The notes under the pieces: model-generated
The model's database searches: none
Seen by the model: only the letters and a program-made list of their open reading frames with translations
What the model was told of the DNA's origin: nothing
Part shown: one piece after another, positions 1 through 64,000 of the stretch
Layout of the letters: the number at the start of each line of letters is the position of its first letter
Position numbering within the stretch: the stretch's first letter is position 1
NCBI RefSeq assembly: GCF_003428335.1
Contig: NZ_CP031704.1
Location: forward strand, 1,426,001-1,490,000
DNA: 64,000 bases
Source: Solimonas sp. K1W22B-7
GTDB lineage: Bacteria > Pseudomonadota > Gammaproteobacteria > Nevskiales > Nevskiaceae
Reading direction: 5' to 3'
Position numbers and translations under genes: made by a program

Positions 1-1056
1 GGACGGCGACAGCCACAGCGGGTCGGCCTGGACGAAGCTGACGTGCAGGGGGAAATGCACGCGGAAACGCAGCGCGCTGATCAGGCGGTCGATCTGGCGG
101 ATCACCGTCGGCAGCCGCTCCAGCGGAATGCTGTACTCGGTCTGGTGGTAGCGCAGCAGGCGCCGCGTGGTGAAGCCCTGGTGCGAGTCGCGCACGCTTG
201 CCGAGACCGGCACGCGCTGCGCGGCGAAGCGGCTGATGCGCTCGCTCATCGCCGGCACGTGCCGCGCGGTCTCGGACAGGCCCCACATCAGGCCGTTCTC
301 CAGCGCCAGGTCACGGGCCAGCTTGGCCGGCTGCCACAGGCTGGCCGGGCGGCGCGTGGTGTCCATGCACTTGATCTGCGCGGTTTCGCTGTAGGGAAAC
401 CAGTAGAACTCGAAGTTGCGGTAGCCGTGCAGGTATTCGTCGAGCCGCACCAGGGTTTCTTCCAGAGGCGCGCGGAAGCTCTGGCAGTGCAGGCGGTAGG
501 CGTCCACGCACTGCAGTTCCACATGCGTGATCACGCCCAGCGCGCCCAGCGACAGGGCGGCGGCGTCGAGCAGTTCGCCGCTGGTGTCGCGGGTAAGGGT
601 CTTGACCGTGCCGTCGGCCACCACCAGCTTCAGGCCGGTGACCTGGGTCGACAGGCTGCCGAAGCCCAGGCCCGAGCCATGCGTGCCGGTGCTGATGGCG
701 CCGGCCACGGTCTGCTCGTCGATGTCGCCGAGGTTGGCCAGCGCCAGGCCGCGCTCGAACAGCTGCGCGCCCAGTTCCTTGAGCGTGGTGCCGCCGCGTA
801 CCCACACCCGGCGGCGTTCCAGGTCGGCCGACTCGATGCCGCTGAAGTCGTCGAGCGACATCTGGTTTTCGTCGCTGTAGCACAGCGGCGAGAAGGAGTG
901 GCCGCTGCCGATCGCGCGCAGGCGCTCGCCTTCCTCGGCACAGCGCAGCACCTCGGACTGGATTTCCTCGATGCCGAGGGGGTGGCTGCGGTGATGCGGA
1001 TCGCAGCTCACGGAGCCGGACCAGTTCTGCCAGCGGTAGGTTCGTTTCAGCGCCAT
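1..1056 (-). CDS. FAD-linked oxidoreductase of the D-arabinono-1,4-lactone / L-gulonolactone oxidase type (3' end outside window)
   Basis: The reading frame runs from an ATG at 1056 to the left edge, giving about 352 N-terminal residues without a stop. The N-terminal half looks like an FAD_binding_4 (PCMH) domain: a GSGHSFSPL segment near residue 50 and a GDIDEQTVAGAISTGTHGSG segment near residue 115, the usual flavin-contacting loops. The following region resembles the ALO (lactone oxidase) domain, with aromatic-rich YRNFEFYWFPYSE. Family members oxidise sugar lactones or related polyols with O2; the substrate here cannot be deduced. The family is usually 430-460 residues, so roughly 80-100 residues lie outside. 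No signal peptide is seen. It is transcribed in the same direction as the downstream-lying plsC-like gene but separated by 73 bp. Confidence 0.85.
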   Translation of the reverse strand, partial: MALKRTYRWQNWSGSVSCDPHHRSHPLGIEEIQSEVLRCAEEGERLRAIGSGHSFSPLCYSDENQMSLDDFSGIESADLERRRVWVRGGTTLKELGAQLFERGLALANLGDIDEQTVAGAISTGTHGSGLGFGSLSTQVTGLKLVVADGTVKTLTRDTSGELLDAAALSLGALGVITHVELQCVDAYRLHCQSFRAPLEETLVRLDEYLHGYRNFEFYWFPYSETAQIKCMDTTRRPASLWQPAKLARDLALENGLMWGLSETARHVPAMSERISRFAAQRVPVSASVRDSHQGFTTRRLLRYHQTEYSIPLERLPTVIRQIDRLISALRFRVHFPLHVSFVQADPLWLSPS

Positions 1057-1129
1057 CGAGTCGGGGGGAGAGGGCGAGGGCCGGACCGCAGGCTGCGCGG
1101 ACGGGGCGGCAAGGATAACGGATCGCCCG

Positions 1130-1894
1130 TCAGTCCGCCGCGCCGGCGGCGGACTCGGCGGCTTCGGCGGGATGCGCGTGCGCCCGGTCGGGTTCGCGGC
1201 ATAGCCGCAGCACCGCGGCGCGCGCGGCGTCACGCAGGTGGTGGGCGGTATGGTTGGAACCGTCCGGCCGCACGGGCTCGGCCAGTTCCACCGTGACCGG
1301 GGCCCAGCGCGGCAGCCGGTTGCCGCCGCCGTAGACGCGGCGCGTGCCACGGATGCCGGCCGGCACCACCGGCACCCCGGCGCGCGCGGCGATCATGAAG
1401 GCGCCGTTCTTGAACGGCAGCAGGCCGGGATCGGCCTTGAAGGTGCCCTCGGGGAAGATCACGAAGCTTTCGCCTTCGCCCATGCGGCGGATCAGGGTGC
1501 GGGTCAGGGCCGCGGCGCTGCGGGCGTTGCCGCGGTCGACGAACTCCACGCCCATGCGCTTGAGCGTCCAGCCGGCCAGCGGCCAGTCGGCGGCGCCGTC
1601 CTGCACCATGAAGGTATAGCGGCGCGGCAGGGCGGCGGTGAGTACCAGGCCGTCGAGGTAGCTGGCATGGTTGCAGATCACCAGGGCCGGTGTCGCCGGC
1701 AGGTGCTGGCGGCCGCGCACGAACAGCGGCACGCCGATGCTGCCCAGCAGCACGCGCACGCCGAAGCGGCCGATCTCGCGGCGCAGCGCGGCGCCGGGCG
1801 CCAGGATCACGGTGAGGCAGACCAGGGGCAGCACCAGGATGAAGACCAGGAAGGCCAGCGGCGCGTAAACCAGGTCGAAGAGTCGTCTGAGCAT
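1130..1894 (-). CDS. 1-acyl-sn-glycerol-3-phosphate acyltransferase (PlsC family)
   Basis: Protein of 254 residues. It starts with a hydrophobic membrane anchor (about residues 8-35) followed by the acyltransferase fold. Motif I is NHASYLD (HX4D catalytic pair), motif III is FPEGTF and motif IV is VPAGIRGT, so all catalytic blocks are present. The family transfers an acyl chain to lysophosphatidate at the inner membrane to make phosphatidate; small PlsC paralogues can act on other lysolipids. The C-terminus is an Ala/Glu-rich tail. Its ATG (1894) lies head to head with xerD, whose start is about 20 bp away, so the two divergent genes share a very short promoter region. Confidence 0.9.
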   Translation of the reverse strand: MLRRLFDLVYAPLAFLVFILVLPLVCLTVILAPGAALRREIGRFGVRVLLGSIGVPLFVRGRQHLPATPALVICNHASYLDGLVLTAALPRRYTFMVQDGAADWPLAGWTLKRMGVEFVDRGNARSAAALTRTLIRRMGEGESFVIFPEGTFKADPGLLPFKNGAFMIAARAGVPVVPAGIRGTRRVYGGGNRLPRWAPVTVELAEPVRPDGSNHTAHHLRDAARAAVLRLCREPDRAHAHPAEAAESAAGAAD

Positions 1895-1913
1895 GGGACG
1901 GTATTATAGGTGC

Positions 1914-2840
1914 GTGAATCCCAAAGACTTTGAAGAAGGTCTCGCCGAGGCGCCAGGCTTCGAGGACGAGGCCGCCATCGCCCGCTTCCTGGACCGCCTG
2001 TGGCTGGAGCGCGGCCTGGCCAAGAATACCCAGAGCAGCTATCGCTCGGACCTGGCCCTGTTCGCGCGCTGGCTGCTGCCGCGCGGCGGCGCGCTGACGA
2101 CGGCGGCGGAGGCCGACATCAGGCAGTACCTGGCCGTGCGGCGGCTCAAGGCACGCTCGCAGGCGCGGCTGCTGTCGGCCCTGCGCCAGTTCTACCGCCA
2201 CCTGCACGCCGACCGCCAGCGCCCGGACGACCCGACCGCGCGCCTGGAATCGCCCAAGCTGGGCCTGCGCCTGCCCAAGACCCTGGCCGAGTCCGACGTC
2301 GAGCGCCTGCTGGAGGCGCCGGACGTGGCGGACCCGCTGGGCCTGCGCGACCGGGCGATGCTGGAACTGATGTACGCCAGCGGCCTGCGCGTGTCGGAGC
2401 TGGTGCAGCTGCCGCTGCCGCGGATCGACCTGCGCCAGGGGGTGGTGCAGGTGCTGGGCAAGGGTGGCAAGGAGCGCCTGGTGCCGATGGGCGAGCCGGC
2501 GATGGAGTGGGTAGGCCGTTACCTGAAGGAGGCCCGCCCCGGGCTGCTGGAGCGCCAGGCCAGCGACTGGCTGTTCATCACCCGCCTCGGCGGGCTCATG
2601 AGCCGGCAGAATTTCTGGATGCTGATCAAGCGCTACGCCGCCCAGGCGGGCCTGAACCTGGCCCTCTCGCCCCATGGCCTGCGTCATGCCTTTGCCACGC
2701 ACCTGCTGGAGCATGGCGCCGACCTGCGCGTCCTGCAGTCGCTGCTGGGCCACGCCGACCTGTCCACCACCCAGATCTACACCCACGTCGCCAAGGCGCG
2801 CCTGAAGGAACTGCATCGCCAGCACCACCCCCGCGGTTGA
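1914..2840 (+). CDS. xerD: Site-specific tyrosine recombinase XerD
   Basis: Tyrosine recombinase of about 308 residues that, with XerC, resolves chromosome dimers at dif. An N-terminal SAM-like core-binding domain (FLDRLWLERGLAKNTQSSY) is followed by the catalytic domain with every active-site residue visible: Arg in SGLRVSEL, Lys in GKGGKER, His/Arg in HGLRHAFATHLL, His in LLGHADL and the nucleophilic Tyr in TQIYTHV. An upstream ATG at 1893 would overlap the divergent plsC-like start, and the N-terminus of the E. coli protein aligns further in, so I prefer the GTG at 1914; ATG 1893 remains possible. A TATTAT at 1902-1907 may be a -10 box, which would make the GTG transcript nearly leaderless. 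Confidence 0.92.
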   Translation: MNPKDFEEGLAEAPGFEDEAAIARFLDRLWLERGLAKNTQSSYRSDLALFARWLLPRGGALTTAAEADIRQYLAVRRLKARSQARLLSALRQFYRHLHADRQRPDDPTARLESPKLGLRLPKTLAESDVERLLEAPDVADPLGLRDRAMLELMYASGLRVSELVQLPLPRIDLRQGVVQVLGKGGKERLVPMGEPAMEWVGRYLKEARPGLLERQASDWLFITRLGGLMSRQNFWMLIKRYAAQAGLNLALSPHGLRHAFATHLLEHGADLRVLQSLLGHADLSTTQIYTHVAKARLKELHRQHHPRG

Positions 2841-2908
2841 TGTACGGCATTGAACGTCCCGCGGCGGTCTTTGTCATAATGCCCGCCTCCTCGCTGTCCG
2901 GACCCCCC

Positions 2909-3658
2909 ATGAAACACCTGCTTTCCCTTGCCGCCTGCGCCCTGGTTCTGGGTGCCTGCACCGCCTGCGCCCAGGATTCCCAGGTTGACCGCGTCCAGAA
3001 GGCGCTGGCCAAGTCGCTGCCCGAGATCAAGAAGGAAGACATCCACGAGACCAGCGCTCCCGGCATCTACGAGATCAATGCCGGTGCGATCTACGCCTAC
3101 GTCACTTCCGACGGCAAGTACCTGATCCAGGGCGACATGATGAATGTCGAGACCGGCGAGGAGATCACCGAGAGCCGTCGCCGCGGCTATCGCCTGGAGC
3201 GCATCGCCGCGCTGGGCGCGGACAGCACCATCGAGTTCTCTCCTGAGAAGCCGCGCCACGTGGTGACGGTGTTCACCGACATCGACTGCGGCTACTGCCG
3301 CAAGCTGCACTCCGAGATGAAGGAGTACAACGATGCGGGCATCGCGATCCGCTACGTGTTCTATCCGCGCGCCGGCCTGGGCTCGGACGCCTATCGCAAG
3401 GCCGAGGCGGTGTGGTGCTCGGACGACCGCAAGGCGGCGCTGACGGCCGCCAAGTCGGGCATGCCGCTGGTGAACGCCCGCCTGGATTGCCCCAACCCGA
3501 TCGCACGCGACTGGCAGCTGGGCCAGGACCTGGGCCTCCGCGGCACGCCGATGATGGTGCTGCCGGATGGCGAAGTGGTGAACGGCTACGTGCCGGCACA
3601 GCAGTTGGCGATGCGCCTGGAAAATCCGCCGGCGCACGATGCGTTGATGCGGCAGTAA
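2909..3658 (+). CDS. dsbC: Periplasmic thiol:disulfide isomerase DsbC
   Basis: Protein of 249 residues that shuffles wrong disulfides in periplasmic proteins and is kept reduced by DsbD. The N-terminus (MKHLLSLAACALVLGACTAC) is a signal peptide, probably cleaved near ACTACAQD; the Cys-containing end could alternatively be read as a lipobox. An N-terminal dimerisation domain (residues about 22-85) precedes a thioredoxin fold with active site CGYC at residues 127-130, the cis-Pro loop RGTPMM and the second structural Cys pair (WCSDD...LDCPN) typical of DsbC. It follows xerD by 68 bp, the arrangement common in gammaproteobacteria, and ends in a strong intrinsic terminator. Confidence 0.95.
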   Translation: MKHLLSLAACALVLGACTACAQDSQVDRVQKALAKSLPEIKKEDIHETSAPGIYEINAGAIYAYVTSDGKYLIQGDMMNVETGEEITESRRRGYRLERIAALGADSTIEFSPEKPRHVVTVFTDIDCGYCRKLHSEMKEYNDAGIAIRYVFYPRAGLGSDAYRKAEAVWCSDDRKAALTAAKSGMPLVNARLDCPNPIARDWQLGQDLGLRGTPMMVLPDGEVVNGYVPAQQLAMRLENPPAHDALMRQ

Positions 3659-3680
3659 GCGCTGCCTTGCAGGAATGGAG

Positions 3681-3705
3681 AAAAGCCCGCTTCGGCGGGC
3701 TTTTT
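3681..3705 (+). terminator. Rho-independent terminator of dsbC
   Basis: AAAAGCCCGC, TTCG tetraloop, GCGGGCTTTTT: a GC-rich stem with a run of T on the 3' side, 22 bp after the dsbC stop. The surrounding 37 bp (3676-3712) recur with two changes after brnA (4411-4447). Confidence 0.9.
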
Positions 3706-3791
3706 GTTTGTGTGCGAGCGGGCGTACGGGCAATGTCTTCCAGGCCCAATCCCCGAATCGGCAGGAGCCTGAACCGTCCGTCGGCGGACTC

Positions 3792-3824
3792 TTTCCACAA
3801 GTCCGTGTGCATGTTATACGTATA
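3792..3824 (+). promoter_or_regulatory. Putative promoter/operator of the brnTA operon
   Basis: A palindrome TATACGTATA at 3815-3824 ends 2 bp before the brnT ATG and contains a plausible -10 (TATACG or TTATAC). A weak -35 (TTTCCA, 3792-3797) lies 16-17 bp upstream. No ribosome binding site fits between the -10 and the ATG, so the message would be nearly leaderless. BrnA-type antitoxins bind such palindromes to autoregulate; that role is inferred. Confidence 0.5.
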
Positions 3825-3826
3825 TC

Positions 3827-4102
3827 ATGCAATTTGAATGGGGCGACGAGAAGGCCGAACTCAACCTCGCCAACCACGGTATCTCATTCGAGGAAGCGCA
3901 AACCTGCTTCTACGATCCAGAGCAAGTCGCGTTTTATGACCCTGAGCACAGCGAGGATGAGGATCGTGAACTGCTGATCGGGCATTCCAGCAAGGGTCGC
4001 CTGCTGATCGTCAGCTACACCCTGCGGGAACCGCTCATCCGCCTGATCTCCGCTCGAAAAACCACCCGCCGGGAGGCCAGCACTTATGCGCAAGGAATAT
4101 GA
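3827..4102 (+). CDS. brnT: BrnT family type II toxin (ribonuclease)
   Basis: Small protein of 91 residues matching the BrnT (DUF497) pattern: N-terminal FEWGDEKAELNLANHGISFEEA, then a central acidic stretch FYDPEHSEDEDRELLIGHSSKGRLLIVSYTLRE, ending LIRLISARKTTRREASTY, which carries the Arg and Tyr positions typical of this RelE-like fold. BrnT cleaves RNA and arrests growth until neutralised by BrnA. The downstream antitoxin gene overlaps by 17 bp in another frame, giving translational coupling. The pair sits between two near-identical terminators, as if inserted behind dsbC. Confidence 0.9.
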   Translation: MQFEWGDEKAELNLANHGISFEEAQTCFYDPEQVAFYDPEHSEDEDRELLIGHSSKGRLLIVSYTLREPLIRLISARKTTRREASTYAQGI

Positions 4103-4382
4103 TCTGAAAGCTTTGAAAGTGAAGCGTCGTGGCCCGTTGGCCAGTCTTCAGGCGCAGCCTGTGGATGCGACCAAGGTGCGCGTCACCATCGCGCTGGATC
4201 GCGATGTCGTCGAACACTACAAGCAGATCGCCAGCCAGCGCGGTGCGCTGCCGTATCAGACGCAGATCAATCAGGCGCTGCGCCAGGCCATCGACCAGGC
4301 GCCTGTGCAGGTGCTGAAAACCGAACTGCTCAAGGACAAGGAATTTATCCGTGCACTGGCACTCGAAGTAGCGCACGGCTGA
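4086..4382 (+). CDS. brnA: BrnA family antitoxin
   Basis: Protein of 98 residues, partner of BrnT. The N-terminal half (about residues 1-35) is basic and probably wraps the toxin. The C-terminal half, KVRVTIALDRDVVEHYKQIA...YQTQINQALRQAI, has the strand-helix-helix pattern of a ribbon-helix-helix DNA-binding domain, which in BrnA makes the antitoxin the repressor of its own operon. Start ATG at 4086 overlaps the brnT 3' end by 17 bp. It is followed within 30 bp by its own terminator. Confidence 0.9.
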   Translation: MRKEYDLKALKVKRRGPLASLQAQPVDATKVRVTIALDRDVVEHYKQIASQRGALPYQTQINQALRQAIDQAPVQVLKTELLKDKEFIRALALEVAHG

Positions 4383-4415
4383 TGAGCCTTTGCGCGCTGC
4401 TCTGTAGATATGGAG

Positions 4416-4440
4416 AAAAGCCCACTTTGGCGGGCTTTTT
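4416..4440 (+). terminator. Rho-independent terminator of brnTA, near copy of the dsbC terminator
   Basis: Stem AAAAGCCCAC / GCGGGCTTTTT around TTTG. The 37 bp at 4411-4447 differ from 3676-3712 at two positions only, one of which breaks a stem pair (A where the first copy has G). Confidence 0.85.
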
Positions 4441-4451
4441 GTTTGTGCGAT

Positions 4452-4529
4452 GAGCCCGCCTGCAGCCTGGACGCAGTCCAGGGTGCCATCGGCTCGCAGC
4501 AAACCCGGATTGCATCCGGGCTACTCCGC
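4452..4529. repeat. Interspersed palindromic repeat, family R1, copy 1
   Basis: A roughly 78-bp unit containing CTGGACGCAGTCCAGGGTGC (hairpin CTGGACgcaGTCCAG) and CCCGGATTGCATCCGGGCTA (hairpin CCCGGATtgcATCCGGG). Related copies lie at 5697-5774 and 6836-6918, with a decayed remnant near 31451. The CCCGGAT...ATCCGGG core is of the REP-like type common in GC-rich Proteobacteria. No T-run follows, so it is probably not a terminator. Confidence 0.85.
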
Positions 4530-4637
4530 TTCCGCGTGCGCGGTGCGAACCCTACGTCGACTAGTGCTCAGTAAAGGAGCAAATATCACCCTGTATGCAA
4601 AAGATTACTCCAGCACAAAGCATGGACGTAATTAGAC

Positions 4638-5126
4638 ATGCAATTAAGCAACCGGAAATGGTTCCTCAACATCATTGAGGCTGAGACGTTGATTTGCTTA
4701 GCCATCCAAGGACTTCTCTTTTGGGAAGGTCGCATGAAAGGAGTTGCCTTTCCTGAGCTTGAAACTGCTGCACTGATCGCCACGATGTTTAATTTCTCGA
4801 TCTCTACATCGCTCATGTCAGAGTGCACGCGAGCATTGAAAGACTTTAAGTCGCAGCATGGATTTTTTCGGAGTGAGGTCAGGTTCTATTCATTGAATTT
4901 ACGATGGTGTTCATGGCCCATTGCAATTGTTTCCTTTTCTTCGATATTAATATGTTTGATGCTTGCGCCCGAGCCGTGGCATGCCAATCCCTCTCACAAG
5001 AGTCAAGCATACTCAGAGAATTTCGCTCTCACAGCCGCCTTTTTTTGCGCCCTCGCACTGCCTGTACTTTCATCTGCGATAAGGATGCCTGGAACTTATA
5101 AGGCTGCATTAGAGACAGGACACTAA
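4638..5126 (+). CDS. Unrecognised small membrane protein, paralogue 1 (MQLSNRK family)
   Basis: Protein of 162 residues with about four hydrophobic segments (near residues 17-30, 47-62, 88-108 and 127-145), polar loops and no signal peptide. I do not recognise the family. It is clearly paralogous to the product of 5809-6306: both start MQLSNRKW, share FNFSIS, the (C/S)(S/A)WPIA-like segment and an almost identical C-terminus FFCALALPVLSSAIRMPGTYK. Base composition is far more AT-rich than the core genes around it, suggesting acquisition. A copy of repeat R1 lies about 110 bp upstream, as it does upstream of the paralogue. No partner domain indicates a function; a phage-defence or immunity role is possible but unsupported. 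Confidence 0.6.
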   Translation: MQLSNRKWFLNIIEAETLICLAIQGLLFWEGRMKGVAFPELETAALIATMFNFSISTSLMSECTRALKDFKSQHGFFRSEVRFYSLNLRWCSWPIAIVSFSSILICLMLAPEPWHANPSHKSQAYSENFALTAAFFCALALPVLSSAIRMPGTYKAALETGH

Positions 5127-5166
5127 GACACTCCAGGCGCGGCCCTGCAAAAAACGGAACACTGAA

Positions 5167-5610
5167 GTGCCCCAGGTTTGTCCTATTTTTTCGTCCCCGG
5201 CGCACTATTTTAGTGTGCTGGGAATTCTGGACTCGGTTCTGCTGCTGCAGTTGACGGCGCCTTGTGCTACTAACCGACAAAATGGGTGCGCTTTGAAAAT
5301 CTCGGCGTCATCGCAGACATCAAATTCATCGGGGGTTGTGTCCGGAACGATTTGGCGCTGGTTGCTATTTATATACTTTCTAGTAGGGACCGGATGCGCG
5401 TTGTATTCGGTATCCTCTCGAGATGTGAGGGGTGGAATTCTATTTTGTGCGTTTCTTTTTCTTTTGGTGCCGCTAATCATCCTCAAAACCGGGGCGGCTG
5501 GCCTTGGACGGGAGATCATTCGCCATTCTGAGAGGCCAGGTTTGTTTTGGACGGCCTTTTTTTTGTATTCGATCTTTGCAATTTTCTTCTTTTTTTTGGC
5601 GTTCAGTTAG
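5167..5610 (+). CDS. Unrecognised small membrane protein between the two paralogues
   Basis: Reading frame of 147 codons from ATG 5167; an in-frame TTG at 5293 (giving about 105 residues starting near KISASSQ) is an equally plausible start, because the first 40 residues look non-conserved and carry no clear feature. The C-terminal part has three hydrophobic stretches: WLLFIYFLVGTGCALYSV, GGILFCAFLFLLVPLIIL and FWTAFFLYSIFAIFFFFLAF. Codon use is AT-rich like its neighbours. No family recognised. It is followed by a hairpin region (5640-5690) with A/T-rich outer arms that could terminate transcription. Confidence 0.45.
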   Translation: MPQVCPIFSSPAHYFSVLGILDSVLLLQLTAPCATNRQNGCALKISASSQTSNSSGVVSGTIWRWLLFIYFLVGTGCALYSVSSRDVRGGILFCAFLFLLVPLIILKTGAAGLGREIIRHSERPGLFWTAFFLYSIFAIFFFFLAFS

Positions 5611-5644
5611 GCCGTAGAAGCTCTAACTCGTGCTCGATATAAGG

Positions 5645-5685
5645 AGAAAAGGGGCCGGACCTGGGCCGGTTCACCCCTCTTTTCT
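5645..5685. terminator. Possible bidirectional terminator after the 5167 gene
   Basis: AGAAAAGGGG at 5645 and CCCCTCTTTTCT ending near 5685 can pair around an inner GGCCGGAC/GGGCCGG region; both outer arms end in A or T tracts. The inner GGACCTGGGCCGGTTCA recurs, with one change, at about 6387-6403 after the third gene of this island. Confidence 0.45.
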
Positions 5686-5696
5686 TGCATACGTGC

Positions 5697-5774
5697 TGAG
5701 CCCAACCGTAGTTTGGACGCAGTCCAGGGTGCCATCGGCTCACGGCAACCCCGGATTGCACCTGGGCTACTCCG
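5697..5774. repeat. Interspersed palindromic repeat, family R1, copy 2
   Basis: Same order of elements as copy 1 (GTTTGGACGCAGTCCAGGGT, then CCCCGGATTGCACCTGGGCT). The second hairpin is partly decayed. It ends only 34 bp before the ATG of the second membrane paralogue, so it lies in that gene's presumed 5' region. Confidence 0.85.
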
Positions 5775-5808
5775 ATTTTTTCGTCCATTAAGCACGGATG
5801 CAACTAAC

Positions 5809-6306
5809 ATGCAGTTAAGCAATCGAAAATGGATTCTTCGTTTGACAATGACTGAGACCCTCGCCTGCCTTGTAATCCAGGTCTGGATTTACTGGGAAGC
5901 TCGTGGTGGCTGGGTAATTTCGCCTCGCATTTCGGCTTCAATAATAGTTGCCGTGATGTGCAATTTTTCTATCTCAATGCTTCTGGTGGCGGAATGTACC
6001 AACACTATAAAGCAGAGCCGATCTCGAGCTGGCCTTGTTCAGGGAGATTTCAAATATTTGAAGGGGAGTTTGAAATGGTGTTCATTGCCCATTGCGGCGA
6101 TATCAGTTCTATCAATTGCTGCATGCTTGATAGCGTCTCCTGATTCTCAGGATAGGAGGCCAATTCCCAACACCCCAGAGTATTCAGCGGGTATAGCCTT
6201 GATGGCCGTTTTTTTCTGTGCCCTTGCGCTACCTGTACTTTCATCAGCAATAAGAATGCCCGGAACCTATAAAGAAGCTTTGGGGATGGCCGCGCCGTTG
6301 CCATAG
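5809..6306 (+). CDS. Unrecognised small membrane protein, paralogue 2 (MQLSNRK family)
   Basis: Protein of 165 residues from ATG 5809, chosen because it aligns exactly with the start of the paralogue at 4638 (MQLSNRKW); an upstream in-frame start would translate the R1 repeat. About four hydrophobic segments are spaced as in paralogue 1. Shared blocks include FNFSIS, the Trp-Cys-Ser-x-Pro-Ile-Ala segment and FFCALALPVLSSAIRMPGTYK at the C-terminus, while the middle third has diverged strongly. The pattern suggests an old tandem duplication in which gene and upstream R1 repeat were copied together. Function unknown. Confidence 0.6.
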   Translation: MQLSNRKWILRLTMTETLACLVIQVWIYWEARGGWVISPRISASIIVAVMCNFSISMLLVAECTNTIKQSRSRAGLVQGDFKYLKGSLKWCSLPIAAISVLSIAACLIASPDSQDRRPIPNTPEYSAGIALMAVFFCALALPVLSSAIRMPGTYKEALGMAAPLP

Positions 6307-6835
6307 CTAAGCGCTGAGTTCGAGGAGAAACTAATTGGGAGGCAGACTGATGGAGTGCACCCCTAGCACTGAGACATAGAAAATAGGGACCTGGGCCAGT
6401 TCAATCTGGGGTGCTCCGCAGAAAAAGCGGAACTCCGTTAGGAATTCCCGGCAAAGCCAACGATAATGTTCCGCAGGGACCTCGCGTCCGAAATTCAGCC
6501 CGGCTCCGTGCCGGGCTTTTTCGTTGCCGCGCCCGATTTTCTTTCCACGCCACGCTGAGGAGAGGGGAAACGCGAAGATATTCACCCCGCAAAAATACGG
6601 AACTCCGTTAGGGAAACCCGCTCGCGGCAAATTAAAATAGTCCCACGAGCTGCGAGAGGCCTCTCTCCTCCAGGCGCTGCGCATGGCGCCACACCAGACG
6701 ACCTGGGCTGACCGAGTAGGGCTCTACTGACGCATCCGCGAATAGGTCGCGGAATCGTCTGGCTTCTTTAACAAGCTGGCTTCACTGCCCGTCGGGCCGC
6801 AGAAAGCGCGGCGCGGCAGCTTTATTTCTTTCTTT
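6307..6835. other. Non-coding AT-rich stretch with short repeats, no gene recognised
   Basis: No convincing coding sequence on either strand. It holds a copy of GGACCTGGGCC(A)GTTCA (about 6387-6403), two copies of CGGAACTCCGTTAGG (6428-6442 and 6598-6612), each preceded by a CCGC-A-rich-CGG mini-hairpin that also appears in looser form near 5143, and one strong terminator-like hairpin (6497-6523). This looks like debris of repeated insertion or duplication rather than a gene. Confidence 0.6.
6497..6523 (+). terminator. Intrinsic terminator-like hairpin
   Basis: AGCCCGGC, loop TCCGT, GCCGGGCT followed by TTTTC. It lies about 190 bp after the second membrane paralogue with no gene immediately before it. 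Confidence 0.7.
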
Positions 6836-6918
6836 GATCAGCCCAACCGTAGCCTGGACGCAGCCCAGGGCGCCATCGGCTCGCGGCACAACCCCGGATT
6901 GCATCCGGGCTACTCCGC
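6836..6918. repeat. Interspersed palindromic repeat, family R1, copy 3
   Basis: The best-preserved copy: CCTGGACGCAGCCCAGGGCG, CATCGGCTCGCGG and CCCCGGATTGCATCCGGGCT in the same order as copies 1 and 2. It is followed by two more small palindromes built on CCATCCATGG (6928-6940 and 6970-6985). Confidence 0.85.
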
Positions 6919-6989
6919 TGCCGGTGCGCCATCCATGGCGAGACTTCAGTTCGCCCAGCGGCCCCCGGCCCGGCCATCCATGGCCGGGC

Positions 6990-7039
6990 GGCGATCGTCG
7001 CAGGCAATGCCATTTAGGCATTGCCAAAGCGCGACGATC
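6990..7039. repeat. Long palindrome abutting the 3' end of the gacS-like gene
   Basis: GCGATCGTCGC...GCGCGACGATC encloses an inner perfect hairpin GGCAATGCC-ATTTA-GGCATTGCC (7002-7024). It overlaps the last two bases of the kinase gene. No T tract is present, so mRNA 3'-end stabilisation is more likely than intrinsic termination; the role is inferred. Confidence 0.6.
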
Positions 7040-9302
7040 ACCCCCGCGTCGCCACGCTCTTCCGCGCAATCGCCGTCAAGGTTTCCGCCACCGCCGTACG
7101 CACCGCATGCAGCTGCTCGGCAATGCGCGGATCGCCCGCGATGGACGGGACTCGCTTGAGGCTGTGTTCCAGCGCGGCGGTGCTCTGGCGCAGGCTGGTG
7201 AGGTGGTAGAAGGCGGCGGTGCCGTGCAGGGTGTGGGCGGATTCCCGCGCCAGGTCGAGGTCGTCGTCGGCGAAGGCGCTTTCCAGGGCGGCGAACTGGT
7301 GCGGCAGTTCCTCGCGCAGCAGCGCCAGCAGGTCCGGGTCCTCGGTCAGCATGGTGGAGACCGGGGCGGTGGTGGCGGTGGTGGCGGGGACCAGGGCGCG
7401 CAGCAGCTGGCGTTCGTCGAAGGGCTTGAGCAGGATTTCGTCGGCGCCGGCCTCGAGGAAGTCACGGCGTTCGTGTGGTTCCAGGTAGGCGCTGATCGCC
7501 AGGATGCGGCTGCGCGCGCCGGCCTTGCCCTCGGCCTCCAGCTTGCGCACTTCGCGGGCGCAGGTGGGGCCGTCCATTTCCGGCATGTGCGCGTCCAGCA
7601 GCAGGAAGTCGCCGGGGCTGCGGCGCCACAGGTTCAGGGCTTCGCGGCCGTCGTTGGCTTCCACCACTTCCAGGCCCAGGCCGGCGCAGAGCGCGGCGAT
7701 GTAGCGGCGGTTGACCGGGTTGTTGTCGGCCACCAGGGCCAGGCGGTCGACCAGCGGGCGCTCGTCCTTTTCCTCGGGCGGCGAGATCAGGCGCAGCAGT
7801 TCGGTCTGCAGCGGGCGGCGGCCGATGGACTTGGCGTGGCAGGCACCGGCGCCGGCCTCGCGCAGGGTCTGGTGCACGTCCAGCGAGGCCGAGGCCACCA
7901 GGATCAGCAGGGGCGGGCGGTGCTGGCGGCACAGGCCGCAGAGTTCCAGCACCGGCTGGTCGTCGGCCTCGATCTCCTTGAGCCCGACGATGGCCACGTC
8001 CGGCATGCGGGTGGAGTGCAGCAGGGCTTCGTTGAGCCGCTCCACCGAGTCGAAGGCACGCACCTGCATGCCCCAGAACTCCAGCCAGTGGGTCAGCGCC
8101 AGGCGCGCGATCGGGTGTGCCTCGTGCAGCCAGGCCGACTTTTCCTGCAGCGGCTGCGGCGCCGGCTTTTCGGCGGTGCCGTGGAAGGGCAGTACGGCGC
8201 TGAAGATCGAGCCCTTGCCCAGGGTGCTCTCGAGTTCCACGCGGCCGCCCATCAGCTCGGCCAGGCGCCGGGTGATCGACAGGCCCAGGCCGCTGCCGCC
8301 GCGCTGGCTGCGGCCGACCTGGTGGAAGGGCTGGAACAGGCGGCGCTGCTGCTCGGGGGCGATACCGACGCCGGTGTCGGAGATGGCGAAGCGCAGCCAC
8401 AGGCGCTCGCCTTCTTCTTTCTCGCGCATCACGCGCAGCACCACCTCGCCGTTCTCGGTGAACTTGATGGCGTTGGAGATCAGGTTGGTGAGGATCTGCC
8501 GCAGGCGCGGGCCGTCGCCCACCAGCTTCTGCGGCACGTCGTGGTAGACGATCTGCACCAGTTCCAGCACCTTTTCATAGGCCAGCGGCGCCAGCAGGGC
8601 GGTGGTGTCCTCCACCGTGTCCTGCAGGTCGAAGTTTTCCTCGTTGAGGCGCAGGTGGCCGGCCTCGATGCGGCTCCAGTCGAGCAGGTCGTTGATCATC
8701 GACAGCAGCGAGCGGGCCGACTTGTCCAGGGTATTGAGCTGCTGGCGCTGCTCCTCGTTGAGGCCGGAACGGCGCAAAAGGTCGGCGTAGCCCAGGATCG
8801 CGGTCAGCGGGGTGCGCAGCTCGTGCGACAGGTTGGAGAACAGTTCGGACTGGGCGCGGGCCGAATCCTGGCTGTCGGCCAGGGAGCGGCGCAGCAGCTC
8901 TCCCTTTTCATGGACCCGCTGCAGGTCCTGTCGCAGGCGGGTGGTGGCCTGGCCGACCTGCTGGTCGAGCTGGTCGCGGTATTGGGCCAGCAGGCGGCCG
9001 GTCTGGTTGATCTGGATGCTCAGTTCGCCGGACAGGCCCGGCAGGTCGGCGGCGGCACGGGTTTCCACCCGGCCGGTGGCCAGCTGCCGCAGCACCTCCA
9101 GCTGGCCGCGCTGGGCCAGGCCCAGCTTGCGGTTGGCGATGGCCGCCAGCCCCAGGCCCAGGCCGCCCAGGCCCAGCCACAGGCCGATGGCCACCGGGGA
9201 TTCCCGGATCAGCAGGAAACCGGCGCCCCAGACCAGGCCCCCGGGGATCAGGAGCCAGGGCCAGCCGTGGACGCGCTGCTGCCAGAGGCTTTTGAGCCTC
9301 AT
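7038..9302 (-). CDS. GacS/BarA-type hybrid sensor histidine kinase
   Basis: Protein of 754 residues. Two closely spaced membrane helices (about 14-32 and 36-56) leave almost no periplasmic loop. A HAMP-like/coiled-coil linker (about 57-145) leads to the HisKA domain with phospho-acceptor His160 in FSNLSHELRTP. The HATPase follows with NLISNAIKFT, DTGVGIA and GGSGLGLSI. A receiver-like domain follows whose Asp position reads VAIVGLKE, so it appears inactive. A second receiver with Asp570 (LLLDAHMPEMDG) and a C-terminal Hpt domain with His690 (SAHTLHG) complete the relay. The domain order and the neighbours cysM and rlmD match the gacS/barA locus of pseudomonads. The ATG at 9302 lies 31 bp from the divergent cysM start. 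Its likely partner is a GacA/UvrY response regulator encoded elsewhere. Confidence 0.9.
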   Translation of the reverse strand: MRLKSLWQQRVHGWPWLLIPGGLVWGAGFLLIRESPVAIGLWLGLGGLGLGLAAIANRKLGLAQRGQLEVLRQLATGRVETRAAADLPGLSGELSIQINQTGRLLAQYRDQLDQQVGQATTRLRQDLQRVHEKGELLRRSLADSQDSARAQSELFSNLSHELRTPLTAILGYADLLRRSGLNEEQRQQLNTLDKSARSLLSMINDLLDWSRIEAGHLRLNEENFDLQDTVEDTTALLAPLAYEKVLELVQIVYHDVPQKLVGDGPRLRQILTNLISNAIKFTENGEVVLRVMREKEEGERLWLRFAISDTGVGIAPEQQRRLFQPFHQVGRSQRGGSGLGLSITRRLAELMGGRVELESTLGKGSIFSAVLPFHGTAEKPAPQPLQEKSAWLHEAHPIARLALTHWLEFWGMQVRAFDSVERLNEALLHSTRMPDVAIVGLKEIEADDQPVLELCGLCRQHRPPLLILVASASLDVHQTLREAGAGACHAKSIGRRPLQTELLRLISPPEEKDERPLVDRLALVADNNPVNRRYIAALCAGLGLEVVEANDGREALNLWRRSPGDFLLLDAHMPEMDGPTCAREVRKLEAEGKAGARSRILAISAYLEPHERRDFLEAGADEILLKPFDERQLLRALVPATTATTAPVSTMLTEDPDLLALLREELPHQFAALESAFADDDLDLARESAHTLHGTAAFYHLTSLRQSTAALEHSLKRVPSIAGDPRIAEQLHAVRTAVAETLTAIARKSVATRG

Positions 9303-9332
9303 CCAGTGAACCCAACGGTTAGAATAGGCACC

Positions 9333-10223
9333 ATGAACTTTCCCTCGCTCGCCGATTTTATCGGCAATACCCCGCTTGCCCAGCTCCGGCGCATGCCCGG
9401 TACCGGCAACAATACCTTGCTGGTGAAGCTGGAGGGCAACAACCCGGCCGGCTCGGTCAAGGACCGCCCGGCGTATTCCATGATCCGGCGCGCCGAGGAG
9501 CGCGGCGAGATCAGGCCCGGCGACACCCTGATCGAGGCCACCTCCGGCAATACCGGCATCGCCCTGGCGATGGCCGCCGCCGTGAAGGGCTACCGCATGG
9601 TGCTGATCATGCCGGAGCACCTGTCGGTGGAGCGCCGCGCGGTGATGAAGGCCTTCGGCGCCGAGCTGGTGCTGGTGACCCAGCAGCAGGGCATGGAAGG
9701 GGCCCGCGACCTGGCGCTGGAGATGCAGGCGGCCGGCAAGGGCAAGGTGCTGGACCAGTTCGGCAACCCGGACAATCCGCGCGCCCACTACGAGGGCACC
9801 GCCCCGGAAATCTGGCAGGCTACGGATGGGCGCATCACGCACTTCGTGTCGTCGATGGGCACCACCGGCACGATCATGGGCTGCTCGCGCTTCTTCAAGG
9901 AGAAGAACCCGGCGATCCAGGTGATCGGCGTGCAGCCGGATGGCGAAAGCTCCATCCCCGGCATCCGCAAGTGGCCCGAGGCCTACCTGCCGACGATCTT
10001 CGACAGCAGGCGCGTCGACCGCGTGATCGAGGTCAGCGCCGCCGATGCCGAGAACACCATGCGCGAGATGGGCCGCATCGAGGGCCTGTTCTGCGGCCCC
10101 AGCAGCGGCGGCGCCCTGTGGGCGGCGCTGCAGCTCTGCCGCGAGGTGGAGAACGCGGTGATCGTCAGCATCGTCTGCGACCGCGGCGACCGCTACATCT
10201 CCACCGGCGTCTTTCCGTCTTGA
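9333..10223 (+). CDS. cysM: Cysteine synthase B (O-acetylserine sulfhydrylase CysM)
   Basis: PLP enzyme of 296 residues that makes cysteine from O-acetylserine and sulfide or thiosulfate. The PLP lysine is in NNPAGSVKDRPA, the substrate loop is EATSGNTGIA and the phosphate-binding loop is SSMGTTGTIMG. The form RRMPG...KLEGNNPAGSVKDR and its length point to CysM rather than CysK. It is divergent from the hybrid kinase gene and begins the direction of transcription that continues through rlmD. A 27-bp-arm inverted repeat separates it from the exonuclease gene. Confidence 0.95.
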   Translation: MNFPSLADFIGNTPLAQLRRMPGTGNNTLLVKLEGNNPAGSVKDRPAYSMIRRAEERGEIRPGDTLIEATSGNTGIALAMAAAVKGYRMVLIMPEHLSVERRAVMKAFGAELVLVTQQQGMEGARDLALEMQAAGKGKVLDQFGNPDNPRAHYEGTAPEIWQATDGRITHFVSSMGTTGTIMGCSRFFKEKNPAIQVIGVQPDGESSIPGIRKWPEAYLPTIFDSRRVDRVIEVSAADAENTMREMGRIEGLFCGPSSGGALWAALQLCREVENAVIVSIVCDRGDRYISTGVFPS

Positions 10224-10233
10224 AAGCAAAAGG

Positions 10234-10310
10234 CAGTCCGCAAATGAACGCAAATGAACGCGAATTCCGCTGCGTGTCGATTTGCGTTGATTCGCGTTCA
10301 TTTGCGGACT
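10234..10310. repeat. Inverted repeat of the GCAAATGAACGC type, copy 1
   Basis: Left arm AGTCCGCAAATGAACGC and right arm GCGTTCATTTGCGGACT are perfect over 17 bp; the homology continues inward to about 27 bp with few mismatches. The element ends 5 bp before the exonuclease ATG. A second copy with longer spacing lies at 61247-61378. Confidence 0.85.
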
Positions 10311-10315
10311 GAATC

Positions 10316-11098
10316 ATGTCCATCCAGACAACCCTGGTCTTCGACATCGAGACCGTCCCCGATCTCGAGGGCGGCCGCCGCATCCATGACCTGCAGGGCA
10401 TGAACGACGGCGAGGTCGCGGCTGCGATGCGCTCGCTGCGCATGGCCGCCAAGGGCAATGACTTCCAGCCCGCGCACCTGCAGCGCATCGTCGCGATCTC
10501 GGTGTCGCTGCGCCAGGGCGACAGTTTCCGCTGCTGGTCCCTCGGTGAGGAATCCAGCGACGAGGCCGAACTGGTGCGACGCTTCTTCGACGGCATCGAG
10601 AAGTATCGCCCGGTGATCGTGTCCTGGAACGGCGGCGGTTTCGACCTGCCGGTGCTGCATTACCGCGCCTTGATCAACGGCGTGCAGGCGCCGCGCTACT
10701 GGGACACCGGGCACTTCGACCGCGAGGCGAAGTGGGACAACTACCTGGGCCGCTACCAGTTCCGCCACACCGACCTGATGGACGTGCTGGCGATGTATAC
10801 CGGCCGCCAGAACGCGCCGCTGCACGAGATCGCCCTGCTGCTGGGCCTGCCGGGCAAGCTGGGCCTGGACGGCTCGATGGTGTTCGACGCCTTCCAGGCC
10901 GGCAAGCTGGCCGAAATCCGTGCCTACTGCGAGACCGACGTGCTCAATACCTGGCTGGTCTACCTGCGCTTCCAGTTCATGCGCGGCCTGCTCGACACGG
11001 CAGGGCTGGCGCAGGAGATCGAGCGGGTGAAGGAATTCCTGCGCGCCAGCACGGCGCCGCACTGGCAAGAATTCCTCGAAGCCTGGAACAAGGGCTGA
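10316..11098 (+). CDS. PolB-like 3'-5' exonuclease (DnaQ-like superfamily)
   Basis: Protein of 260 residues resembling the predicted 3'-5' exonuclease related to the exonuclease domain of PolB. Exo I is FDIET (acidic residues near 10 and 12), Exo II is VSWNGGGFDLPVL and Exo III is the AYCETDVLNT segment near residue 205. There is no polymerase or other domain. Such proteins are cytoplasmic; the physiological substrate is not settled. It is separated by 2 bp from rlmD and is probably co-transcribed with it. An inverted repeat lies immediately upstream. Confidence 0.85.
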   Translation: MSIQTTLVFDIETVPDLEGGRRIHDLQGMNDGEVAAAMRSLRMAAKGNDFQPAHLQRIVAISVSLRQGDSFRCWSLGEESSDEAELVRRFFDGIEKYRPVIVSWNGGGFDLPVLHYRALINGVQAPRYWDTGHFDREAKWDNYLGRYQFRHTDLMDVLAMYTGRQNAPLHEIALLLGLPGKLGLDGSMVFDAFQAGKLAEIRAYCETDVLNTWLVYLRFQFMRGLLDTAGLAQEIERVKEFLRASTAPHWQEFLEAWNKG

Positions 11099-11100
11099 TC

Positions 11101-12423
11101 ATGGCCGCTCATCGCAAGAAACCACTGCCCGCCGGCGAGTTCGCCGCCGAGATCGTCGACCTGGACCACAACGGCCGCGGCTTCGCGCGCGTCGATGGCA
11201 AGGCCACCTTCATCGCCGACGCGCTGCCCGGCGAGCTGGTGCAGTTCCGCTACACCGCCACCTCGCGCGATGCCGACGAAGGCCAGGTGACGCGCGTCGA
11301 CCGCGCCTCGCCGGACCGCGTCGAGCCGGGCTGCGCGCATTTCGGCACCTGCGGCGGCTGCGCCATGCAGCACCTCGCCGCGGACCGCCAGATCGAGTTC
11401 AAGCAGAAGCAGCTGCTCGACGGCCTGGAGCGCATCGGCAAGCTGACGCCGGAAACCGTGGTGCCGCCGATGCTCGGCCCGGTCTGGGGTTACCGCCGCC
11501 GTGCGCGCCTGGGCGCCAAGCGCCTGCCGACCAAGGGTGGCGTGCGCGTGGGCTTCCGCGAGCGCAACAGCGATTTCATGTCGATGCTGGAATCCTGCGC
11601 CGTGCTGGATCCGCGCGTGGGACTGAAACTGCGCGACATCGGTCGCCTGTTCGACACGCTGACGATCGCGCCGAGCATCCCGCAGATCGAGCTGGCCTGC
11701 GGCGAGCACGTGGCGCTGGTGATGCGTGTGCTGCAGCCGCCGACCGAGCAGGACCGCGAGAAGATCGCCGCCTTCGGCGCTGCCGAGGGCTTCGAGATCT
11801 ACCTGCAGCCCGGCGGCCTGGACAGCATCGTGCCGCTGAACGAGCCGGCCCGGCCGCTGGAATACTCGCCGGACGGCTCCGACCTGCGCCTGCGCTTCGA
11901 GCCCTCCGATTTCATCCAGGTCAACGGCGGTGTCAGCCAGAAGGTGGTACGCCAGGCCATCGAATGGCTGGACATCAAGCCCGGCGAGCGCGTGCTGGAG
12001 CTGTTCTGCGGCCTGGGCAATTTCTCCTTGCCGCTGGCCCGCGCCGGTGCCCGGGTGATCGCGGCCGAGGGCGAGATCGGCCTGGTGCGGCGTGCCCGCG
12101 AGAACGCCGAGCGCAACGGTATCACCGACATCCGTTTCGAGAAGGCCGACCTCTTCAAGACCGATGCCAACGTCGACTGGCTGCAGCAGCCTTTCGACAA
12201 GGTGCTGCTGGATCCGCCGCGCGCCGGTGCCCGCGAAATCCTGCCGGCGGTGGCGAAGCGCAAACCCTCGCACATCCTCTATGTCTCCTGCCACCCGGGC
12301 ACGCTGGCGCGCGACGCCGGCACCCTGGTCCACGAATACGGCTATCGCCTGACGCGGGTCGGCGTGATGGACATGTTCCCGCATACCACCCATGTCGAAA
12401 GCATGGCCTTGTTCGAGCGCTGA
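11101..12423 (+). CDS. rlmD: 23S rRNA (uracil-1939-C5)-methyltransferase RlmD
   Basis: SAM-dependent enzyme of 440 residues. An N-terminal TRAM domain (about 10-70) is followed by the 4Fe-4S cysteines (GCAHFGTCGGC, with the fourth in ESCAVLDP). The C-terminal Rossmann methyltransferase has LELFCGLGNFSLPLA and DPPRAGA, plus the catalytic Cys in LYVSCHPGTLARD. These features distinguish it from TrmA, which lacks the TRAM domain and Fe-S site. It methylates U1939 of 23S rRNA. It starts 3 bp after the exonuclease stop, and its neighbours cysM and the GacS-type kinase follow the pseudomonad order. Confidence 0.95.
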   Translation: MAAHRKKPLPAGEFAAEIVDLDHNGRGFARVDGKATFIADALPGELVQFRYTATSRDADEGQVTRVDRASPDRVEPGCAHFGTCGGCAMQHLAADRQIEFKQKQLLDGLERIGKLTPETVVPPMLGPVWGYRRRARLGAKRLPTKGGVRVGFRERNSDFMSMLESCAVLDPRVGLKLRDIGRLFDTLTIAPSIPQIELACGEHVALVMRVLQPPTEQDREKIAAFGAAEGFEIYLQPGGLDSIVPLNEPARPLEYSPDGSDLRLRFEPSDFIQVNGGVSQKVVRQAIEWLDIKPGERVLELFCGLGNFSLPLARAGARVIAAEGEIGLVRRARENAERNGITDIRFEKADLFKTDANVDWLQQPFDKVLLDPPRAGAREILPAVAKRKPSHILYVSCHPGTLARDAGTLVHEYGYRLTRVGVMDMFPHTTHVESMALFER

Positions 12424-12433
12424 GAGCGAAGCC

Positions 12434-12919
12434 ATGCCGATCGAAATCGAACGCAAGTTCCTGGTGGTGAGCGATGCCTGGCGCGGCCAGGTGAGCCGTT
12501 CGCTGCCGATGCGCCAGGGCTACCTGGCGGGCGAGGGCGGCAAGACCTCGGTGCGCGTGCGCCTGGAAGGCGAGAACGCGAAGCTCAACATCAAGGCCGC
12601 CGTGGTCGGTGCCGCGCGCGCCGAATACGAGTACGACATTCCGCCGGCCCATGCCCGCGAGATGCTCGACACGCTCTGCGTCGGCCGGCTGGAAAAGACC
12701 CGGCACTACATCGAGATCGACGGCCTGACCTGGGAAGTCGACGAGTTCATCAACGACAACGCCGGCCTGGTGGTGGCGGAGATCGAACTGGACAGCGCCG
12801 ACCAGCCCTTCGGCAAGCCCGCCTGGCTGGGCCGCGAGCTGACCGAGGACCGGCGCTACTACAATCACCATCTCGCCCTGCACCCCTGGCAGACCTGGCC
12901 CGATGAAGATCGACATTGA
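12434..12919 (+). CDS. CYTH domain protein (triphosphate tunnel metalloenzyme)
   Basis: Protein of 161 residues starting with the CYTH signature PIEIERKFLV (ExExK), continuing with YLAGEGGKTSVRVRLEG, KLNIKAA and a C-terminal VVAEIELDSADQPF. These alternating charged strands build the eight-stranded tunnel that binds a triphosphate and metal ions. Bacterial members of this short class are usually inorganic triphosphatases; class IV adenylate cyclases are related, so the exact reaction is open. ATG 12434 is 10 bp after rlmD, and the 3' end overlaps the next gene by 17 bp. Confidence 0.88.
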   Translation: MPIEIERKFLVVSDAWRGQVSRSLPMRQGYLAGEGGKTSVRVRLEGENAKLNIKAAVVGAARAEYEYDIPPAHAREMLDTLCVGRLEKTRHYIEIDGLTWEVDEFINDNAGLVVAEIELDSADQPFGKPAWLGRELTEDRRYYNHHLALHPWQTWPDEDRH

Positions 12920-13379
12920 CCTGACGCGCCAGCGCCTGCGGCTGCTCGACGGCGGGCAGGTCCTGCGCGAGTACCCGGTCTCCACCGGCGCCAACGGCCC
13001 CGGCGAGATCCAGGGCAGCGGCTGCACGCCGCGCGGCCGCCACCGCGTGCGCGCCAAGATCGGCGCGGGCAAGCCGGCCAACGCGGTGTTCGTGGCGCGC
13101 CGCCATACCGGCGAGCTCTGGACGCCCGAGGCGCACCAGCGCCAGCCGCGGCGCGACTGGATGCTGACCCGCATCCTGTGGCTGTCGGGCACCGAGCGCG
13201 GCCGCAACCGCCTGGGCTGCGTCGATACCTTCCGCCGCTACATATACCTGCATGGCACGCCGCCCCTCACCGAACTGGGCAGGCCCGGTTCGCATGGCTG
13301 CGTGCGCATGCGCAATGAAGATGTCATTGAATTGTTCGATCTTGTTCCCGCAGGTACAGACGTTGAAATCCACGAGTAA
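12903..13379 (+). CDS. L,D-transpeptidase catalytic-domain protein (YkuD family) without signal peptide
   Basis: Protein of 158 residues made of a single L,D-transpeptidase domain: VDLTRQRLRLL-like start (IDIDLTRQRLRLLDGG), STGANGPGE, and the active site HGTPPLTELGRPGSHGCVRM with the catalytic Cys in SHGC and the conserved HGT. These enzymes cross-link peptidoglycan stems or attach lipoproteins in the periplasm. No export signal is visible from the ATG at 12903, which is odd; either the true N-terminus is different or the protein acts in the cytoplasm, where neighbouring nagZ recycles wall fragments. It overlaps both neighbours by 17 bp. Confidence 0.85.
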   Translation: MKIDIDLTRQRLRLLDGGQVLREYPVSTGANGPGEIQGSGCTPRGRHRVRAKIGAGKPANAVFVARRHTGELWTPEAHQRQPRRDWMLTRILWLSGTERGRNRLGCVDTFRRYIYLHGTPPLTELGRPGSHGCVRMRNEDVIELFDLVPAGTDVEIHE

Positions 13380-14343
13380 GAAATCCGCCCTCATCGGCCC
13401 GCTGATGCTCGACGTTCCCGGCCAGGAACTCACCGCCGAGGATCGCGAGGTGCTGTCGCACCCGCTGGTCGGCGGCGTGATCCTGTTCACGCGCAACTAC
13501 CGCGACCCCGAGCAGCTCAAGGCACTCTGCGACGACATCCTCGCGGTGAAGACGCCGCGCCTGCTGCTGGCGGTGGACCACGAGGGCGGGCGTGTGCAGC
13601 GCTTCCGCGTCGGCTTCTCGCGCATCCCGGCCATGGGCGCCATCGGCAAGCTGTTCACCGAGGATGCCGAGCGCGCCTGCACGGATGCACGCGAGCAGGG
13701 CCTGACCATTGCCCGCGAGATATCGTCCTACGGCATCGACCTGTGCTTCGCGCCGGTGCTGGACCGCGACTGCGGCGTCAGCACGATCATCGGCGACCGC
13801 GCCTTCGCACAGGACACCGACACCATCGTGCGGCTCGCCAGCGCCTTCCGCAGCGGCCTCAAGGAACTGGGCCTGTCCGCCACCGGCAAGCACTTCCCGG
13901 GGCATGGCGCGGTGGCGGCCGACTCGCACCTGGAGCTGCCGATCGACCGCCGCAGCGAGGAAGAAATCCGCGCCACCGACCTGGTGCCGTTCAAGCGCCT
14001 GATCGACGAGGGCGTGGAGTCGCTGATGATGGCGCACATCCGCTATCCGTCGGTGGACCAGAAGCCGGCCTCGCTGTCGGCCAAGTGGATCAAGACCATC
14101 CTGCGTGACGAACTCGGCTTCGAGGGCGCGCTGTTCTGCGACGACCTGTCGATGAACGGCGCCGCCGTGATCGGCAACATGGAGGAGCGCGCACGCCTGG
14201 CGCTGGATGCCGGCTGCGACATGCTGCCGGTGTGCAACGACCGCCCCACGGCCGTGGCCCTGCTGGAAGCGCTGAAGGACATCAAGCCCTCCAAGGCCGG
14301 CAGCGACCGCCTGAAGAAGCTTTACCGCAAGGTCCCGGCATGA
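13363..14343 (+). CDS. nagZ: Beta-N-acetylhexosaminidase NagZ
   Basis: Glycoside hydrolase family 3 enzyme of about 326 residues that removes GlcNAc from 1,6-anhydroMurNAc-peptides in the cytoplasm during peptidoglycan recycling, thereby producing the signals that induce AmpC in some species. LMLDVPGQELT, VDHEGGRVQRF, GKHFPGHGAVAADSH (catalytic Asp-His loop) and the nucleophile Asp in LFCDDLSMNGA are all present. I chose the TTG at 13363, preceded by AGGT seven bases upstream, because family proteins begin just before LMLDV; it overlaps the transpeptidase gene by 17 bp. The stop overlaps the hpt start (ATGA). Confidence 0.92.
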   Translation: MKSTSKKSALIGPLMLDVPGQELTAEDREVLSHPLVGGVILFTRNYRDPEQLKALCDDILAVKTPRLLLAVDHEGGRVQRFRVGFSRIPAMGAIGKLFTEDAERACTDAREQGLTIAREISSYGIDLCFAPVLDRDCGVSTIIGDRAFAQDTDTIVRLASAFRSGLKELGLSATGKHFPGHGAVAADSHLELPIDRRSEEEIRATDLVPFKRLIDEGVESLMMAHIRYPSVDQKPASLSAKWIKTILRDELGFEGALFCDDLSMNGAAVIGNMEERARLALDAGCDMLPVCNDRPTAVALLEALKDIKPSKAGSDRLKKLYRKVPA

Positions 14344-14894
14344 ACGCCGCCGCCGATCACGCCAACCAGGTGCTGGCGGAAGCCGACTGCCTGCACGACG
14401 CGAGTACCGTGCGGCGGGCCTACGACCGCCTGGCCGAGCGCATCCGCGAGGAGTACATCGGCCGCAACCCGCTGATCCTCTGCGTGATGGTCGGCGGCCT
14501 GCACGCCACCTCCGAAATCACCCAGCGCCTCGATTTCGCCTTCGAGATCGATTACCTGCACGCCACCCGCTATCGCGGCGCCACCGCCGGCGGCGGCCTG
14601 CTGTGGAAGCGCCAGCCCGATCGCGAGCTGAAGGGCAGGGACGTGCTGGTGATCGACGACATCCTCGACGAGGGCCATACCCTGGTGGCGATCCGCAAGG
14701 CGCTGTCGGAATTCCAGCCGGCCAGTCTCAAGGTGGCGGTGCTGGCGGAGAAGATCCACGACCGCCGCGCACCCGAGGCCTACGCCGAGTTCATCGGCCT
14801 GCAGCTGGTGGACCGCTACGTCTTCGGCTGCGGCATGGACTACAAGGAATACTGGCGGCAGTTGCCGGCCATTTATGCAGTTAAAGGCATGTAA
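14340..14894 (+). CDS. hpt: Hypoxanthine-guanine phosphoribosyltransferase
   Basis: Phosphoribosyltransferase of 184 residues with the PRPP-binding loop VLVIDDILDEGHT near residue 105 and the hood-region RYRG segment. It converts hypoxanthine or guanine plus PRPP to IMP or GMP. It begins in an ATGA overlap with nagZ and is followed directly (0 bp) by a methylthioinosine phosphorylase gene. That enzyme releases hypoxanthine, so the pair forms a complete salvage step. Base specificity is inferred from this context and general similarity. Confidence 0.88.
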   Translation: MNAAADHANQVLAEADCLHDASTVRRAYDRLAERIREEYIGRNPLILCVMVGGLHATSEITQRLDFAFEIDYLHATRYRGATAGGGLLWKRQPDRELKGRDVLVIDDILDEGHTLVAIRKALSEFQPASLKVAVLAEKIHDRRAPEAYAEFIGLQLVDRYVFGCGMDYKEYWRQLPAIYAVKGM

Positions 14895-15635
14895 ATGACC
14901 AAGATCGCAGTCATCGGCGGCACCGGCATGAACCAGTGGCCGGGCCTGGAGATCGGGCGCCGCATCGAGCTCTCCACGCCTTACGGCGCGCCCAGCGCGC
15001 CGCTGCTGGAAGGCCGTGTCTACGGTACCCAGGCGATCTTCCTGGCGCGGCACGGCGAGGGCCACAAGCTGCCGCCGCACGCGATCAACTACCGCGCCAA
15101 CATCTGGGCGCTGCGCGAGGCCGGGGTGCAGAGCGTCCTCGCCATTGCCGCGGTGGGCGCCATCGCGCCCTGGTTCGAGCCCGGAGCGGTGGCGGTGCCG
15201 CAGGATATCGTCGATTACACCTGGGGCCGCGAACATACCTATTTCGATGGCCGCGAGGGCTCCGGGCTGGAGCATGTCGAGTTCACCCAGCCCTATTCGG
15301 AGCGCCTGCGCCAGGCCCTGTCGGAGGCCGCCGGCCGTGCCGGCGTCACCGTGGGTGCCGGCATCCATGGCGTGACCCAGGGGCCGCGCCTGGAGTCGGT
15401 TGCCGAAATCCGCCGCATGCAGCGCGACGGCTGCGACATGGTCGGCATGACCGGCATGCCGGAGGCCGCACTGGCGCGCGAGCTGAAGCTGGACTACGCC
15501 TGCCTCGCCGTGTCGGTGAACTGGGCTGCGGGCGTGATGGGCCTGGGCGATATCCATGCCGAAATCCACCAGTCGATCGAGACCGGCATGAGCCGGGTGC
15601 GCGCGATCCTGGGCGAGACGCTGCCGCAGCTCTGA
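14895..15635 (+). CDS. S-methyl-5'-thioinosine phosphorylase (MTAP/PNP family)
   Basis: Protein of 246 residues of the trimeric purine-nucleoside phosphorylase class: phosphate loop IGGTGMNQ, FLARHGEGHKLPPHAINYRANIWAL, GVTQGPRLES and VGMTGMPEAALARELKLDYACLAVSVNWAAG. The MTGMPEA and NWAAG region matches the methylthioinosine-preferring subgroup characterised in Pseudomonas aeruginosa, where the gene also neighbours nagZ. It phosphorolyses methylthioinosine to hypoxanthine and methylthioribose-1-phosphate. It is the last gene of the operon that starts near 10316; an MTAP activity on methylthioadenosine is the alternative. Confidence 0.85.
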   Translation: MTKIAVIGGTGMNQWPGLEIGRRIELSTPYGAPSAPLLEGRVYGTQAIFLARHGEGHKLPPHAINYRANIWALREAGVQSVLAIAAVGAIAPWFEPGAVAVPQDIVDYTWGREHTYFDGREGSGLEHVEFTQPYSERLRQALSEAAGRAGVTVGAGIHGVTQGPRLESVAEIRRMQRDGCDMVGMTGMPEAALARELKLDYACLAVSVNWAAGVMGLGDIHAEIHQSIETGMSRVRAILGETLPQL

Positions 15636-15726
15636 AACAGGCATCGGGGGACCCCCTGATCCGGTGACACGGCGGCGACGCGGCTGAGCTATTCTCCGGT
15701 GATCAGGAGGTTTTTCGTCCCGCTCC

Positions 15727-17838
15727 ATGTCTGCCGATAGCCGCAACCCTGCTGCCTCCCGTACTGCCGGTTCCGCCGACCGCGAGCCGGCATGGTCACG
15801 CGACGCGGCCGGATACTCCGAGCGGCTCGGCACGTTCTTCCTGTCCGCCTTTCGCCTGTCGGCCCTGCCGATGGCGTTGCTGGATACCGATCGCCGCATC
15901 CTCCGCGTCAACGATGCCATGCTGGCCCTGCTGGGCGTGCCGGAACGCCTGCCGCAGGGGCGCAAGCTGGAAGAGCTGTTCGACGCCACCGACCGCGAGC
16001 CGATCCTGGCCGCCGCCAAGCTGCAGCTGGATTCGCGCGTCGAGGTGGACGTGCGCCTGCAGCTGGGCTCGCTGACGCGCCCGCATCGCCTGTTCCTGAG
16101 CCGTCCCGTCCCCGACGCCGGTTGCCTGGTTGCCGAGCTGCACGAGCGGCGCGGCGAGTCGGCGCTCACCGCCGGCGGCGCCGGCCAGGCCGGCTACGGC
16201 GCGATGGGCCTGTCGCTGATGCGCGAGGGCGTGATCGAGACCGACGAGCACGGCCTGGTGGTCGGCATGAACGACCGCGCCGAGGAACTCACCGGCTGGA
16301 GCCGTGCCCGCGCATTGGGCCAGTCGCATGAACGCGTATTGCGCCTGCTGTCGCCCGCCGGCGCTCCGCCGCGCAACCCGCTGCGCCTCTGTCTGCAGGG
16401 CGGCGCGGCGCGCATCTCCTCGGAACACCAGTCGCTGAGCCGCGATGGCCGTCACCTCAACCTGCGCTGCTCGGCCGGTGCGCTGCTGCGCCCCGACGGC
16501 GGCATCAGCGGCGCGGTGGTGGTGTTCGAGGACTACACGCGCATGAACCTGCTGTCGGAGGAGCTGGCCTACCGCAGCTCGCACGACCCGGTCACCGGCC
16601 TGCTCAACCGCGACGAGTTCGAGCGACGCGTCAACCTGGCGCTGAACCGCTCGCGCCGCCACGGCGTGGAGCACCTGCTGGGCTACATCGACCTGGACCA
16701 GTTCAAGGTGGTCAACGACGTCCACGGCCACTTCGCCGGCGACGAGATGCTGCGCCAGATTGCCGCGGTGTTCCGCGCCTCGCTGCGGCCGGAGGATGCG
16801 CTGGCGCGCCTGGGCGGGGACGAGTTCGGCGTGCTGCTGGAGGATACCGGCCTGGGTGAGGGCATGCCGCTGCTCGAAGGCATGCTCGAAGCCGCGCGCG
16901 GCAACCGCTTCGTCTGGGAAGGGCAGAGCTTCAGCACCACCGCCAGCATGGGCGCGGTGACGATCAATGCCCGCACGCCGGACAGCTCGCGCGTGATGTC
17001 GCTGGCCGACGCCGCCTGCTATGCCGCCAAGGACAGCGGCCGCAACCGCGTGCGCCTGGCCGAGGACGACGACGAGGCGGCGCGCCGCTACAACCAGATG
17101 AGCATGGTCAGCCGCATCAACCGCGCGCTGGACGAAAATCAGTTCAGCCTCTATTACGAGGATGTGGTGCGTGCCGACGCTCCGGGCGAAGTGGTCTATC
17201 GCGAACTGCTGCTGCGCATCCGCGGCCCCGGCGGCGAGATGCAGCCGCCGGCGGAGTTCATCGCCGCCGCCGAGCGCTACTACATGATGAGCGCGCTGGA
17301 CCGCTGGGTGGTGAACACGGCCCTGGACGGCATCGCCGGGCGCAAGGACGGCATCATCTACGCCATCAACATCTCCGGCCTGTCGCTGGGCGATCCCCGC
17401 TTCCTCGATTTCGTCGTCGAGCGCCTCCGCGAGTCCGGCGTGTCGCCGCTGCAGGTCTGCTTCGAGATCACCGAGACCGCCGCGATCACGCATCTGAGCG
17501 AGGCGCGCGCCTTCATCGAACGCCTGTCGGAAACCGGCTGCCGCTTCGCGCTGGACGACTTCGGCTCCGGCATGGCCTCGTTCTCCTACCTGCGCAACCT
17601 GCCGGTGCACTACATCAAGATCGACGGCAGCTTCGTGCGCTCGATGCAGGCCAACCGCCTGGACCGCGGCATGGTCGAGGCGATCAACCGCATCGGCCAC
17701 GACATGGGCCTCATCACCATCGCCGAGCATGTCGAGGACAACAGCCTGGTCGAGGCACTGCGCGGCATCGGCGTCGACTGGGTGCAGGGCCACGCGATCT
17801 CGGTGGCGCGGCCCTTCGACGAGTTGCTCGCCTCCTAG
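15727..17838 (+). CDS. Cytoplasmic PAS-PAS-GGDEF-EAL cyclic-di-GMP signalling protein
   Basis: Protein of 703 residues with no membrane segment. PAS-like regions occur at about 35-140 and 160-275 (VIETDEHGLVVGMNDRAEELTGWSR). The diguanylate cyclase domain has an intact GGDEF at 363-367 and an RPED inhibitory I-site five residues upstream. The EAL domain begins with Glu493-Leu-Leu in place of EAL but keeps the catalytic Glu, NISGLSLGD, EITETAAI, the DDFGSG loop and YIKIDG, so both domains could be active. The AGGAGG at 15705-15710 is 16 bases from the ATG, unusually far, so the start may be different. Its TAG stop is the first triplet of the repeat element downstream. Confidence 0.9.
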   Translation: MSADSRNPAASRTAGSADREPAWSRDAAGYSERLGTFFLSAFRLSALPMALLDTDRRILRVNDAMLALLGVPERLPQGRKLEELFDATDREPILAAAKLQLDSRVEVDVRLQLGSLTRPHRLFLSRPVPDAGCLVAELHERRGESALTAGGAGQAGYGAMGLSLMREGVIETDEHGLVVGMNDRAEELTGWSRARALGQSHERVLRLLSPAGAPPRNPLRLCLQGGAARISSEHQSLSRDGRHLNLRCSAGALLRPDGGISGAVVVFEDYTRMNLLSEELAYRSSHDPVTGLLNRDEFERRVNLALNRSRRHGVEHLLGYIDLDQFKVVNDVHGHFAGDEMLRQIAAVFRASLRPEDALARLGGDEFGVLLEDTGLGEGMPLLEGMLEAARGNRFVWEGQSFSTTASMGAVTINARTPDSSRVMSLADAACYAAKDSGRNRVRLAEDDDEAARRYNQMSMVSRINRALDENQFSLYYEDVVRADAPGEVVYRELLLRIRGPGGEMQPPAEFIAAAERYYMMSALDRWVVNTALDGIAGRKDGIIYAINISGLSLGDPRFLDFVVERLRESGVSPLQVCFEITETAAITHLSEARAFIERLSETGCRFALDDFGSGMASFSYLRNLPVHYIKIDGSFVRSMQANRLDRGMVEAINRIGHDMGLITIAEHVEDNSLVEALRGIGVDWVQGHAISVARPFDELLAS

Positions 17839-18103
17839 GGCCTGTCATCAATTCCCTGGTCGCTGCGACGGAGGCCGCCTGGGTGCAGGGCTATGCCCCG
17901 GGGCGCGCCGTGTACTCGAAGTACATCAGCGACTCGGGGCGACGCCCTGCGCCCAGGCGGCCCCGCCCTTCGGGTGCCCCCGTCTTTGCCGCCATGCCGT
18001 GTTGCTCGTCAGTCTCTTATTCCCGATAAGCGACCTCCTCGCGCCTTGCCTGGCGGCAAATACGGGGGCATCGCAGCGACCGGGGAATTGATGACAGGCC
18101 CTA
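17836..18103. mobile_element. Structured 268-bp terminal-inverted-repeat element (family S), copy A
   Basis: Outer arms TAGGGCCTGTCATCAATTCC and its complement at 18083-18103 pair. Inside are hairpin 1 (GGCCGCCTGGGTGCAGGGC with GCCCTGCGCCCAGGCGGCC), which encloses CCCCG/CGGGG and GTACTCGAAGTAC, and hairpin 2 (GCCCCCGTCTTTGCCGCC with GGCGGCAAATACGGGGGC), tipped by CTTATTCCCGATAAG. It encodes no protein. The ends are flanked by TA (also CTAG on both sides). Its terminal TAG triplets are the stop codons of both convergent neighbours. Copies B and C lie at 43318 and 58724. It could be a MITE-like transposable element or a structured RNA. Confidence 0.85.
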
Positions 18104-18667
18104 GGGCTTGAGCGCCGGCTGGTCCGGTACCTTGCCCTCGGTCAGCAGGGCACGCACCTCGGTCAGCAGCGTCATCCAGCTCTGCAGGTTGCGGATGCCG
18201 AAGCGCAGCGCGACGTAGACCAGCGCCTGCCGGCGGCTGGAGTTGCCGCTGCGGTCGAGATGCGAAGCCTCGAGCTGCAGGTACTCGTCCAGCTTGTCGC
18301 GGAATTGCGCAAGGTTGCGCTCCAGTTCCGCCAGCAGGGGCGCCGGGTCCGCCAGGTTGGCTGCATACAGGCGCATCAGGATCGCGCTGCTGATCCTTTC
18401 CGGCTTCCAGGCCGCCTCCAGCCAGCCTTTCAGCGAGGCACGGCCCTCCGGCGTGATGCGGTAGTGCTTGCGGTCGGGCCGCGAGGCCTGCTCCTGCAGT
18501 TCGAACTCCACCAGTCCTTCCTGCCCCAGAGCCTTCAGCTCCTGGTAGATCTGCTGGTGGGAAGCGCTCCAGAACTGGCCGATACCGCCGCGGAAGCGCT
18601 GTGCCAGGTCGTAGCCGGTGCCGGGCTTGCCTTCGAGCAGGACGAGGATGGCGTTCTTGAGGGACAT
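18101..18667 (-). CDS. PadR family transcriptional regulator
   Basis: Protein of 188 residues. The N-terminal winged helix (MSLKNAILVLLEGKPGTGYDL...FWSASHQQIYQELKALGQEGLV) has the PadR signature with conserved GYD and YxxLxxLxxxGLV. The C-terminal Vir-like helical domain (about 95-175) forms the dimer interface. I start at the ATG 18667 because the PadR domain begins there; the longer frame would run through the operator. It is divergent from a nitronate monooxygenase gene, and the intergenic region contains two mirrored palindromes, which is the expected layout for a self-repressing PadR that also controls its neighbour. Confidence 0.92.
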   Translation of the reverse strand: MSLKNAILVLLEGKPGTGYDLAQRFRGGIGQFWSASHQQIYQELKALGQEGLVEFELQEQASRPDRKHYRITPEGRASLKGWLEAAWKPERISSAILMRLYAANLADPAPLLAELERNLAQFRDKLDEYLQLEASHLDRSGNSSRRQALVYVALRFGIRNLQSWMTLLTEVRALLTEGKVPDQPALKP

Positions 18668-18690
18668 GGCGGGCTTCCGGGAATGGCCTG

Positions 18691-18749
18691 ATATGCAAGA
18701 TATTGCATATGATCGGCCCTTGTGCAAGGATATGCAATATCTTGCATAT
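18691..18749. promoter_or_regulatory. Twin PadR operators between padR and the nitronate monooxygenase gene
   Basis: ATATGCAAGATATTGCATAT (18691-18710) and ATATGCAATATCTTGCATAT (18730-18749) are each near-perfect palindromes and exact reverse complements of one another, with a 19-bp spacer. ATGCAA/TTGCAT half-sites fit PadR-type binding. The second site touches the monooxygenase start region. Assignment to the adjacent PadR is inferred from position. Confidence 0.82.
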
Positions 18750-18759
18750 GGAGAACGCC

Positions 18760-19725
18760 GTGGCCCTGCCTGCACAACTCAAGAACCGCCTGCGCCTGCC
18801 CGTGGTCGGCGCGCCTCTGTTCATCGTGTCCAACCCGGACCTGGTGATCGCGCAGTGCAAGGCCGGCATCATCGGCTCTTTCCCGGCGCTGAACGCGCGC
18901 CCGGCGGAACTGCTGGAGGTCTGGCTCAAGCGCATCAACGAGGAACTGGACGCCTGGAACCAGGCCAACCCGGACACGCCGGCCGCGCCCTACGCCGTGA
19001 ACCAGATCGTGCACAAGTCCAATGCGCGCCTGCAGCACGACCTTGAGGTCTGCGTGAAGTACAAGGTGCCGGTGGTGATCACCTCGCTGGGCGCGCGCCC
19101 CGAAGTCAACGAGGCGGTGCACTCCTACGGCGGCATCGTGCTGCACGACATCATCAACAACCATTTCGCGAAGAAGGCGATCGAGAAGGGCGCCGACGGC
19201 CTGATCGCGGTGGCTGCCGGCGCCGGCGGCCATGCCGGCACGCTGTCGCCCTTCGCCCTGATCCAGGAGATCCGCGAGTGGTTCGACGGGCCGCTGCTGC
19301 TGTCGGGCTCCATCGCCAACGGCAACGCCATCCTCGCCGCGCAGGCCATGGGCGCGGACCTGGCCTACATGGGTTCGGCGCTGATCGCCACGCGCGAAGC
19401 CAATGCCGATGAGCGCTACAAGCAGATGATCGTCGACTGCGGCGCCGACGACATCGTCTACTCCAATCTCTTCACCGGCGTGCACGGCAACTACCTGCGG
19501 CCCTCCATCGTCAACGCCGGGCTCAATCCGGATGCGCTGGAAAAGGGTAGTGCCAGCGACATGGATTTCGGCGCGGGTGAAGCGACCAAGTCGAAGGCCT
19601 GGAAGGACATCTGGGGCTGCGGCCAGGGGATCGGCGCGGTGAAGCAGATCGAGAGCGTGGAGATGCTGGTGTCGCGGTTGAAGCGGGAGTATGCGGGTGC
19701 GAGAGAGCGGCTGGCGGTCGCGTAG
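18760..19725 (+). CDS. Nitronate monooxygenase / 2-nitropropane dioxygenase family flavoprotein
   Basis: TIM-barrel FMN protein of about 321 residues. LPVVGAPLFIVSNPDLV at the start, the GAGGHAGTLS phosphate loop and LLLSGSIANGNAILAAQAMGADLAYMGSALIAT near the C-terminal half are typical. Family enzymes oxidise nitronates and related toxic carbanions to carbonyl compounds. GTG 18760 is chosen because GGAG lies six bases upstream and the protein then starts just before the conserved barrel strand; ATG 18748 would place the start inside an operator. Divergence from a PadR regulator suggests induction by an aromatic or nitro compound, which is inference. Confidence 0.88.
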   Translation: MALPAQLKNRLRLPVVGAPLFIVSNPDLVIAQCKAGIIGSFPALNARPAELLEVWLKRINEELDAWNQANPDTPAAPYAVNQIVHKSNARLQHDLEVCVKYKVPVVITSLGARPEVNEAVHSYGGIVLHDIINNHFAKKAIEKGADGLIAVAAGAGGHAGTLSPFALIQEIREWFDGPLLLSGSIANGNAILAAQAMGADLAYMGSALIATREANADERYKQMIVDCGADDIVYSNLFTGVHGNYLRPSIVNAGLNPDALEKGSASDMDFGAGEATKSKAWKDIWGCGQGIGAVKQIESVEMLVSRLKREYAGARERLAVA

Positions 19726-19735
19726 CGCAACCAAG

Positions 19736-19874
19736 TTGTCCCCTCTCCCGCTTGCGGGAGAGGGTGGCCGGAGGCCGGGAGAGGGTTTCTGTAAATCGTG
19801 CATGGACTAGCCCAGCTACGATTTACAGAAACCCTCTCCCTGTATCCCTCTCCCGCAAGCGGGAGAGGGGACAA
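19736..19874. repeat. CCTCTCCCGC palindromic element (family P), solo copy 1
   Basis: Left end TTGTCCCCTCTCCCGCTTGC and right end GCAAGCGGGAGAGGGGACAA are perfect inverted repeats; inner arms GAGAGGGTTTCTGTAAATCG and CGATTTACAGAAACCCTCTC also pair. The whole 139 bp can fold into one long hairpin. It lies between the convergent monooxygenase gene and mfd and may serve as a transcription end for both. Confidence 0.9.
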
Positions 19875-19886
19875 AGAAAGAAACGA

Positions 19887-22800
19887 CTACTTCAGCATCC
19901 CCATCGCCTTCAACAACATCTCCGCCCGCTCCTCCACCTTCTCCAGGTTGGCATACCAGTGCAGGCGCTTCTGTCCTTCCAGCTTCCAGTACTTGGGCTG
20001 GGTCTGGATCAGCCTGATCATCTTCACCGGGTCGATCGTCGTCTGCGGGCCGAAGTCGAAGGCGGCCGAGCGCGCGCCGGCGCGCAGGCGTGACAGGCCC
20101 AGGGCCTGGGCGGCGATGCGCAGGCGCGTGGCGTCGAACAGGCGCTCCGCCGCCGCGGGCAGCAGGCCGAAGCGGTCGATCATCTCCACCTTCAGCTCGT
20201 CCAGTTCGTCGTCGGTGGCGGCCTCGGCGATGCGCTTGTAGAGCGTCAGGCGCGCGTGCACGTCGGGGATGTAGTCGTCGGGGATCAGGGCTGAGGCGCC
20301 CAGGTCCACCTCGCAGTCGGAGCGGCCGAAGGGGCTGTCGTCGATCTTGCCGGAGCGGATCGCCTTGACCGCGCGCGCCAGCAGCTCGGCGTACATGGTG
20401 AAACCCACTTCCTCGATCTGGCCGGTCTGGTCCTCGCCCAGCAGCTCGCCGGCGCCGCGGATTTCAAGATCATGCGTGGCCAGCGCGAAGCCCGAGCCCA
20501 GGTCGCCCAGGGTCTCGATCGCGTCCAGGCGCTTTTGCGCGTCCACGCTGAGCGAGCGCTTGGACGGCACCATCAGGTAGGCATAGGCGCGGTGGTGCGA
20601 GCGGCCGACGCGGCCGCGCAGCTGGTGCAGCTGCGCCAGGCCCAGGGTGTCGGCGCGGTCGATGACGATGGTGTTGGCGGTCGGCACGTCGATGCCGGAT
20701 TCGATGATCGTGGTGCTGACCAGGATGTTGAAGCGCTGGTGGTAGAAATCCAGCATCACCTGTTCCAGATCGCGCTCGCGCATCTGGCCATGGGCGTAGC
20801 GCACGCGGCCTTCGGGCACCAGTTCCTGGATGTTGCGCGAGAACTGCTCGATGTCCTTGACCTCGTTGTGCAGGATGTAGACCTGTCCGCCGCGGCGCAG
20901 TTCGCGCAGGCAGGCTTCGTACACCAGCGTGTTGTTCCACTCGTGCACCGCGGTCTTGATGGCGATGCGCGAGGGCGGCGGCGTGGCGATGATGGACAGG
21001 TCGCGCAGGCCGGCCAGCGACATGTTGAGCGTGCGCGGGATCGGCGTGGCGGTGAGCGTCAGCAGGTCCACCTCGGCGCGCAGGTTCTTCAGCGTTTCCT
21101 TGTGGCGCACGCCAAAGCGATGCTCCTCGTCCACCACCACCAGGCCCAGGTTCTTGAACTTCACGTCGGCCTGCAGCAGACGGTGCGTGCCGATGACGAT
21201 GTCCAGCGCGCCGCTTTCCAGCTGCTTGAGCATCGCCGTCTGTTCCTTGCCGGTGCGCATGCGCGACAGGCTGGCGACGCGGATCGGCCAGCCGGCGAAG
21301 CGGTCGGAGAAGTTCTTGGCGTGCTGCTCGGCCAGCAGCGTGGTGGGCGCCAGCAGGCAGACCTGGCGGCCGGCGCGGGCGGCGGCGAAGCAGGCGCGCA
21401 GCGCCACCTCGGTCTTGCCGAAGCCGACGTCGCCGCAGACCACGCGGTCCATGGTCTTCTCGCTGCGCAGGTCGTCCAGCACGGCGTCGATCGCCTTCTG
21501 CTGGTCGTGCGTGGGCGTGAACGGGAAGCTCTCGCAGAAGCGCTCGTAATCGGCCTGGTCGAACTCCAGGGCCATGCCGGGCTTGGCGGCACGGCGCGCC
21601 TGGATCTGCAGCAGCTCGGCGGCGACGTCGGCAGCCTTCTCGCGCGCCTTGGCCTGCGCCTTGGCCCAGCGCTCCGAGCCCAGGGCGTGCAGCGGCGCCT
21701 TGTCGTCCTCGCTGCCGGTGTAGCGGTGGATCAGGTTCAGCGAGCCCACCGGCACGTAGCGCTTGCCGTCGGCGTACTCCAGCAGCAGGTACTCGGCGAC
21801 GATGCCGCCGGCGTCGAGCTTCTCCAGGCCGCGGTAGCGGCCCACGCCGTGCTGCACGTGCACCACCGGCGAGCCCAGCGACAGCGTGGAGAGATCGCGC
21901 AGGATGGTTTCCGGGTCGCGGATCCTGGCGCGGCCGCGGCGCGTGTGCATCGGCGTGCGGGCGCCGAACAGCTGCGCCTCGGACAGCACGGCGATGCTGT
22001 CGCCGGGAACGTGGAAACTGTCCTGCAGCGGGCCCAGCAGGATGCCGTAGCGCTTGGAGTCGGTGGCGAACTCGGCCCAGTCCTTGTACTCGCGCGGCAG
22101 GATGCCCAGGGGCTTGAGCCAGGCCAGCACGGCCTCGCGGCGACCGGGCGACTCGGCGATGAACAGCACACGCGCGGTGGCGGTCTTGAGCCAGGTGCGC
22201 AGTTCGTCGACGCCGGCGGGCAGGGCGTGGGCGTCGCTGCCGGGCTTGCGCACCTCGTACAGCGCCATCTCGCGCAGCGCCTGCTCGGGCTCCTGGTAGA
22301 GATCGGCCGGCTTCATCAGCGGCCGCTCGATGTCGCCGCGGTAGCGCTCGTAGCGCTCCTCGATCTGCTGCCAGTCGGTCTGCAGCGCCTGCTCCATGTC
22401 GGCGACCGGCGCCAGCATGGCGCCCGGCGGCAGGTAGTCGAGCAGGCCGTGGGTGTGGTTGAAGAACAGCGGCAGGTAGGACTCGATACCGCCCGGCATC
22501 AGCTTGCGGCTGACCTCGGAGTAGATCTGCGAACGCGCCGGATCGCCGGGGAAGTATTCGCGGTAGCGCCGGCGGAAGGTCTCGATGCCCTCGCGGTCGG
22601 TGGGGAACTCGCGCGCCGGCAGCAGGCGGATCTCGTCGACCTTGTCGAGGCTGCGCTGGGTTTCCGGGTCGAAGCTGCGGATCGTTTCGATCTCGTCGTC
22701 GAACAGGTCGATGCGGAAGGCGGTGTTGCTGCCCATGGGGAACAGGTCCACCAAGGCGCCGCGCACGGCGAACTCGCCCTGGGTCTGCACCTCGGACACC

Positions 22801-23228
22801 GACTGGTAGCCGGAGGCGACCAGGCGCTCGCGGAAGGCGTGAGGATCGAGCTTGTCGCCCAGGCCGAGCTGGAAGCTGCGCCCGGACAGCCAGTCGCGCG
22901 GCGGCAGGCGGTGGATCAGGGCGTCGGCGGTGACCAGCAGCAGGCCGCGGCCCAGCTGCGGCAGCCGCGCCAGCGCGCGCAGGCGATCCGACAGGATCTC
23001 CTGGTGCGGCGAGAACTGGTCGTAGGGCAGGATCTCGGTATCGGGCAGGTGCACCAGCGGCAGGCGGCCGGCGAGGAAGAAGCGCAGGTCTTCCTCCAGG
23101 CGGTGGGCCTGCTGCTCGTTGCCGGCCAGCACGACCACCGGGGCATCGTGGGCCAGCGCCAGCTCCACGGCGGCCAGCGCCGTGGCGGCGCCGGTGAGCG
23201 GGGTCTGTGGGGGTGAATCAGGGGTCAT
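19887..23228 (-). CDS. mfd: Transcription-repair coupling factor Mfd
   Basis: ATPase of 1113 residues that removes stalled RNA polymerase and recruits UvrA. In order: the UvrB-homology N-terminal region (residues about 1-320), the RNA-polymerase-interaction domain with the YLLLEYADGKRYVPVGSLNLIHRY segment (about 470-510), the translocase with Walker A GDVGFGKTEVA and Walker B VVVDEEHRFGV, LTATPIPRTLNMS, and the RecG-like motif QLHQLRGRVGRSHHRAYAYL. The C-terminal TRCF domain follows. Length is normal (E. coli about 1148). Monocistronic appearance; ends 13 bp from the family-P palindrome. Confidence 0.97.
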   Translation of the reverse strand: MTPDSPPQTPLTGAATALAAVELALAHDAPVVVLAGNEQQAHRLEEDLRFFLAGRLPLVHLPDTEILPYDQFSPHQEILSDRLRALARLPQLGRGLLLVTADALIHRLPPRDWLSGRSFQLGLGDKLDPHAFRERLVASGYQSVSEVQTQGEFAVRGALVDLFPMGSNTAFRIDLFDDEIETIRSFDPETQRSLDKVDEIRLLPAREFPTDREGIETFRRRYREYFPGDPARSQIYSEVSRKLMPGGIESYLPLFFNHTHGLLDYLPPGAMLAPVADMEQALQTDWQQIEERYERYRGDIERPLMKPADLYQEPEQALREMALYEVRKPGSDAHALPAGVDELRTWLKTATARVLFIAESPGRREAVLAWLKPLGILPREYKDWAEFATDSKRYGILLGPLQDSFHVPGDSIAVLSEAQLFGARTPMHTRRGRARIRDPETILRDLSTLSLGSPVVHVQHGVGRYRGLEKLDAGGIVAEYLLLEYADGKRYVPVGSLNLIHRYTGSEDDKAPLHALGSERWAKAQAKAREKAADVAAELLQIQARRAAKPGMALEFDQADYERFCESFPFTPTHDQQKAIDAVLDDLRSEKTMDRVVCGDVGFGKTEVALRACFAAARAGRQVCLLAPTTLLAEQHAKNFSDRFAGWPIRVASLSRMRTGKEQTAMLKQLESGALDIVIGTHRLLQADVKFKNLGLVVVDEEHRFGVRHKETLKNLRAEVDLLTLTATPIPRTLNMSLAGLRDLSIIATPPPSRIAIKTAVHEWNNTLVYEACLRELRRGGQVYILHNEVKDIEQFSRNIQELVPEGRVRYAHGQMRERDLEQVMLDFYHQRFNILVSTTIIESGIDVPTANTIVIDRADTLGLAQLHQLRGRVGRSHHRAYAYLMVPSKRSLSVDAQKRLDAIETLGDLGSGFALATHDLEIRGAGELLGEDQTGQIEEVGFTMYAELLARAVKAIRSGKIDDSPFGRSDCEVDLGASALIPDDYIPDVHARLTLYKRIAEAATDDELDELKVEMIDRFGLLPAAAERLFDATRLRIAAQALGLSRLRAGARSAAFDFGPQTTIDPVKMIRLIQTQPKYWKLEGQKRLHWYANLEKVEERAEMLLKAMGMLK

Positions 23229-23292
23229 GCAGCGTTTTCGACCACGGGCGCCGCCAGGGGTGCGGCCTAGCCGGCGATTATCTCACGCGGCC

Positions 23293-23534
23293 CTAGCCGC
23301 GGTGAAAGCGCACCGGCTGCTCGGCCTTGGCGGCCGGCTTGGGGCTGTCGCAGTCGCCGCAGCTGTTGCAGCTGCCGCAACCGCCGGAGGGCGCCGCCAC
23401 CAGCACCGGCTTGCCGCGCAGGCGCGCGACCATGCTCCGGCGCCAGCCCGGCGCCAGCTTGCCCAGCGCGGTCCACAGGCTCAGCAGCAGGGCGCCGCCG
23501 ATCACCGCGAACTCGAACAGGGCGTAGGCGCTGA

Positions 23535-23538
<4 letters not shown>
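23293..23538 (-). CDS. Small Cys-rich membrane protein associated with FeoB
   Basis: Protein of 81 residues translated from an ATG that overlaps the feoB stop (ATGA). It has one N-terminal membrane helix (YALFEFAVIGGALLLSLWTAL), a basic middle and a Cys-rich segment GGCGSCNSCGDC, then a short basic tail. It resembles the FeoB-associated Cys-rich/DUF6587-like proteins that take the FeoC position in some gammaproteobacteria. The four clustered Cys could bind iron or an Fe-S cluster; the role is inferred from position. Confidence 0.75.
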
Positions 23539-25369
<1,831 letters not shown>

Positions 25370-25373
<4 letters not shown>

Positions 25374-25618
25374 GCCTGTGCCTCCGCCAGCTTCACGGTG
25401 ACGCGCGCGGCCTCGGCGCGGCGCAGGGCGAAGCGGGTGTAGCCGATCTGCACCAGCAGCGGCTCGCGCCCGGCCGGCCCCTGGGCCGTGACCCGCACCG
25501 GCTCGCCCGCGACGAAACCCAGTTCCCGCAGGCGCACGGCGATGGGGTCGCCCGCGGCCACGTCCTGGACCCCGACCACGACGGCGGGGGTGTTGCGGGG
25601 CAGGTCGGACAGGGTCAT
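25370..25618 (-). CDS. feoA: Ferrous iron transport protein FeoA
   Basis: SH3-like cytoplasmic protein of 82 residues (TLSDLPRNTPAVVVGV...RLRELGFVAGEPVRVTAQ...LLVQIGYTRFALRRAEAARVTV), the usual FeoA length and pattern. FeoA is required for FeoB-dependent Fe(II) uptake and probably modulates the G domain. It is the first gene of the feo operon; its ATG is 19 bp downstream of a Fur-box-like sequence. Confidence 0.94.
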
Positions 25619-25637
25619 GGGGCGCTGGTGAAGACTA

Positions 25638-25656
25638 GATAAGAATGATTTGCATT
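25638..25656 (-). promoter_or_regulatory. Putative Fur box upstream of feoA
   Basis: Read towards feoA: AATGCAAATCATTCTTATC, about 12-13 of 19 matches to GATAATGATAATCATTATC with the core AATCATT intact. Its position just upstream of the first feo gene fits iron repression by Fur. A footprint or Fur-motif scan would be decisive. Confidence 0.6.
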
Positions 25657-25753
25657 GTAGCCTGCCCTGCCCGGGGGTGCCTATGGTGCAGAAACGGCAA
25701 ATCCCGCAGTGGGTTCTCCGGGGCGGGATTTGGCATGAAATTCAATCAATTCA

Positions 25754-25889
25754 GTCCCCTCTCCCGCTTGCGGGAGAGGGGTGGGGGAGAGGGGTTCTGT
25801 AAATCGGGCAGGGACTACCCAAGTCTGGATTCACAGAAACCCTCTCCCGACCTATCGGCCACCCTCTCCCGCGGGGCGGGAGAGGGGAC
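25754..25889. repeat. CCTCTCCCGC palindromic element (family P), solo copy 2
   Basis: Left GTCCCCTCTCCCGCTTGCGG and right CCGCGGGGCGGGAGAGGGGA ends, with inner GGTTCTGTAAATC and GATTCACAGAAACC arms as in copy 1. It lies between the feoA upstream region and the clpB stop codon (25898) and may end clpB transcription. Confidence 0.9.
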
Positions 25890-25897
25890 AGCAGGCT

Positions 25898-28495
<2,598 letters not shown>

Positions 28496-28569
28496 GGCGG
28501 GGGGCACTCGGTGTCGAAGGTAATGCCCTGAATCTGGTGGCTTTGCCGCCGGGTTCAAGGGCTTGGTGA

Positions 28570-28621
28570 CAACCTGACTCGGTCGGCAGGTTGCGACGCG
28601 GGCGGGGGATTGGCAATAGTC
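28570..28621 (+). promoter_or_regulatory. 52-bp upstream module, copy 1
   Basis: Begins CAACCTGACTCGG, includes a CAACCTG/CAGGTTG inverted repeat and ends TTGGCAATAGTC. A module of identical length with about three quarters identity precedes the lipoprotein gene (29167-29218). It lies about 90 bp before the ATG of the 28712 gene. Probably a shared promoter or regulator-binding region; no known motif recognised. Confidence 0.45.
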
Positions 28622-28711
28622 GGTGCTGACGTCGCCGAGACAGGATGGGGCCCGGTCATGACCTGGCCTGGGGGTGCCCCGCGGCGGGAACCCATAGAGA
28701 GAAAGGCTTGC

Positions 28712-29143
28712 ATGGATAAGATCACATTCGTTGCGATGCTGTTCGTGGGGAGCCTGGTGTCGCTCCTGAGCGGCGGCATGGCGCTCTATGAGCACCTGCA
28801 GTTCCGGTTCGACGGCCGGCAGGCGCAGATGGAGCTGGCGGTGCCCTCGACGCGAAAGAGCCGCTTGCCGACCGGCGGGTTTGACGTGATTCCGCAGGAT
28901 GTGAAGTACCGGGGGACGGACGGCGAAGTCTTCGTTCCGCAGAAGCGGCTCGGGGGTGACATTGCGCAGCGGCTCATCGACGGCGAGAAGATCCCCGTCA
29001 CTTACCTCAAGCACAACCCCCAGCGGGTGATGTATGCCGGCGACGAACTGCCCAATCCCTGGGGCTGGCTGATCGTCGGTGCGGTGCTGCTGCCCATGTC
29101 GCTGATGGCGTACAGGATGCTGCGTCGGGAGGGGATTGCGTAG
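28712..29143 (+). CDS. DUF3592-like small membrane protein
   Basis: Protein of 143 residues: N-terminal membrane helix ([21 protein letters not shown]), a periplasmic-type middle domain of about 85 residues containing [18 protein letters not shown] and [15 protein letters not shown], and a C-terminal helix ([20 protein letters not shown]). The V-x-Y-L-x-x-N-P pattern between two helices resembles DUF3592. The ATG at 28712 has a purine-rich stretch (GAGAGAAAGG) just upstream. No function known. Confidence 0.65.
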
Positions 29144-29166
29144 ATCGGGACTCTTGCGCTTGGACG

Positions 29167-29218
29167 CAACCCGACTCGGTTGTCAGATTGCGGTCCGGGA
29201 CGGACGTGGGCAATAGTC
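29167..29218 (+). promoter_or_regulatory. 52-bp upstream module, copy 2
   Basis: CAACCCGACTCGGTTGTCAG ... GGGCAATAGTC, the same length and layout as 28570-28621. It ends 40 bp before the ATG of the lipoprotein gene. Confidence 0.45.
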
Positions 29219-29258
29219 ACGCGTCGCTTCGAGACGCGACTTTCCTGAGGAGGTTTTG

Positions 29259-29786
29259 ATGCTGAGGCTGCTGCTGGTGCTGTCCCTGGTGCTGCTGAGC
29301 GCCTGTTCCACGCGAAAGCTCTACTCCGGTGACCGGACACCCGACCAGGTCGCGCGGGTCTACCTGTCCTGGGGCGACCTGGACATCAAGTACCTGGACC
29401 ATCAGCCGGTCAAGAATGTCGTATTCGTCAATACGGCGCTGGAGATGGACCCCGGCTTCCATGTCATGACCGTGCTCGCTCATTGGGGGCAGGTGGTGAG
29501 CGGTGTTCCGGGCGTCACCAGCACGACTTCGAGCTGGACGCAGTACTTCTACCCTGTGCAATTGACGCTCAAGGCGGGTCACACCTACGTGCCCTGGGTG
29601 GAAGGCAACGAGCGCCCGCCACGCCAGGTCTGCCTTGCGGAAGAGCCTCACGACGCGCCGGGCGTGGTCACGAGCAGCGGCTTGGACGGCGCTCCGCGAA
29701 CCCCCAGTCCCAATGCACGCAAGATCTGCGCGCCTTTCGTGAATGCGACCCAGTACGTGGAAAGCCACGGGTATCCGTCCTGGTAA
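29259..29786 (+). CDS. Predicted lipoprotein of unknown function
   Basis: Protein of 175 residues starting with a lipoprotein signal peptide (LRLLLVLSLVLLSAC, lipobox LSAC, modified Cys at about residue 15). The rest is soluble, with DIKYLDHQPVKNVVFVN, a beta-rich centre and a Pro-rich C-terminus ending ESHGYPSW. A strong ribosome site, GAGGAGG, lies about 5 bases upstream of the ATG. No family recognised. Its upstream module is shared with the preceding membrane gene, suggesting joint regulation. Confidence 0.6.
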   Translation: MLRLLLVLSLVLLSACSTRKLYSGDRTPDQVARVYLSWGDLDIKYLDHQPVKNVVFVNTALEMDPGFHVMTVLAHWGQVVSGVPGVTSTTSSWTQYFYPVQLTLKAGHTYVPWVEGNERPPRQVCLAEEPHDAPGVVTSSGLDGAPRTPSPNARKICAPFVNATQYVESHGYPSW

Positions 29787-29820
29787 CACGCGGAACCGGA
29801 ACCTGCGTATGGTGACGAGG

Positions 29821-29848
29821 GTGGGCAAACGTCTTCAAGTTTGCCCAC
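29821..29848 (-). terminator. Hairpin downstream of higBA
   Basis: GTGGGCAAAC-GTCTTCAA-GTTTGCCCAC, a perfect 10-bp stem, 24 bp after the higA stop. No T tract. A decayed copy with a broken left arm is found at about 31106-31133 after the orphan higA copy, showing that the duplicated unit included it. Confidence 0.5.
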
Positions 29849-29871
29849 GCGGCATACGTCGGGGCGCTACG

Positions 29872-30174
29872 CTACGCCGCCTTGTTCCCCGCCCAAGGCT
29901 TGATCTTGGCCAAGGTCTTGGCCATGGCGTCCTTGGCCACCTCGGTGTCGTAGCGGCTCTGGCCGCGCAGCCAGTAGCCATCCGATAGCCCGAAGAAACG
30001 GCACAGGCGCAGATCGGTATCGGCGGTGATGGCGCGGCGGCCGGCGATGATTTCGCCAATGCGCTGGGCGGGTACGCCGATTTCCTTGGCCAGACGGTAC
30101 TGGCTGATTTCCATCGGCTTGAGGAACTCTTCCAGGAGAATTTCGCCGGGGGTGATAGGTGCAAGCTTGGGCAT
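29872..30174 (-). CDS. higA: HigA-type antitoxin (addiction module XRE family)
   Basis: Protein of 100 residues: PKLAPITPGEILLEEFLKPMEISQYRLAKEIGVPAQRIGEIIAGRRAITADTDLRLCRFFGL is the typical HigA helix-turn-helix and dimer region. It neutralises HigB and represses its own promoter. The gene order toxin first, antitoxin second is the HigBA hallmark. ATG 30174 is supported by GGAGG seven bases upstream; translation initiates 11 bp after the higB stop. Confidence 0.93.
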   Translation of the reverse strand: MPKLAPITPGEILLEEFLKPMEISQYRLAKEIGVPAQRIGEIIAGRRAITADTDLRLCRFFGLSDGYWLRGQSRYDTEVAKDAMAKTLAKIKPWAGNKAA

Positions 30175-30185
30175 GGAATCCTCCT

Positions 30186-30464
30186 TCAATGATAGTCCAC
30201 GATCTCAACGTCTTCGGCAGCGCCGTCGTTCCAGCGGAAGCACACGCGGAACTGGTCGTTGATGCGGATGCTGTGCTGTCCGTTGCGGTTGCCTCTCAAG
30301 GCTTCCAGCCGGTTGCCCGGTGGTACCCTCAGGTCATCCAGTTTTTCCGATTGGTGCAACTGTTCCAGCTTGCGCCGGGCCACGGATTCGAAGTTGACGA
30401 ACTGGCGCACGCGGTGACGGTTGAACAGCCTTTCCGTGTCAGCGCATTTGAACGACCTGATCAT
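30186..30464 (-). CDS. higB: HigB-type toxin (RelE superfamily mRNA interferase)
   Basis: Protein of 92 residues: IRSFKCADTERLFNRHRVRQFVNFESVARRKLEQL...LRVPPGNRLEALRGNRNGQHSIRINDQFRVCFRW...VEIVDYH. This is the HigB/plasmid-maintenance toxin fold with the C-terminal Arg-rich QHSIRINDQFRVCF strand and the terminal His. It cleaves mRNA in the ribosomal A site. ATG 30464 lies 6 bp after a good -10 box, implying a leaderless message. Confidence 0.93.
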   Translation of the reverse strand: MIRSFKCADTERLFNRHRVRQFVNFESVARRKLEQLHQSEKLDDLRVPPGNRLEALRGNRNGQHSIRINDQFRVCFRWNDGAAEDVEIVDYH

Positions 30465-30469
30465 GGCAT

Positions 30470-30498
30470 ATAATGACGTGACGCGTTAATAACGTCAA
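30470..30498 (-). promoter_or_regulatory. higBA promoter with overlapping palindrome
   Basis: Read on the minus strand: TTGACG (-35, 30493-30498), 17-bp spacer, CATTAT (-10, 30470-30475). TGACG-TTATTAACG-CGTCA across the spacer is a likely HigA operator. The start codon is 6 bases beyond the -10. Confidence 0.65.
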
Positions 30499-30581
30499 GC
30501 GTGATTATATGGCGGTCGCGGAAGGCGGGATGCGCTACGCTTTCCCGCCCTGCTGCACTAGTTTGACTCTGTCGGATATCC

Positions 30582-31088
30582 ATGAATTTCGATATCGAAA
30601 AGCAACTTCTTTTACGGGACCGTGCGAAGCGACAGGAGCTCTTTTCTGCGACGCTAAAAGCGGAAATAGCCATGACCTCATTTGATCTGCCGGGCGGATG
30701 CAGCCTGAGCATTCTGTCTCCTGCTTATTCACCGAAGGCCCGCTACTTCTCTCCGGTGATACGGGTGCCGCCACGAACGTCGTTGGAACTGGACGGAACT
30801 TTCGAGGTGATGACAGTGGATGCTTTTATTTCATTGGAAATTAAAGCAGTGGAGAGCGGTCGCGCGGGGGCGGGGCACAGCGAGCAGGAACTGCAGCCGT
30901 TCAGGTCCGTATTCGATAATCAGTCCAAAAAACCATCGCGCTTTGGGCTCAGGTTGTGCCCTGTCGATGAACTGCCGGAGCATTTCCTTCTTTTCTCGCC
31001 GCGCCTGGGTTGGGGCGGCCACTGGGAAGAGATATCTCCTGTGATGTTTGGATTTGTTCCCGAGAGGGGGCCCTGCATTTTTGATTAA
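30582..31088 (+). CDS. Hypothetical protein, no family recognised
   Basis: Reading frame of 168 codons from ATG 30582 (FDIEKQLLLRDRAKRQELFSATLKAEIAM...). Soluble, no signal peptide or membrane helix. Trp/Phe-rich end FGFVPERGPCIFD. It is divergent from higB and lies between the complete higA and its truncated copy, so it may have been carried along by the duplication. Moderately AT-rich. No motif suggests a function. Confidence 0.5.
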   Translation: MNFDIEKQLLLRDRAKRQELFSATLKAEIAMTSFDLPGGCSLSILSPAYSPKARYFSPVIRVPPRTSLELDGTFEVMTVDAFISLEIKAVESGRAGAGHSEQELQPFRSVFDNQSKKPSRFGLRLCPVDELPEHFLLFSPRLGWGGHWEEISPVMFGFVPERGPCIFD

Positions 31089-31158
31089 ATGGTCGTAGTG
31101 ACGTAGGGGGGGAAACGTCTTCATGTTTGCCCACGCGGCAATGCGATGGCGCACTGCG

Positions 31159-31434
31159 CTACGCCGCCTTGTTCCCCGCCCAGGGCTTGATCTTGGCCAG
31201 AGTCTTGGCCATGGCGTCCTTCGCTATCTCAGTGTCGTAGCGGCTCTGGCCGCGCAGCCAGTAGCCATCCGATAGCCCGAAGAAACGGCGCAGGCGCAGG
31301 TCGGTGTCGGCGGTGATGGTGCGGCGGCCGGCGATGATTTCGCCGATGCGCTGGGCGGGCACACTGATTTCCATCGGCTTGAGGAACTCTTCCAGGAGAA
31401 TCTCGCCGGGGGTGATGGGTGCAAGCTTGGGCAT
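31159..31434 (-). pseudogene. Orphan HigA copy with a deletion in the DNA-binding region
   Basis: 91 codons, almost identical to the HigA at 29872-30174 but with nine residues (QYRLAKEIG) missing in frame between MEIS and VPAQ. That segment is the first half of the helix-turn-helix, so DNA binding should be lost. No higB partner lies upstream: a remnant of repeat R1 and an IS30 element are there instead. The ribosome site (GGAG) is retained. It could still bind HigB and act as an anti-addiction antitoxin, or be non-functional debris. Confidence 0.8.
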
Positions 31435-31496
31435 GGGATTCTCCTTCAATCAGCCCAATCTGTCGGCTACTCCTGACCGGGACTGGATACCGTGAG

Positions 31497-32515
31497 TTCA
31501 CAAACCAAATGCAACACCCTATTACGAGGGTGCTGCAATGGGACGCAAGAGCTTTGAGCAGTTTGGAATCGAGGAACGGTGTGAGATTTCCCGTCGGCGC
31601 CAAGCCGGGGAGTCGATCCGGCAAATTGCGGCAGCTCTGGATCGCGCGCCATCGAGCATTTCTCGGGAACTGAAGCGCAACACTGGCGCGACGGGCTACC
31701 AGAGCGTCTATGCCGGCGAGCAAGCTCGGGCGCGCCGCTGGCAAGGTAGCCGGCTTCTGCGTGATGCCGAGCTGCAAGCCAGGGTTCTGGAGGGATTGCG
31801 CCGAGGCTGGTCTCCCGAGCAGGTATCGCGGCGGCTGGCTCAGCAGGATCTGCAGATCAGCTACGAGAGCATCTATCGCTTCATTGCCGCCCAGATCGCC
31901 CGGACCAACGACTTTTCCTGGCGTCTCTATCTGCCCCGTGCCAAGAGCAAGCGCGGCTTCCGTGGCCGCAAGGGCGGCAGCCCGGCAGAGCACATCCAGC
32001 AGCGGGTTTCGATCGAAAAGCGCCCCAAGGCTGCGGCTGACCGGCGCCAGGCGGGACACTGGGAAGCCGACCTGATGCTCTTTGCGCGCTATGGCCAAGC
32101 CATCCTGACCCTGCATGAGCGAACGTCCCGGCTGACCGCCATCGTCCGCCAGCCCAGCAAGGCCGCTGCGCCGGTGGCGCAAACCCTCCAGGCCTTGCTG
32201 GCCCCACTGCCCCCAGCCCTGCGCCGCAGCATCACCTTCGACAACGGCACCGAATTCGCCTTGCACTACACCCTGCATCAGCCCCTGGGCTTGCAGACCT
32301 ATTTCTGCGATCCGCATTCCCCCTGGCAGAAGGGTGGCGTCGAGAATGCCAACGGGCGTTTGCGCCGCTGGCTACCCCGGGGAACCAACGTCGAAGACCT
32401 CTCACCAGACCAACTCTTGCAGATCGCTCAGATCTACAATCACACGCCACGCAAGTGCCTCGGCTTCAAAACCCCTGCCGAGGTCTTCGCCAAAGTGTTG
32501 CATTTCAAATGTGAA
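31497..32515 (+). mobile_element. IS30 family insertion sequence
   Basis: Terminal inverted repeats TTCACAAACCAAATGCAACA (31497-) and, read inward from the right end at 32515, TTCACATTTGAAATGCAACA: 21-bp ends with four to five mismatches. One transposase gene fills the element. No clear target duplication is visible. The transposase frame continues 27 bp past the right repeat. Confidence 0.85.
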
Positions 32516-32542
32516 TCCACCTACCGGCTTTCGCCGGTATGA
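31538..32542 (+). CDS. IS30 family transposase
   Basis: DDE transposase of 334 residues. The N-terminal helix-turn-helix (CEISRRRQAGESIRQIAAALDRAPSSISRELKRN) binds the terminal repeats. The catalytic triad is Asp in GHWEADLM, Asp in TFDNGTEF and Glu in WQKGGVENANGRLR with the typical 33-residue spacing and the C-terminal CLGFKTPAEVFA. The frame is intact. The stop (32540-32542) lies outside the right inverted repeat, so the last residues (about STYRLSPV) come from flanking DNA or from a poorly defined element end. Confidence 0.95.
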   Translation: MGRKSFEQFGIEERCEISRRRQAGESIRQIAAALDRAPSSISRELKRNTGATGYQSVYAGEQARARRWQGSRLLRDAELQARVLEGLRRGWSPEQVSRRLAQQDLQISYESIYRFIAAQIARTNDFSWRLYLPRAKSKRGFRGRKGGSPAEHIQQRVSIEKRPKAAADRRQAGHWEADLMLFARYGQAILTLHERTSRLTAIVRQPSKAAAPVAQTLQALLAPLPPALRRSITFDNGTEFALHYTLHQPLGLQTYFCDPHSPWQKGGVENANGRLRRWLPRGTNVEDLSPDQLLQIAQIYNHTPRKCLGFKTPAEVFAKVLHFKCESTYRLSPV

Positions 32543-32555
32543 CGGTTCTTCGAAA

Positions 32556-33374
32556 CTAAGCTGGCTTGCCGTCCTTTTCCCGCCTCGTCGTCACCCACCA
32601 CCCCGCCACCACCCCCAGCGACACGATCAGGATCATCAGCGTCGCCAGCGCGTTGATCTTGGGGCTCAGCCCCAGGCGCACGGACGAGAAGACCTTGATC
32701 GGCAGGGTGGTGGAGTCGGGGCCGGCGAGGAAGCTGGCGATCACCACGTCGTCCAGCGACAGGGTGAAGGCCAGCAGCCAGCCGGATACCAGTGAGGGCG
32801 CGATGATCGGCAGGGTGATCAGGAAGAACACCTTGAGGCGGTTGGCGCCCAGGTCCATTGCGGCTTCTTCCAGGGAGCGGTCCATCTCCTGCAGGCGCGA
32901 GGACACCACCACGGTGACGAAGGACAGAGTCAGGGTGACGTGGGCGATCCAGATGGCGATCACGCCCTTGGAGGCGATGCCGAACATGGCACCCACCGAC
33001 ACCAGCATCAGCAGGATCGACAGGCCCAGGATCACCTCGGGCATCACCAGCGGGGCGGTGATGAGCGCGCCGAAGAGGGTCTTGCCGGGGAAGCGGTGGA
33101 AGCGCGTCATCACCAGCGCGGCCATGGTGCCGAGCACGGTGGAGGCGCTGGCGGTCCAGAAGGCGATCTTGAGGCTGACCCAGGCGGCGCCGAGGATCTG
33201 GCGGTCGCGGAACAGTTCGCCGTACCACTTCGTGGAGAAGCCGGACCAGACCGTGGCCAGGCGCGACTCGTTGAAGGAGTAGACCATCAGCAGCACGATG
33301 GGCAGGTACAGGAAGGCGAAGCCCAGGGCCAGGACCGAGCCGCTTGCCACGCGTTGGCCGCGGGTGGGGTTCAT
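32556..33374 (-). CDS. potI: Polyamine ABC transporter permease (PotI/PotC type)
   Basis: Inner-membrane permease of 272 residues with six helices and the EAA loop EEAAMDLGANRLKVFFLITLPIIAP. The start LGFAFLYLPIVLLMVYSFNESR matches PotI/PotC proteins of the putrescine/spermidine system. ATG 33374 overlaps potH by 4 bp; the gene is last in the potFGHI-type operon. The 3' end lies 14 bp from the stop of the IS30 transposase reading in the opposite direction. Confidence 0.92.
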   Translation of the reverse strand: MNPTRGQRVASGSVLALGFAFLYLPIVLLMVYSFNESRLATVWSGFSTKWYGELFRDRQILGAAWVSLKIAFWTASASTVLGTMAALVMTRFHRFPGKTLFGALITAPLVMPEVILGLSILLMLVSVGAMFGIASKGVIAIWIAHVTLTLSFVTVVVSSRLQEMDRSLEEAAMDLGANRLKVFFLITLPIIAPSLVSGWLLAFTLSLDDVVIASFLAGPDSTTLPIKVFSSVRLGLSPKINALATLMILIVSLGVVAGWWVTTRREKDGKPA

Positions 33375-34288
33375 GCCTGCTTCGCCTCCAGCTCGCGCTG
33401 CTGCTGGCGGTTGAAGATCACGATCGGCACCAGCAGCAACAGCAGCAGCACGATGGCCACGGCCGAGGCGGCGGGCCAGTCGCGGTTGTTGAAGAACTCG
33501 CTCCACAGCACGCGGCCGATCATGAGCGTGTCGGGGCCGCCGAGCATTTCCGGGATCACGAATTCGCCGATGGCGGGGATCATCACCAGCATGCAGCCGG
33601 CGATCACACCGGGGCGCGACAGCGGCCAGGTGATGCGCCAGAACGCCTGCCAGGGACGGGCGCCGAGATCATAGGCGGCTTCCAGCAGGCGGTTGTCGAG
33701 CTTCACCAGGGTGGCGTACAGCGGCAGGATCATGAACGGCAGGTAGCAGTAGACGATGCCGATGTAGGCCGCGGCCGGGGTGTAGAGGATCTGCAGCGGC
33801 TCGCCGATGACGCCCAGGCCCATCAGGATGCGGTTGAGGATGCCGTTGCCGTCGAGGATGCCGATCCAGGCGTAGACGCGGATCAGGAAGGAGGTCCAGG
33901 ACGGCAGCACCACCAGCATCAGTGCGATGTTGCGCGCGGTGGGGCTCATGCGCGCGATGATGTAGGCCATGGGGTAGCCGATCAGCAGGCACAGCAGGGT
34001 GGAGATCGCGGCGATCTTTACCGAGCTGAGGTAGGCCACGGCGTACTGCGAGTCGGTGACCAGCTTGATGTAGTTGGCCAGGTTGAGGCGCATGGTCAGC
34101 GCGTCGTCGACGTATTCCAGCACCGACGTGTACGGCGGCATGGCGATGGCCATGCGCGTGAACGAAATCTTCAGCACGATCAGGAAGGGGATCGCGAAGA
34201 ACAGCGTCAGCCACAGGTAGGGCGCGGCGATCACCGCCCAGCGCGGCTGCGGCAGTCCGCGGCGCAGCGCCTGCAGTACCTCGTTCAC
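33371..34288 (-). CDS. potH: Polyamine ABC transporter permease (PotH/PotB type)
   Basis: Permease of 305 residues, six helices, with EAAYDLGARPWQAFWRITWPLSRPG as the coupling loop to the ATPase and MVVLP-SWTSFLIRVYAWIGIL in the middle, typical of PotH. It pairs with PotI to form the channel. Overlaps potG and potI by 4 bp each. Confidence 0.93.
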   Translation of the reverse strand: MNEVLQALRRGLPQPRWAVIAAPYLWLTLFFAIPFLIVLKISFTRMAIAMPPYTSVLEYVDDALTMRLNLANYIKLVTDSQYAVAYLSSVKIAAISTLLCLLIGYPMAYIIARMSPTARNIALMLVVLPSWTSFLIRVYAWIGILDGNGILNRILMGLGVIGEPLQILYTPAAAYIGIVYCYLPFMILPLYATLVKLDNRLLEAAYDLGARPWQAFWRITWPLSRPGVIAGCMLVMIPAIGEFVIPEMLGGPDTLMIGRVLWSEFFNNRDWPAASAVAIVLLLLLLVPIVIFNRQQQRELEAKQA

Positions 34289-35409
34289 GAGCTCAGCACC
34301 ACGCCGTCTTCGGCGCCCCAGGAAACCCAGACCGGGTCGTTCCAGGTGAGGTTGTCGCTGTCCCAGCGATGGCGGTTGGTGAAGTTGGCCATGAACTTGT
34401 AACCGCCCGGCAGGCGCACGTGGTAGACCGAGTGGCTGCCGAAGTAGGCGATGTCCTCGATCACGCCGAGTGCCTTGTTGTGCGGCTGGTCGGGCTCTTC
34501 CTTGCGGATGCGCAGCTTCTCCGGGCGCAGGGCGAAGGCCACTTCCTGGCCCTCGAAGCCGGAGATGCCGTGGCCGACGTGGATCAGGGCGTCGAAGGCC
34601 GGCGTGCGGATGGTGACGTGGTCGGACTCGTCGTCTTTCACCACGCCCTCGATCAGGTTCACCGAGCCGATGAAGCTGGCGGCGAAGCGGCTGGTGGGCT
34701 GCTCGTAGATTTCGTCGGGCGTGCCGACCTGGCGGATGCGGCCGTTCTCCATCAGCGCGATGCGCGTGGCCATGGTCATGGCCTCTTCCTGATCGTGGGT
34801 GACCATGACGCAGGTGACGCCCGAGGTCTCGATGATCTCCACCAGTTCCAGCTGCATGTGGGTGCGCAGCTGCTTGTCGAGCGCGCCCATGGGCTCGTCC
34901 AGCAACAGCAGTTTCGGCCCCTTGGCCAGCGAGCGCGCCAGCGCCACGCGCTGCTGCTGGCCGCCGGAGAGCTGGTGCGGCTTGCGCTTGGCCAGCTTCT
35001 CCAGCTTGACCATGTCCAGCATCTCCTCGACGCGGCGGCGGATGGCGTCCTTGGGCAGCTTGTCCTGCTTGAGGCCGAAGGCGATGTTCTGCTCCACCGT
35101 CATGTGCGGGAACAGCGCATAGGACTGGAACATCATGTTGATCGGCCGCTCGTAGGGCGGGGTTTCGCCCAGGGCCTGGCCGTCGAGCAGGATGTGACCG
35201 GCGCTGGGCTTCTCGAAGCCGGCGAGGCAGCGCAGCAGCGTGGACTTGCCGCTGCCGGAGCCGCCCAGCAGGGCGAAAATCTCGCCGCGGTTGATGCTGA
35301 GACTGACGTCCTCCAGCGCGACGAAGCCGTCGAATTCCTTGCGGACGGTCTCGATGCGCAGGTAGCCGGCCTTGGCGGCGGTGTCCTTGTCCGGCGCGGG
35401 CGCTCCCAT
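34285..35409 (-). CDS. potG: Polyamine ABC transporter ATP-binding protein (PotG/PotA type)
   Basis: ATPase of 374 residues: Walker A GGSGSGKST, Q-loop, signature LSGGQQQR, Walker B LLLLDEPMGALD, then a C-terminal TOBE regulatory domain (about 290-370) as in PotG. ATG 35409 is 2 bp after the potF stop. Drives uptake of putrescine or related polyamines. Confidence 0.95.
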   Translation of the reverse strand: MGAPAPDKDTAAKAGYLRIETVRKEFDGFVALEDVSLSINRGEIFALLGGSGSGKSTLLRCLAGFEKPSAGHILLDGQALGETPPYERPINMMFQSYALFPHMTVEQNIAFGLKQDKLPKDAIRRRVEEMLDMVKLEKLAKRKPHQLSGGQQQRVALARSLAKGPKLLLLDEPMGALDKQLRTHMQLELVEIIETSGVTCVMVTHDQEEAMTMATRIALMENGRIRQVGTPDEIYEQPTSRFAASFIGSVNLIEGVVKDDESDHVTIRTPAFDALIHVGHGISGFEGQEVAFALRPEKLRIRKEEPDQPHNKALGVIEDIAYFGSHSVYHVRLPGGYKFMANFTNRHRWDSDNLTWNDPVWVSWGAEDGVVLSS

Positions 35410-35411
35410 GG

Positions 35412-36569
35412 TTACTTGCCGGTCTTGAGTTCGGTCCAGATGCGCGTGTACTGGCGATCCACCTCGGGCGGCACCACCGAGTAGCTGAACAGCTTGGCGG
35501 CGACCTCGGCCGGCGGGTAGATGGTGGGATCGTTGCGGATCTCTTCGCTCACCAGCGGTACCGACGACGGCACCGGGTTGGCGTAGTGGATGTAGTTGGT
35601 GTTGGACGCCGCCACCTTGGGATCGAGCAGGTGGTTGATGAAGGCGTAGGCGTTGTCGATGTTCTTGGCGTCCTTGGGGATGGCCAGCATGTCGAACCAC
35701 TGCGGCGCGCCTTCCTTGGGGATGGAGTAGCCGATATGCACGCCGTTCTTGGCTTCCTCGGCGCGGTCACGCGCCTGGATCACGTCGCCCGACCAGGCCA
35801 CGACCAGGCAGGTGTTGCCGTTGGCCAGCGCGCCCACCAGCTGCGAGGAATGGAAGTTCTGGATGTAGGGGCGGATGCTCTTGAGCAGCACCGCGGCCTT
35901 GTCGATCACCGCCGGGTCGGTGCTGTTGGGATTCTCTCCCAGGTAGTGCAGGGCGATGGGGATCAGGTCGGAGGGCGTGTCGAGCAGCGTCACGCCGCAG
36001 CTCTTCAGCTTGGCGATGTTCTCGGGCTTGAACACCAGGTCCCAGCTGTTGACCACGTCGGTGGTGCCGAAGGCCTTCTTGACCTTGTCGATGTTGTAGC
36101 CGATGCCGGTGGTGCCGCTCATGTAGGGCACGCCGAACTTGTTGCCCGGGTCCTGCTGCGCGATGCGCTGCATCCACTCGGGATTGAGGTTGGCCAGATT
36201 GGGGATCTTGGACTTGTCCAGCTGCAGGAACACACCGGCCTGGATCTGGCGGCCGAAGAAGTTCAGCGTCGGCACGACGATGTCGTAGCCGGTGGAGCCG
36301 GCCAGCAGCTTGGCCTCCACCACCTCGTCGCTGTCGTAGACGTCGTAGGTCACCTTCACGCCGGTCTTCTGCTCGAAGCCCGGGATCACGTCCTCGGCGA
36401 TGTAGTCCGAGTAGTTGTAGACGTTGAGGTCCTTGGACGCCGGCGCGGCGGCCGGGGCAGGGGCGGCGGAGGGTGCGGCTGCAGGGGCAGCCTGCTCCTT
36501 GCCCTTGCCGCAGGCGGCCAGAACCAGGGCACACAGGGAGAAGACGACCGCGGCGCTTTGCGATTTCAT
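35412..36569 (-). CDS. potF: Polyamine-binding lipoprotein/periplasmic protein (PotF/SpuD type)
   Basis: Solute-binding protein of 385 residues. A lipoprotein signal (FSLCALVLAAC) is followed by a long Ala/Pro linker (about 22-50), then the PotF fold: LNVYNYSDYIAEDVIPGFEQKTGVKVTYDVYDSDEVVEAKLL and VPTLNFFGRQIQAGVF, with the Trp/Tyr/Asp ligand residues expected (WSDY-like YNYSDY, AWSGD). ATG 36569 has GGAG eight bases upstream. First gene of the operon. The lipobox implies anchoring, whereas E. coli PotF is soluble. Confidence 0.94.
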   Translation of the reverse strand: MKSQSAAVVFSLCALVLAACGKGKEQAAPAAAPSAAPAPAAAPASKDLNVYNYSDYIAEDVIPGFEQKTGVKVTYDVYDSDEVVEAKLLAGSTGYDIVVPTLNFFGRQIQAGVFLQLDKSKIPNLANLNPEWMQRIAQQDPGNKFGVPYMSGTTGIGYNIDKVKKAFGTTDVVNSWDLVFKPENIAKLKSCGVTLLDTPSDLIPIALHYLGENPNSTDPAVIDKAAVLLKSIRPYIQNFHSSQLVGALANGNTCLVVAWSGDVIQARDRAEEAKNGVHIGYSIPKEGAPQWFDMLAIPKDAKNIDNAYAFINHLLDPKVAASNTNYIHYANPVPSSVPLVSEEIRNDPTIYPPAEVAAKLFSYSVVPPEVDRQYTRIWTELKTGK

Positions 36570-36805
36570 GAAGCGACTCCAGGAAATGGGAAAACCGGGC
36601 GCCAACGGGGCGCCGCAGATGCGCGCTACATTCGGGGCTAAACCCCTTCACGTCAAGCAATTAGCGCGCCCGCCGGCGGGGTTTCCCTTGCACCTGCGGC
36701 GCTTAGGGGCTACTGTTCAAATTGCTTTAACAATGTTGGTATCCAATGCGCTGAATCCAGATGCTCTTTCCTGGTGCAAGGGAAGGGCGTCAAACAGGTG
36801 CTTTC

Positions 36806-37417
36806 GTGGAGACGATCCCCGCCATCCTCAAGCTGGATGTCGGCGGGCTCCCGGTTTCATGGGTCCGCTGGCAGACTGCCGTCACCCTCTACGCCCGCGA
36901 CCGCGTGCGATGGGAGGCCGGGGAAGAGCGCTTCACGATCCATGGCGGCATCTGCGCGGCCACCGGCCTGCGCTCCAGCATGGAGATCGGCTCGATCATC
37001 GCCGTCGCTGACAAGTCGCGCCGTTTCGAGAAGGGCGTGCCGCTGCTGACCAACCGCACCCTGTTCCAGCGCGACCGTAACCTCTGCCTGTACTGCGGCA
37101 AGCTGTTCGGCGCTTCCCACCTGACCCGCGACCACGTCATGCCGGCCTCGCGCGGCGGTGCCTCGGCCTGGGAGAATTGCGTGACGGCCTGCCGCCACTG
37201 CAACCAGCGCAAGGACGACCGCACCCCCGAGGAAGCCGGCATGAAACTGCTGGCGGTGCCCTACACGCCGAACCTGGCCGAGTACCTGATCCTGCAGAAC
37301 CGCAGGATCCTGGCCGACCAGATGGAGTTCCTGGCGTCGTACGCGCGCAAGAACGGGCAGTACAAGAGCGTCAATGGCTCGGTCTTCGGCAATTCCCTCG
37401 GGCATCTCGGGAATTAG
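36806..37417 (+). CDS. HNH endonuclease family protein
   Basis: Protein of about 203 residues from GTG 36806 (AGG seven bases upstream); an ATG at 36761 would add 15 residues. An N-terminal domain of about 90 residues (ILKLDVGGLPVSWVRWQTAVTLYARDRVRWEAG) precedes an HNH nuclease domain with zinc-binding CLYC and CRHC pairs around LTRDHVMPASRGGASAWENCVTAC. This domain pairing is frequent in chromosomes of this bacterial group as a stand-alone gene. Substrate unknown. Confidence 0.85.
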   Translation: METIPAILKLDVGGLPVSWVRWQTAVTLYARDRVRWEAGEERFTIHGGICAATGLRSSMEIGSIIAVADKSRRFEKGVPLLTNRTLFQRDRNLCLYCGKLFGASHLTRDHVMPASRGGASAWENCVTACRHCNQRKDDRTPEEAGMKLLAVPYTPNLAEYLILQNRRILADQMEFLASYARKNGQYKSVNGSVFGNSLGHLGN

Positions 37418-37494
37418 TTCGCGAAGATTTTTTGAGCTCGGCGGCCACTGCTCTATCCTTGGCGCAGACCCCCCGTACCGAGAGAGAAACCAGC

Positions 37495-37794
37495 ATGGCC
37501 GTACTGGTGATTGCCAGCGCCCAGATAGACAAGGAGCTGTACCAGAAGCTGCTCGGCGACATCGCCTGGGAAGCGCAGCGGCCCGAGGGCGCGATCTTCC
37601 ATTGCGCCGCGTTCGATCAGGCCGGCGTCGTCCACGTGGTGGATGTGTGGGAGTCCGAGGAAGCCGCAGTGCGGCATTTCGAGCGCCATGTGCTGCCGGT
37701 GTTCATGGAAAGGAAGCTGGCGGCCCCGAAGCTTTCCATGATGCCGGTGCACGACATGGCCGCGCACGAGGGAATCGAGCTGTTCCGGCTCTGA
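37495..37794 (+). CDS. Small conserved-looking protein, possible dimeric alpha/beta-barrel (ABM-like)
   Basis: Protein of 99 residues: AVLVIASAQIDKELYQKLL...GAIFHCAAFDQAGVVHVVDVWESEEAAVRHFERHVLPVFMERKLAAPKLSMMPVHDM. The pattern of four strands with helices and an HVVDVWES strand resembles antibiotic-biosynthesis-monooxygenase-like ferredoxin folds. Preceded by a purine-rich ribosome site (GAGAGAAA). Reaction unknown. Confidence 0.65.
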   Translation: MAVLVIASAQIDKELYQKLLGDIAWEAQRPEGAIFHCAAFDQAGVVHVVDVWESEEAAVRHFERHVLPVFMERKLAAPKLSMMPVHDMAAHEGIELFRL

Positions 37795-37837
37795 TCGGCG
37801 CTCCGAAAAACCGCGTAGGGCCGAGCGGCAGAGGTAT

Positions 37838-38272
37838 TCAGCTGGCTTTGGCGGCACATTTGGTCAGGGCGGTGTCGAGCATGTCCTGCACGATCTGCCA
37901 GCCGTCATAACCCCAACAGACGACAAGCGCCAGAAGCAGCAGCGCGCCGGCCGACCCCGCGCGGGCAGTCCAGCCGCGCCGGATGCGGGTGCGGTGCAGC
38001 ACCCAGGTTCCGGGGGGCGGAGCCTGGCCGATAGCGATCACGCGGACCAAGGTGAGAATCGGCCAGATCGAAAGCAGCGCCAGCGCCAGGCCCAACCACT
38101 GCAGCAGGTCGCGGTACCAGCGCATCTGCTGGCAAAGCGGCAGCGAGCTGATGTGACCGAACAGCGCGGGTTCCGCCCAGAATTTCAGGATGGCGCCAAG
38201 TACGATCAATGCGCCGATGAGCACTATGCCCAGGCGACGCCCTGCTGGCGTCGGCTCCAGGTATTCGTCCAT
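37838..38272 (-). CDS. Small membrane protein of unknown function downstream of moeA
   Basis: Protein of 144 residues with three probable helices (about 13-30, 56-80, 108-125) and a short Cys-containing C-terminal tail. ATG 38272 directly abuts the moeA stop, so it is the last gene of the molybdenum cofactor operon. No family recognised; an operon-related role is only suggested by position. Confidence 0.6.
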   Translation of the reverse strand: MDEYLEPTPAGRRLGIVLIGALIVLGAILKFWAEPALFGHISSLPLCQQMRWYRDLLQWLGLALALLSIWPILTLVRVIAIGQAPPPGTWVLHRTRIRRGWTARAGSAGALLLLALVVCWGYDGWQIVQDMLDTALTKCAAKAS

Positions 38273-39508
38273 TCAGGCGGAGCCCAGGGAAATCCAGCGC
38301 ACCCGCGTCCCCGCCAGCAGCGGCCCTTCGCTCGCCGGCAGCCAGGCCAGCGCATCGGCGCGCGCCAGGTTGCTGAGCATGTGCGAGTCCTGCTTGCCCA
38401 GCCGCCCCAGCACCACGCGGCCGGACTCGTCCTGGCCCACGGTGACGCGCAGCAGGCTGTCGCGCTGGCGGTCGGCCTTGAAATCCACCGCCAGGGCGCC
38501 CTCGCGCCATAGCGGTGCCGGCTCGTCGGCACCCTCCAGCAACTGCAGTGCGCGGATCACGTGCACGTGCAGGCCGATCAGCACCGCGCCGGGGTTGCCG
38601 GGCAGGGCCAGCAGGGGTTGGTTGTCGCGCATGCCGTACCAGATCGGCTTGCCGGGCTTCTGCGCCACCTTCCAGAACACGCGTTCGAAGCCGGCGGCCT
38701 GGGCGGCGGCCGGCAGGTGGTCGTGGTCGCCTACGGACACACCGCCGCTGGTGATCACCAGGTCGGCGCAGGCGGCGGCGTCCTGCAGGGCGGCGGTGAC
38801 CGCATCGAGCGAATCGGGCACGTAGCGCAGCAGCGCCAGCGGATAGCCGCGCTCGGCCAGCCAGCCGTGGCATAGCGGGCCGTTGGCGTCGTGGATCTGC
38901 CCGGGGGCCAGGGCCTGGCCGGGCTGGGCCACTTCGTTGCCGGTGACCAGCACGGCCACGCGCGGGCGCGGGCGCGTGCTTACCTGCTGCACGCCGGCCA
39001 TGGCCAGCGCCGCGAGCAGGCCCGAGTGCAGGCGCCGGCCCGCGGGGGAGATGGGGTCGCCTTCGCGGATTTCCTCGCCGCGGTAGCGGGTGTCCACGCC
39101 GGCGCCCAGCGATTCGGTCAGGCGGATCGTGTCGCCGTCGCGCTGCACGATCTCCTGGCGCGCCACGGTATCGGCGCCGGCGGGCAGGGCGCCGCCGGTG
39201 AAGATGCGCAGGGCCTCGCCGGGGCCGACGCTCAGGCCGCCGGCATCGCCCGCGGCGATCTCGCCGGTGACGCGCAGCGGCTGCGTCGCGTCGGTGCTGC
39301 GCAGGGCATAGCCGTCCACCGCGCCTTGCGTGAACAGCGGCAGGTCCACCGACGAGGCGGCCGGCTCGGCGAGCACGCGGCCCAGGCACTCGTGTACCGG
39401 GCCGCGTTCGGCCGCCAGCGGCCGGATGCGCTCGGCGTAGGCATCCAGCGCGCCCTGCAGCGGCAGCAGCTTCCTGTGGCCGCCGCTGTCGCCGCAGTCA
39501 TGCGCCAT
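38273..39508 (-). CDS. moeA: Molybdopterin molybdenumtransferase MoeA
   Basis: Enzyme of 411 residues that inserts molybdate into adenylylated molybdopterin. GALDAYAERI..., the LPLFTQGAVDGYALR segment (conserved Asp-Gly-Tyr-Ala), FTGGALPAGADTVARQE, VTGNEVAQPGQ, TSGGVSVGDHDHL and ALPGNPGAVLIG are the standard MoeA blocks. ATG 39508 overlaps the moaCB stop. E. coli MoeA has the same length. Confidence 0.95.
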   Translation of the reverse strand: MAHDCGDSGGHRKLLPLQGALDAYAERIRPLAAERGPVHECLGRVLAEPAASSVDLPLFTQGAVDGYALRSTDATQPLRVTGEIAAGDAGGLSVGPGEALRIFTGGALPAGADTVARQEIVQRDGDTIRLTESLGAGVDTRYRGEEIREGDPISPAGRRLHSGLLAALAMAGVQQVSTRPRPRVAVLVTGNEVAQPGQALAPGQIHDANGPLCHGWLAERGYPLALLRYVPDSLDAVTAALQDAAACADLVITSGGVSVGDHDHLPAAAQAAGFERVFWKVAQKPGKPIWYGMRDNQPLLALPGNPGAVLIGLHVHVIRALQLLEGADEPAPLWREGALAVDFKADRQRDSLLRVTVGQDESGRVVLGRLGKQDSHMLSNLARADALAWLPASEGPLLAGTRVRWISLGSA

Positions 39509-40449
39509 CAGCGGATGTCCATGGTGTAGCCGCCGGGATGCGGCCTGTCGTGGCGGCAGATCTCGAAGATGTGCACCAGGCCCGGCAGCAGCGGCGCCAG
39601 GGTTTCCAGTGCGCCGCGGCGCGAGCCGGGACAGGTGATCAGCAGGGTGTTGCCGATGAAGCCGGCAACGCCGCGCGACATCAGCGCGAAGGGCGTGCGG
39701 CGCTGGCCGAAGGCGCGGGCGGCTTCCATCATGCCCGGCAGCTCGCGCGTGATCAGCGGCTTGAGCGTGTCCACGGTGATGTCGCGCGAGCCCATGCCGG
39801 TGCCGCCGACGGTGATCACCAGGTCGATGCCGGCATTGACCTTGGCCTTGACGCTGGCCAGCAGCTGGTCGGGCTCGTCGGGCAGGATTTCGTAGCTCAG
39901 CGGATCGAAGCCGGCCGCGATGAGATCGTCGCGCACGCCGGCGCCGGCGGTGTCGGGTTTGCGCCTGGCCGAGACGGTGTCGGACAGCACGATCACGGCG
40001 GCGCTGGTGGGCACGCGCAGCTTGCGGCGGAACTGCGACTTGCCGCCCTTCTTCTGCAGCAGCTTGCAGGAGGTCATCTCCAGCTCTTCGGGCTCGCAGT
40101 AGGGCTTGAGCATGTCGTAGAGCGTCAGCACGGCGATGCTGGCGGCGGTCAGGGCTTCCATCTCCACGCCGGTGGGCGCGATGGTCTCGACCTCGCTGAT
40201 CACCTCGACCTGGCCCTCGCCGAGTTCGAAACGCAGGTCGGCGCGGTAGATCGGCAGCGGATGGCACAGCGGGATCAGTTCGTCGGTGCGCTTGGCGGCG
40301 AGGATGCCGGCGATGCGCGCCGTCTTGACCGGATCACCTTTCTCGGTGTCGCCCGTGCGCAGGCGCTCGATGCAGTGCTGCGGCGCGCGCAGCGTCGCGG
40401 TGGCGGACGCCGTGCGCAGGGAGTCCGGTTTCAGGGAAACGTCTTTCAT
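39508..40449 (-). CDS. moaCB: Bifunctional MoaC-MoaB fusion for molybdopterin synthesis
   Basis: Single protein of 313 residues. Residues 1-150 are MoaC (cyclic pyranopterin phosphate synthase) with KTARIAGILAAKRTDELIPLCHPL, TGVEMEALTAASIA and the Lys-rich KKGGKS. Residues about 155-313 are MoaB/MogA-like (molybdopterin adenylyltransferase fold) with VIVLSDTVSARRKPDTAG, TVGGTGMGSRDITVD and MSRGVAGFIGNTLLITCPGSRRG. No separate mogA is in the operon, so the second domain probably supplies adenylylation before MoeA. Overlaps moaE by 4 bp. Confidence 0.92.
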   Translation of the reverse strand: MKDVSLKPDSLRTASATATLRAPQHCIERLRTGDTEKGDPVKTARIAGILAAKRTDELIPLCHPLPIYRADLRFELGEGQVEVISEVETIAPTGVEMEALTAASIAVLTLYDMLKPYCEPEELEMTSCKLLQKKGGKSQFRRKLRVPTSAAVIVLSDTVSARRKPDTAGAGVRDDLIAAGFDPLSYEILPDEPDQLLASVKAKVNAGIDLVITVGGTGMGSRDITVDTLKPLITRELPGMMEAARAFGQRRTPFALMSRGVAGFIGNTLLITCPGSRRGALETLAPLLPGLVHIFEICRHDRPHPGGYTMDIR

Positions 40450-40943
40450 ACGTGGGAGTGCTTGTGATCGCCATGCTCGTGGGCATGGTCGTGGTTGTGT
40501 TCATGGGGCAGGTCGGGGCGGATGCAGCAGCCCTGGTTGAAGGCGCTGCTGCCGTCCTCGAAGAATTCCTCCTTCCAGATCGGTACGCGGTGCTTGACCG
40601 CGTCCACGGCGTACTTGCAGGCCGCAAAGCCTTCGCCGCGGTGCGGCGCACGCACGGCGCAGTAGATCGCCACGTCGCCGATCTCCAGCATGCCGATGCG
40701 GTGGATCACGCGGCAGTGCTGCACGCCGAACTTGTCGAGTGTCTCCTGCTCGATCTCGCGCATCAGCTTTTCGGCCAGCGGCGCGAAGGCGGTGTACTTC
40801 AGGCGCAGCACGCGCTTGCCTTCGTTGTGATCGCGCACGGTGCCGGCGAACACCGACAGGGCGCCGCAGTCGCGGTGCTCGGTCATGCCGAGGATGGGGT
40901 CGAGCGAGAGGGGTGTTTCGTAGAGGTACATCGAAGAACTCAT
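40446..40943 (-). CDS. moaE: Molybdopterin synthase catalytic subunit MoaE with His-rich C-terminal tail
   Basis: Protein of 165 residues. Core MoaE motifs: CGALSVFAGTVRDHNEGKRVLRLKYTAF, CRVIHRIGMLEIGDVAIYCAVRAPHRGEGFAACKYAVDAVKHRVPIWKEEFFEDG with the catalytic Lys pair. Residues after about 140 form an unusual tail of His, Asp and Glu (HEHNHDHAHEHGDHKHSH), probably metal-binding. ATG 40943 is preceded by AGAGGGGA contributed by the family-P palindrome; ATG 40931 is an alternative. It makes molybdopterin together with MoaD. Confidence 0.92.
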   Translation of the reverse strand: MSSSMYLYETPLSLDPILGMTEHRDCGALSVFAGTVRDHNEGKRVLRLKYTAFAPLAEKLMREIEQETLDKFGVQHCRVIHRIGMLEIGDVAIYCAVRAPHRGEGFAACKYAVDAVKHRVPIWKEEFFEDGSSAFNQGCCIRPDLPHEHNHDHAHEHGDHKHSHV

Positions 40944-41368
40944 CAAGTCCCCTCTCCCGCTTGCGGGAGAGGGGTAGGGGAGAGGGTTTCTGTAGCCCTT
41001 TCAGCCGTTAGCCTGATTTGCTCAAGCACAGCCTCCGTTTGCTGCATAACCTCATGATTCCAGAACCGTAGCACAGTAAATCCTTCTGCTACGAACCATT
41101 GGTCGCGCTGGTTATCGTAGGCTTCGTTGTCGTTGTGTTGGCCGCCGTCCAGTTCGATCACAAGCCGATGCTCCAGGCTGATGAAATCGGCGATGTAGGG
41201 GCCTTGGGGGACCTGGCGTTTGAACTTGATGCCGAAGAAGCGGTTGGCCCTGAGGTGGTACCAAAGACGTTGTTCGGCTTCGGTCTGGTGTGCACGAAGG
41301 TCCTTTGCATAAGTTCTGAGCTTCACAGAAACCCTCTCCCCGGGTTTTGCCAGGCTGGAGAGTGACAT
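40943..41368 (-). CDS. DUF559 domain endonuclease-like protein carried by a palindromic element
   Basis: 141 codons. The core, TYAKDLRAHQTEAEQRLWYHLRANRFFGIKFKRQVPQGPYIADFISLEHRLVIELDGGQH...GFTVLRFWNHEVMQQTEAVLEQI, is a DUF559 protein related to very-short-patch-repair nucleases (PD-D/ExK: Asp in YIADF, Glu and Asp in VIELDGGQH). The first 15 residues (AKPGERVSVK) and last 12 (LSPTPLPQAGEG) are translations of the palindrome arms. It lies between moaD and moaE in operon orientation, so it is transcribed with them. True start may be near codon 17. Its TGA overlaps the moaE ATG (ATGA). Confidence 0.85.
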   Translation of the reverse strand: MSLSSLAKPGERVSVKLRTYAKDLRAHQTEAEQRLWYHLRANRFFGIKFKRQVPQGPYIADFISLEHRLVIELDGGQHNDNEAYDNQRDQWFVAEGFTVLRFWNHEVMQQTEAVLEQIRLTAERATETLSPTPLPQAGEGT

Positions 41369-41420
41369 TAAGTCACTCTCCAGTAAGCAAAAACCCCCTC
41401 TCCCGCAAGCGGGCGAGGGG
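40947..41420 (-). mobile_element. CCTCTCCCGC palindromic element (family P) with DUF559 cargo
   Basis: Left arm GTCCCCTCTCCCGCTTGCGG through GAGAGGGTTTCTGTA (40947-40994) and right arm TTCACAGAAACCCTCTCCCC through CCTCTCCCGCAAGCGGGCGA (41322-41420) match the two ends of the solo copies at 19736, 25754 and 45547. Here about 330 bp with the DUF559 gene separate the arms instead of 25-35 bp. The right arm also contains an extra perfect hairpin CTGGAGAGTGAC-ATTAA-GTCACTCTCCAG (41354-41382). The element splits the moa operon. Confidence 0.8.
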
Positions 41421-41430
41421 AGCGGGTTGG

Positions 41431-41679
41431 CTATCCGCCCGCCACTGGCGGCAGCAACGCCAGCCGCATCCCGTCTTCCAGGGCCTCCGTACGCAACAGC
41501 AGCCGGTCGGCCTGCGCCACGGCGGTGTTGTCCAGGTGCTCGCCCAGTGCCGGGATGGCGTTGGCCAGGGCGTCCAGGGCGTCGGCGACGCTCAGCGCGC
41601 CGGCGGGCAGCGCCAGCGTGCGCTCGTCACCGCCGGCGGCGCGCCGCAGGGCGCCCCAGAATTCGAAGGTGATCTGCAA
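41431..41679 (-). CDS. moaD: Molybdopterin synthase sulfur-carrier subunit MoaD
   Basis: Ubiquitin-like protein of 82 residues: ITFEFWGALRRAAGGDERTLALPAGALSVADALDAL...RLALLPPVAGG, ending in the Gly-Gly required for thiocarboxylation. It donates sulfur to MoaE for conversion of cyclic pyranopterin phosphate to molybdopterin. It lies 1 bp after moaA and is separated from its partner moaE by the DUF559 element. Confidence 0.92.
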   Translation of the reverse strand: MQITFEFWGALRRAAGGDERTLALPAGALSVADALDALANAIPALGEHLDNTAVAQADRLLLRTEALEDGMRLALLPPVAGG

Positions 41680-41680
41680 G

Positions 41681-42673
41681 CTAGCCTCCCAGCGTGTGCA
41701 TCGTGATCGGCCGTTCCACCGGGGTACGGTGGGCGGCGTAGCCGGCTTCCTTGTTCCAGACGGCGCGGGCGATCTGCTGCACGACGTCGCTCATCGGCTG
41801 GCCGCTGCGCATCGGGCCGGCCAGGTCGGTGCCCTGCCGTGCGAACAGGCAGGTATAGAGCTCGCCGCGCACGGTCAGGCGCAGGCGGTCGCAGCTGGAG
41901 CAGAAGGGATTGCTGATGGTGGAGATGACGCCGACGCGGTAGTCGCCGTCCAGCGTGTACAGCGTCGCCGGGTCCTCGCTGCGCGGCAGCCGTTCCACCT
42001 GGTAGCGCGTGCGCAGGGTGTCCAGCAGTTCCTGTTCACTGACCACGGCGTCAGCCTGCCAGCGGCCGGGGGCGTCCAGCGGCATGTACTCGATGAAGCG
42101 CAGCGGCATGCCGCCCCTCAGCGCCCAGTCGGTCAGCGGCAGGATATCCTGCTCGTTGTGGCCGCGCACCAGCACGGTGTTGAGCTTGAACGGCACGCCC
42201 AGGGCGACGGCGGCGTCGATGCCGGCCATCACCGGCGCCAGCTCGGCCCCGGTCATGTTGCGGAAGCGCTGTGCGTCGACGCTGTCGAGGCTGATGTTGA
42301 GGTCGTCCAGGCCGGCGCGGCGCAGCCCGGGCAGGGCCTCGGCCAGGCGCGAGCCGTTGGTGGTCATGGAGATGCGCTCCAGGCCCAGCGGACGCAGCGT
42401 GTTCAGGTCGGCGACGATCCCGGCCAGGTCGGGGCGCAGCAGCGGCTCGCCGCCGGTGAGGCGGATGTTGCGGATGCCCAGGTGGACGAACTCGGTCACC
42501 AGGGCGAGCAGTTCGGCGCGCTTGAGGAACTGCTGCTTGGGAATCCACTGCGGCTGCTCGGGCATGCAGTAGCGGCAGCGGAAATTGCAGCGGTCGGTCA
42601 GCGACAGCCGCAGCTTGTGCTTGATGCGCCCATGCTGGTCCACCAGTCCGGGGCGGCGGCTGCCGTCAGCCAT
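41681..42673 (-). CDS. moaA: GTP 3',8-cyclase MoaA (radical SAM)
   Basis: Enzyme of 330 residues catalysing the first step of molybdopterin synthesis. Radical SAM motif CNFRCRYCMP near residue 30, a second 4Fe-4S site with CSSCDRLRLTVRGELYTCLF, RLTGGEPLLR and the functional C-terminal Gly-Gly (HTLGG). ATG 42673 overlaps the mobA 3' end by 8 bp. Confidence 0.96.
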   Translation of the reverse strand: MADGSRRPGLVDQHGRIKHKLRLSLTDRCNFRCRYCMPEQPQWIPKQQFLKRAELLALVTEFVHLGIRNIRLTGGEPLLRPDLAGIVADLNTLRPLGLERISMTTNGSRLAEALPGLRRAGLDDLNISLDSVDAQRFRNMTGAELAPVMAGIDAAVALGVPFKLNTVLVRGHNEQDILPLTDWALRGGMPLRFIEYMPLDAPGRWQADAVVSEQELLDTLRTRYQVERLPRSEDPATLYTLDGDYRVGVISTISNPFCSSCDRLRLTVRGELYTCLFARQGTDLAGPMRSGQPMSDVVQQIARAVWNKEAGYAAHRTPVERPITMHTLGG

Positions 42674-43298
42674 GGCAGGCCTCCAGGTAATGCTCGGCGG
42701 CTTCCAGCTCGGCGGGCGTGTTGACGCTCCAGACCGGGGTGGGATCGGCGTCAGTGAAGTCGGCGGTGACGGCGCCGATGTCGGCCAGCCAGCGTTTCGG
42801 CGCGCGCTCGCCGGCGTCCAGCGCGGTGCGCAGCGGGGCGGCGAGGTCGCGGTGCAGCAGGCAGCAGACGTACTGGGCGTCGCCGTCGGCGACGGCATAG
42901 GCGGCGGGTGCGGCGCTGTCCTCGATCGCCCGGCTCAGCCGCGCCAGCAAGTCCCCCGGCAGCCGCGCGGCGTCGCAGGGCGCCGTCAGCAGCCAGTCGG
43001 TCCGGCTTGCTTCCAGCGCCGCCAGCATGCCGGCGAGGGGGCCACGGAAATCGGGCCAGGGATCTGAAACCACGGTGAGTCCTGAATCGGCGTATTCGGC
43101 GAGATGGCGGTTGGCGACGATCAGGATACCACCCGCCTGCGTGGCCAAGGCTGCTTCCACGCGCTGGAAGAGAGGCTTGCCGCGCAGGTGCAGCAGGCCC
43201 TTGTCGGCGCCGCCCAGCCGCTCGCCGCGGCCGCCGGCGAGGATCGCGGCGGTCACGTTCAGCGGGCGGGCCGCTACACTGTGCACATGCTGGCTCAC
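42666..43298 (-). CDS. mobA: Molybdenum cofactor guanylyltransferase MobA
   Basis: Protein of 210 residues: AAILAGGRGERLGGADKGLLHLRGKPL (nucleotide loop), VVSDPWPDFRGPLAGMLAAL, LLTAPCDAARLPGDLL. It attaches GMP to Mo-molybdopterin to form the MGD cofactor of DMSO-reductase family enzymes, here NasA. First gene of the operon. The 266-bp family-S element begins 20 bp upstream of its ATG (43298), filling the divergent promoter region shared with hemD. Confidence 0.93.
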   Translation of the reverse strand: MSQHVHSVAARPLNVTAAILAGGRGERLGGADKGLLHLRGKPLFQRVEAALATQAGGILIVANRHLAEYADSGLTVVSDPWPDFRGPLAGMLAALEASRTDWLLTAPCDAARLPGDLLARLSRAIEDSAAPAAYAVADGDAQYVCCLLHRDLAAPLRTALDAGERAPKRWLADIGAVTADFTDADPTPVWSVNTPAELEAAEHYLEACHG

Positions 43299-43317
43299 CG
43301 CAGCATCCTATACCTGA

Positions 43318-43583
43318 GGGGTCTGTTGACACTATGAACGTCGCTGCGACGGAGACCGTTTTGGCGCAGGGCTAAATTCCGAGGCGCGCCATGTACTGGA
43401 CGTACATCAGCGACTCGGGATGACGCCCTGCGCCAAAACGGTCCCGCCCTCCGGGTGCCCCCGGATTTGCGGCCATGCTGCGTTGCTCGTCGGTTACTTA
43501 TTCCCGATAAGCTTCCTCCTCGCGCCTTGCCTGGCCGCAAATCTGGGGGCATCGCAGCGACGTTCATAGCGTCAACAGACCCC
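43318..43583. mobile_element. Structured 266-bp terminal-inverted-repeat element (family S), copy B
   Basis: Outer arms GGGGTCTGTTGACACTATGA and its complement ending at 43583 pair. Hairpin 1 is GACCGTTTTGGCGCAGGGC with GCCCTGCGCCAAAACGGTC, and hairpin 2 is GCCCCCGGATTTGCGGCC with GGCCGCAAATCTGGGGGC, tipped by CTTATTCCCGATAAG. Most stem differences from copies A and C are matched on both sides. It occupies nearly the whole intergenic region between the divergent mobA and hemD starts. No terminal TA here. Confidence 0.85.
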
Positions 43584-43624
43584 CGGCCGGGATGCCGTAC
43601 TACCCGAACCCAATCGTCAAAAAC

Positions 43625-44449
43625 ATGAATGAAGTCAATCTCCAAGGCCGCCGAATCGCGATTCCGGAATCGCGCGAGCTGGATGTTTTCGCGGGGCTCA
43701 TGGAGCGTCGCGGCGCCAGCGTGCTGCGTTGCCCGCTGATCGACATCCTCGATGCCCCGGACCCGGCGCCGGTGCTGGCCTGGATCCGGGGGTTCAATGC
43801 CGGGGCCTGCGACGACCTGATCCTGTTCACCGGCGAGGGCCTGCGGCGCCTGCTGGCGGCCATCGAGCGCCATGAGCCGGCCCTGCGCGAGCCTTTCGTT
43901 GCCCGCCTGGGCCAGGTCCGCAAGATCGCCCGTGGCCCCAAGCCGGCGCGGGTGCTGCGCGAACTGGGCCTCAAGCCCGAGATGACCGCCGAGCCGGCCA
44001 CCACCCGCGGGGTCATCGACCTGCTGCGCGGGCTGAACCTGGAGGGGCGCCGGGTCGGCGTGCAGCTCTACGGTGCCGAGCCCAACCTGCCGCTGATGGA
44101 GCATCTGCGCGTGGCCGGTGCCAAGACCCTGCCGGTGGCGCCCTATGTCTACGCCGACGCCGCGGCCGACGCCGAGGTGCTGGGTCTGATCGACCAGATG
44201 GAGCAGGGCGGGCTGGATGCCATCGCCTTCACCAGCATGCAGCAGGTGGAGCGGTTGTTCCGCGTGGCCGACAGTGCCGGTCGGCATGAAGCCTTGCTGG
44301 CCGGCCTGCGCCGCATCGTGGTGGCCTCGGTGGGGCCGGTGGTGGCCGACCTGCTGACCGCCAAGGGCATCGAGACCCAAGTGGTGCCGGCGGACAGCTT
44401 CTACATGAAGCCGCTGACGCAGGCGCTGGTGGATCGGCTGGCACAGTAA
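43625..44449 (+). CDS. Uroporphyrinogen-III synthase family protein (HemD-like)
   Basis: Protein of 274 residues with the bilobed HemD pattern: RRIAIPESRELDVFAGLMERRGASVLRCPLIDILD, LILFTGEGLRRLL, GRRVGVQLYGAEPNLPLMEHLRVAGAKTLPVAPYVY and DAIAFTSMQQVERLF. This version is commonly found beside assimilatory nitrite reductase genes, where it would support siroheme supply for NirB. ATG 43625 is preferred over 43592 because conservation starts there. A standard hemD may exist elsewhere. Confidence 0.82.
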   Translation: MNEVNLQGRRIAIPESRELDVFAGLMERRGASVLRCPLIDILDAPDPAPVLAWIRGFNAGACDDLILFTGEGLRRLLAAIERHEPALREPFVARLGQVRKIARGPKPARVLRELGLKPEMTAEPATTRGVIDLLRGLNLEGRRVGVQLYGAEPNLPLMEHLRVAGAKTLPVAPYVYADAAADAEVLGLIDQMEQGGLDAIAFTSMQQVERLFRVADSAGRHEALLAGLRRIVVASVGPVVADLLTAKGIETQVVPADSFYMKPLTQALVDRLAQ

Positions 44450-44481
44450 GAAGCTGGAGTTCATTCACTGACGCCCTTCGT

Positions 44482-44509
44482 GCAGGAGCCAGCTTGCTGG
44501 CTCCTGCAA
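44482..44509. terminator. Perfect hairpin between the convergent hemD-like gene and nasA
   Basis: TGCAGGAGCCAG-CTTG-CTGGCTCCTGCA, a 12-bp perfect stem 32 bp after the hemD-like stop and 7 bp from the nasA stop. No T tract on either side. A REP-like palindrome that may stop or stabilise both transcripts. Confidence 0.6.
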
Positions 44510-44516
44510 CTCCAGC

Positions 44517-47318
44517 CTAGGCCGTTTCCGTCGCCCGCACTTCCGCCAGCAGCTTCTTCAGCTCCGGCACGCAGGAACCGCAGTTGCCGCCCGCCTTCAG
44601 GCAACCGGTGATCTCGGCGGTGGTCTTCAGGCCCTTGTCGCGGATCGCCGCGCAGATCGTGTTGCGGCCCACGCCGAAGCAGGAGCAGACCGTCGGGCCG
44701 GTGTCGGCGCCCTTCTCGACCGGCTCGCCCACCAGCAGGCCGACGCGGTCGATCTCTTCCAGCTCATCCTTGACGAACAGGCTGGCCAGCCAGGCGCGCG
44801 AGGGCAGGTCGGGGCGCGGCGAGATGAACACGCAGCATTCGATGCGGTCGTTCACCACCAGGGCGGCGCGGTAGACGCCGGCGGTGCGGTCCTCGTACTC
44901 GATCCAGTCGGCTTCAGGATCGTCGGCGCCGAACAGGCTGCGCGCCCAGGCGCTGCGGTCCATGGCCTTGTCGCGGCCGGCGATCTCGTAGCGCAGGAAC
45001 TGGCGGCCCTGGATGCGCGTCCACCAGGTGGTGTTCTCCATCTGCAGTTCCTGGCGCGACAGCACGAAGCCGTGCCACAGCACGCGGAACTCGTCGACGC
45101 GCACCGGGGTGTGCTTGAACTCCGGCTCGCCCGAGATCGGGTCCACCACCGGGTTCACCAGGCTGCCGACGCGGGCGTCGGAGGCAAACTGCGAATTCCA
45201 GTGGATCGGCACGAAGATGTTGCCGCGCGGGATGCCGCCGCCATGCTGCACGCGCGCCACCAGCGAGCCCCAGCGGGTGGAGACGCGGGCCAGTTCGCCG
45301 ACGCGCACGCCGCTGATCAGGGCGTCCTGCGGGTGCATGTCGACGAAGGGCTCCGGCACGTGGTCGGCCAGCTTCGGCGACTTGCCGGTGCGGGTCATGG
45401 TGTGCCACTGGTCGCGCACGCGGCCGGTGTTGAGCACCAGCGGGTACTCCTCGCTGATCGCGTTGGCCGGCGCGCGTACCGGCGTCGGCACGAAATGCGC
45501 CTTGCCGTCGAGGTGGAAGTAGCGCTGGTCCTCGAACAATCTTTTCGTCCCCTCTCCCGCTTGCGGGAGAGGGGTAGGGGAGAGGGTGTCTGTAAAACTC
45601 TCAGAGTCAGCCCTTCCAACATTCACAGAAACCCTCTCCCCCAGCCCCTCTCCCGCAGGCGGGAGAGGGGAGCGAAGAACAGGCCACTGCACCGGCTGCA
45701 TCGCGTCGAAGCCGGCTGCGCCCAGGCCCACCAGGCCGCTGAGGTCGAAGCAGCGCTGGCCGTCGTTGCGGAAGGCCGACAGGCGCGCGTGCTCGTCGAA
45801 CACCGCGTGCGCGCCGTCGAAGTCGAAGCCTTCGTAGCCCATGCGGCGGGCGACGTCGCAGACGATGTCCCAGTCGGCGCGGGCTTCGCCCGGCGCGGCC
45901 AGGAACTTGCGCTGGCGCGAGATGCGGCGCTCGGAGTTGGTGACGGTGCCGTCCTTCTCGCCCCAGCCCAGTGCCGGCAGCAGCACGTGGGCAAAGCTGT
46001 TGGTGTCGGTCTTGTCGATGATGTCGGAGCTGATCACCAGCTCGCACTTGGCGAGTGCGCGCTTGACCTGGTCGGCGTCCGGCAGGCTGACGACCGGGTT
46101 GGTCGCCATGATCCACACCGCCTTGATCTTGCCGTCCTCGATCGCCTTGAACAGGTCCACGGCCTTGAGGCCCGGCTTGTCGGCGATGCGCGGCGAGTCC
46201 CAGAACTCCTGCACGGTGTCGCGGTGCCTGGGGTTGCCCAGGTCCATGTGCGAGGCCAGCATGTTGGCCAGGCCGCCGACCTCGCGGCCGCCCATGGCGT
46301 TGGGCTGGCCGGTGATCGAGAACGGTCCCATGCCGGGCTTGCCGATGCGGCCGGTCAGCAGGTGGCAGTTGATGATGCTGTTGACCTTGTCGGTGCCGGC
46401 CGAGGACTGGTTGACGCCCTGCGAGAAGGCGGTGATGACCTTCTCGGTGCGCGCGAACATGCGGTAGAACTCCAGCAGGTCGTGCTCGGCGATCTTGCAG
46501 GCCCGCGCCACCGAGCGCACGTCGCCGGCGGTGTTGTCGGCGATCGCCAGGGTGCGGGCGACGTCGCTGGTGTGCTGGTCGACGAAGCCGGCGTCCATCA
46601 CGCCATGCTGGTGCAGGAAGGACAGCAGTCCGTTGAACAGCCAGACGTCGGTGCCGGCGCGGACCGGCAGGTGCAGGTCGGCCAGCTCGCAGGTGGCGGT
46701 GCGGCGCGGGTCGATCACCACCAGCTTCATCTCGGGCCGCGCTTCCTTGGCCTTGGCGATGCGCTGGAAGATGATCGGGTGGCACCAGGCGGTGTTGGAG
46801 CCCACCAGCACCACCAGGTCGGCCTGTTCCAGGTCCTCGTAGCAGACCGGCACCAGGTCCTCGCCGAAGGCGCGCTTGTGCCCGGCCACGGCCGAGGACA
46901 TGCACAGCCGCGAGTTGGTGTCGATGTTGGCGGTGCCGACGTAGCCCTTCATCAGCTTGTTGGCGACGTAGTAGTCCTCGGTCAGCAGCTGGCCGGAGAC
47001 GTACAGCGCCACGGCGTCGGGGCCGTGCTGGTCGATGATGCGGCGCAGGCCGCCGGCGACGCGGTCCAGCGCGGTGTCCCAGCTGGCGCGCTGGCCGTCG
47101 ACCTTCGGGTAGAGCAGGCGGCCGTGCAGGTCCACGGTCTCGCCCAGGGCCGAGCCCTTGACGCAGAGGCGGCCGTAGTTGGAGCCGTGGGCGTCATCGC
47201 CGACGACGTCGATCTGGCCGTCCTGGCGGACGCTGGCCTTCACGCCGCAGCCCACGCCGCAGTAGGGGCAGGTGGTGGCGACGGTCGTGGTGGCGGCGAG
47301 GGTGGCGGGCAAGGTCAC
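44517..47318 (-). CDS. nasA: Assimilatory nitrate reductase catalytic subunit NasA, with in-frame repeat insertion
   Basis: Molybdoenzyme of 933 residues reducing nitrate to nitrite in the cytoplasm. N-terminal 4Fe-4S site CPYCGVGCGVKASV, MGD-binding blocks (VLVGSNTAWCHP, GPFSITGQPNAMGGREVGGLANML) and the dinucleotide-binding C-terminal domain (LNTGRVRDQWHTMTRTGKSP). A C-terminal BFD-like [2Fe-2S] domain with CSCFGVG and CLKAGGNCGSC is fused as in several NasA proteins. About 42 residues (LRSPLPPAGEGLGERVSV... to LSPTPLPQAGEGTK) near residue 560 are the translation of a family-P palindrome inserted in frame. It lies between QPVQWPV and RLFEDQRYFHLDG, normally adjacent. Last gene of the nirBD operon. 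Confidence 0.95.
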   Translation of the reverse strand: MTLPATLAATTTVATTCPYCGVGCGVKASVRQDGQIDVVGDDAHGSNYGRLCVKGSALGETVDLHGRLLYPKVDGQRASWDTALDRVAGGLRRIIDQHGPDAVALYVSGQLLTEDYYVANKLMKGYVGTANIDTNSRLCMSSAVAGHKRAFGEDLVPVCYEDLEQADLVVLVGSNTAWCHPIIFQRIAKAKEARPEMKLVVIDPRRTATCELADLHLPVRAGTDVWLFNGLLSFLHQHGVMDAGFVDQHTSDVARTLAIADNTAGDVRSVARACKIAEHDLLEFYRMFARTEKVITAFSQGVNQSSAGTDKVNSIINCHLLTGRIGKPGMGPFSITGQPNAMGGREVGGLANMLASHMDLGNPRHRDTVQEFWDSPRIADKPGLKAVDLFKAIEDGKIKAVWIMATNPVVSLPDADQVKRALAKCELVISSDIIDKTDTNSFAHVLLPALGWGEKDGTVTNSERRISRQRKFLAAPGEARADWDIVCDVARRMGYEGFDFDGAHAVFDEHARLSAFRNDGQRCFDLSGLVGLGAAGFDAMQPVQWPVLRSPLPPAGEGLGERVSVNVGRADSESFTDTLSPTPLPQAGEGTKRLFEDQRYFHLDGKAHFVPTPVRAPANAISEEYPLVLNTGRVRDQWHTMTRTGKSPKLADHVPEPFVDMHPQDALISGVRVGELARVSTRWGSLVARVQHGGGIPRGNIFVPIHWNSQFASDARVGSLVNPVVDPISGEPEFKHTPVRVDEFRVLWHGFVLSRQELQMENTTWWTRIQGRQFLRYEIAGRDKAMDRSAWARSLFGADDPEADWIEYEDRTAGVYRAALVVNDRIECCVFISPRPDLPSRAWLASLFVKDELEEIDRVGLLVGEPVEKGADTGPTVCSCFGVGRNTICAAIRDKGLKTTAEITGCLKAGGNCGSCVPELKKLLAEVRATETA
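45547..45672. repeat. CCTCTCCCGC palindromic element (family P), solo copy inside nasA
   Basis: 126 bp (42 codons): GTCCCCTCTCCCGCTTGCGG at one end, GCAGGCGGGAGAGGGGA at the other, inner GAGAGGGTGTCTGTAAAAC and TTCACAGAAACCCTCTC arms. It keeps the nasA frame open and contains no stop on that strand. Confidence 0.93.
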
Positions 47319-47334
47319 GTGGAATTTTTTGGGT

Positions 47335-48561
47335 CTAGGCCGCGCGCGGCTCGCAGTAGGCCTGTCCGAACAGCAGCCGGCTGCGCAGGCTGGCGATGTC
47401 GGTCTTGTTCTGGATCAACTCGAAGTACCAGGGGCCGTCCTTGACGTCGCCATAGAGTACCGCACCGATCACGCGGTTGCCCTTCAGTACCAGGCGCTTG
47501 TAGACGCCGCGGCGCGGGTCGCGCATCACCAGGTCCTCGCTGTCGGCGTCGCCGATGAAGTCGCCGGCGGAGTAGAGGTCCACGCCGGTGACCTTGAGCT
47601 TGGTGGCGGTGGCCTGCTGCACGTAGCGCGAGTGGCCGAAGCCGGCGAGGTGGGTGGCGCAGACGCGCGCCTGGTCCCAGATCGGCGCCACCAGGCCGAA
47701 CAGGGCCTTGCGGTGCTGCACGCATTCGCCCACGGCGTAGACGCGCGGGTCGAAGGTCTGCAGCGTGTCGTCGACGATGATCGCGCGGTCGCACTGCAGG
47801 CCGGCGCTCTTGGCCAGATCGATGTTGGGGCGCACGCCCACGGTCATCACCACCAGGTCGGCGGGGATCTCGCTGCCGTCCTTGAAGCGCAGGGCGGTGA
47901 CGCGATCCGGCCCGACGATCTCGGCGGTGTTGGCGTTGAGCATGATGCGCAGGCCCTTGCGCTCCAGCGAGGTCTTCAGCAGGGCCGCGGCCGGCTTGTC
48001 GAGCTGGCGCTCCATCAGGCTGTCCATGACGTGGACCACGGTCACTTCCATGCCCTGGCGCAGCAGGCCGTTGGCGGCCTCCAGGCCCAGCAGGCCGCCG
48101 CCGATCACCACCGCATGGCGATGGTTGCGCGCGGCGTCCAGCATGGTCTCCACGTCCTGGATGTCGCGGAAGGCGATCACGCCCGGCAGCTTGTGGCCGG
48201 GCACCGGGATGATGAAGGGATTGGAGCCGGTGGCCAGCAGTACGCGGTCGTACTGGATCGCCAGGCCGGACTGCGAGTGAACCGTGCGGCGCGGCCGGTC
48301 GATCTTCACCACGGGATCGCCGGCGTGCAGGGTGATGCCGTTCTTCGCATACCACTCGCGCGTGTTCAGCATGATGTCGTCGACGGTCTTTTCACCGGCG
48401 AGCACAGGCGACAGCAGGATGCGGTTGTAGTTGCCGTGCGGCTCGGCGCCGAACACGGTGATGTCGTAGAGGTCCGGCGCGAGCCTGAGCAGCTCCTCGA
48501 CCGTGCGCATGCCGGCCATGCCGTTACCGATGACGACCAGCTTGGGCTTCGATGTAGTCAT
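47335..48561 (-). CDS. FAD-dependent NAD(P)H oxidoreductase, electron donor to NasA (NasB/NasC type)
   Basis: Protein of 408 residues homologous to the N-terminal half of NirB: FAD Rossmann motif VVIGNGMAGMRTVEELL, LLATGSNPFIIPVPG, NAD motif VVIGGGLLGLEAANGLL, VMTVGVRPN and AVGECVQH. A C-terminal small domain (VTGVDLYSAGDF...LIQNKTDI) follows, but no BFD or siroheme domain. In nasA operons such proteins pass electrons from NAD(P)H to NasA. ATG 48561 is used; upstream in-frame codons are weaker. Lies 16 bp before nasA. Confidence 0.9.
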   Translation of the reverse strand: MTTSKPKLVVIGNGMAGMRTVEELLRLAPDLYDITVFGAEPHGNYNRILLSPVLAGEKTVDDIMLNTREWYAKNGITLHAGDPVVKIDRPRRTVHSQSGLAIQYDRVLLATGSNPFIIPVPGHKLPGVIAFRDIQDVETMLDAARNHRHAVVIGGGLLGLEAANGLLRQGMEVTVVHVMDSLMERQLDKPAAALLKTSLERKGLRIMLNANTAEIVGPDRVTALRFKDGSEIPADLVVMTVGVRPNIDLAKSAGLQCDRAIIVDDTLQTFDPRVYAVGECVQHRKALFGLVAPIWDQARVCATHLAGFGHSRYVQQATATKLKVTGVDLYSAGDFIGDADSEDLVMRDPRRGVYKRLVLKGNRVIGAVLYGDVKDGPWYFELIQNKTDIASLRSRLLFGQAYCEPRAA

Positions 48562-48654
48562 GTTTGGTTGCCCCCGGGCGGGAGAGTCGTCCTTCACGCG
48601 GTACCGGCCCTTTGATAACGGCCCGCACTCGGGAACGACCTCCCGCTTGGGTGC

Positions 48655-49005
48655 TCAGTGTGCGGCGAGGAGGATCTGCCCGTTCTCGACGCGCGCGGGA
48701 TAAGCGCGCACGGAGTGTTCGGGGGCTTCCAGGCATTCGCCGGTCTTCAAATCGAAATGATGCTTGTAGATCGGCGAGGCGACCACCGTGCGGTCGCCGA
48801 GGCTGCCGATCAGGCCGCGGGAAAGTACCGAGGCCTCGGAGTTCGGATCATAGTTGGAAATCGCGAAAATTCCCCCACCCGTTCCGACGCGGAAGATCGC
48901 TACCTGCTCGCCACCGAGCAGGGCGCAGACGCCGGTGTTCGGCACGATGTCTTCCACGGCACAGACCGGGATCCAGGACTTCACGTTGCGGTCGCCATCC
49001 ATCAT
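48655..49005 (-). CDS. nirD: Nitrite reductase small subunit NirD
   Basis: Protein of 116 residues with the Rieske-like NirD fold: WIPVCAVEDIVPNTGVCALLGGEQVAIFRV, GGIFAISNYDPNSEASVLSRGLIGSLGDRTVVASPIYKHHFDLKTGECLE. As usual for NirD, the full set of Rieske Cys/His ligands is absent. Starts 8 bp after nirB; partner of the siroheme subunit. Confidence 0.94.
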   Translation of the reverse strand: MMDGDRNVKSWIPVCAVEDIVPNTGVCALLGGEQVAIFRVGTGGGIFAISNYDPNSEASVLSRGLIGSLGDRTVVASPIYKHHFDLKTGECLEAPEHSVRAYPARVENGQILLAAH

Positions 49006-49013
49006 GTTTCTCC

Positions 49014-51563
49014 TTACGCCGCCTTCACCACGACCGGGATCTGCGCCAGCTTCGACTGCTTCTCTTCGGGTGTCGCCGGACGGATCTGGCCGCGCTCCTC
49101 GATGAAGACGACGTTGCTGTCGGCCTTGTCGCTGTTGACGAAGTGGCGGAAGCGCTTGCGGGCTTCCGGATCGGTAACGGCCTTCTTCCACTCGCACTCG
49201 TAGGTGTCGACGACGTGCTGCATCTCGGATTCCAGCTCGGCAGCGATACCGAGCTTGTCGTCGATGACGACGCTCTTGAGGTAGTCCAGGCCGCCTTCGA
49301 GGTTTTCGCGCCAGGTGCTGGTGCGCTGCAGCCTGTCGGCGGTGCGCACGTAGAACATCAGGAAACGGTCGATGTACTGGAGCAGGGTGGCCTTGTCGAG
49401 ATCGCTGGCGATCAGCTCGGCGTGGCGCGGCTTCATGCCGCCGTTGCCGCAGACGTAGAGGTTCCAGCCCTTCTCGGTGGCGATGATGCCGACGTCCTTG
49501 CCCTGCGCCTCGGCGCATTCGCGGGTGCAGCCGGACACGGCGAACTTGAGCTTGTGCGGCGCGCGCAGGCCCTTGTAGCGGTTCTCGATCTCGATCGCCA
49601 GGCCCACCGAGTCATCGACGCCGTAGCGGCACCAGGTGCTGCCGACACAGGACTTCACGGTACGCAGCGACTTGGCGTACGCGTGGCCGGTCTCGAAGCC
49701 GGCCGCGATCAGCTCCTCCCAGATCTGCGGCAGCTGCTCCAGGCGCGCGCCGAACAGATCGACGCGCTGGCCGCCGGTGATCTTGGTGTAGAGGCCGTAC
49801 TTCTTGGCCACCTGGCCGACCGCGATCAGGCCGTCGGGGCTGACTTCGCCACCGGCCATGCGCGGGATCACCGAGTAGGTGCCGTCCTTCTGGATATTGC
49901 CGAGGAAGTAGTCGTTGGAATCCTGCAGCGCCGCGTGCTCCTTCTTGAGCACGAAGTCGTTCCAGCAGGAGGCGAAGACGCTGGCGGCCACCGGCTTGCA
50001 GACGTCGCAGCCCAGGCCCTTGCCATGCTTTTCCAGCAGGGTTTCGAAGGTCTTGATCTGGCCGACGCGCACCAGATGGTAGATCTCCTGGCGCGAGTAG
50101 GGGAAGTGCTCGCAGACATGGTTGTTGACCGCCATGCCCTGCTTCTTCATCTCCGACTTCATGACCTGGGTGGCCAGGGCCACGCAGCCGCCGCAGGAGG
50201 TGCCGGCTTTCGTGCAGCTCTTGATGGCGCCGATGGTGGTGGCGCCCTCGCAGACCGCCGCGCAGATCTGACCCTTGGAGACGTTGTTGCAGGAGCAGAT
50301 CTGGGCCGCGTCGGGCAGGTTGTCCACGCCCAGGCCCGGCTTCTTGCCGCCGGAGTCGGGCAGGATCAGGAACTCCGGCGATTCCGGCAGCTCGATCTTG
50401 TTGAGCATCATCTGCAGCAGCGTGCCGTACTCTTCGGCGTCGCCCACCAGTACGCTGCCGAGCAGGTACTTGCCGTCCTCGGAAACCACCAGCTTCTTGT
50501 AGACCTGCTTGCGCTCGTCGTTGAACTGGTAGACGCGGCTGCCGGGGGTGCTGCCCATGGCGTCGCCGATGCTGGCCACGTCCACGCCCATGAGCTTGAG
50601 CTTGGTGCTCATGTCGGCGCCGGTGAACTCGCCGACCTGGCCCAGCATGTGCCTGGCAGCGACGCGCGCCATGTCGTAGCCCGGGGCCACCAGGCCGTAG
50701 ATGCGGCCGGACCACAGGGCGCATTCGCCGATGGCGTAGACGTCCGGATCCAGGGTGCGGCAGAAGTTGTCGATGACGATGCCGCCGCGCTCGCCGACGC
50801 CGAGCTGGCAGGCCTTGGCCAGTTCGTCGCGCGGACGGATGCCGGCGGAGAACACGATCATGTCGGTGTCGAGGTGGCTGCCGTCCGCGAACTTCATGCG
50901 GTGGGTGCCGGCTTCGCCGTCCACGATCTCCAGGGTGTTCTTCTGGGTGTGCACGGTGACGCCCAGTTCCTCGATCTTGCGGCGCAGGGTGCGGCCGCCG
51001 CCGTCGTCGACCTGCACTGCCATCAGGCGCGGGGCGAACTCGACGACGTGGGTCTGCAGGCCCATGTCGCGCAGGGCCTTGGCGCATTCCAGGCCGAGCA
51101 GGCCGCCGCCGATGACCACGCCGGTCTTCGAGCGGGCGCCGCATTCCTTCATGCCCTCGAGGTCTTCGATGGTGCGGTAGACGAAGATGTCCTTGCGGTC
51201 CTTGCCCGGTACCGGCGGCACGAAGGGGTAGGAGCCGGTGGCCAGCACCAGCTTGTCGTAGCTCAGGGTCTCGCCGGTGGAGACCGTGATGGTCTTCATG
51301 GCGCGGTCGATGCCGGCAGCCTTGGCGTTGAGCTTGAGCAGCAGGCCGTCGCGGCCGAAGAAGTCCGGGGCGACCAGCGACAGGTCCTCGGCGGACTTGC
51401 CGGCGAAGAACTCCGACAGGTGCACGCGATCGTAGGCCGGGCGCGGCTCTTCGCAGAGCACGGTGACTTCCAGGTCCGGCAGGCCGGCCTCGGCCAGCGA
51501 TTCCAGGAACTTGTGGCCGACCATGCCGTGGCCGATCACGACGATTTTCTGCTTCTGACCCAT
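49014..51563 (-). CDS. nirB: NAD(P)H-dependent nitrite reductase large subunit NirB
   Basis: Siroheme enzyme of 849 residues reducing nitrite to ammonium. FAD/NAD-binding region (VVIGHGMVGHKFLE, VVIGGGLLGLECAKAL), a BFD-like [2Fe-2S] domain (CSCNNVSKGQICAAVCEG...CTKAGTSCGGC), a ferredoxin-like half domain, and the sulfite/nitrite reductase domain with siroheme-4Fe-4S cysteines SCVGSTWCRYG and SGCTRECAEAQGKD. ATG 51563 has GAGG five bases upstream. First gene of nirB-nirD-oxidoreductase-nasA, preceded by a sigma-54 promoter. Confidence 0.97.
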   Translation of the reverse strand: MGQKQKIVVIGHGMVGHKFLESLAEAGLPDLEVTVLCEEPRPAYDRVHLSEFFAGKSAEDLSLVAPDFFGRDGLLLKLNAKAAGIDRAMKTITVSTGETLSYDKLVLATGSYPFVPPVPGKDRKDIFVYRTIEDLEGMKECGARSKTGVVIGGGLLGLECAKALRDMGLQTHVVEFAPRLMAVQVDDGGGRTLRRKIEELGVTVHTQKNTLEIVDGEAGTHRMKFADGSHLDTDMIVFSAGIRPRDELAKACQLGVGERGGIVIDNFCRTLDPDVYAIGECALWSGRIYGLVAPGYDMARVAARHMLGQVGEFTGADMSTKLKLMGVDVASIGDAMGSTPGSRVYQFNDERKQVYKKLVVSEDGKYLLGSVLVGDAEEYGTLLQMMLNKIELPESPEFLILPDSGGKKPGLGVDNLPDAAQICSCNNVSKGQICAAVCEGATTIGAIKSCTKAGTSCGGCVALATQVMKSEMKKQGMAVNNHVCEHFPYSRQEIYHLVRVGQIKTFETLLEKHGKGLGCDVCKPVAASVFASCWNDFVLKKEHAALQDSNDYFLGNIQKDGTYSVIPRMAGGEVSPDGLIAVGQVAKKYGLYTKITGGQRVDLFGARLEQLPQIWEELIAAGFETGHAYAKSLRTVKSCVGSTWCRYGVDDSVGLAIEIENRYKGLRAPHKLKFAVSGCTRECAEAQGKDVGIIATEKGWNLYVCGNGGMKPRHAELIASDLDKATLLQYIDRFLMFYVRTADRLQRTSTWRENLEGGLDYLKSVVIDDKLGIAAELESEMQHVVDTYECEWKKAVTDPEARKRFRHFVNSDKADSNVVFIEERGQIRPATPEEKQSKLAQIPVVVKAA

Positions 51564-51598
51564 GCTGCCTCGCCCTAATTTGGTTGCGATCAAAAAGA

Positions 51599-51614
51599 AG
51601 CAATCATCGTGCCA
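51599..51614 (-). promoter_or_regulatory. Sigma-54 promoter of the nirBD-nasA operon
   Basis: Minus-strand TGGCACGATGATTGCT matches the -24/-12 consensus TGGCACRNNNNTTGCW at every fixed position. The predicted transcript start is about 25 nt upstream of the nirB ATG. Further upstream, GGTGCACC (51665-51672) and AGTGCACCG (about 51706-51714) resemble NtrC half-sites at enhancer distance; that part is tentative. Confidence 0.85.
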
Positions 51615-51728
51615 CTTATAAGTTATTGATTCTTCGTTAATAACTCGTTTTGTCTACCCATGTTGGTGCACCGGCCTCCTGGCAACTGCGCTGCCCTGGA
51701 GCGCCAGTGCACCGCCATTGCACGGCAA

Positions 51729-52550
51729 TCAGCCCACTGCCAGTGCAAGCGGGGCGCCACCGTGGCCGCGTTCTGCGCCGCCGTGGTGCAGGAAACGCAG
51801 GATCGCGGCGCAGCTGCGGTGGTACTCCGAGTCCTCCGCCAGCTTCAGGCGTTGCCGCGGGCGTGGCAGTTTCACGTCCAGGATTTCGCCGATGGTGGCG
51901 GCGGGGCCGTTGGTCATCATCACGACGCGGTCGGACAGCAGCACCGCCTCGTCGACGTCATGGGTGACCATGACCACGGTGCAGCGCAGCTTGGACTGGA
52001 TCTCCATCAGCGAGTCCTGCAGGTTGGCGCGGGTCAGGGCATCGAGCGCGCCGAAGGGCTCGTCCATCAGCAGCACCTTGGGCTCCATGGCCAGCGCGCG
52101 GGCGATGCCGACGCGCTGCTTCATGCCGCCCGACAGTTCGTGCGGGCGCTTGTCGTGGGCCTTGCCCAGGCCCACCAGGTCCAGCGCCGCCTCGGTGCGG
52201 CTGCGCAGCTGCGCGCTCGTCTCGGTGGCGCCGAAGACCCGCTCGACCGCCAGGTGGATGTTGCCGTAGGCGGTGAGCCAGGGCAGCAGCGAATGGTTCT
52301 GGAACACCACGGCGCGTTCCGGGCCGGGGCCGGCGACCTCGCGGCCGTTGAGCACCACGCCGCCGGTGGTGGGTTCCACCAGGCCGGCGATCAGGTTCAG
52401 CACCGTGGACTTGCCGCAGCCCGAGTGGCCGATGAGCGAGACGAACTCGCCTTCGCTGACCTTGAAGTTGACGTTGTCCAGGGCGCGGAAGACGCCGCGC
52501 GGGGTACGGAATTCGACCGAGGTGTGGTCGACTTGCAGGTAAGGGGTCAT
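51729..52550 (-). CDS. Nitrate ABC transporter ATPase (NrtD type)
   Basis: ATPase of 273 residues: Walker [11 protein letters not shown]-loop [11 protein letters not shown], signature LSGGMKQR, Walker [18 protein letters not shown]-loop [14 protein letters not shown]. The NrtC/NrtD/SsuB type is supported by [10 protein letters not shown]. Last gene of the porin-nrt unit, working with the permease at 52645 and binding protein at 53552. Confidence 0.93.
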
Positions 52551-52580
52551 GGATGAACTCCGTTGGGATCCGAGGCCTGT

Positions 52581-52636
52581 GCGGAAGCCGGCTCTCCGAG
52601 GAAAGGAGAGGGGATCGCCGGCGAGCCGGCTTCCGC
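52581..52636. repeat. Palindrome between the nrt permease and ATPase genes
   Basis: GCGGAAGCCGGCTC (52581-52594) and GAGCCGGCTTCCGC (52623-52636) form a perfect 14-bp stem around a 28-nt loop. REP-like; may protect the upstream porin-nrtAB mRNA and lower nrtD expression. Confidence 0.7.
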
Positions 52637-52644
52637 AGGGCTTT

Positions 52645-53538
52645 TCATTGATGGCGGTAGTCGAAGCGCTGGGCCAGCTTGCCCATCCCGGCTTCGAGGG
52701 CGAGACCCACCGAGCCGATGACGATGATGGCGATGATGATGTGGCTCATGTTGAGGTTGTTCCACTCATCCCAGACCCAGAAGCCGATGCCGACGCCACC
52801 GGTAAGCATTTCGCTGGCCACGATCACCAGCCAGGCGATGCCCAGCGCCAGCTTGGCGCCGGTCAGCACATAGGGCACGGTGGCCGGCAGCAGGATCTTG
52901 GTGAAGATCTTCCACTCCGACAGCTGCAGCACGCGGGCCACGTTCATGTAGTCCTGCGGCAGCGCGGCGACGCCCATCGCGGTGTTGAGGATCATCGGCC
53001 AGATGCTGCAGATGAAGATCACGAAGATCGCCGCCGGGTCCGCCGCCTTGAACACCGCCAGGCCGATCGGCAGCCAGGCCAGCGGCGACACCGGCCGCAG
53101 CAGGCTGATGACCGGGTTGAAGGCCTTGCTCAGCAGCGAGAAGCGACCCAGCAGGAAGCCCAGCGGGATGCCCACCAGCGCCGCCAGCCCGAAGCCCAGG
53201 GCCACGCGCCCCAGCGACTTCAGCACGTTCCAGCCGATCCCCATGTCGTTCGGTCCGTTGATGTAGAACGGATGCGAGAACAGTTCGACAGCGGCCAGGA
53301 AGGTGGCGCCCGGCCCGGGGAGGTAGTCGGAAAACGTGGACACCAGCGCCCAAACCCCGACCAGCACCGACAGGCCGATGGTGGGCGGCAGCGCCGCCTT
53401 GCCGGCGGCCACCAGGCCTGCCGCGATGCGGGAGGCGAGGCTGACCTTGGGCTCGGGGGCGATGGGTGTGTTGGCGGCAGCGGGGGCGGTGGTCACGGTA
53501 TCGGGCTCCACGCTTTGCAGGCGTATGGCGGCGCTCAT
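52645..53538 (-). CDS. Nitrate ABC transporter permease (NrtB type)
   Basis: Permease of 297 residues with an N-terminal cytoplasmic segment of about 35 residues, then five to six helices and the coupling loop [45 protein letters not shown], characteristic of NrtB/SsuC. Uses the ATPase encoded after the palindrome. Starts 13 bp after nrtA. Confidence 0.93.
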
Positions 53539-53551
53539 GGGAATCTCCGGA

Positions 53552-54826
53552 TCAGGCCTTGATGGCGAAGCCGCTGGCGTAGGCGGCCGCCTTCGAGGGG
53601 TCGAAGACGGTGCCGTCGAACAGGGTTTCGGTCTTCAGCGGGTTGGTCGGCACGGCGACGCCGAGGGACTTCGCGGCATCGGTGTAGAGCTCGATCTGGT
53701 TGATCTGCTTCGCCACGCCGACGTAGTCGATGTCCTGCTTGAGCAGGCCCCAGCGGCGGTGCTGGGTCAGGAACCAGGCGCCATGCGACAGGTAGGGGAA
53801 GTTGACCTCGCCGTCCATGAAGAACTTCATGTAGTCCGGGTCCTGCCAGGTCTTGCCCAGGCCGTCCTCGTACTTGCCCTGCATGCGGCCGAGGATGACC
53901 GGCGGCGGCGCGTTGACGTAGGACTTGCCGCCGATGATCTCCGAGACCTTGGCGCGGTTGGCCATGGCGTCGATGTGCTTGGAGGCTTCCAGCACCGCGC
54001 AGATCATCGCCTTGGCGGTGTTGGGGTACTTGGTCACGAACTCCTTGGTCGTGCCCAGCACCTTCTCCGGGTGGTTCTTCCAGATGCCCTGGGTGGTGGT
54101 GGCGGTGAAGCCGATCTTGTCGAAGACGGCGCGCGCGTTCCAGGGTTCGCCGACGCAGTAGCCGTCCATGTTGCCGACGCGCATGTTGGCGACCATCTGC
54201 GGCGGCGGGATGACGATGGTCTTGACGTCCTGCATCGGGTCGATGCCGTGGGCCGACAGCCAGTAGTACAGCCACATGGCGTGCGTGCCGGTGGGGAAGG
54301 TCTGGGCGAAGGTGTACTCGCGCTTCTTCTGCGCCACCAGCTTCTTCAGCGATTCGCCGGTGGTCGCGCCCTCTTCCTTGAGCTTGTTGGACAGCGTGAT
54401 GGCCTGGCCGTTGTAGTTGAGGTTCATCAGCACGGCCATGTCCTTCTTCGGCCCGCCGATACCCAGGTGCACGCCGTAGACCAGGCCGTAGAGCACGTGG
54501 GCCGCGTCGAGCTGGCCGAGCACCAGCTTGTCGCGCACCGCCGCCCAGCTGGCTTCCTTGGACACGGTGACGTTGAGGCCGTACTTCTTGAACAGGCCCA
54601 GTTCCGAGGCCATCACCACGCTGGCGCAGTCGGTCAGCGGAATGAAGCCGATCGTGAGATCGGGCTTCTCGATCGGGCCGATGCCGGCGGCGCTGGCGGA
54701 TGTCGGCAGGGTCATCGCGCCGCCGGCCACCACGCCGGCGGCGGCCATCAGCGAGTGCCTCAGGAAGTCGCGGCGCGACAGTTCCGCGCTGTTCAGGCCC
54801 GCGGCGGCTTTTTCAATCGGGTTCAT
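53552..54826 (-). CDS. Nitrate-binding protein NrtA, Tat-exported
   Basis: Protein of 424 residues with a twin-arginine signal (SRRDFLRHSLMAAAGVVAGGAM) followed by the NrtA fold: LTIGFIPLTDCASVVMASELGLFKKYGLNVTVSKEASWAAVRDKLVLGQLDAAHVL and VGNMDGYCVGEPWNARAV, containing the conserved Trp, Gly and acidic residues of the nitrate site. Delivers nitrate to the NrtB/NrtD permease. A cytoplasmic NasS sensor is homologous, but the Tat signal makes this one a periplasmic transporter component. Confidence 0.93.
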   Translation of the reverse strand: MNPIEKAAAGLNSAELSRRDFLRHSLMAAAGVVAGGAMTLPTSASAAGIGPIEKPDLTIGFIPLTDCASVVMASELGLFKKYGLNVTVSKEASWAAVRDKLVLGQLDAAHVLYGLVYGVHLGIGGPKKDMAVLMNLNYNGQAITLSNKLKEEGATTGESLKKLVAQKKREYTFAQTFPTGTHAMWLYYWLSAHGIDPMQDVKTIVIPPPQMVANMRVGNMDGYCVGEPWNARAVFDKIGFTATTTQGIWKNHPEKVLGTTKEFVTKYPNTAKAMICAVLEASKHIDAMANRAKVSEIIGGKSYVNAPPPVILGRMQGKYEDGLGKTWQDPDYMKFFMDGEVNFPYLSHGAWFLTQHRRWGLLKQDIDYVGVAKQINQIELYTDAAKSLGVAVPTNPLKTETLFDGTVFDPSKAAAYASGFAIKA

Positions 54827-54858
54827 AGGTTCTCTCCTTGAATTCGGGTCGGCGGCGA

Positions 54859-56217
54859 TCAGAACTTGTATTCGATCCAGGCCCAGTACTTGCTCACGTC
54901 GTCGCGGATCGGCGAGGTGGCGGCCACCGGCGCATCGGAATCACCGGAGTAGCTCGCATACTTCAAGCCAATGCCGAGCTGATCGGTGAGCGGGCGGGTC
55001 GCCATCAGGTCGAACTCGTCGCCGTAGTCGTCGCCGCCCTCGTCGGCGCTGAACTGGTGGTAGACCGCGGTGAGCACGACCTTTTCCACGGTGGCGCTGG
55101 CCTGGAGGTAGAGGCGCTCGAGACCGGTGGCGGGCGTGGTCAGGAACATGTCGGCCCAGCCGTCATGCGCATGCATCGTCGCCAGCGGAGTCTGGAAGCC
55201 GTAGGTGCCGTCGCCGCCGAGCACTTCGTAGCCGAGCTTGAGTCCGAACACCTTGTAGCTGGCGCCCAGTTCAGCCAGCGTGTAGCTCGCATCGACGGTA
55301 TCCGGCGCGTCGGCGTAGTCGCTCTGGTCGGCGTATTCCAGTGCATAGCTCAGGTTGAAGTCCTGCACCGGAACGGTGCCGGTGACGCGCAGGCCGATCG
55401 TCTGGCTGTCGCCGGTCGGGTTGCCCGGCGCGATCGGCGCGGGTGCGCCCGCTGCCGCGGCGGCGGCGACGACCGGGTTGGTGTCGAAGTCGAGCAGGTA
55501 GCCGTAGGCCGTCAAGGCCAGTGCCTTGTACGGTGCGAAGGCGAAGTTGACCAGGTGACCGTCGATGCCGCGGTTGGGGCTCAGGTCGGGAGCGACGCCG
55601 GTGTTGGAATGGTTGAAGACGCGGAACGCGTAGACATTCCTGATGTAGGCATAGTTGAGCGTGGTCTTGGGCAGGAAGGCGTTGGTGAGCAGGACGCCGT
55701 CATAAGTCTGCTCGTGCTGGCGCCAGCCGACGTTGCCGATGAAGCGGGCGTTGTCGAAGATGATGCGCTGGCGACCGACCTTCAACGTGGTCTTGGCCGG
55801 AGCGGCATAGCGGAGCCAGGCCTGGTTGATCTCGCTGGTTTCCGGATCGGCGACCACCGGGTAAGCCGCACGGCGGTTGCCCTGGTTGTTGTCGGTGCCG
55901 TTGAAGTTGTCCTTGCCGAGCACGGTGACGTTCTCGAATTCCAGCTGCGCATCGACGTTGTTCCACTTGCCGGTGGTGTAGCCGAGGCGACTGCGCAGTG
56001 TGGTCGCACTGGCCTTCTCGGTGATGGTTGCCGGCAGTTCCTGGTCTACGTTCTCGTAGCGCAGGCGCATGTCGAGATTCGGCGCGCCGCCAGAGATGGC
56101 GTACGGCAGGTTCTCGAGCGGATCGGCGCTGGCGATCATCGGAAGGCCCAGGTTGGCGATGGCCAGGGCCATCAAGGTTTTTTGGACAAACGAGTCCCTG
56201 CTGCTGCGACGCTGCAT
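54859..56217 (-). CDS. Outer-membrane channel protein (alginate-export-like porin) of the nitrate cluster
   Basis: Protein of 452 residues: a signal peptide (about 1-32), then amphipathic beta strands such as LDMRLRYENVDQ, TTLRSRLGYTTGKWNNVDAQLEFENV and TTLKVGRQRIIFDNARFIGN, ending in a terminal strand KYWAWIEYKF with the C-terminal Phe that BAM recognises. The RLGYTTGKW and GRQRI blocks match the alginate-export/DUF family of porins often located next to nrtABC. Probably admits nitrate to the periplasm. First gene of the unit; its leader carries an intrinsic terminator. Confidence 0.85.
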   Translation of the reverse strand: MQRRSSRDSFVQKTLMALAIANLGLPMIASADPLENLPYAISGGAPNLDMRLRYENVDQELPATITEKASATTLRSRLGYTTGKWNNVDAQLEFENVTVLGKDNFNGTDNNQGNRRAAYPVVADPETSEINQAWLRYAAPAKTTLKVGRQRIIFDNARFIGNVGWRQHEQTYDGVLLTNAFLPKTTLNYAYIRNVYAFRVFNHSNTGVAPDLSPNRGIDGHLVNFAFAPYKALALTAYGYLLDFDTNPVVAAAAAAGAPAPIAPGNPTGDSQTIGLRVTGTVPVQDFNLSYALEYADQSDYADAPDTVDASYTLAELGASYKVFGLKLGYEVLGGDGTYGFQTPLATMHAHDGWADMFLTTPATGLERLYLQASATVEKVVLTAVYHQFSADEGGDDYGDEFDLMATRPLTDQLGIGLKYASYSGDSDAPVAATSPIRDDVSKYWAWIEYKF

Positions 56218-56262
56218 GATTAAAGTCCCCAATGACGGTGTGGTCGGCGTTGACCGGAAAAT

Positions 56263-56299
56263 AAAAAAGGCGCCTGCACGGTTTCCCCGTACAGGCGCC
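56263..56299 (-). terminator. Leader terminator upstream of the porin-nrt unit (putative NasT attenuator)
   Basis: Minus-strand GGCGCCTGTACGG-GGAAA-CCGTGCAGGCGCC followed by TTTTTT: a 13-bp stem with a U-tract, 46 bp upstream of the porin ATG and about 80 nt downstream of the predicted sigma-54 start. Immediately before it is a small hairpin, ACCC-AAGGGC-GGGT (about 56335-56348), with a six-base loop with A first and G fourth, as ANTAR proteins prefer. It may equally terminate nasT; both roles can coexist. Confidence 0.8.
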
Positions 56300-56390
56300 A
56301 TTGCCCGAATCGATTTAGATGGTGATGTCTCGGCAGACCCGCCCTTGGGTTGGCGCCTCGCGGCGCCGCCTCGACACTTGTTTCTATACG

Positions 56391-56406
56391 AGCAAGTGCC
56401 GTGCCA
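56391..56406 (-). promoter_or_regulatory. Sigma-54 promoter of the porin-nrtABD unit
   Basis: Minus-strand TGGCACGGCACTTGCT matches TGGCACRNNNNTTGCW at every fixed position. It lies in the short nasT-porin gap, so transcription would begin near 56380 and run through the terminator-bearing leader. Confidence 0.88.
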
Positions 56407-56429
56407 ACTCTTCGGTCAGGTCTTGTCTG

Positions 56430-56990
56430 TCATGCTTTGCCGAGGATGCCGCGTGCCACTTCGACCAGTTTGGTGCTGGACTCCATCGCCATGCGCTGCA
56501 TGCGTCGGTAGGCACCGGCTTCGCCGAGGCCCTCGCGCTCCATCATGCGGCACTTGGCGAGATCGACGATGCGGCGCTCCTCCATGTGCTGGCGCGCCGT
56601 TTCCAGGTCGCGCTGCAGCTGGCGCGTACCATTGAAGTGCGCCACCGCGGTTTCCACCAGCGAGCGCGCGGCGATGGGCGACAGCTGCGGCACGACGTAG
56701 AAGCTGACGCCGGCGACAGCGGCTTCGCGGATCATGTCGTAGTCGGCATTGGCGGCGAACATCACCATCGGCTTCGGCGTGTTGCGCGCAATCAGTGCGA
56801 GATGCTCCAGCGTGTCGCGCGCCGGGGAATCGGCGGAAATGACGATGGCGTCAGGCTGCAGTTCGCGCGTGTGCTTGTAGATGTCCGAGGTTCCGGAAAT
56901 GAACCCCAATACCTCGAAGCCCGCTTCGACCAATACTTCTTCCAGAGCCGTGACCTGCTCTGGGCGTGTGTCGACTACCAGTACTCTCAT
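56430..56990 (-). CDS. nasT: NasT-type ANTAR response regulator (transcription antiterminator)
   Basis: Protein of 186 residues. The N-terminal receiver-like domain (MRVLVVDTRPEQVTALEEVLVEAGFEVLG, DAIVISADSPARDTLEHL) has an Asp in the SADSP position. The C-terminal ANTAR domain (RRIVDLAKCRMMEREGLGEAGAYRRMQRMAMESSTKLVEVARGIL) binds paired RNA hairpins and prevents termination. In Azotobacter and Pseudomonas NasT activates nas genes when nitrate releases it from NasS. No nasS lies beside it here. Located between narK and the porin gene. Confidence 0.92.
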   Translation of the reverse strand: MRVLVVDTRPEQVTALEEVLVEAGFEVLGFISGTSDIYKHTRELQPDAIVISADSPARDTLEHLALIARNTPKPMVMFAANADYDMIREAAVAGVSFYVVPQLSPIAARSLVETAVAHFNGTRQLQRDLETARQHMEERRIVDLAKCRMMEREGLGEAGAYRRMQRMAMESSTKLVEVARGILGKA

Positions 56991-57081
56991 TGGGTCAGCG
57001 CGACGTTGCGCATTCCTGTTCTATTCCTGCGGGACCGTACGCCGTTGCACGGTCCGGTAATTTCTAGCTCTCTGCGCCCAC

Positions 57082-57129
57082 AAAAAAGGGCGCATGAATC
57101 GCTGCTCGCAAGAACAGCGCCATGCGCCC
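57082..57129 (-). terminator. Intrinsic terminator after narK
   Basis: Minus-strand GGGGCGCATGGCGCTG ... CAGCG-AT-TCATGCGCCC followed by TTTTTTG, starting 17 bp after the narK stop. It separates narK from nasT, implying either a nasT promoter in 56991-57080 or partial read-through. Confidence 0.8.
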
Positions 57130-57145
57130 CGGTTACGGACGGGTG

Positions 57146-58513
57146 CTAGGCCGGCTGCGGCTCCCCGGAGGGGGCGCCGGCGGCCTTGGCGGCAGCGCGG
57201 GCAGCGAGCGCTTCCTGGTAGAGCTTCTCTTCGCTGGACTTGTGCTCGGGGCTGAAGCGCACCGCGATGGCGCAGACCGCGGCCACCGTCACGCAGATGC
57301 CGAGGATGTGCAGGGTGGTCTGCGCATCGCCGGTGCCCTTCATCAGGAAGCCCGCGGCCACCGCGCCGACGTTGCCGCCCGCGCCGATGATGCCGGCCAC
57401 GCCACCGAGGGCCTTGCGGTCGATGAACGGCACCAGGGCGTAGGTCGCGCCGCAGGCCATGTGGGTGAACAGGCCGAAGGTGATCATGGCGACGATCGCC
57501 ATGCCGACGCTCTGCATCGAGGCGAACCACAGCAGGCCGAGGCCCTCGCCGACGATCAGGACGAACAGCAGCGTGGTGCGGCCGTCGAGACCCTTGGTCT
57601 TGGCGACCTTGTCGGAGATGATGCCGCCGAGCGCGCGGGCGAACAGGGCCAGCAGGCCGAAGCTGCCGGCGGCCAGGCCCGCGCTCTTGAGGTCGAGCTT
57701 GAACTGGTCGACGTAGTACAGCGCGGCCATGTTGTGGATGAAGATTTCCACGCCGAAGCAGGCGCCGTAGGTGACGAACAGCAGCCAGACGCGGTAGTTG
57801 GCGCAGGCCTGCTTGAAGCTGGCCCAGCCGCCGCCCTTGCCGCCGGTGATCTCGATGCCCTTGGCGCGGAGTTCCTGGAAGTTGCCCTCCGGGCAGTCCT
57901 GCGTATAGCGCCAGTACATCACCGCCATGATCAGCATCAGCACGCCGGGGACGATCATCGACACGCGCCAGCCCAGGGTCTTCTCGACGCCGAAGCTCAG
58001 CACTGCCGCCAGCACCAGCGGCATCACCGTCTGGGTCACGCCGCCGCCGGAGTTGCCCCAGCCGGCCGCCGCCGCATTGGCGGTGCCGACCACGTTGGGC
58101 GCGAACATCACCGAGGTGTGGTACTGGGTGATGACGAAGCTGGCGCCGATCGCACCGATGCACAGGCGGAAGAACAGGAAGGCTTCATAGCTCTTGGCGA
58201 AGGCCACGCCGAGCACCGGGATGGCACCCACCAGCAGCAGGCCGGTGTAGGCCTTGCGCGGGCCGAACTTGTCGCACAGCGGGCCGATGATCAGGCGGAT
58301 GATGATCGTCACCGCCACCGCCGCAATGTTGATGTTGGCGATCTGGTCCTTGGTCAGGCCGAACTCGCCCTTGATCACCGGCATCAGCGGCGCGATGGCG
58401 AACCATGCGAAGAAGCAGACGAAGAAGGCCATCCAGGTCAGGTGGAAGGCGCGCATCTGCGGGGTGTTGAAGCTGAAGAGGTTGATGCGTGTGGCTTTTG
58501 CTGAGGCAATCAT
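57146..58513 (-). CDS. Nitrate/nitrite transporter of the NarK/NasA major facilitator type
   Basis: Twelve-helix MFS protein of 455 residues with both nitrate signature motifs: GWGNSGGGVTQ in helix 5 and GAGGNVGAVAAGF in helix 11, plus RLIIGPLCDKFGPRKAYTGLL as the MFS A-motif and the conserved Arg for substrate binding. ATG 58513 is chosen because an upstream ATG (58558) lies inside a sigma-54 promoter and would be upstream of the transcription start. A second nitrate uptake route beside the ABC system. Confidence 0.93.
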   Translation of the reverse strand: MIASAKATRINLFSFNTPQMRAFHLTWMAFFVCFFAWFAIAPLMPVIKGEFGLTKDQIANINIAAVAVTIIIRLIIGPLCDKFGPRKAYTGLLLVGAIPVLGVAFAKSYEAFLFFRLCIGAIGASFVITQYHTSVMFAPNVVGTANAAAAGWGNSGGGVTQTVMPLVLAAVLSFGVEKTLGWRVSMIVPGVLMLIMAVMYWRYTQDCPEGNFQELRAKGIEITGGKGGGWASFKQACANYRVWLLFVTYGACFGVEIFIHNMAALYYVDQFKLDLKSAGLAAGSFGLLALFARALGGIISDKVAKTKGLDGRTTLLFVLIVGEGLGLLWFASMQSVGMAIVAMITFGLFTHMACGATYALVPFIDRKALGGVAGIIGAGGNVGAVAAGFLMKGTGDAQTTLHILGICVTVAAVCAIAVRFSPEHKSSEEKLYQEALAARAAAKAAGAPSGEPQPA

Positions 58514-58546
58514 GGCGGGCTCAATGCGAGGTTTGCACCGGCTTGA

Positions 58547-58562
58547 CGCAATGCTCATGCCA
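58547..58562 (-). promoter_or_regulatory. Sigma-54 promoter of narK
   Basis: Minus-strand TGGCATGAGCATTGCG, differing from TGGCACRNNNNTTGCW at two outer positions only, with GG and GC invariant pairs kept. Predicted transcription start about 58535, upstream of the ATG at 58513. Confidence 0.75.
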
Positions 58563-58723
58563 ACAGTGGATCGTCGTTCGGAGCTCTTTCTTTTTCAATT
58601 GAAAACAATGGCATGGGGTGCGGCGGCGACTTTTTGTCCGGCCCCCGGCGCGCTTTTGGGGCGCACCGCCCGAGTGCGTGGCGGAAGCATCCCGGTGCAA
58701 ACCACGTACGGCGAATGCCTCTT
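58563..58723. other. narK upstream region, no gene
   Basis: Non-coding. Contains AT-rich TTTTTCAATTGAAAAC (58591-58606) and GC-rich stretches with GCGCACCGCCCGAGTGCG, which loosely resembles an NtrC dyad. It ends at family-S copy C. Together with that element the gap to the next gene is about 425 bp. Confidence 0.4.
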
Positions 58724-58991
58724 TAGGGCCTGTTGACGCTACCGCGACCGCTGCGACGGAGGCCGCCTGGGTGCAGGGCTATGCCCCGAGGCGCGCCGTG
58801 TACTAGATGTACATCAGCGACTCGGGGCGACGCCCTGCGCCCAGGCGGCCCCGCCCTCCGGGTGCCCCCGTCTTTGCCGCCATGCTGTGTTGCTCGTCAG
58901 TTACTTGGAACCACCAAGCGCCTTCCTCGCGTCGTGCCTGGCGGCAAATACGGGGGCATCGCAGCGATCGCGGTAGTGTCAACAGGCCCTA
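58724..58991. mobile_element. Structured 268-bp terminal-inverted-repeat element (family S), copy C
   Basis: Outer arms TAGGGCCTGTTGACGCTACC and GTAGTGTCAACAGGCCCTA pair. Hairpin 1 is as in copy A, and its inner loop is GTACTAGATGTAC. Hairpin 2 is GCCCCCGTCTTTGCCGCC with GGCGGCAAATACGGGGGC, but its tip has changed from CTTAT/ATAAG to CTTGG-AACCA-CCAAG with pairing kept. TA flanks both ends. Its right terminal triplet is the stop codon of the DUF2721 gene. Confidence 0.85.
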
Positions 58992-59387
58992 GTGCGGTTC
59001 CATCAGGTCGTCGAGTTCGACGTTCAGTGCCCGCACCGACAGGTAGATCTCGCGCAGCGACAGGGCCAGCGAGGCCAGCATCAGGATCAGCGCCAGTGCG
59101 AACAGGGCGGTGGCCAGCGGCTGGTGGTCGAACAGCAGGCCGAACAGGCTGGCGGTGCAGCTCAGCAGGCTCAGTACGCCCAGGGCCTGGGTATGGCGCA
59201 GCAGTGCCAGGCGCTGGCGCAGGTTCTCCACCTGCAGCTTCAGGCGCGGATGCGGCTCCTCGCGGTAGCGCGCGATCAGGTGGCGCGCCAGGCTCGCCAG
59301 GCCGAGGAAGCGGTTGGTGTAGGCCAGCATCAGCAGCGAGATCGCGGGAAACAGCAGGCCGGGAGTGGAGTAGGTCAGCGGGGTCAT
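58989..59387 (-). CDS. DUF2721-like small membrane protein
   Basis: Protein of 132 residues with three helices (LLFPAISLLMLAYTNRFLGLASL, LGVLSLLSCTASLFGLLF, ATALFALALILMLASLALSL) and a conserved-looking NRFLGLASLARHL and SLREIYLSVRALNVEL, the DUF2721 pattern. Function unknown. ATG 59387 is used. The TAG stop is formed by the end of the family-S element, so the C-terminal residues may have been altered by its insertion. Confidence 0.75.
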   Translation of the reverse strand: MTPLTYSTPGLLFPAISLLMLAYTNRFLGLASLARHLIARYREEPHPRLKLQVENLRQRLALLRHTQALGVLSLLSCTASLFGLLFDHQPLATALFALALILMLASLALSLREIYLSVRALNVELDDLMEPH

Positions 59388-59431
59388 GGGGCACGATCGG
59401 TGGTCGGGCACCAATTTAACGCATCGGCCCG

Positions 59432-60025
59432 CTATCCCGTCGCTGAAAGCCCGAAGCGTCGGTGCAGGGCCTCGCGCGAGGTCGCCAGCAGGAACTCCGA
59501 TTCGGCGCTTCCGGGCATCGCTCGCGCCATTGCCAGGGCTCCGGCCAGCTCGGCCAGCAAGGAAGCGGCGGCCTGCCGCGGTCGGGCCTGGCCCGTGGCC
59601 TCCAGCAGGCCGGCCAGTCGCGCGCTCACGGCCTCGATGCCGGCACCGAAGGCGCGCCTGGCCGCGCCGGCCAGATGCGGCGCCTCACCGCAAAGCGCCG
59701 GGATGGGGCAGCCGCGGGCACGGTCGTCGCGGTGGCGCTGCGACAGGTAGAAGTCGATATAGCCGGCCAGGGCCTCGGCCGGCGTGCGCTGCCGGGTGTA
59801 TTCGTCGATCTTGCCGAGGATGTCGGCGAACATTGCTGTCATCGCCTCGGCGATCAGCTCGTCCTTGGACTTGAAGTGGGCATAGAAGCCGCCGTGGGTC
59901 AGGCCGGCCTTGCCCATGATCGTGGCCACACCGACGCCGCGCGCGCCCTGCGCGCGGATCGCGCGCGCCGCTTCCCTGAGCAGCAGCGCGCGCGTGCGTT
60001 CCTTGTGGTCGGCGTCGTAGCGCAT
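59432..60025 (-). CDS. TetR/AcrR family transcriptional regulator
   Basis: Protein of 197 residues. N-terminal helix-turn-helix (HKERTRALLLREAARAIRAQGARGVGVATIMGKAGLTHGGFYAHFKSKDELIAEAM) typical of TetR; the C-terminal ligand domain contains GCPIPALCGEAPHLAG, as in YcdC/NemR-like subgroup members. It follows the thiolase gene by 26 bp in the same direction, so it may be cotranscribed with it and could regulate the thiolase/SDR genes. Confidence 0.9.
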   Translation of the reverse strand: MRYDADHKERTRALLLREAARAIRAQGARGVGVATIMGKAGLTHGGFYAHFKSKDELIAEAMTAMFADILGKIDEYTRQRTPAEALAGYIDFYLSQRHRDDRARGCPIPALCGEAPHLAGAARRAFGAGIEAVSARLAGLLEATGQARPRQAAASLLAELAGALAMARAMPGSAESEFLLATSREALHRRFGLSATG

Positions 60026-60051
60026 CGGGTGATTTTACCGGAAGGCCGCGC

Positions 60052-61209
60052 TCAGGCGGCCTCCAGGATCGTGGCGATGCCCTGGCCGCCGCCGATGCAC
60101 TGCGTCGCCAGCGCGTAGCGCTTGCCCTCGCGCTTGAGCAGCTGCGCCGCCTTGCCGGTGATGCGCGCGCCGGTGGCGCCCAGCGGATGGCCCAGGGCGA
60201 TGGCGCCGCCGTCCAGGTTGACCCTGGAGCGGTCGATGCCCAGCTCGCGCAGGCAGGCGGCGGCCTGGCTGCCGAAGGCCTCGTTGATCTCAACGATGTC
60301 GATGTCCTCGATCTTGAGGCCGGCGCGCGCCAGTGCCTTGCGCGTGGCCGGCACCGGGCCCATGCCCATCAGCTCCGGCTCGCAGCCGGCTACCGCCACC
60401 GCGCGGATGCGCGCCAGGATCTCCAGGCCATGCCGCTGCGCGAATGCCTCGGAGCAGACCAGCACCGCGGCGGCGCCGTCGGTCAGCGGCGAGGCGGTGC
60501 CGGCGGTGACGCTGCCGTCGGCGTGGAAGGCCGGCTTCAAGGCCGCCAGCCCCTCGGCCGTGGTCTGCGGGCGCAGGCAGCCGTCGCTGTCGACGACGCC
60601 TTCGGCCGTGTTCACCGGCGCGATCTCGCCGGCCAGGTGGCCGCTGGCCTGCGCCGCGGCGGCCTTCTGCTGCGACTCCAGCGCCAGCTGCTCCTGCTCG
60701 GCGCGCGGCACGCCGTAACGCTGGGCGACGTTCTCGGCGGTTTCGCCCATCGTCACGTAGGCCTGCGCGTCGAACTCGGGGTTCTCCACGCCCGGCTGAC
60801 GGAAGCGCGGGTTGGGCGAGGCGTTGAAGCCGCCCTGCGGCACGCGCGACATCGATTCCACCCCGGCACAGATGAAGGCCTCGCCGGCGCCGATCGCGAT
60901 CTGGCCGGCGGCGATGTGGATGGCGTTCATCGATGAGCCGCAGAAGCGGTTCACCGTGGCGCCGCCCACCGACTGCGGCAGCCCGGCCAGCAGGCCGGCG
61001 ATGCGTGCAATGTTGCTGCCCTGCTCGGCCTCGGGATAGGCGCAACCCATGATCACGTCCTCGATCAGCACCGGGTCCAGCTTCGACCGCTCGACCAGGG
61101 CCTTGATGGCGACGGCGGCGAGGTCGTCCGGGCGCGTGCCGGCCAGGCGGCCCTTGCGGGCGAAGTGGAAGGGGGTGCGGACATAGCCGGCGATGACGGC
61201 GGTGCTCAT
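60052..61209 (-). CDS. Acetyl-CoA acyltransferase (thiolase, FadA type)
   Basis: Thiolase of 385 residues catalysing the last step of beta-oxidation. The nucleophilic Cys is in VNRFCGSSMNAIH near residue 90, and the C-terminal active-site blocks EINEAFGSQAAACL, GGAIALGHPLGATGAR and ATQCIGGGQGIATI are complete. Closest in style to FadA/thiolase I. No fadB neighbour is present. Confidence 0.94.
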   Translation of the reverse strand: MSTAVIAGYVRTPFHFARKGRLAGTRPDDLAAVAIKALVERSKLDPVLIEDVIMGCAYPEAEQGSNIARIAGLLAGLPQSVGGATVNRFCGSSMNAIHIAAGQIAIGAGEAFICAGVESMSRVPQGGFNASPNPRFRQPGVENPEFDAQAYVTMGETAENVAQRYGVPRAEQEQLALESQQKAAAAQASGHLAGEIAPVNTAEGVVDSDGCLRPQTTAEGLAALKPAFHADGSVTAGTASPLTDGAAAVLVCSEAFAQRHGLEILARIRAVAVAGCEPELMGMGPVPATRKALARAGLKIEDIDIVEINEAFGSQAAACLRELGIDRSRVNLDGGAIALGHPLGATGARITGKAAQLLKREGKRYALATQCIGGGQGIATILEAA

Positions 61210-61246
61210 GGCTTGCTCCTGGTGAGACGGCTGAAAAGATCAGCAA

Positions 61247-61378
61247 TCCGCAAATGGACGCAAAGAACGCAAATGGAAGCATGGCGTTGCTGCCGCCTCA
61301 GTCGCGCAGTTCCCGGCGTGGCCAGCCGATGGCGCTTCCTGCTTGTCCATTCGCGTTTATTTGCGTTCATTTGCGGAC
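61247..61378. repeat. Inverted repeat of the GCAAATGAACGC type, copy 2
   Basis: Arms TCCGCAAATGGACGCAAAGA (61247-) and, from the right end inward, TCCGCAAATGAACGCAAATA pair over about 30 bp with several mismatches around a spacer of about 70 bp. Same family as 10234-10310. It lies between the SDR stop and the thiolase start. Confidence 0.8.
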
Positions 61379-61396
61379 CCTCTGTTGCTTCTGTGT

Positions 61397-62092
61397 TCAG
61401 CCGGCGTAGCTCGGCGGCTGGGCGTTGAGCCCGGCCTTGACCTGGCGGCTGATGTCGTCGGCCAGGGCTTCGAATCCGCCGGCCTCCAGCGCGGCCAGGG
61501 CTTGCGCGACGACGTCCGCCGGCGAGGCCTTGGGGGCCTCGATGCCGGCAACCATGTCGGTATCGATGTAGCCGGCATGCACGCCGACCACCTGCGTCCC
61601 CTGTTCCTTCAGCTGGATGCGCGTGGCATTGGTCAGCGCCCAGGCCGCGGCCTTGGAGGCGCTATAGGCGCCGGTGCCGGGCAGGGCGACCCAGCTCAGC
61701 ACCGACAGCATGTTGACGATGCCGCCACCGCCGTTGGCCGCCAGCACCGGCGCGAAGGCGCGCGTGGTGGCGGCGATGCCGTGGTAGTTGGTGTCCATCA
61801 TGCGGCGGGCATTGCTCTCGGCCTCGCCGTCGTTCTCGCCGTCGCCCAGGAAGATGCCGGCGTTGTTGACCAGCAGCGTGACGTCGCCGCAGGCCGCTGC
61901 GGCCGCGGCCACTTCCTCGGGCCTGGTCACGTCCAGCCGCAGGGGCACCACACCGGGGAGCGTGACGCTGGCCGGGTCGCGCGCGGCGGCATAGACCTTC
62001 TTCGCCCCACCGGCGAGCAGTGCCCTGGTGAAGGCCAGGCCCAGGCCGCGGTTGGCCCCGGTGACCAGTGCTACCGAACCCTTGATCTGCAT
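61397..62092 (-). CDS. Short-chain dehydrogenase/reductase
   Basis: Classical SDR of 231 residues: cofactor loop TGANRGLGLAF, LLVNNAGIF, catalytic Ser in NMLSVLSWVALPGTGAYSASKAAAW with the YxxxK pair. The TGxxxGxG and basic residue after beta-2 (AAARD) suggest NADP(H). Substrate unknown. GGAG lies about 8 bases before the ATG at 62092. Upstream of it, an AT-rich imperfect palindrome (TGACAATAATATTATGGACGTCA, partial, 62118-62141) may be a promoter or operator. Confidence 0.9.
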   Translation of the reverse strand: MQIKGSVALVTGANRGLGLAFTRALLAGGAKKVYAAARDPASVTLPGVVPLRLDVTRPEEVAAAAAACGDVTLLVNNAGIFLGDGENDGEAESNARRMMDTNYHGIAATTRAFAPVLAANGGGGIVNMLSVLSWVALPGTGAYSASKAAAWALTNATRIQLKEQGTQVVGVHAGYIDTDMVAGIEAPKASPADVVAQALAALEAGGFEALADDISRQVKAGLNAQPPSYAG

Positions 62093-62117
62093 GGCGACAC
62101 TCCGGCTTTATTGGATG

Positions 62118-62141
62118 ATGACAATAATATTATGGACGTCA
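62118..62141 (-). promoter_or_regulatory. AT-rich imperfect palindrome upstream of the SDR gene
   Basis: Arms ATGAC and GTCAT around AATAATATTA, itself a perfect AATAATATTATT-like core, in otherwise GC-rich DNA 26-50 bp before the SDR ATG. Could be the operator of the nearby TetR regulator or the promoter itself. Inferred from position only. Confidence 0.35.
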
Positions 62142-62316
62142 TACCAAGAAATCAAGCGCCGGACCGGCGGTCCTCGCCCGCTTGCCGGCGCCCCGGGGGC
62201 GTTGCAGCATGGGCGATGGCAATGCAGACAGGCGAAGGCGGCGACATGGTGCAGGGGAGTGCGGTGCCGTTTGGAGCGGTCCGGGGCGGTGGCATGCGGA
62301 TGGCGGTGCCGGCCTG

Positions 62317-62844
62317 ATGCGCGAACTCCGGTGGGCCCTGTTGATCCTGCTGTTCCTGGCCTTGCTGTCGCCCTTCATGCGCAACAGCACGGGAGATCAC
62401 GCGTATGCATGCCTGAAGAGCGAGGAGTTCACGCAGGCGGGAATCGACGAGGCGCGCCAGTTCGCCGCCTGCATCCGCGCCCGCAGCAACACCCTGGTGG
62501 CGCTCTTCCCCAACCGCGACCTTGCCCTGCTGCGGAAGATGCCGTCGCCGACCTGCCGATACGTCGGGACCTGGCTGTCGAGCCGCGGCGGCGGCTACCG
62601 GATCACGCTGACCGAGGACTCCCGGTTCGTCGCCGAACCGGACCGTCCGCGCTGGGGCGCAGAGAGCTACCGGGGGACCTGGGGTGAACATGGGGGGCGC
62701 ATGATCTGGCTGTACCAGGACCGCCTGACCTGGCCACCCGACATCAACCGTGTCGTCGATGCCAAGGATGATTCCTTCACGCTGACCGAAGTCGATGGCA
62801 GCAGCACGCTGTTCACGCGGCTGGAGGAAGGTCACTGCCTTTGA
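62317..62844 (+). CDS. Membrane-anchored or exported protein of unknown function
   Basis: Protein of 175 residues from ATG 62317. N-terminal hydrophobic segment (WALLILLFLALLSPF) acts as signal or anchor. The rest has CLKSEEFTQAGIDEARQFAACIRAR and a beta-rich C-terminal half (CRYVGTWLSSRGGGYRITLTEDSRFV...YRGTWGEHGGRMIWLYQD) that looks like a small lipocalin-type or META-like barrel. Three Cys could form a disulfide. No family recognised with confidence. Convergent with prpF. Confidence 0.55.
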   Translation: MRELRWALLILLFLALLSPFMRNSTGDHAYACLKSEEFTQAGIDEARQFAACIRARSNTLVALFPNRDLALLRKMPSPTCRYVGTWLSSRGGGYRITLTEDSRFVAEPDRPRWGAESYRGTWGEHGGRMIWLYQDRLTWPPDINRVVDAKDDSFTLTEVDGSSTLFTRLEEGHCL

Positions 62845-62875
62845 GCGGCGCCTGCGGCCGGGAGGACCGCAAACG

Positions 62876-62907
62876 AAAAAGGCCGGCGCCTCCTGCAGGC
62901 GCCGGCC
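62876..62907 (-). terminator. Intrinsic terminator of prpF
   Basis: Minus-strand GGCCGGCGCCT-GCAGG-AGGCGCCGGCC followed by TTTTTCG: an 11-bp GC stem and T-run, about 20 bp after the prpF stop; may also act as the end of the convergent 62317 gene. Confidence 0.88.
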
Positions 62908-62926
62908 CTCGCATGTCGCTGCTGAA

Positions 62927-64000
62927 CTAGAACGCGTCGCCCGGCACGCGCACCCAGCCTTCCATCAGCACGCGCGCGGAGCGCGACATGATGGCCTTCT
63001 TCACCACCCACTGGCCGTTTTCCTGCACCGCGGCCGCACCGACGCGCAACGTGCCCGAGGGATGGCCGAAGCGCACGGCCTCGCGGGCGCCGCCACCGGC
63101 CGCCAGGTTCACCAGCGTGCCGGGGATCGCGGCGGCGGTGCCGATGGCCACCGCGGCGGTGCCCATCATGGCGTGGTGCAGCTTGCCCATCGACAGCGCG
63201 CGCACGTTCAGGTCGACGTCGCCGGCCTTGACCTGCTTGCCGCTGGACGAGACGTAGTCGGTCGGCGGGGCGACGAAGGCGACCTTGGGCGTGTGCTGGC
63301 GCTTGGCGGCTTCGCTGACGTCCTTGATCAGGCCCATGCGCAGGGCACCGTAGGCGCGGATCGTCTCGAATTTCTCCAGCGCCCTGGGATCGGTGTTGAT
63401 CGCCTCGCGCAGCTCGGTGCCGGTGTAGCCAATCTCGGCCGCGTTGATGAACACGGTGGGGATGCCGGCGTTGATCATCGTCGCCTTCAGGGTGCCGATG
63501 CCCGGCACCTCGAGGTCGTCGACCAGGTTGCCGGTGGGAAACATCGAGCCGCCGCCATCGCCATCGCCTTCATCGGCCGGATCGAGGAATTCGATCTGCA
63601 CCTCGGCCGCGGGAAAGGTGACGCCGTCGAGTTCGAAGTCGCCGGTTTCCTGCACCTGGCCGTTGGTGATGGGCACATGCGCGACGATGGTCTTGCTGAT
63701 CTGCGTCTGCCAGATGCGCACGACGCAGAGGCCGTCCTGCGGGATGCGCGAGGCATCGACCAGGCCGTTGCTGATCGCGAACGAACCCACGGCGGCGGTC
63801 AGGTTGCCGCAGCTGCCCGACCAGTCGACGAAGGCCTTGTCGATCGACACCTGGCCGAACATGTAGTCGACGTCGTGATCGGCCTTGGCACTCTTGGCCA
63901 GGATCACGGTCTTGGAGGTGGACGAGGTGGCGCCGCCCATGCCGTCGATCTGGGCGCCGTAGGGGTCCGGGCTGCCGATCACGCGCAGCAGCAGCTTGTC
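62927..64000 (-). CDS. prpF: 2-methylaconitate cis-trans isomerase PrpF (5' end outside window)
   Basis: 358 codons in the window, open through the right edge. GSPDPYGAQIDGMGGATSSTSKTVILAKS, DWSGSCGNLTAAVGSFAI (catalytic Cys in SGSCGNLT), VHNAGIPTVF-like MINAGIPTVFINA and GKLHHAMMGTAAVAIGTAAAIPGT, with RFGHPSGTL, are PrpF hallmarks of the diaminopimelate-epimerase fold. PrpF isomerises trans-2-methylaconitate made by AcnD in the methylcitrate pathway of propionate use. About 35-40 N-terminal residues are missing; acnD and prpC are expected just outside. Confidence 0.95.
   Translation of the reverse strand, partial: DKLLLRVIGSPDPYGAQIDGMGGATSSTSKTVILAKSAKADHDVDYMFGQVSIDKAFVDWSGSCGNLTAAVGSFAISNGLVDASRIPQDGLCVVRIWQTQISKTIVAHVPITNGQVQETGDFELDGVTFPAAEVQIEFLDPADEGDGDGGGSMFPTGNLVDDLEVPGIGTLKATMINAGIPTVFINAAEIGYTGTELREAINTDPRALEKFETIRAYGALRMGLIKDVSEAAKRQHTPKVAFVAPPTDYVSSSGKQVKAGDVDLNVRALSMGKLHHAMMGTAAVAIGTAAAIPGTLVNLAAGGGAREAVRFGHPSGTLRVGAAAVQENGQWVVKKAIMSRSARVLMEGWVRVPGDAF

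Follow-up and report, generated by a model that had tools for sequence, protein, structure and literature searches.

A MITE-like element family with covarying hairpins between the genes of Solimonas sp. K1W22B-7

Insertion sequences (ISs) of the IS427 group have been described in Paracoccus, where they are 832-865 bp long, have inverted repeats of 13-21 bp and in some cases carry two overlapping ORFs; in the available part of that description, a 2-bp direct repeat is reported for all but one of those considered (PMC3281130). Very similar ISs, with ends that match the element described here, were found in relatives of its host. As far as the accessible part of a second source goes, RUP of Streptococcus pneumoniae is a MITE with a TA target and ends that match those of IS630-Spn1, while CIR of Caulobacter and Brucella consists of two long stem-loops with a linker, contains a conserved motif and occurs across species (PMC2229807). 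The same text presents ERIC/IRU, Correia/NEMIS and YPAL as intergenic palindromic repeats, with TA ends in ERIC and Correia/NEMIS (PMC2229807). RUP, CIR and the palindromic repeats resemble the present element family in the features named.

The window, a stretch of 64,000 nucleotides of the genome of Solimonas sp. K1W22B-7, contains three copies of the element (A, B and C; Table 1). Their positions, layout and paired substitutions, as given in the initial annotation, were confirmed in the sequence; the earlier bounds of copy B, 43318-43583, include an extra G/C pair outside the body. Folding as single-stranded DNA gave -120.7, -114.0 and -121.1 kcal/mol for A, B and C (z -16.7, -17.1 and -16.0), none of 200 shuffles being as low in each case. 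The genome-wide search for further copies that had been proposed yielded approximately 30 loci in 5.37 Mb, and 24 full-length copies could be aligned. The family has a 264-bp body, 33-bp outer arms, two large hairpins and, in most copies, TA borders. It is thus short, ends in inverted repeats and is present in many copies, as MITEs are. The elements sit between genes and apparently carry none themselves; A, B and C belong to this family as non-autonomous, MITE-like members. Plasmid and phage collections searched with copy A gave no match.

Table 1 Features of the three element copies and adjoining genes in the window
Feature	Position	Strand	Remarks
Copy A, complete element, TA-bordered on both sides	17836..18103	+	TA at 17836-17837 and 18102-18103; body 17838-18101, 264 bp
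Copy A, left outer arm (terminal inverted repeat)	17838..17868	+	Partner 18071-18101
Copy A, right outer arm	18071..18101	+	Partner 17838-17868
Copy A, hairpin 1	17861..17972	-	Match to hairpin-unit model R1, 43.5 bits
Copy A, hairpin 2	17969..18078	+	R1 match, 106.5 bits
Copy B, whole element, without TA at ends	43319..43582	+	Body 264 bp
Copy B, hairpin 1	43342..43453	-	R1, 52.6 bits
Copy B, hairpin 2	43450..43559	+	R1, 113.7 bits
Copy C, complete element, TA-bordered on both sides	58724..58991	+	TA at 58724-58725 and 58990-58991; body 58726-58989, 264 bp
Copy C, hairpin 1	58749..58860	-	R1, 48.7 bits
Copy C, hairpin 2	58857..58966	+	R1, 103.7 bits
GGDEF/EAL gene	15727..17838	+	TAG stop = left end of copy A
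PadR-like regulator gene	18101..18775	-	TAG stop = right end of copy A
DUF2721 gene	58989..59414	-	TAG stop = right end of copy C

TA is present on both sides of 19 of the 27 near-complete copies, in all 19 cases within YTAR; copy B and seven others lack this two-sided TA. A 4-bp CTAG target repeat was rejected because some copies are preceded by TTA and followed by TAA. No exact empty site that would reveal a target duplication was found in the relatives compared, in which the flanks have diverged. As TA together with the terminal G of the element reads TAG, insertion into a stop codon remakes a stop on either side. Many copies are located exactly there: of 24 genes whose 3' end faces an element, 15 stop precisely at its TAG.

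The ends of the elements match those of IS5-family (IS427-like) ISs in four of the five relative genomes in which IS ends were found; two of these four matches involve rarer element variants, and one uses the element of a genus-mate. These ISs are 804-856 bp long and match PF13340 plus DDE_Tnp_1 and NF033580. In G179, 15 of the first 16 bp are identical to the element, and in G050, which belongs to the window's own genus, the agreement is 16 of 16 at one end and 14 of 16 at the other; these two matches are less informative because the GGGCCTGTTAACAC ends involved are common in many genomes. An IS end in G334 agrees at 15 of 16 positions, and the IS of G228 agrees with the element of its genus-mate G336 at 16 of 17 and 15 of 17. 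In a small cross-table, the IS ends of G334 and G228 agreed better with the element from the same genus than with any other (15/16, others at most 13). G228's own element fits its IS poorly (11/16), in G334 the commoner type of element differs at its ends from the ISs of that genome (7/16), and an IS of the same kind in G380 has ends unrelated to the element (8/16). G078, G269 and G410 gave IS hits over the cut-off, yet the end search returned no ends. The partner ISs share the traits of the IS427 group, to which they are assigned by traits rather than by tree: a length of about 0.8 kb, two overlapping ORFs (checked in the G179 and G050 ISs only), IS4/5-type domains and a 2-bp repeat, although TA was required outside the ends in the searches and the TA borders of the ISs are therefore partly by construction. 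Each ORF of the G179 IS falls just under the whole-protein cut-off of NF033580, and one ORF of G050 exceeds it. Tc1/IS630, first guessed as the partner family from the TA, was replaced by IS5/IS427 after the G179 element had been seen.

Searches of the window's genome for PF13340 and NF033580 gave no match, and 17 of 24 other carrier genomes were without a match to PF13340. A full-length parental transposon with the same ends, which the initial annotation suggested looking for, was not found in the window's genome, and only related ISs were seen, in relatives. A parental element of 0.7-2.5 kb with the family ends was absent both among the matches listed in a pattern scan of that genome (57 + 55 matches) and among the inverted pairs of ends in the loci retrieved. 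Two such pairs of 1400 bp both represented one pair of adjacent elements that appeared in two loci.

The 24 full-length copies from the window's genome form an almost gap-free alignment (A1), in which 98.9 % of the cells are still paired across 102 pairs; 37 of these pairs have changed on both sides. The stems are thus kept by paired change, as had been claimed. Alignment error does not account for this, since the alignment is nearly without gaps and shifting the 3' partners by 1-3 columns reduces the paired cells to 35-41 %. Mutual information is 0.87 in paired columns versus 0.16-0.48 in unpaired ones. The outer arms, 240 bp apart, covary at 0.82 and adjoining segments at only 0.17. Up to six pair types occur.

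Such a pattern could also arise without any structural selection, if one arm is copied onto the other by conversion or by template switching during replication, the process known as quasi-palindrome correction. Most changes at variable pairs lead from one Watson-Crick state to another (214 two-sided versus 36 one-sided cells), modules appear in mixed combinations among the copies, and in copy L013 both arms have been replaced alike. The ortholog of copy B differs from it in blocks, the version in G050 resembling other family copies, and paired blocks may be passed among copies by gene conversion, with no need for selection. As correction should symmetrise the core of the hairpin unit, it counts against this explanation that the asymmetric bases of this core are conserved across genera while the stems vary, evidence that is limited by one set of loci having been chosen by demanding the core. 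The length of two-hairpin elements, steady at ~265-275 bp across genera, argues in the same direction, and arm copying on its own is considered a rather doubtful explanation.

The strong covariation and the fixed internal-loop bases resemble an RNA motif as well, and the part of the source available describes MITE transcripts that fold and are able to regulate mRNAs (PMC2229807). The element might then act as a structured noncoding RNA or in mRNA processing, with transposition as its means of spread and with selection for pairing in the transcript. The mismatches in the variable basal stem of the hairpins show no excess of G-T over A-C (29 and 67 of 1550 cells), those in the outer arms number 13 and 10 of 744 cells, and in all of A1, outside columns in which G-T is the commonest pair, a slight RNA-ward lean is seen (25 versus 15 cells). 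A tRNA control gave 22 versus 0, in a small set of 17 tRNAs obtained with a finder that favours pairs. As G-T is not clearly favoured over A-C, pairing at the DNA level is favoured over pairing in RNA. Moreover, the two hairpins are inverted copies of one another in all three window copies and in 23 of 23 chosen loci (R1 model), so neither strand is special. A search of the window against Rfam gave no match at the gathering score; around copy A, only sub-threshold microRNA-type matches (E up to 5) were obtained, and no promoter- or terminator-like site was detected by pattern. An RNA role is therefore regarded as unlikely. Among the three forms of interpretation originally offered, the transposase-recognised MITE fits best, with its terminal repeats, TA borders and matching-end IS5-family ISs in relatives, whereas the structured RNA is not favoured.

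The hairpin unit was present in 86 of 369 genomes sampled from the class and 76 of 398 sampled from the phylum, in elements with at least five seemingly unrelated types of terminal repeats. Because the same unit recurs in such different elements, its conserved bases may constitute a putative protein recognition site that would help the element to spread or persist. The combination of fixed unpaired bases with freely varying stems also resembles the logic of attC hairpins, and the unit occurs with several end types and, in Nitrosospira sp. NpAV, as a tandem array. The mover could accordingly be a hairpin-specific recombinase acting on single-stranded DNA (attC-like, or a hairpin recognised by HUH/Y1 enzymes) instead of a DDE transposase; TA borders and IS5-like ends fit the latter, which makes such a recombinase quite improbable. 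Tentatively, the hairpin unit may be a portable, structure-recognised DNA module, putatively bound as a hairpin or cruciform by a protein widespread among bacteria. It would have been acquired by at least five MITE lineages with seemingly unrelated ends across Pseudomonadota, and possibly in Bacteroidota MAGs, and would give them persistence or mobility whichever transposase moves them.

Taken as a whole, the elements are probably MITE-like and non-autonomous, mobilised in trans by an IS427-like transposase, paired at the DNA level and provided with a protein-recognised core. Judging from the matching ends, an IS427-like transposase of the IS5 family would recognise about 16-17 bp per end and insert the element at YTAR with duplication of TA. 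The whole element, with its outer arms and two inverted copies of the hairpin unit, appears built for intrastrand DNA pairing, which might be maintained because a hairpin or cruciform form is selected, because one arm is copied onto the other in replication, or for both reasons.

The family is an example of phylum-wide covariation in mobile DNA that seems unlike ordinary RNA covariation, and a warning that a functional RNA is not proven by covariation alone. Its many sequence pairs can be used to test whether MITEs are shaped by hairpin DNA or by the copying of one arm onto the other, and it provides a route to studying why bacterial mobile DNA retains shape. As the rarer end variants match IS5-family ISs of the same genus, transposase switching by MITEs becomes directly testable.

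A limited literature search found no published description of the family, and the only match to the exact end and core strings concerns, in the part of it available, another subject. ERIC/IRU, Correia/NEMIS and YPAL are smaller and occur in other hosts, a distinction drawn from their partly available description and not from sequence (PMC2229807). RUP depends on another IS family, and the accessible portion of its description contains no covarying double hairpin (PMC2229807). CIR differs in being ~110 bp long with its two ends unpaired, and its motif GANTC, as given in the same partial source, is found in only some copies of the present family (PMC2229807). Compared with the ISs of the IS427 group, the present element is without a transposase and has a structured core.

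In the initial annotation, the three copies of the MITE-like element in the window (A, B, and C) were described as sharing one stem layout. This is borne out by bodies of equal length at the three positions (listed below), in which outer arms of 33 bp enclose hairpin 1, a very small stem-loop (CCC..GGG), and hairpin 2 with an apical stem, in that order. As folded DNA, each copy is much more stable than its own shuffled sequences.

Positions of the element bodies in the window and of arms-only hairpins at loci (L numbers) of the same genome
Feature	Position	Length	TA directly outside ends
Copy A body	17838-18101	264 bp	both ends
Copy B body	43319-43582	264 bp	none
Copy C body	58726-58989	264 bp	both ends
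Arms-only hairpin	L032 775-831	57 bp	
Arms-only hairpin	L033 814-870	57 bp	
Arms-only hairpin	L034 791-847	57 bp	
Arms-only hairpin	L035 803-859	57 bp	
Arms-only hairpin	L036 769-825	57 bp	
Arms-only hairpin	L051 2453-2509	57 bp	
Arms-only hairpin	L052 276-332	57 bp	

Using copy A as a blastn query, 70 matching places were found in the 5.37-Mb genome, the best 30 of which were taken as loci. An alignment (A1) was made of 24 full-length copies, omitting L013 (other arms), L023 and L024 (inserts), and L026, L029, and L030 (partial matches). The RNAalifold consensus structure of A1 comprises 102 pairs, 37 of them with two-sided change. Paired cells amount to 98.9 % of 2446 (shuffle mean 90.8 %, 0 of 500 shuffles as high) and two-sided-change cells to 214 versus 69 in shuffles, statistics that ignore relatedness among the copies; one-sided change affects 36 cells. 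The claim that the stems are kept by compensatory change thus holds, and alignment error does not account for it, as sliding the partners by 1-3 columns leaves only 35-41 % of the cells paired. Relatedness was addressed by normalised mutual information between variable columns of A1, which is 0.87 for paired columns and, for unpaired ones, 0.48 at 1-5 bp and 0.16-0.29 at greater distance. Paired columns of the left and right arms reach 0.82 versus 0.17 for the left arm and the adjoining hairpin 1, which indicates that modules have been mixed among the 24 copies while the arms at opposite ends are still matched. At least six outer-arm types occur, and the two main hairpin-1 types are found with the two main apical types in all four combinations.

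Outside A1, a 135-bp element (L031, G000:C1:58227-58361) has two ends of different arm types and in its middle another palindrome, of the GTGGGAGCGGCTTTAGCCGCGA type, which we take to be REP-like. The L013 element (1476-1744, 269 bp) is of near-normal length, has both arms swapped for another matching sequence, and lacks TA. A second palindrome of ~50 bp with core GCGACATYGAGTCGC is inserted in hairpins of L023, L024, and L056, in two forms within L023; its outer stems likewise show paired differences (GCCATTGGC/GCCAATGGC, GCCGATGGC/GCCATCGGC). Two elements that differ from each other in arm type lie ~0.9 kb apart at G000:C1:4239003-4240402 (L004, L014).

A family-level survey gave a match in 35 of 58 genomes and 10 of 12 genera, and 40 stretches of relatives chosen from it keep all or part of this architecture but differ in stem sequence. 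Scanning named genomes for the hairpin-2 core, which is therefore conserved there by construction, yielded at least 120 stretches; the carriers among the matches listed include Alcanivorax, Alloalcanivorax, Salinicola, Microbulbifer, Hydrocarboniphaga, Chromatiales, Nitrococcus, Zetaproteobacteria, Burkholderiaceae, Nitrosospira, and MAGs labelled Bacteroidota. From 187 matches in 53 clusters, 44 hairpin units were aligned (A2); those omitted were two whose ends are of the CCTAGAAACGGCAGTTGA type, two from a tandem array, and five judged truncated, degraded, or redundant. Two-sided change was seen in 20 of the 25 pairs, with as many as six standard pair types at a single pair, and 92.7 % of 1089 cells are paired, a level that none of 500 shuffles reached. 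A covariance model (R1) was built on these 44 rows. With shortened calibration and an E limit of 1e-5, it matches 86 of the 369 genomes sampled from the class, in 70 of 272 genera, and 76 of the 398 sampled from the phylum, 49 of these outside the class. In Nitrosospira sp. NpAV (L251, NZ_JXQM01000013.1), a tandem array of units with ~95-bp spacing lacks the usual ends; it contains seven R1 matches and eight core strings. No published description of the family was found in the open-access literature searched.

On the opposite strand, R1 also matches hairpin 1, in all three window copies (43.5-52.6 bits) and in 23 of 23 loci chosen as two-hairpin elements. As three of the four hairpin-1-type rows among the 44 in the model came from these loci, 20 of 20 matches are independent of it. 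The hairpins are near-palindromic, so hairpin 2 alone can give a match on its reverse strand; such matches score 21-34 bits, below those of hairpin 1. The element is thus built from two copies of one hairpin unit in inverted orientation.

Whether the stems pair as DNA or as RNA was approached through mismatches. In 1550 cells of the variable basal stem, G-T was counted 29 times versus 67 for A-C, two columns, in which one group is possibly misaligned, accounting for some of the surplus of A-C. The hairpins counted here were 148 distinct ones out of 150 aligned, which were the best among 173 matches in 94 chosen loci. The A1 outer arms gave 13 versus 10 (744 cells), and all of A1, minus columns with G-T as the commonest pair, 25 versus 15; 17 control tRNAs from the same loci gave 22 versus 0 (373 cells). 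At the core positions, G-T fills 179 of 591 cells; these positions barely vary and may not be true pairs. Mismatch counts and inverted build together lean towards pairing at the DNA level, short of proof.

The copy B locus is common to the window's genome and its congener G050 (86 % over 1701 bp), and the corresponding locus in G048 and G049 lacks the copy. The outer arms of the two orthologs are identical, and the differences in hairpins 1 and 2 fall mostly in matching blocks. As the G050 blocks look like other family copies, conversion is a possible origin of these differences.

Among 118 inverted GGGCCTGTT-type end pairs counted in fetched loci, some of which overlap, 92 span 260-285 bp, eight 174-189 bp, and seven 57 bp (arms only); the remainder measure 244-418 bp, plus a 1400-bp pair of neighbours. 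The 57-bp hairpins look like elements that lost the core or never gained it; their arms likewise show paired variation. The same core lies within several kinds of ends, GGGCCTGTTNACAC, AAGGAAACACTGATTGATTC, AAGGGCTCGTAAATGAATA, AGTGTGGTGTCTCACAAATA, and CCTAGAAACGGCAGTTGACC, which by eye look mutually unrelated; AGAGCCTRTCYGTGAATAAATC, AGGCCTGTTATCAGTTTCC, and other ends have a few terminal bases in common with GGGCCTGTTNACAC.

TA borders both sides of 19 of 27 near-complete own-genome copies, as YTAR in all 19. In the 54 flanks of the 27 copies, with genes called by means of a codon score for which 22 window ORFs served as training set, a gene ends towards the element in 24, starts away from it in 28, and is unclear in two. 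The stop codon consists of TA and the element's own G in 15 of these 24 genes, a count unaffected by the misplaced ends of L013; both convergent genes at copy A stop in this way. This preference may be a consequence of the rarity of YTAR elsewhere in GC-rich DNA. At the copy A site, the left-hand gene stops with TAA in both G049 and G050. Its stop in G048 is TAG, after which comes a short GC-rich palindrome starting like the element (TAGGGCCTGCCCGCGCCGCCGGCGGGCCC, L302), either a remnant or a chance palindrome.

The initial annotation envisaged a parental transposon, and searches with PF13340 and NF033580 gave no match in the window's genome. Among 24 picked carrier genomes, PF13340 matched in seven, five over the cut-off, and IS ends, sought in all genomes with TA outside, were found in two of these five. 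Five ISs of 807-808 bp in G179 end in GGGCGTGTTAACACTAAT, and co-resident elements in GGGCCTGTTAACACTAT; the ORFs of these ISs (DUF4096 and DDE_Tnp_1) are assigned to the IS5 family by NF033580, each half scoring slightly below the whole-protein cut-off. The congener G050 carries one 804-bp IS with ends GGGCCTGTTAACACTAAC and GGGCACGTTAACACTAAC. Since the GGGCCTGTTAACAC type is common to many genomes, the G179 and G050 end matches are less informative. Five 838-bp ISs of G380 have ends unrelated to the element. In G334, 822-bp ISs have GGTTCTGTTGACGTTTC and an element GGCTCTGTTGACGTTTAC, the majority of the listed end matches being of another kind; one end of an 856-bp IS of G228 is GGGCGTGTTGCCGTTTC, and GGGCCTGTTGCCGTTTCG is carried by an element of G336, from the same genus, the element read in G228 itself fitting more poorly (11/16). 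When five IS ends were set against 11 element ends in a small cross-table, the ISs of G334 and G228 agreed best with the element of their own genus, at 15/16 versus at most 13 elsewhere. These candidates were compared with the IS427 group by traits given in a published account (PMC3281130).
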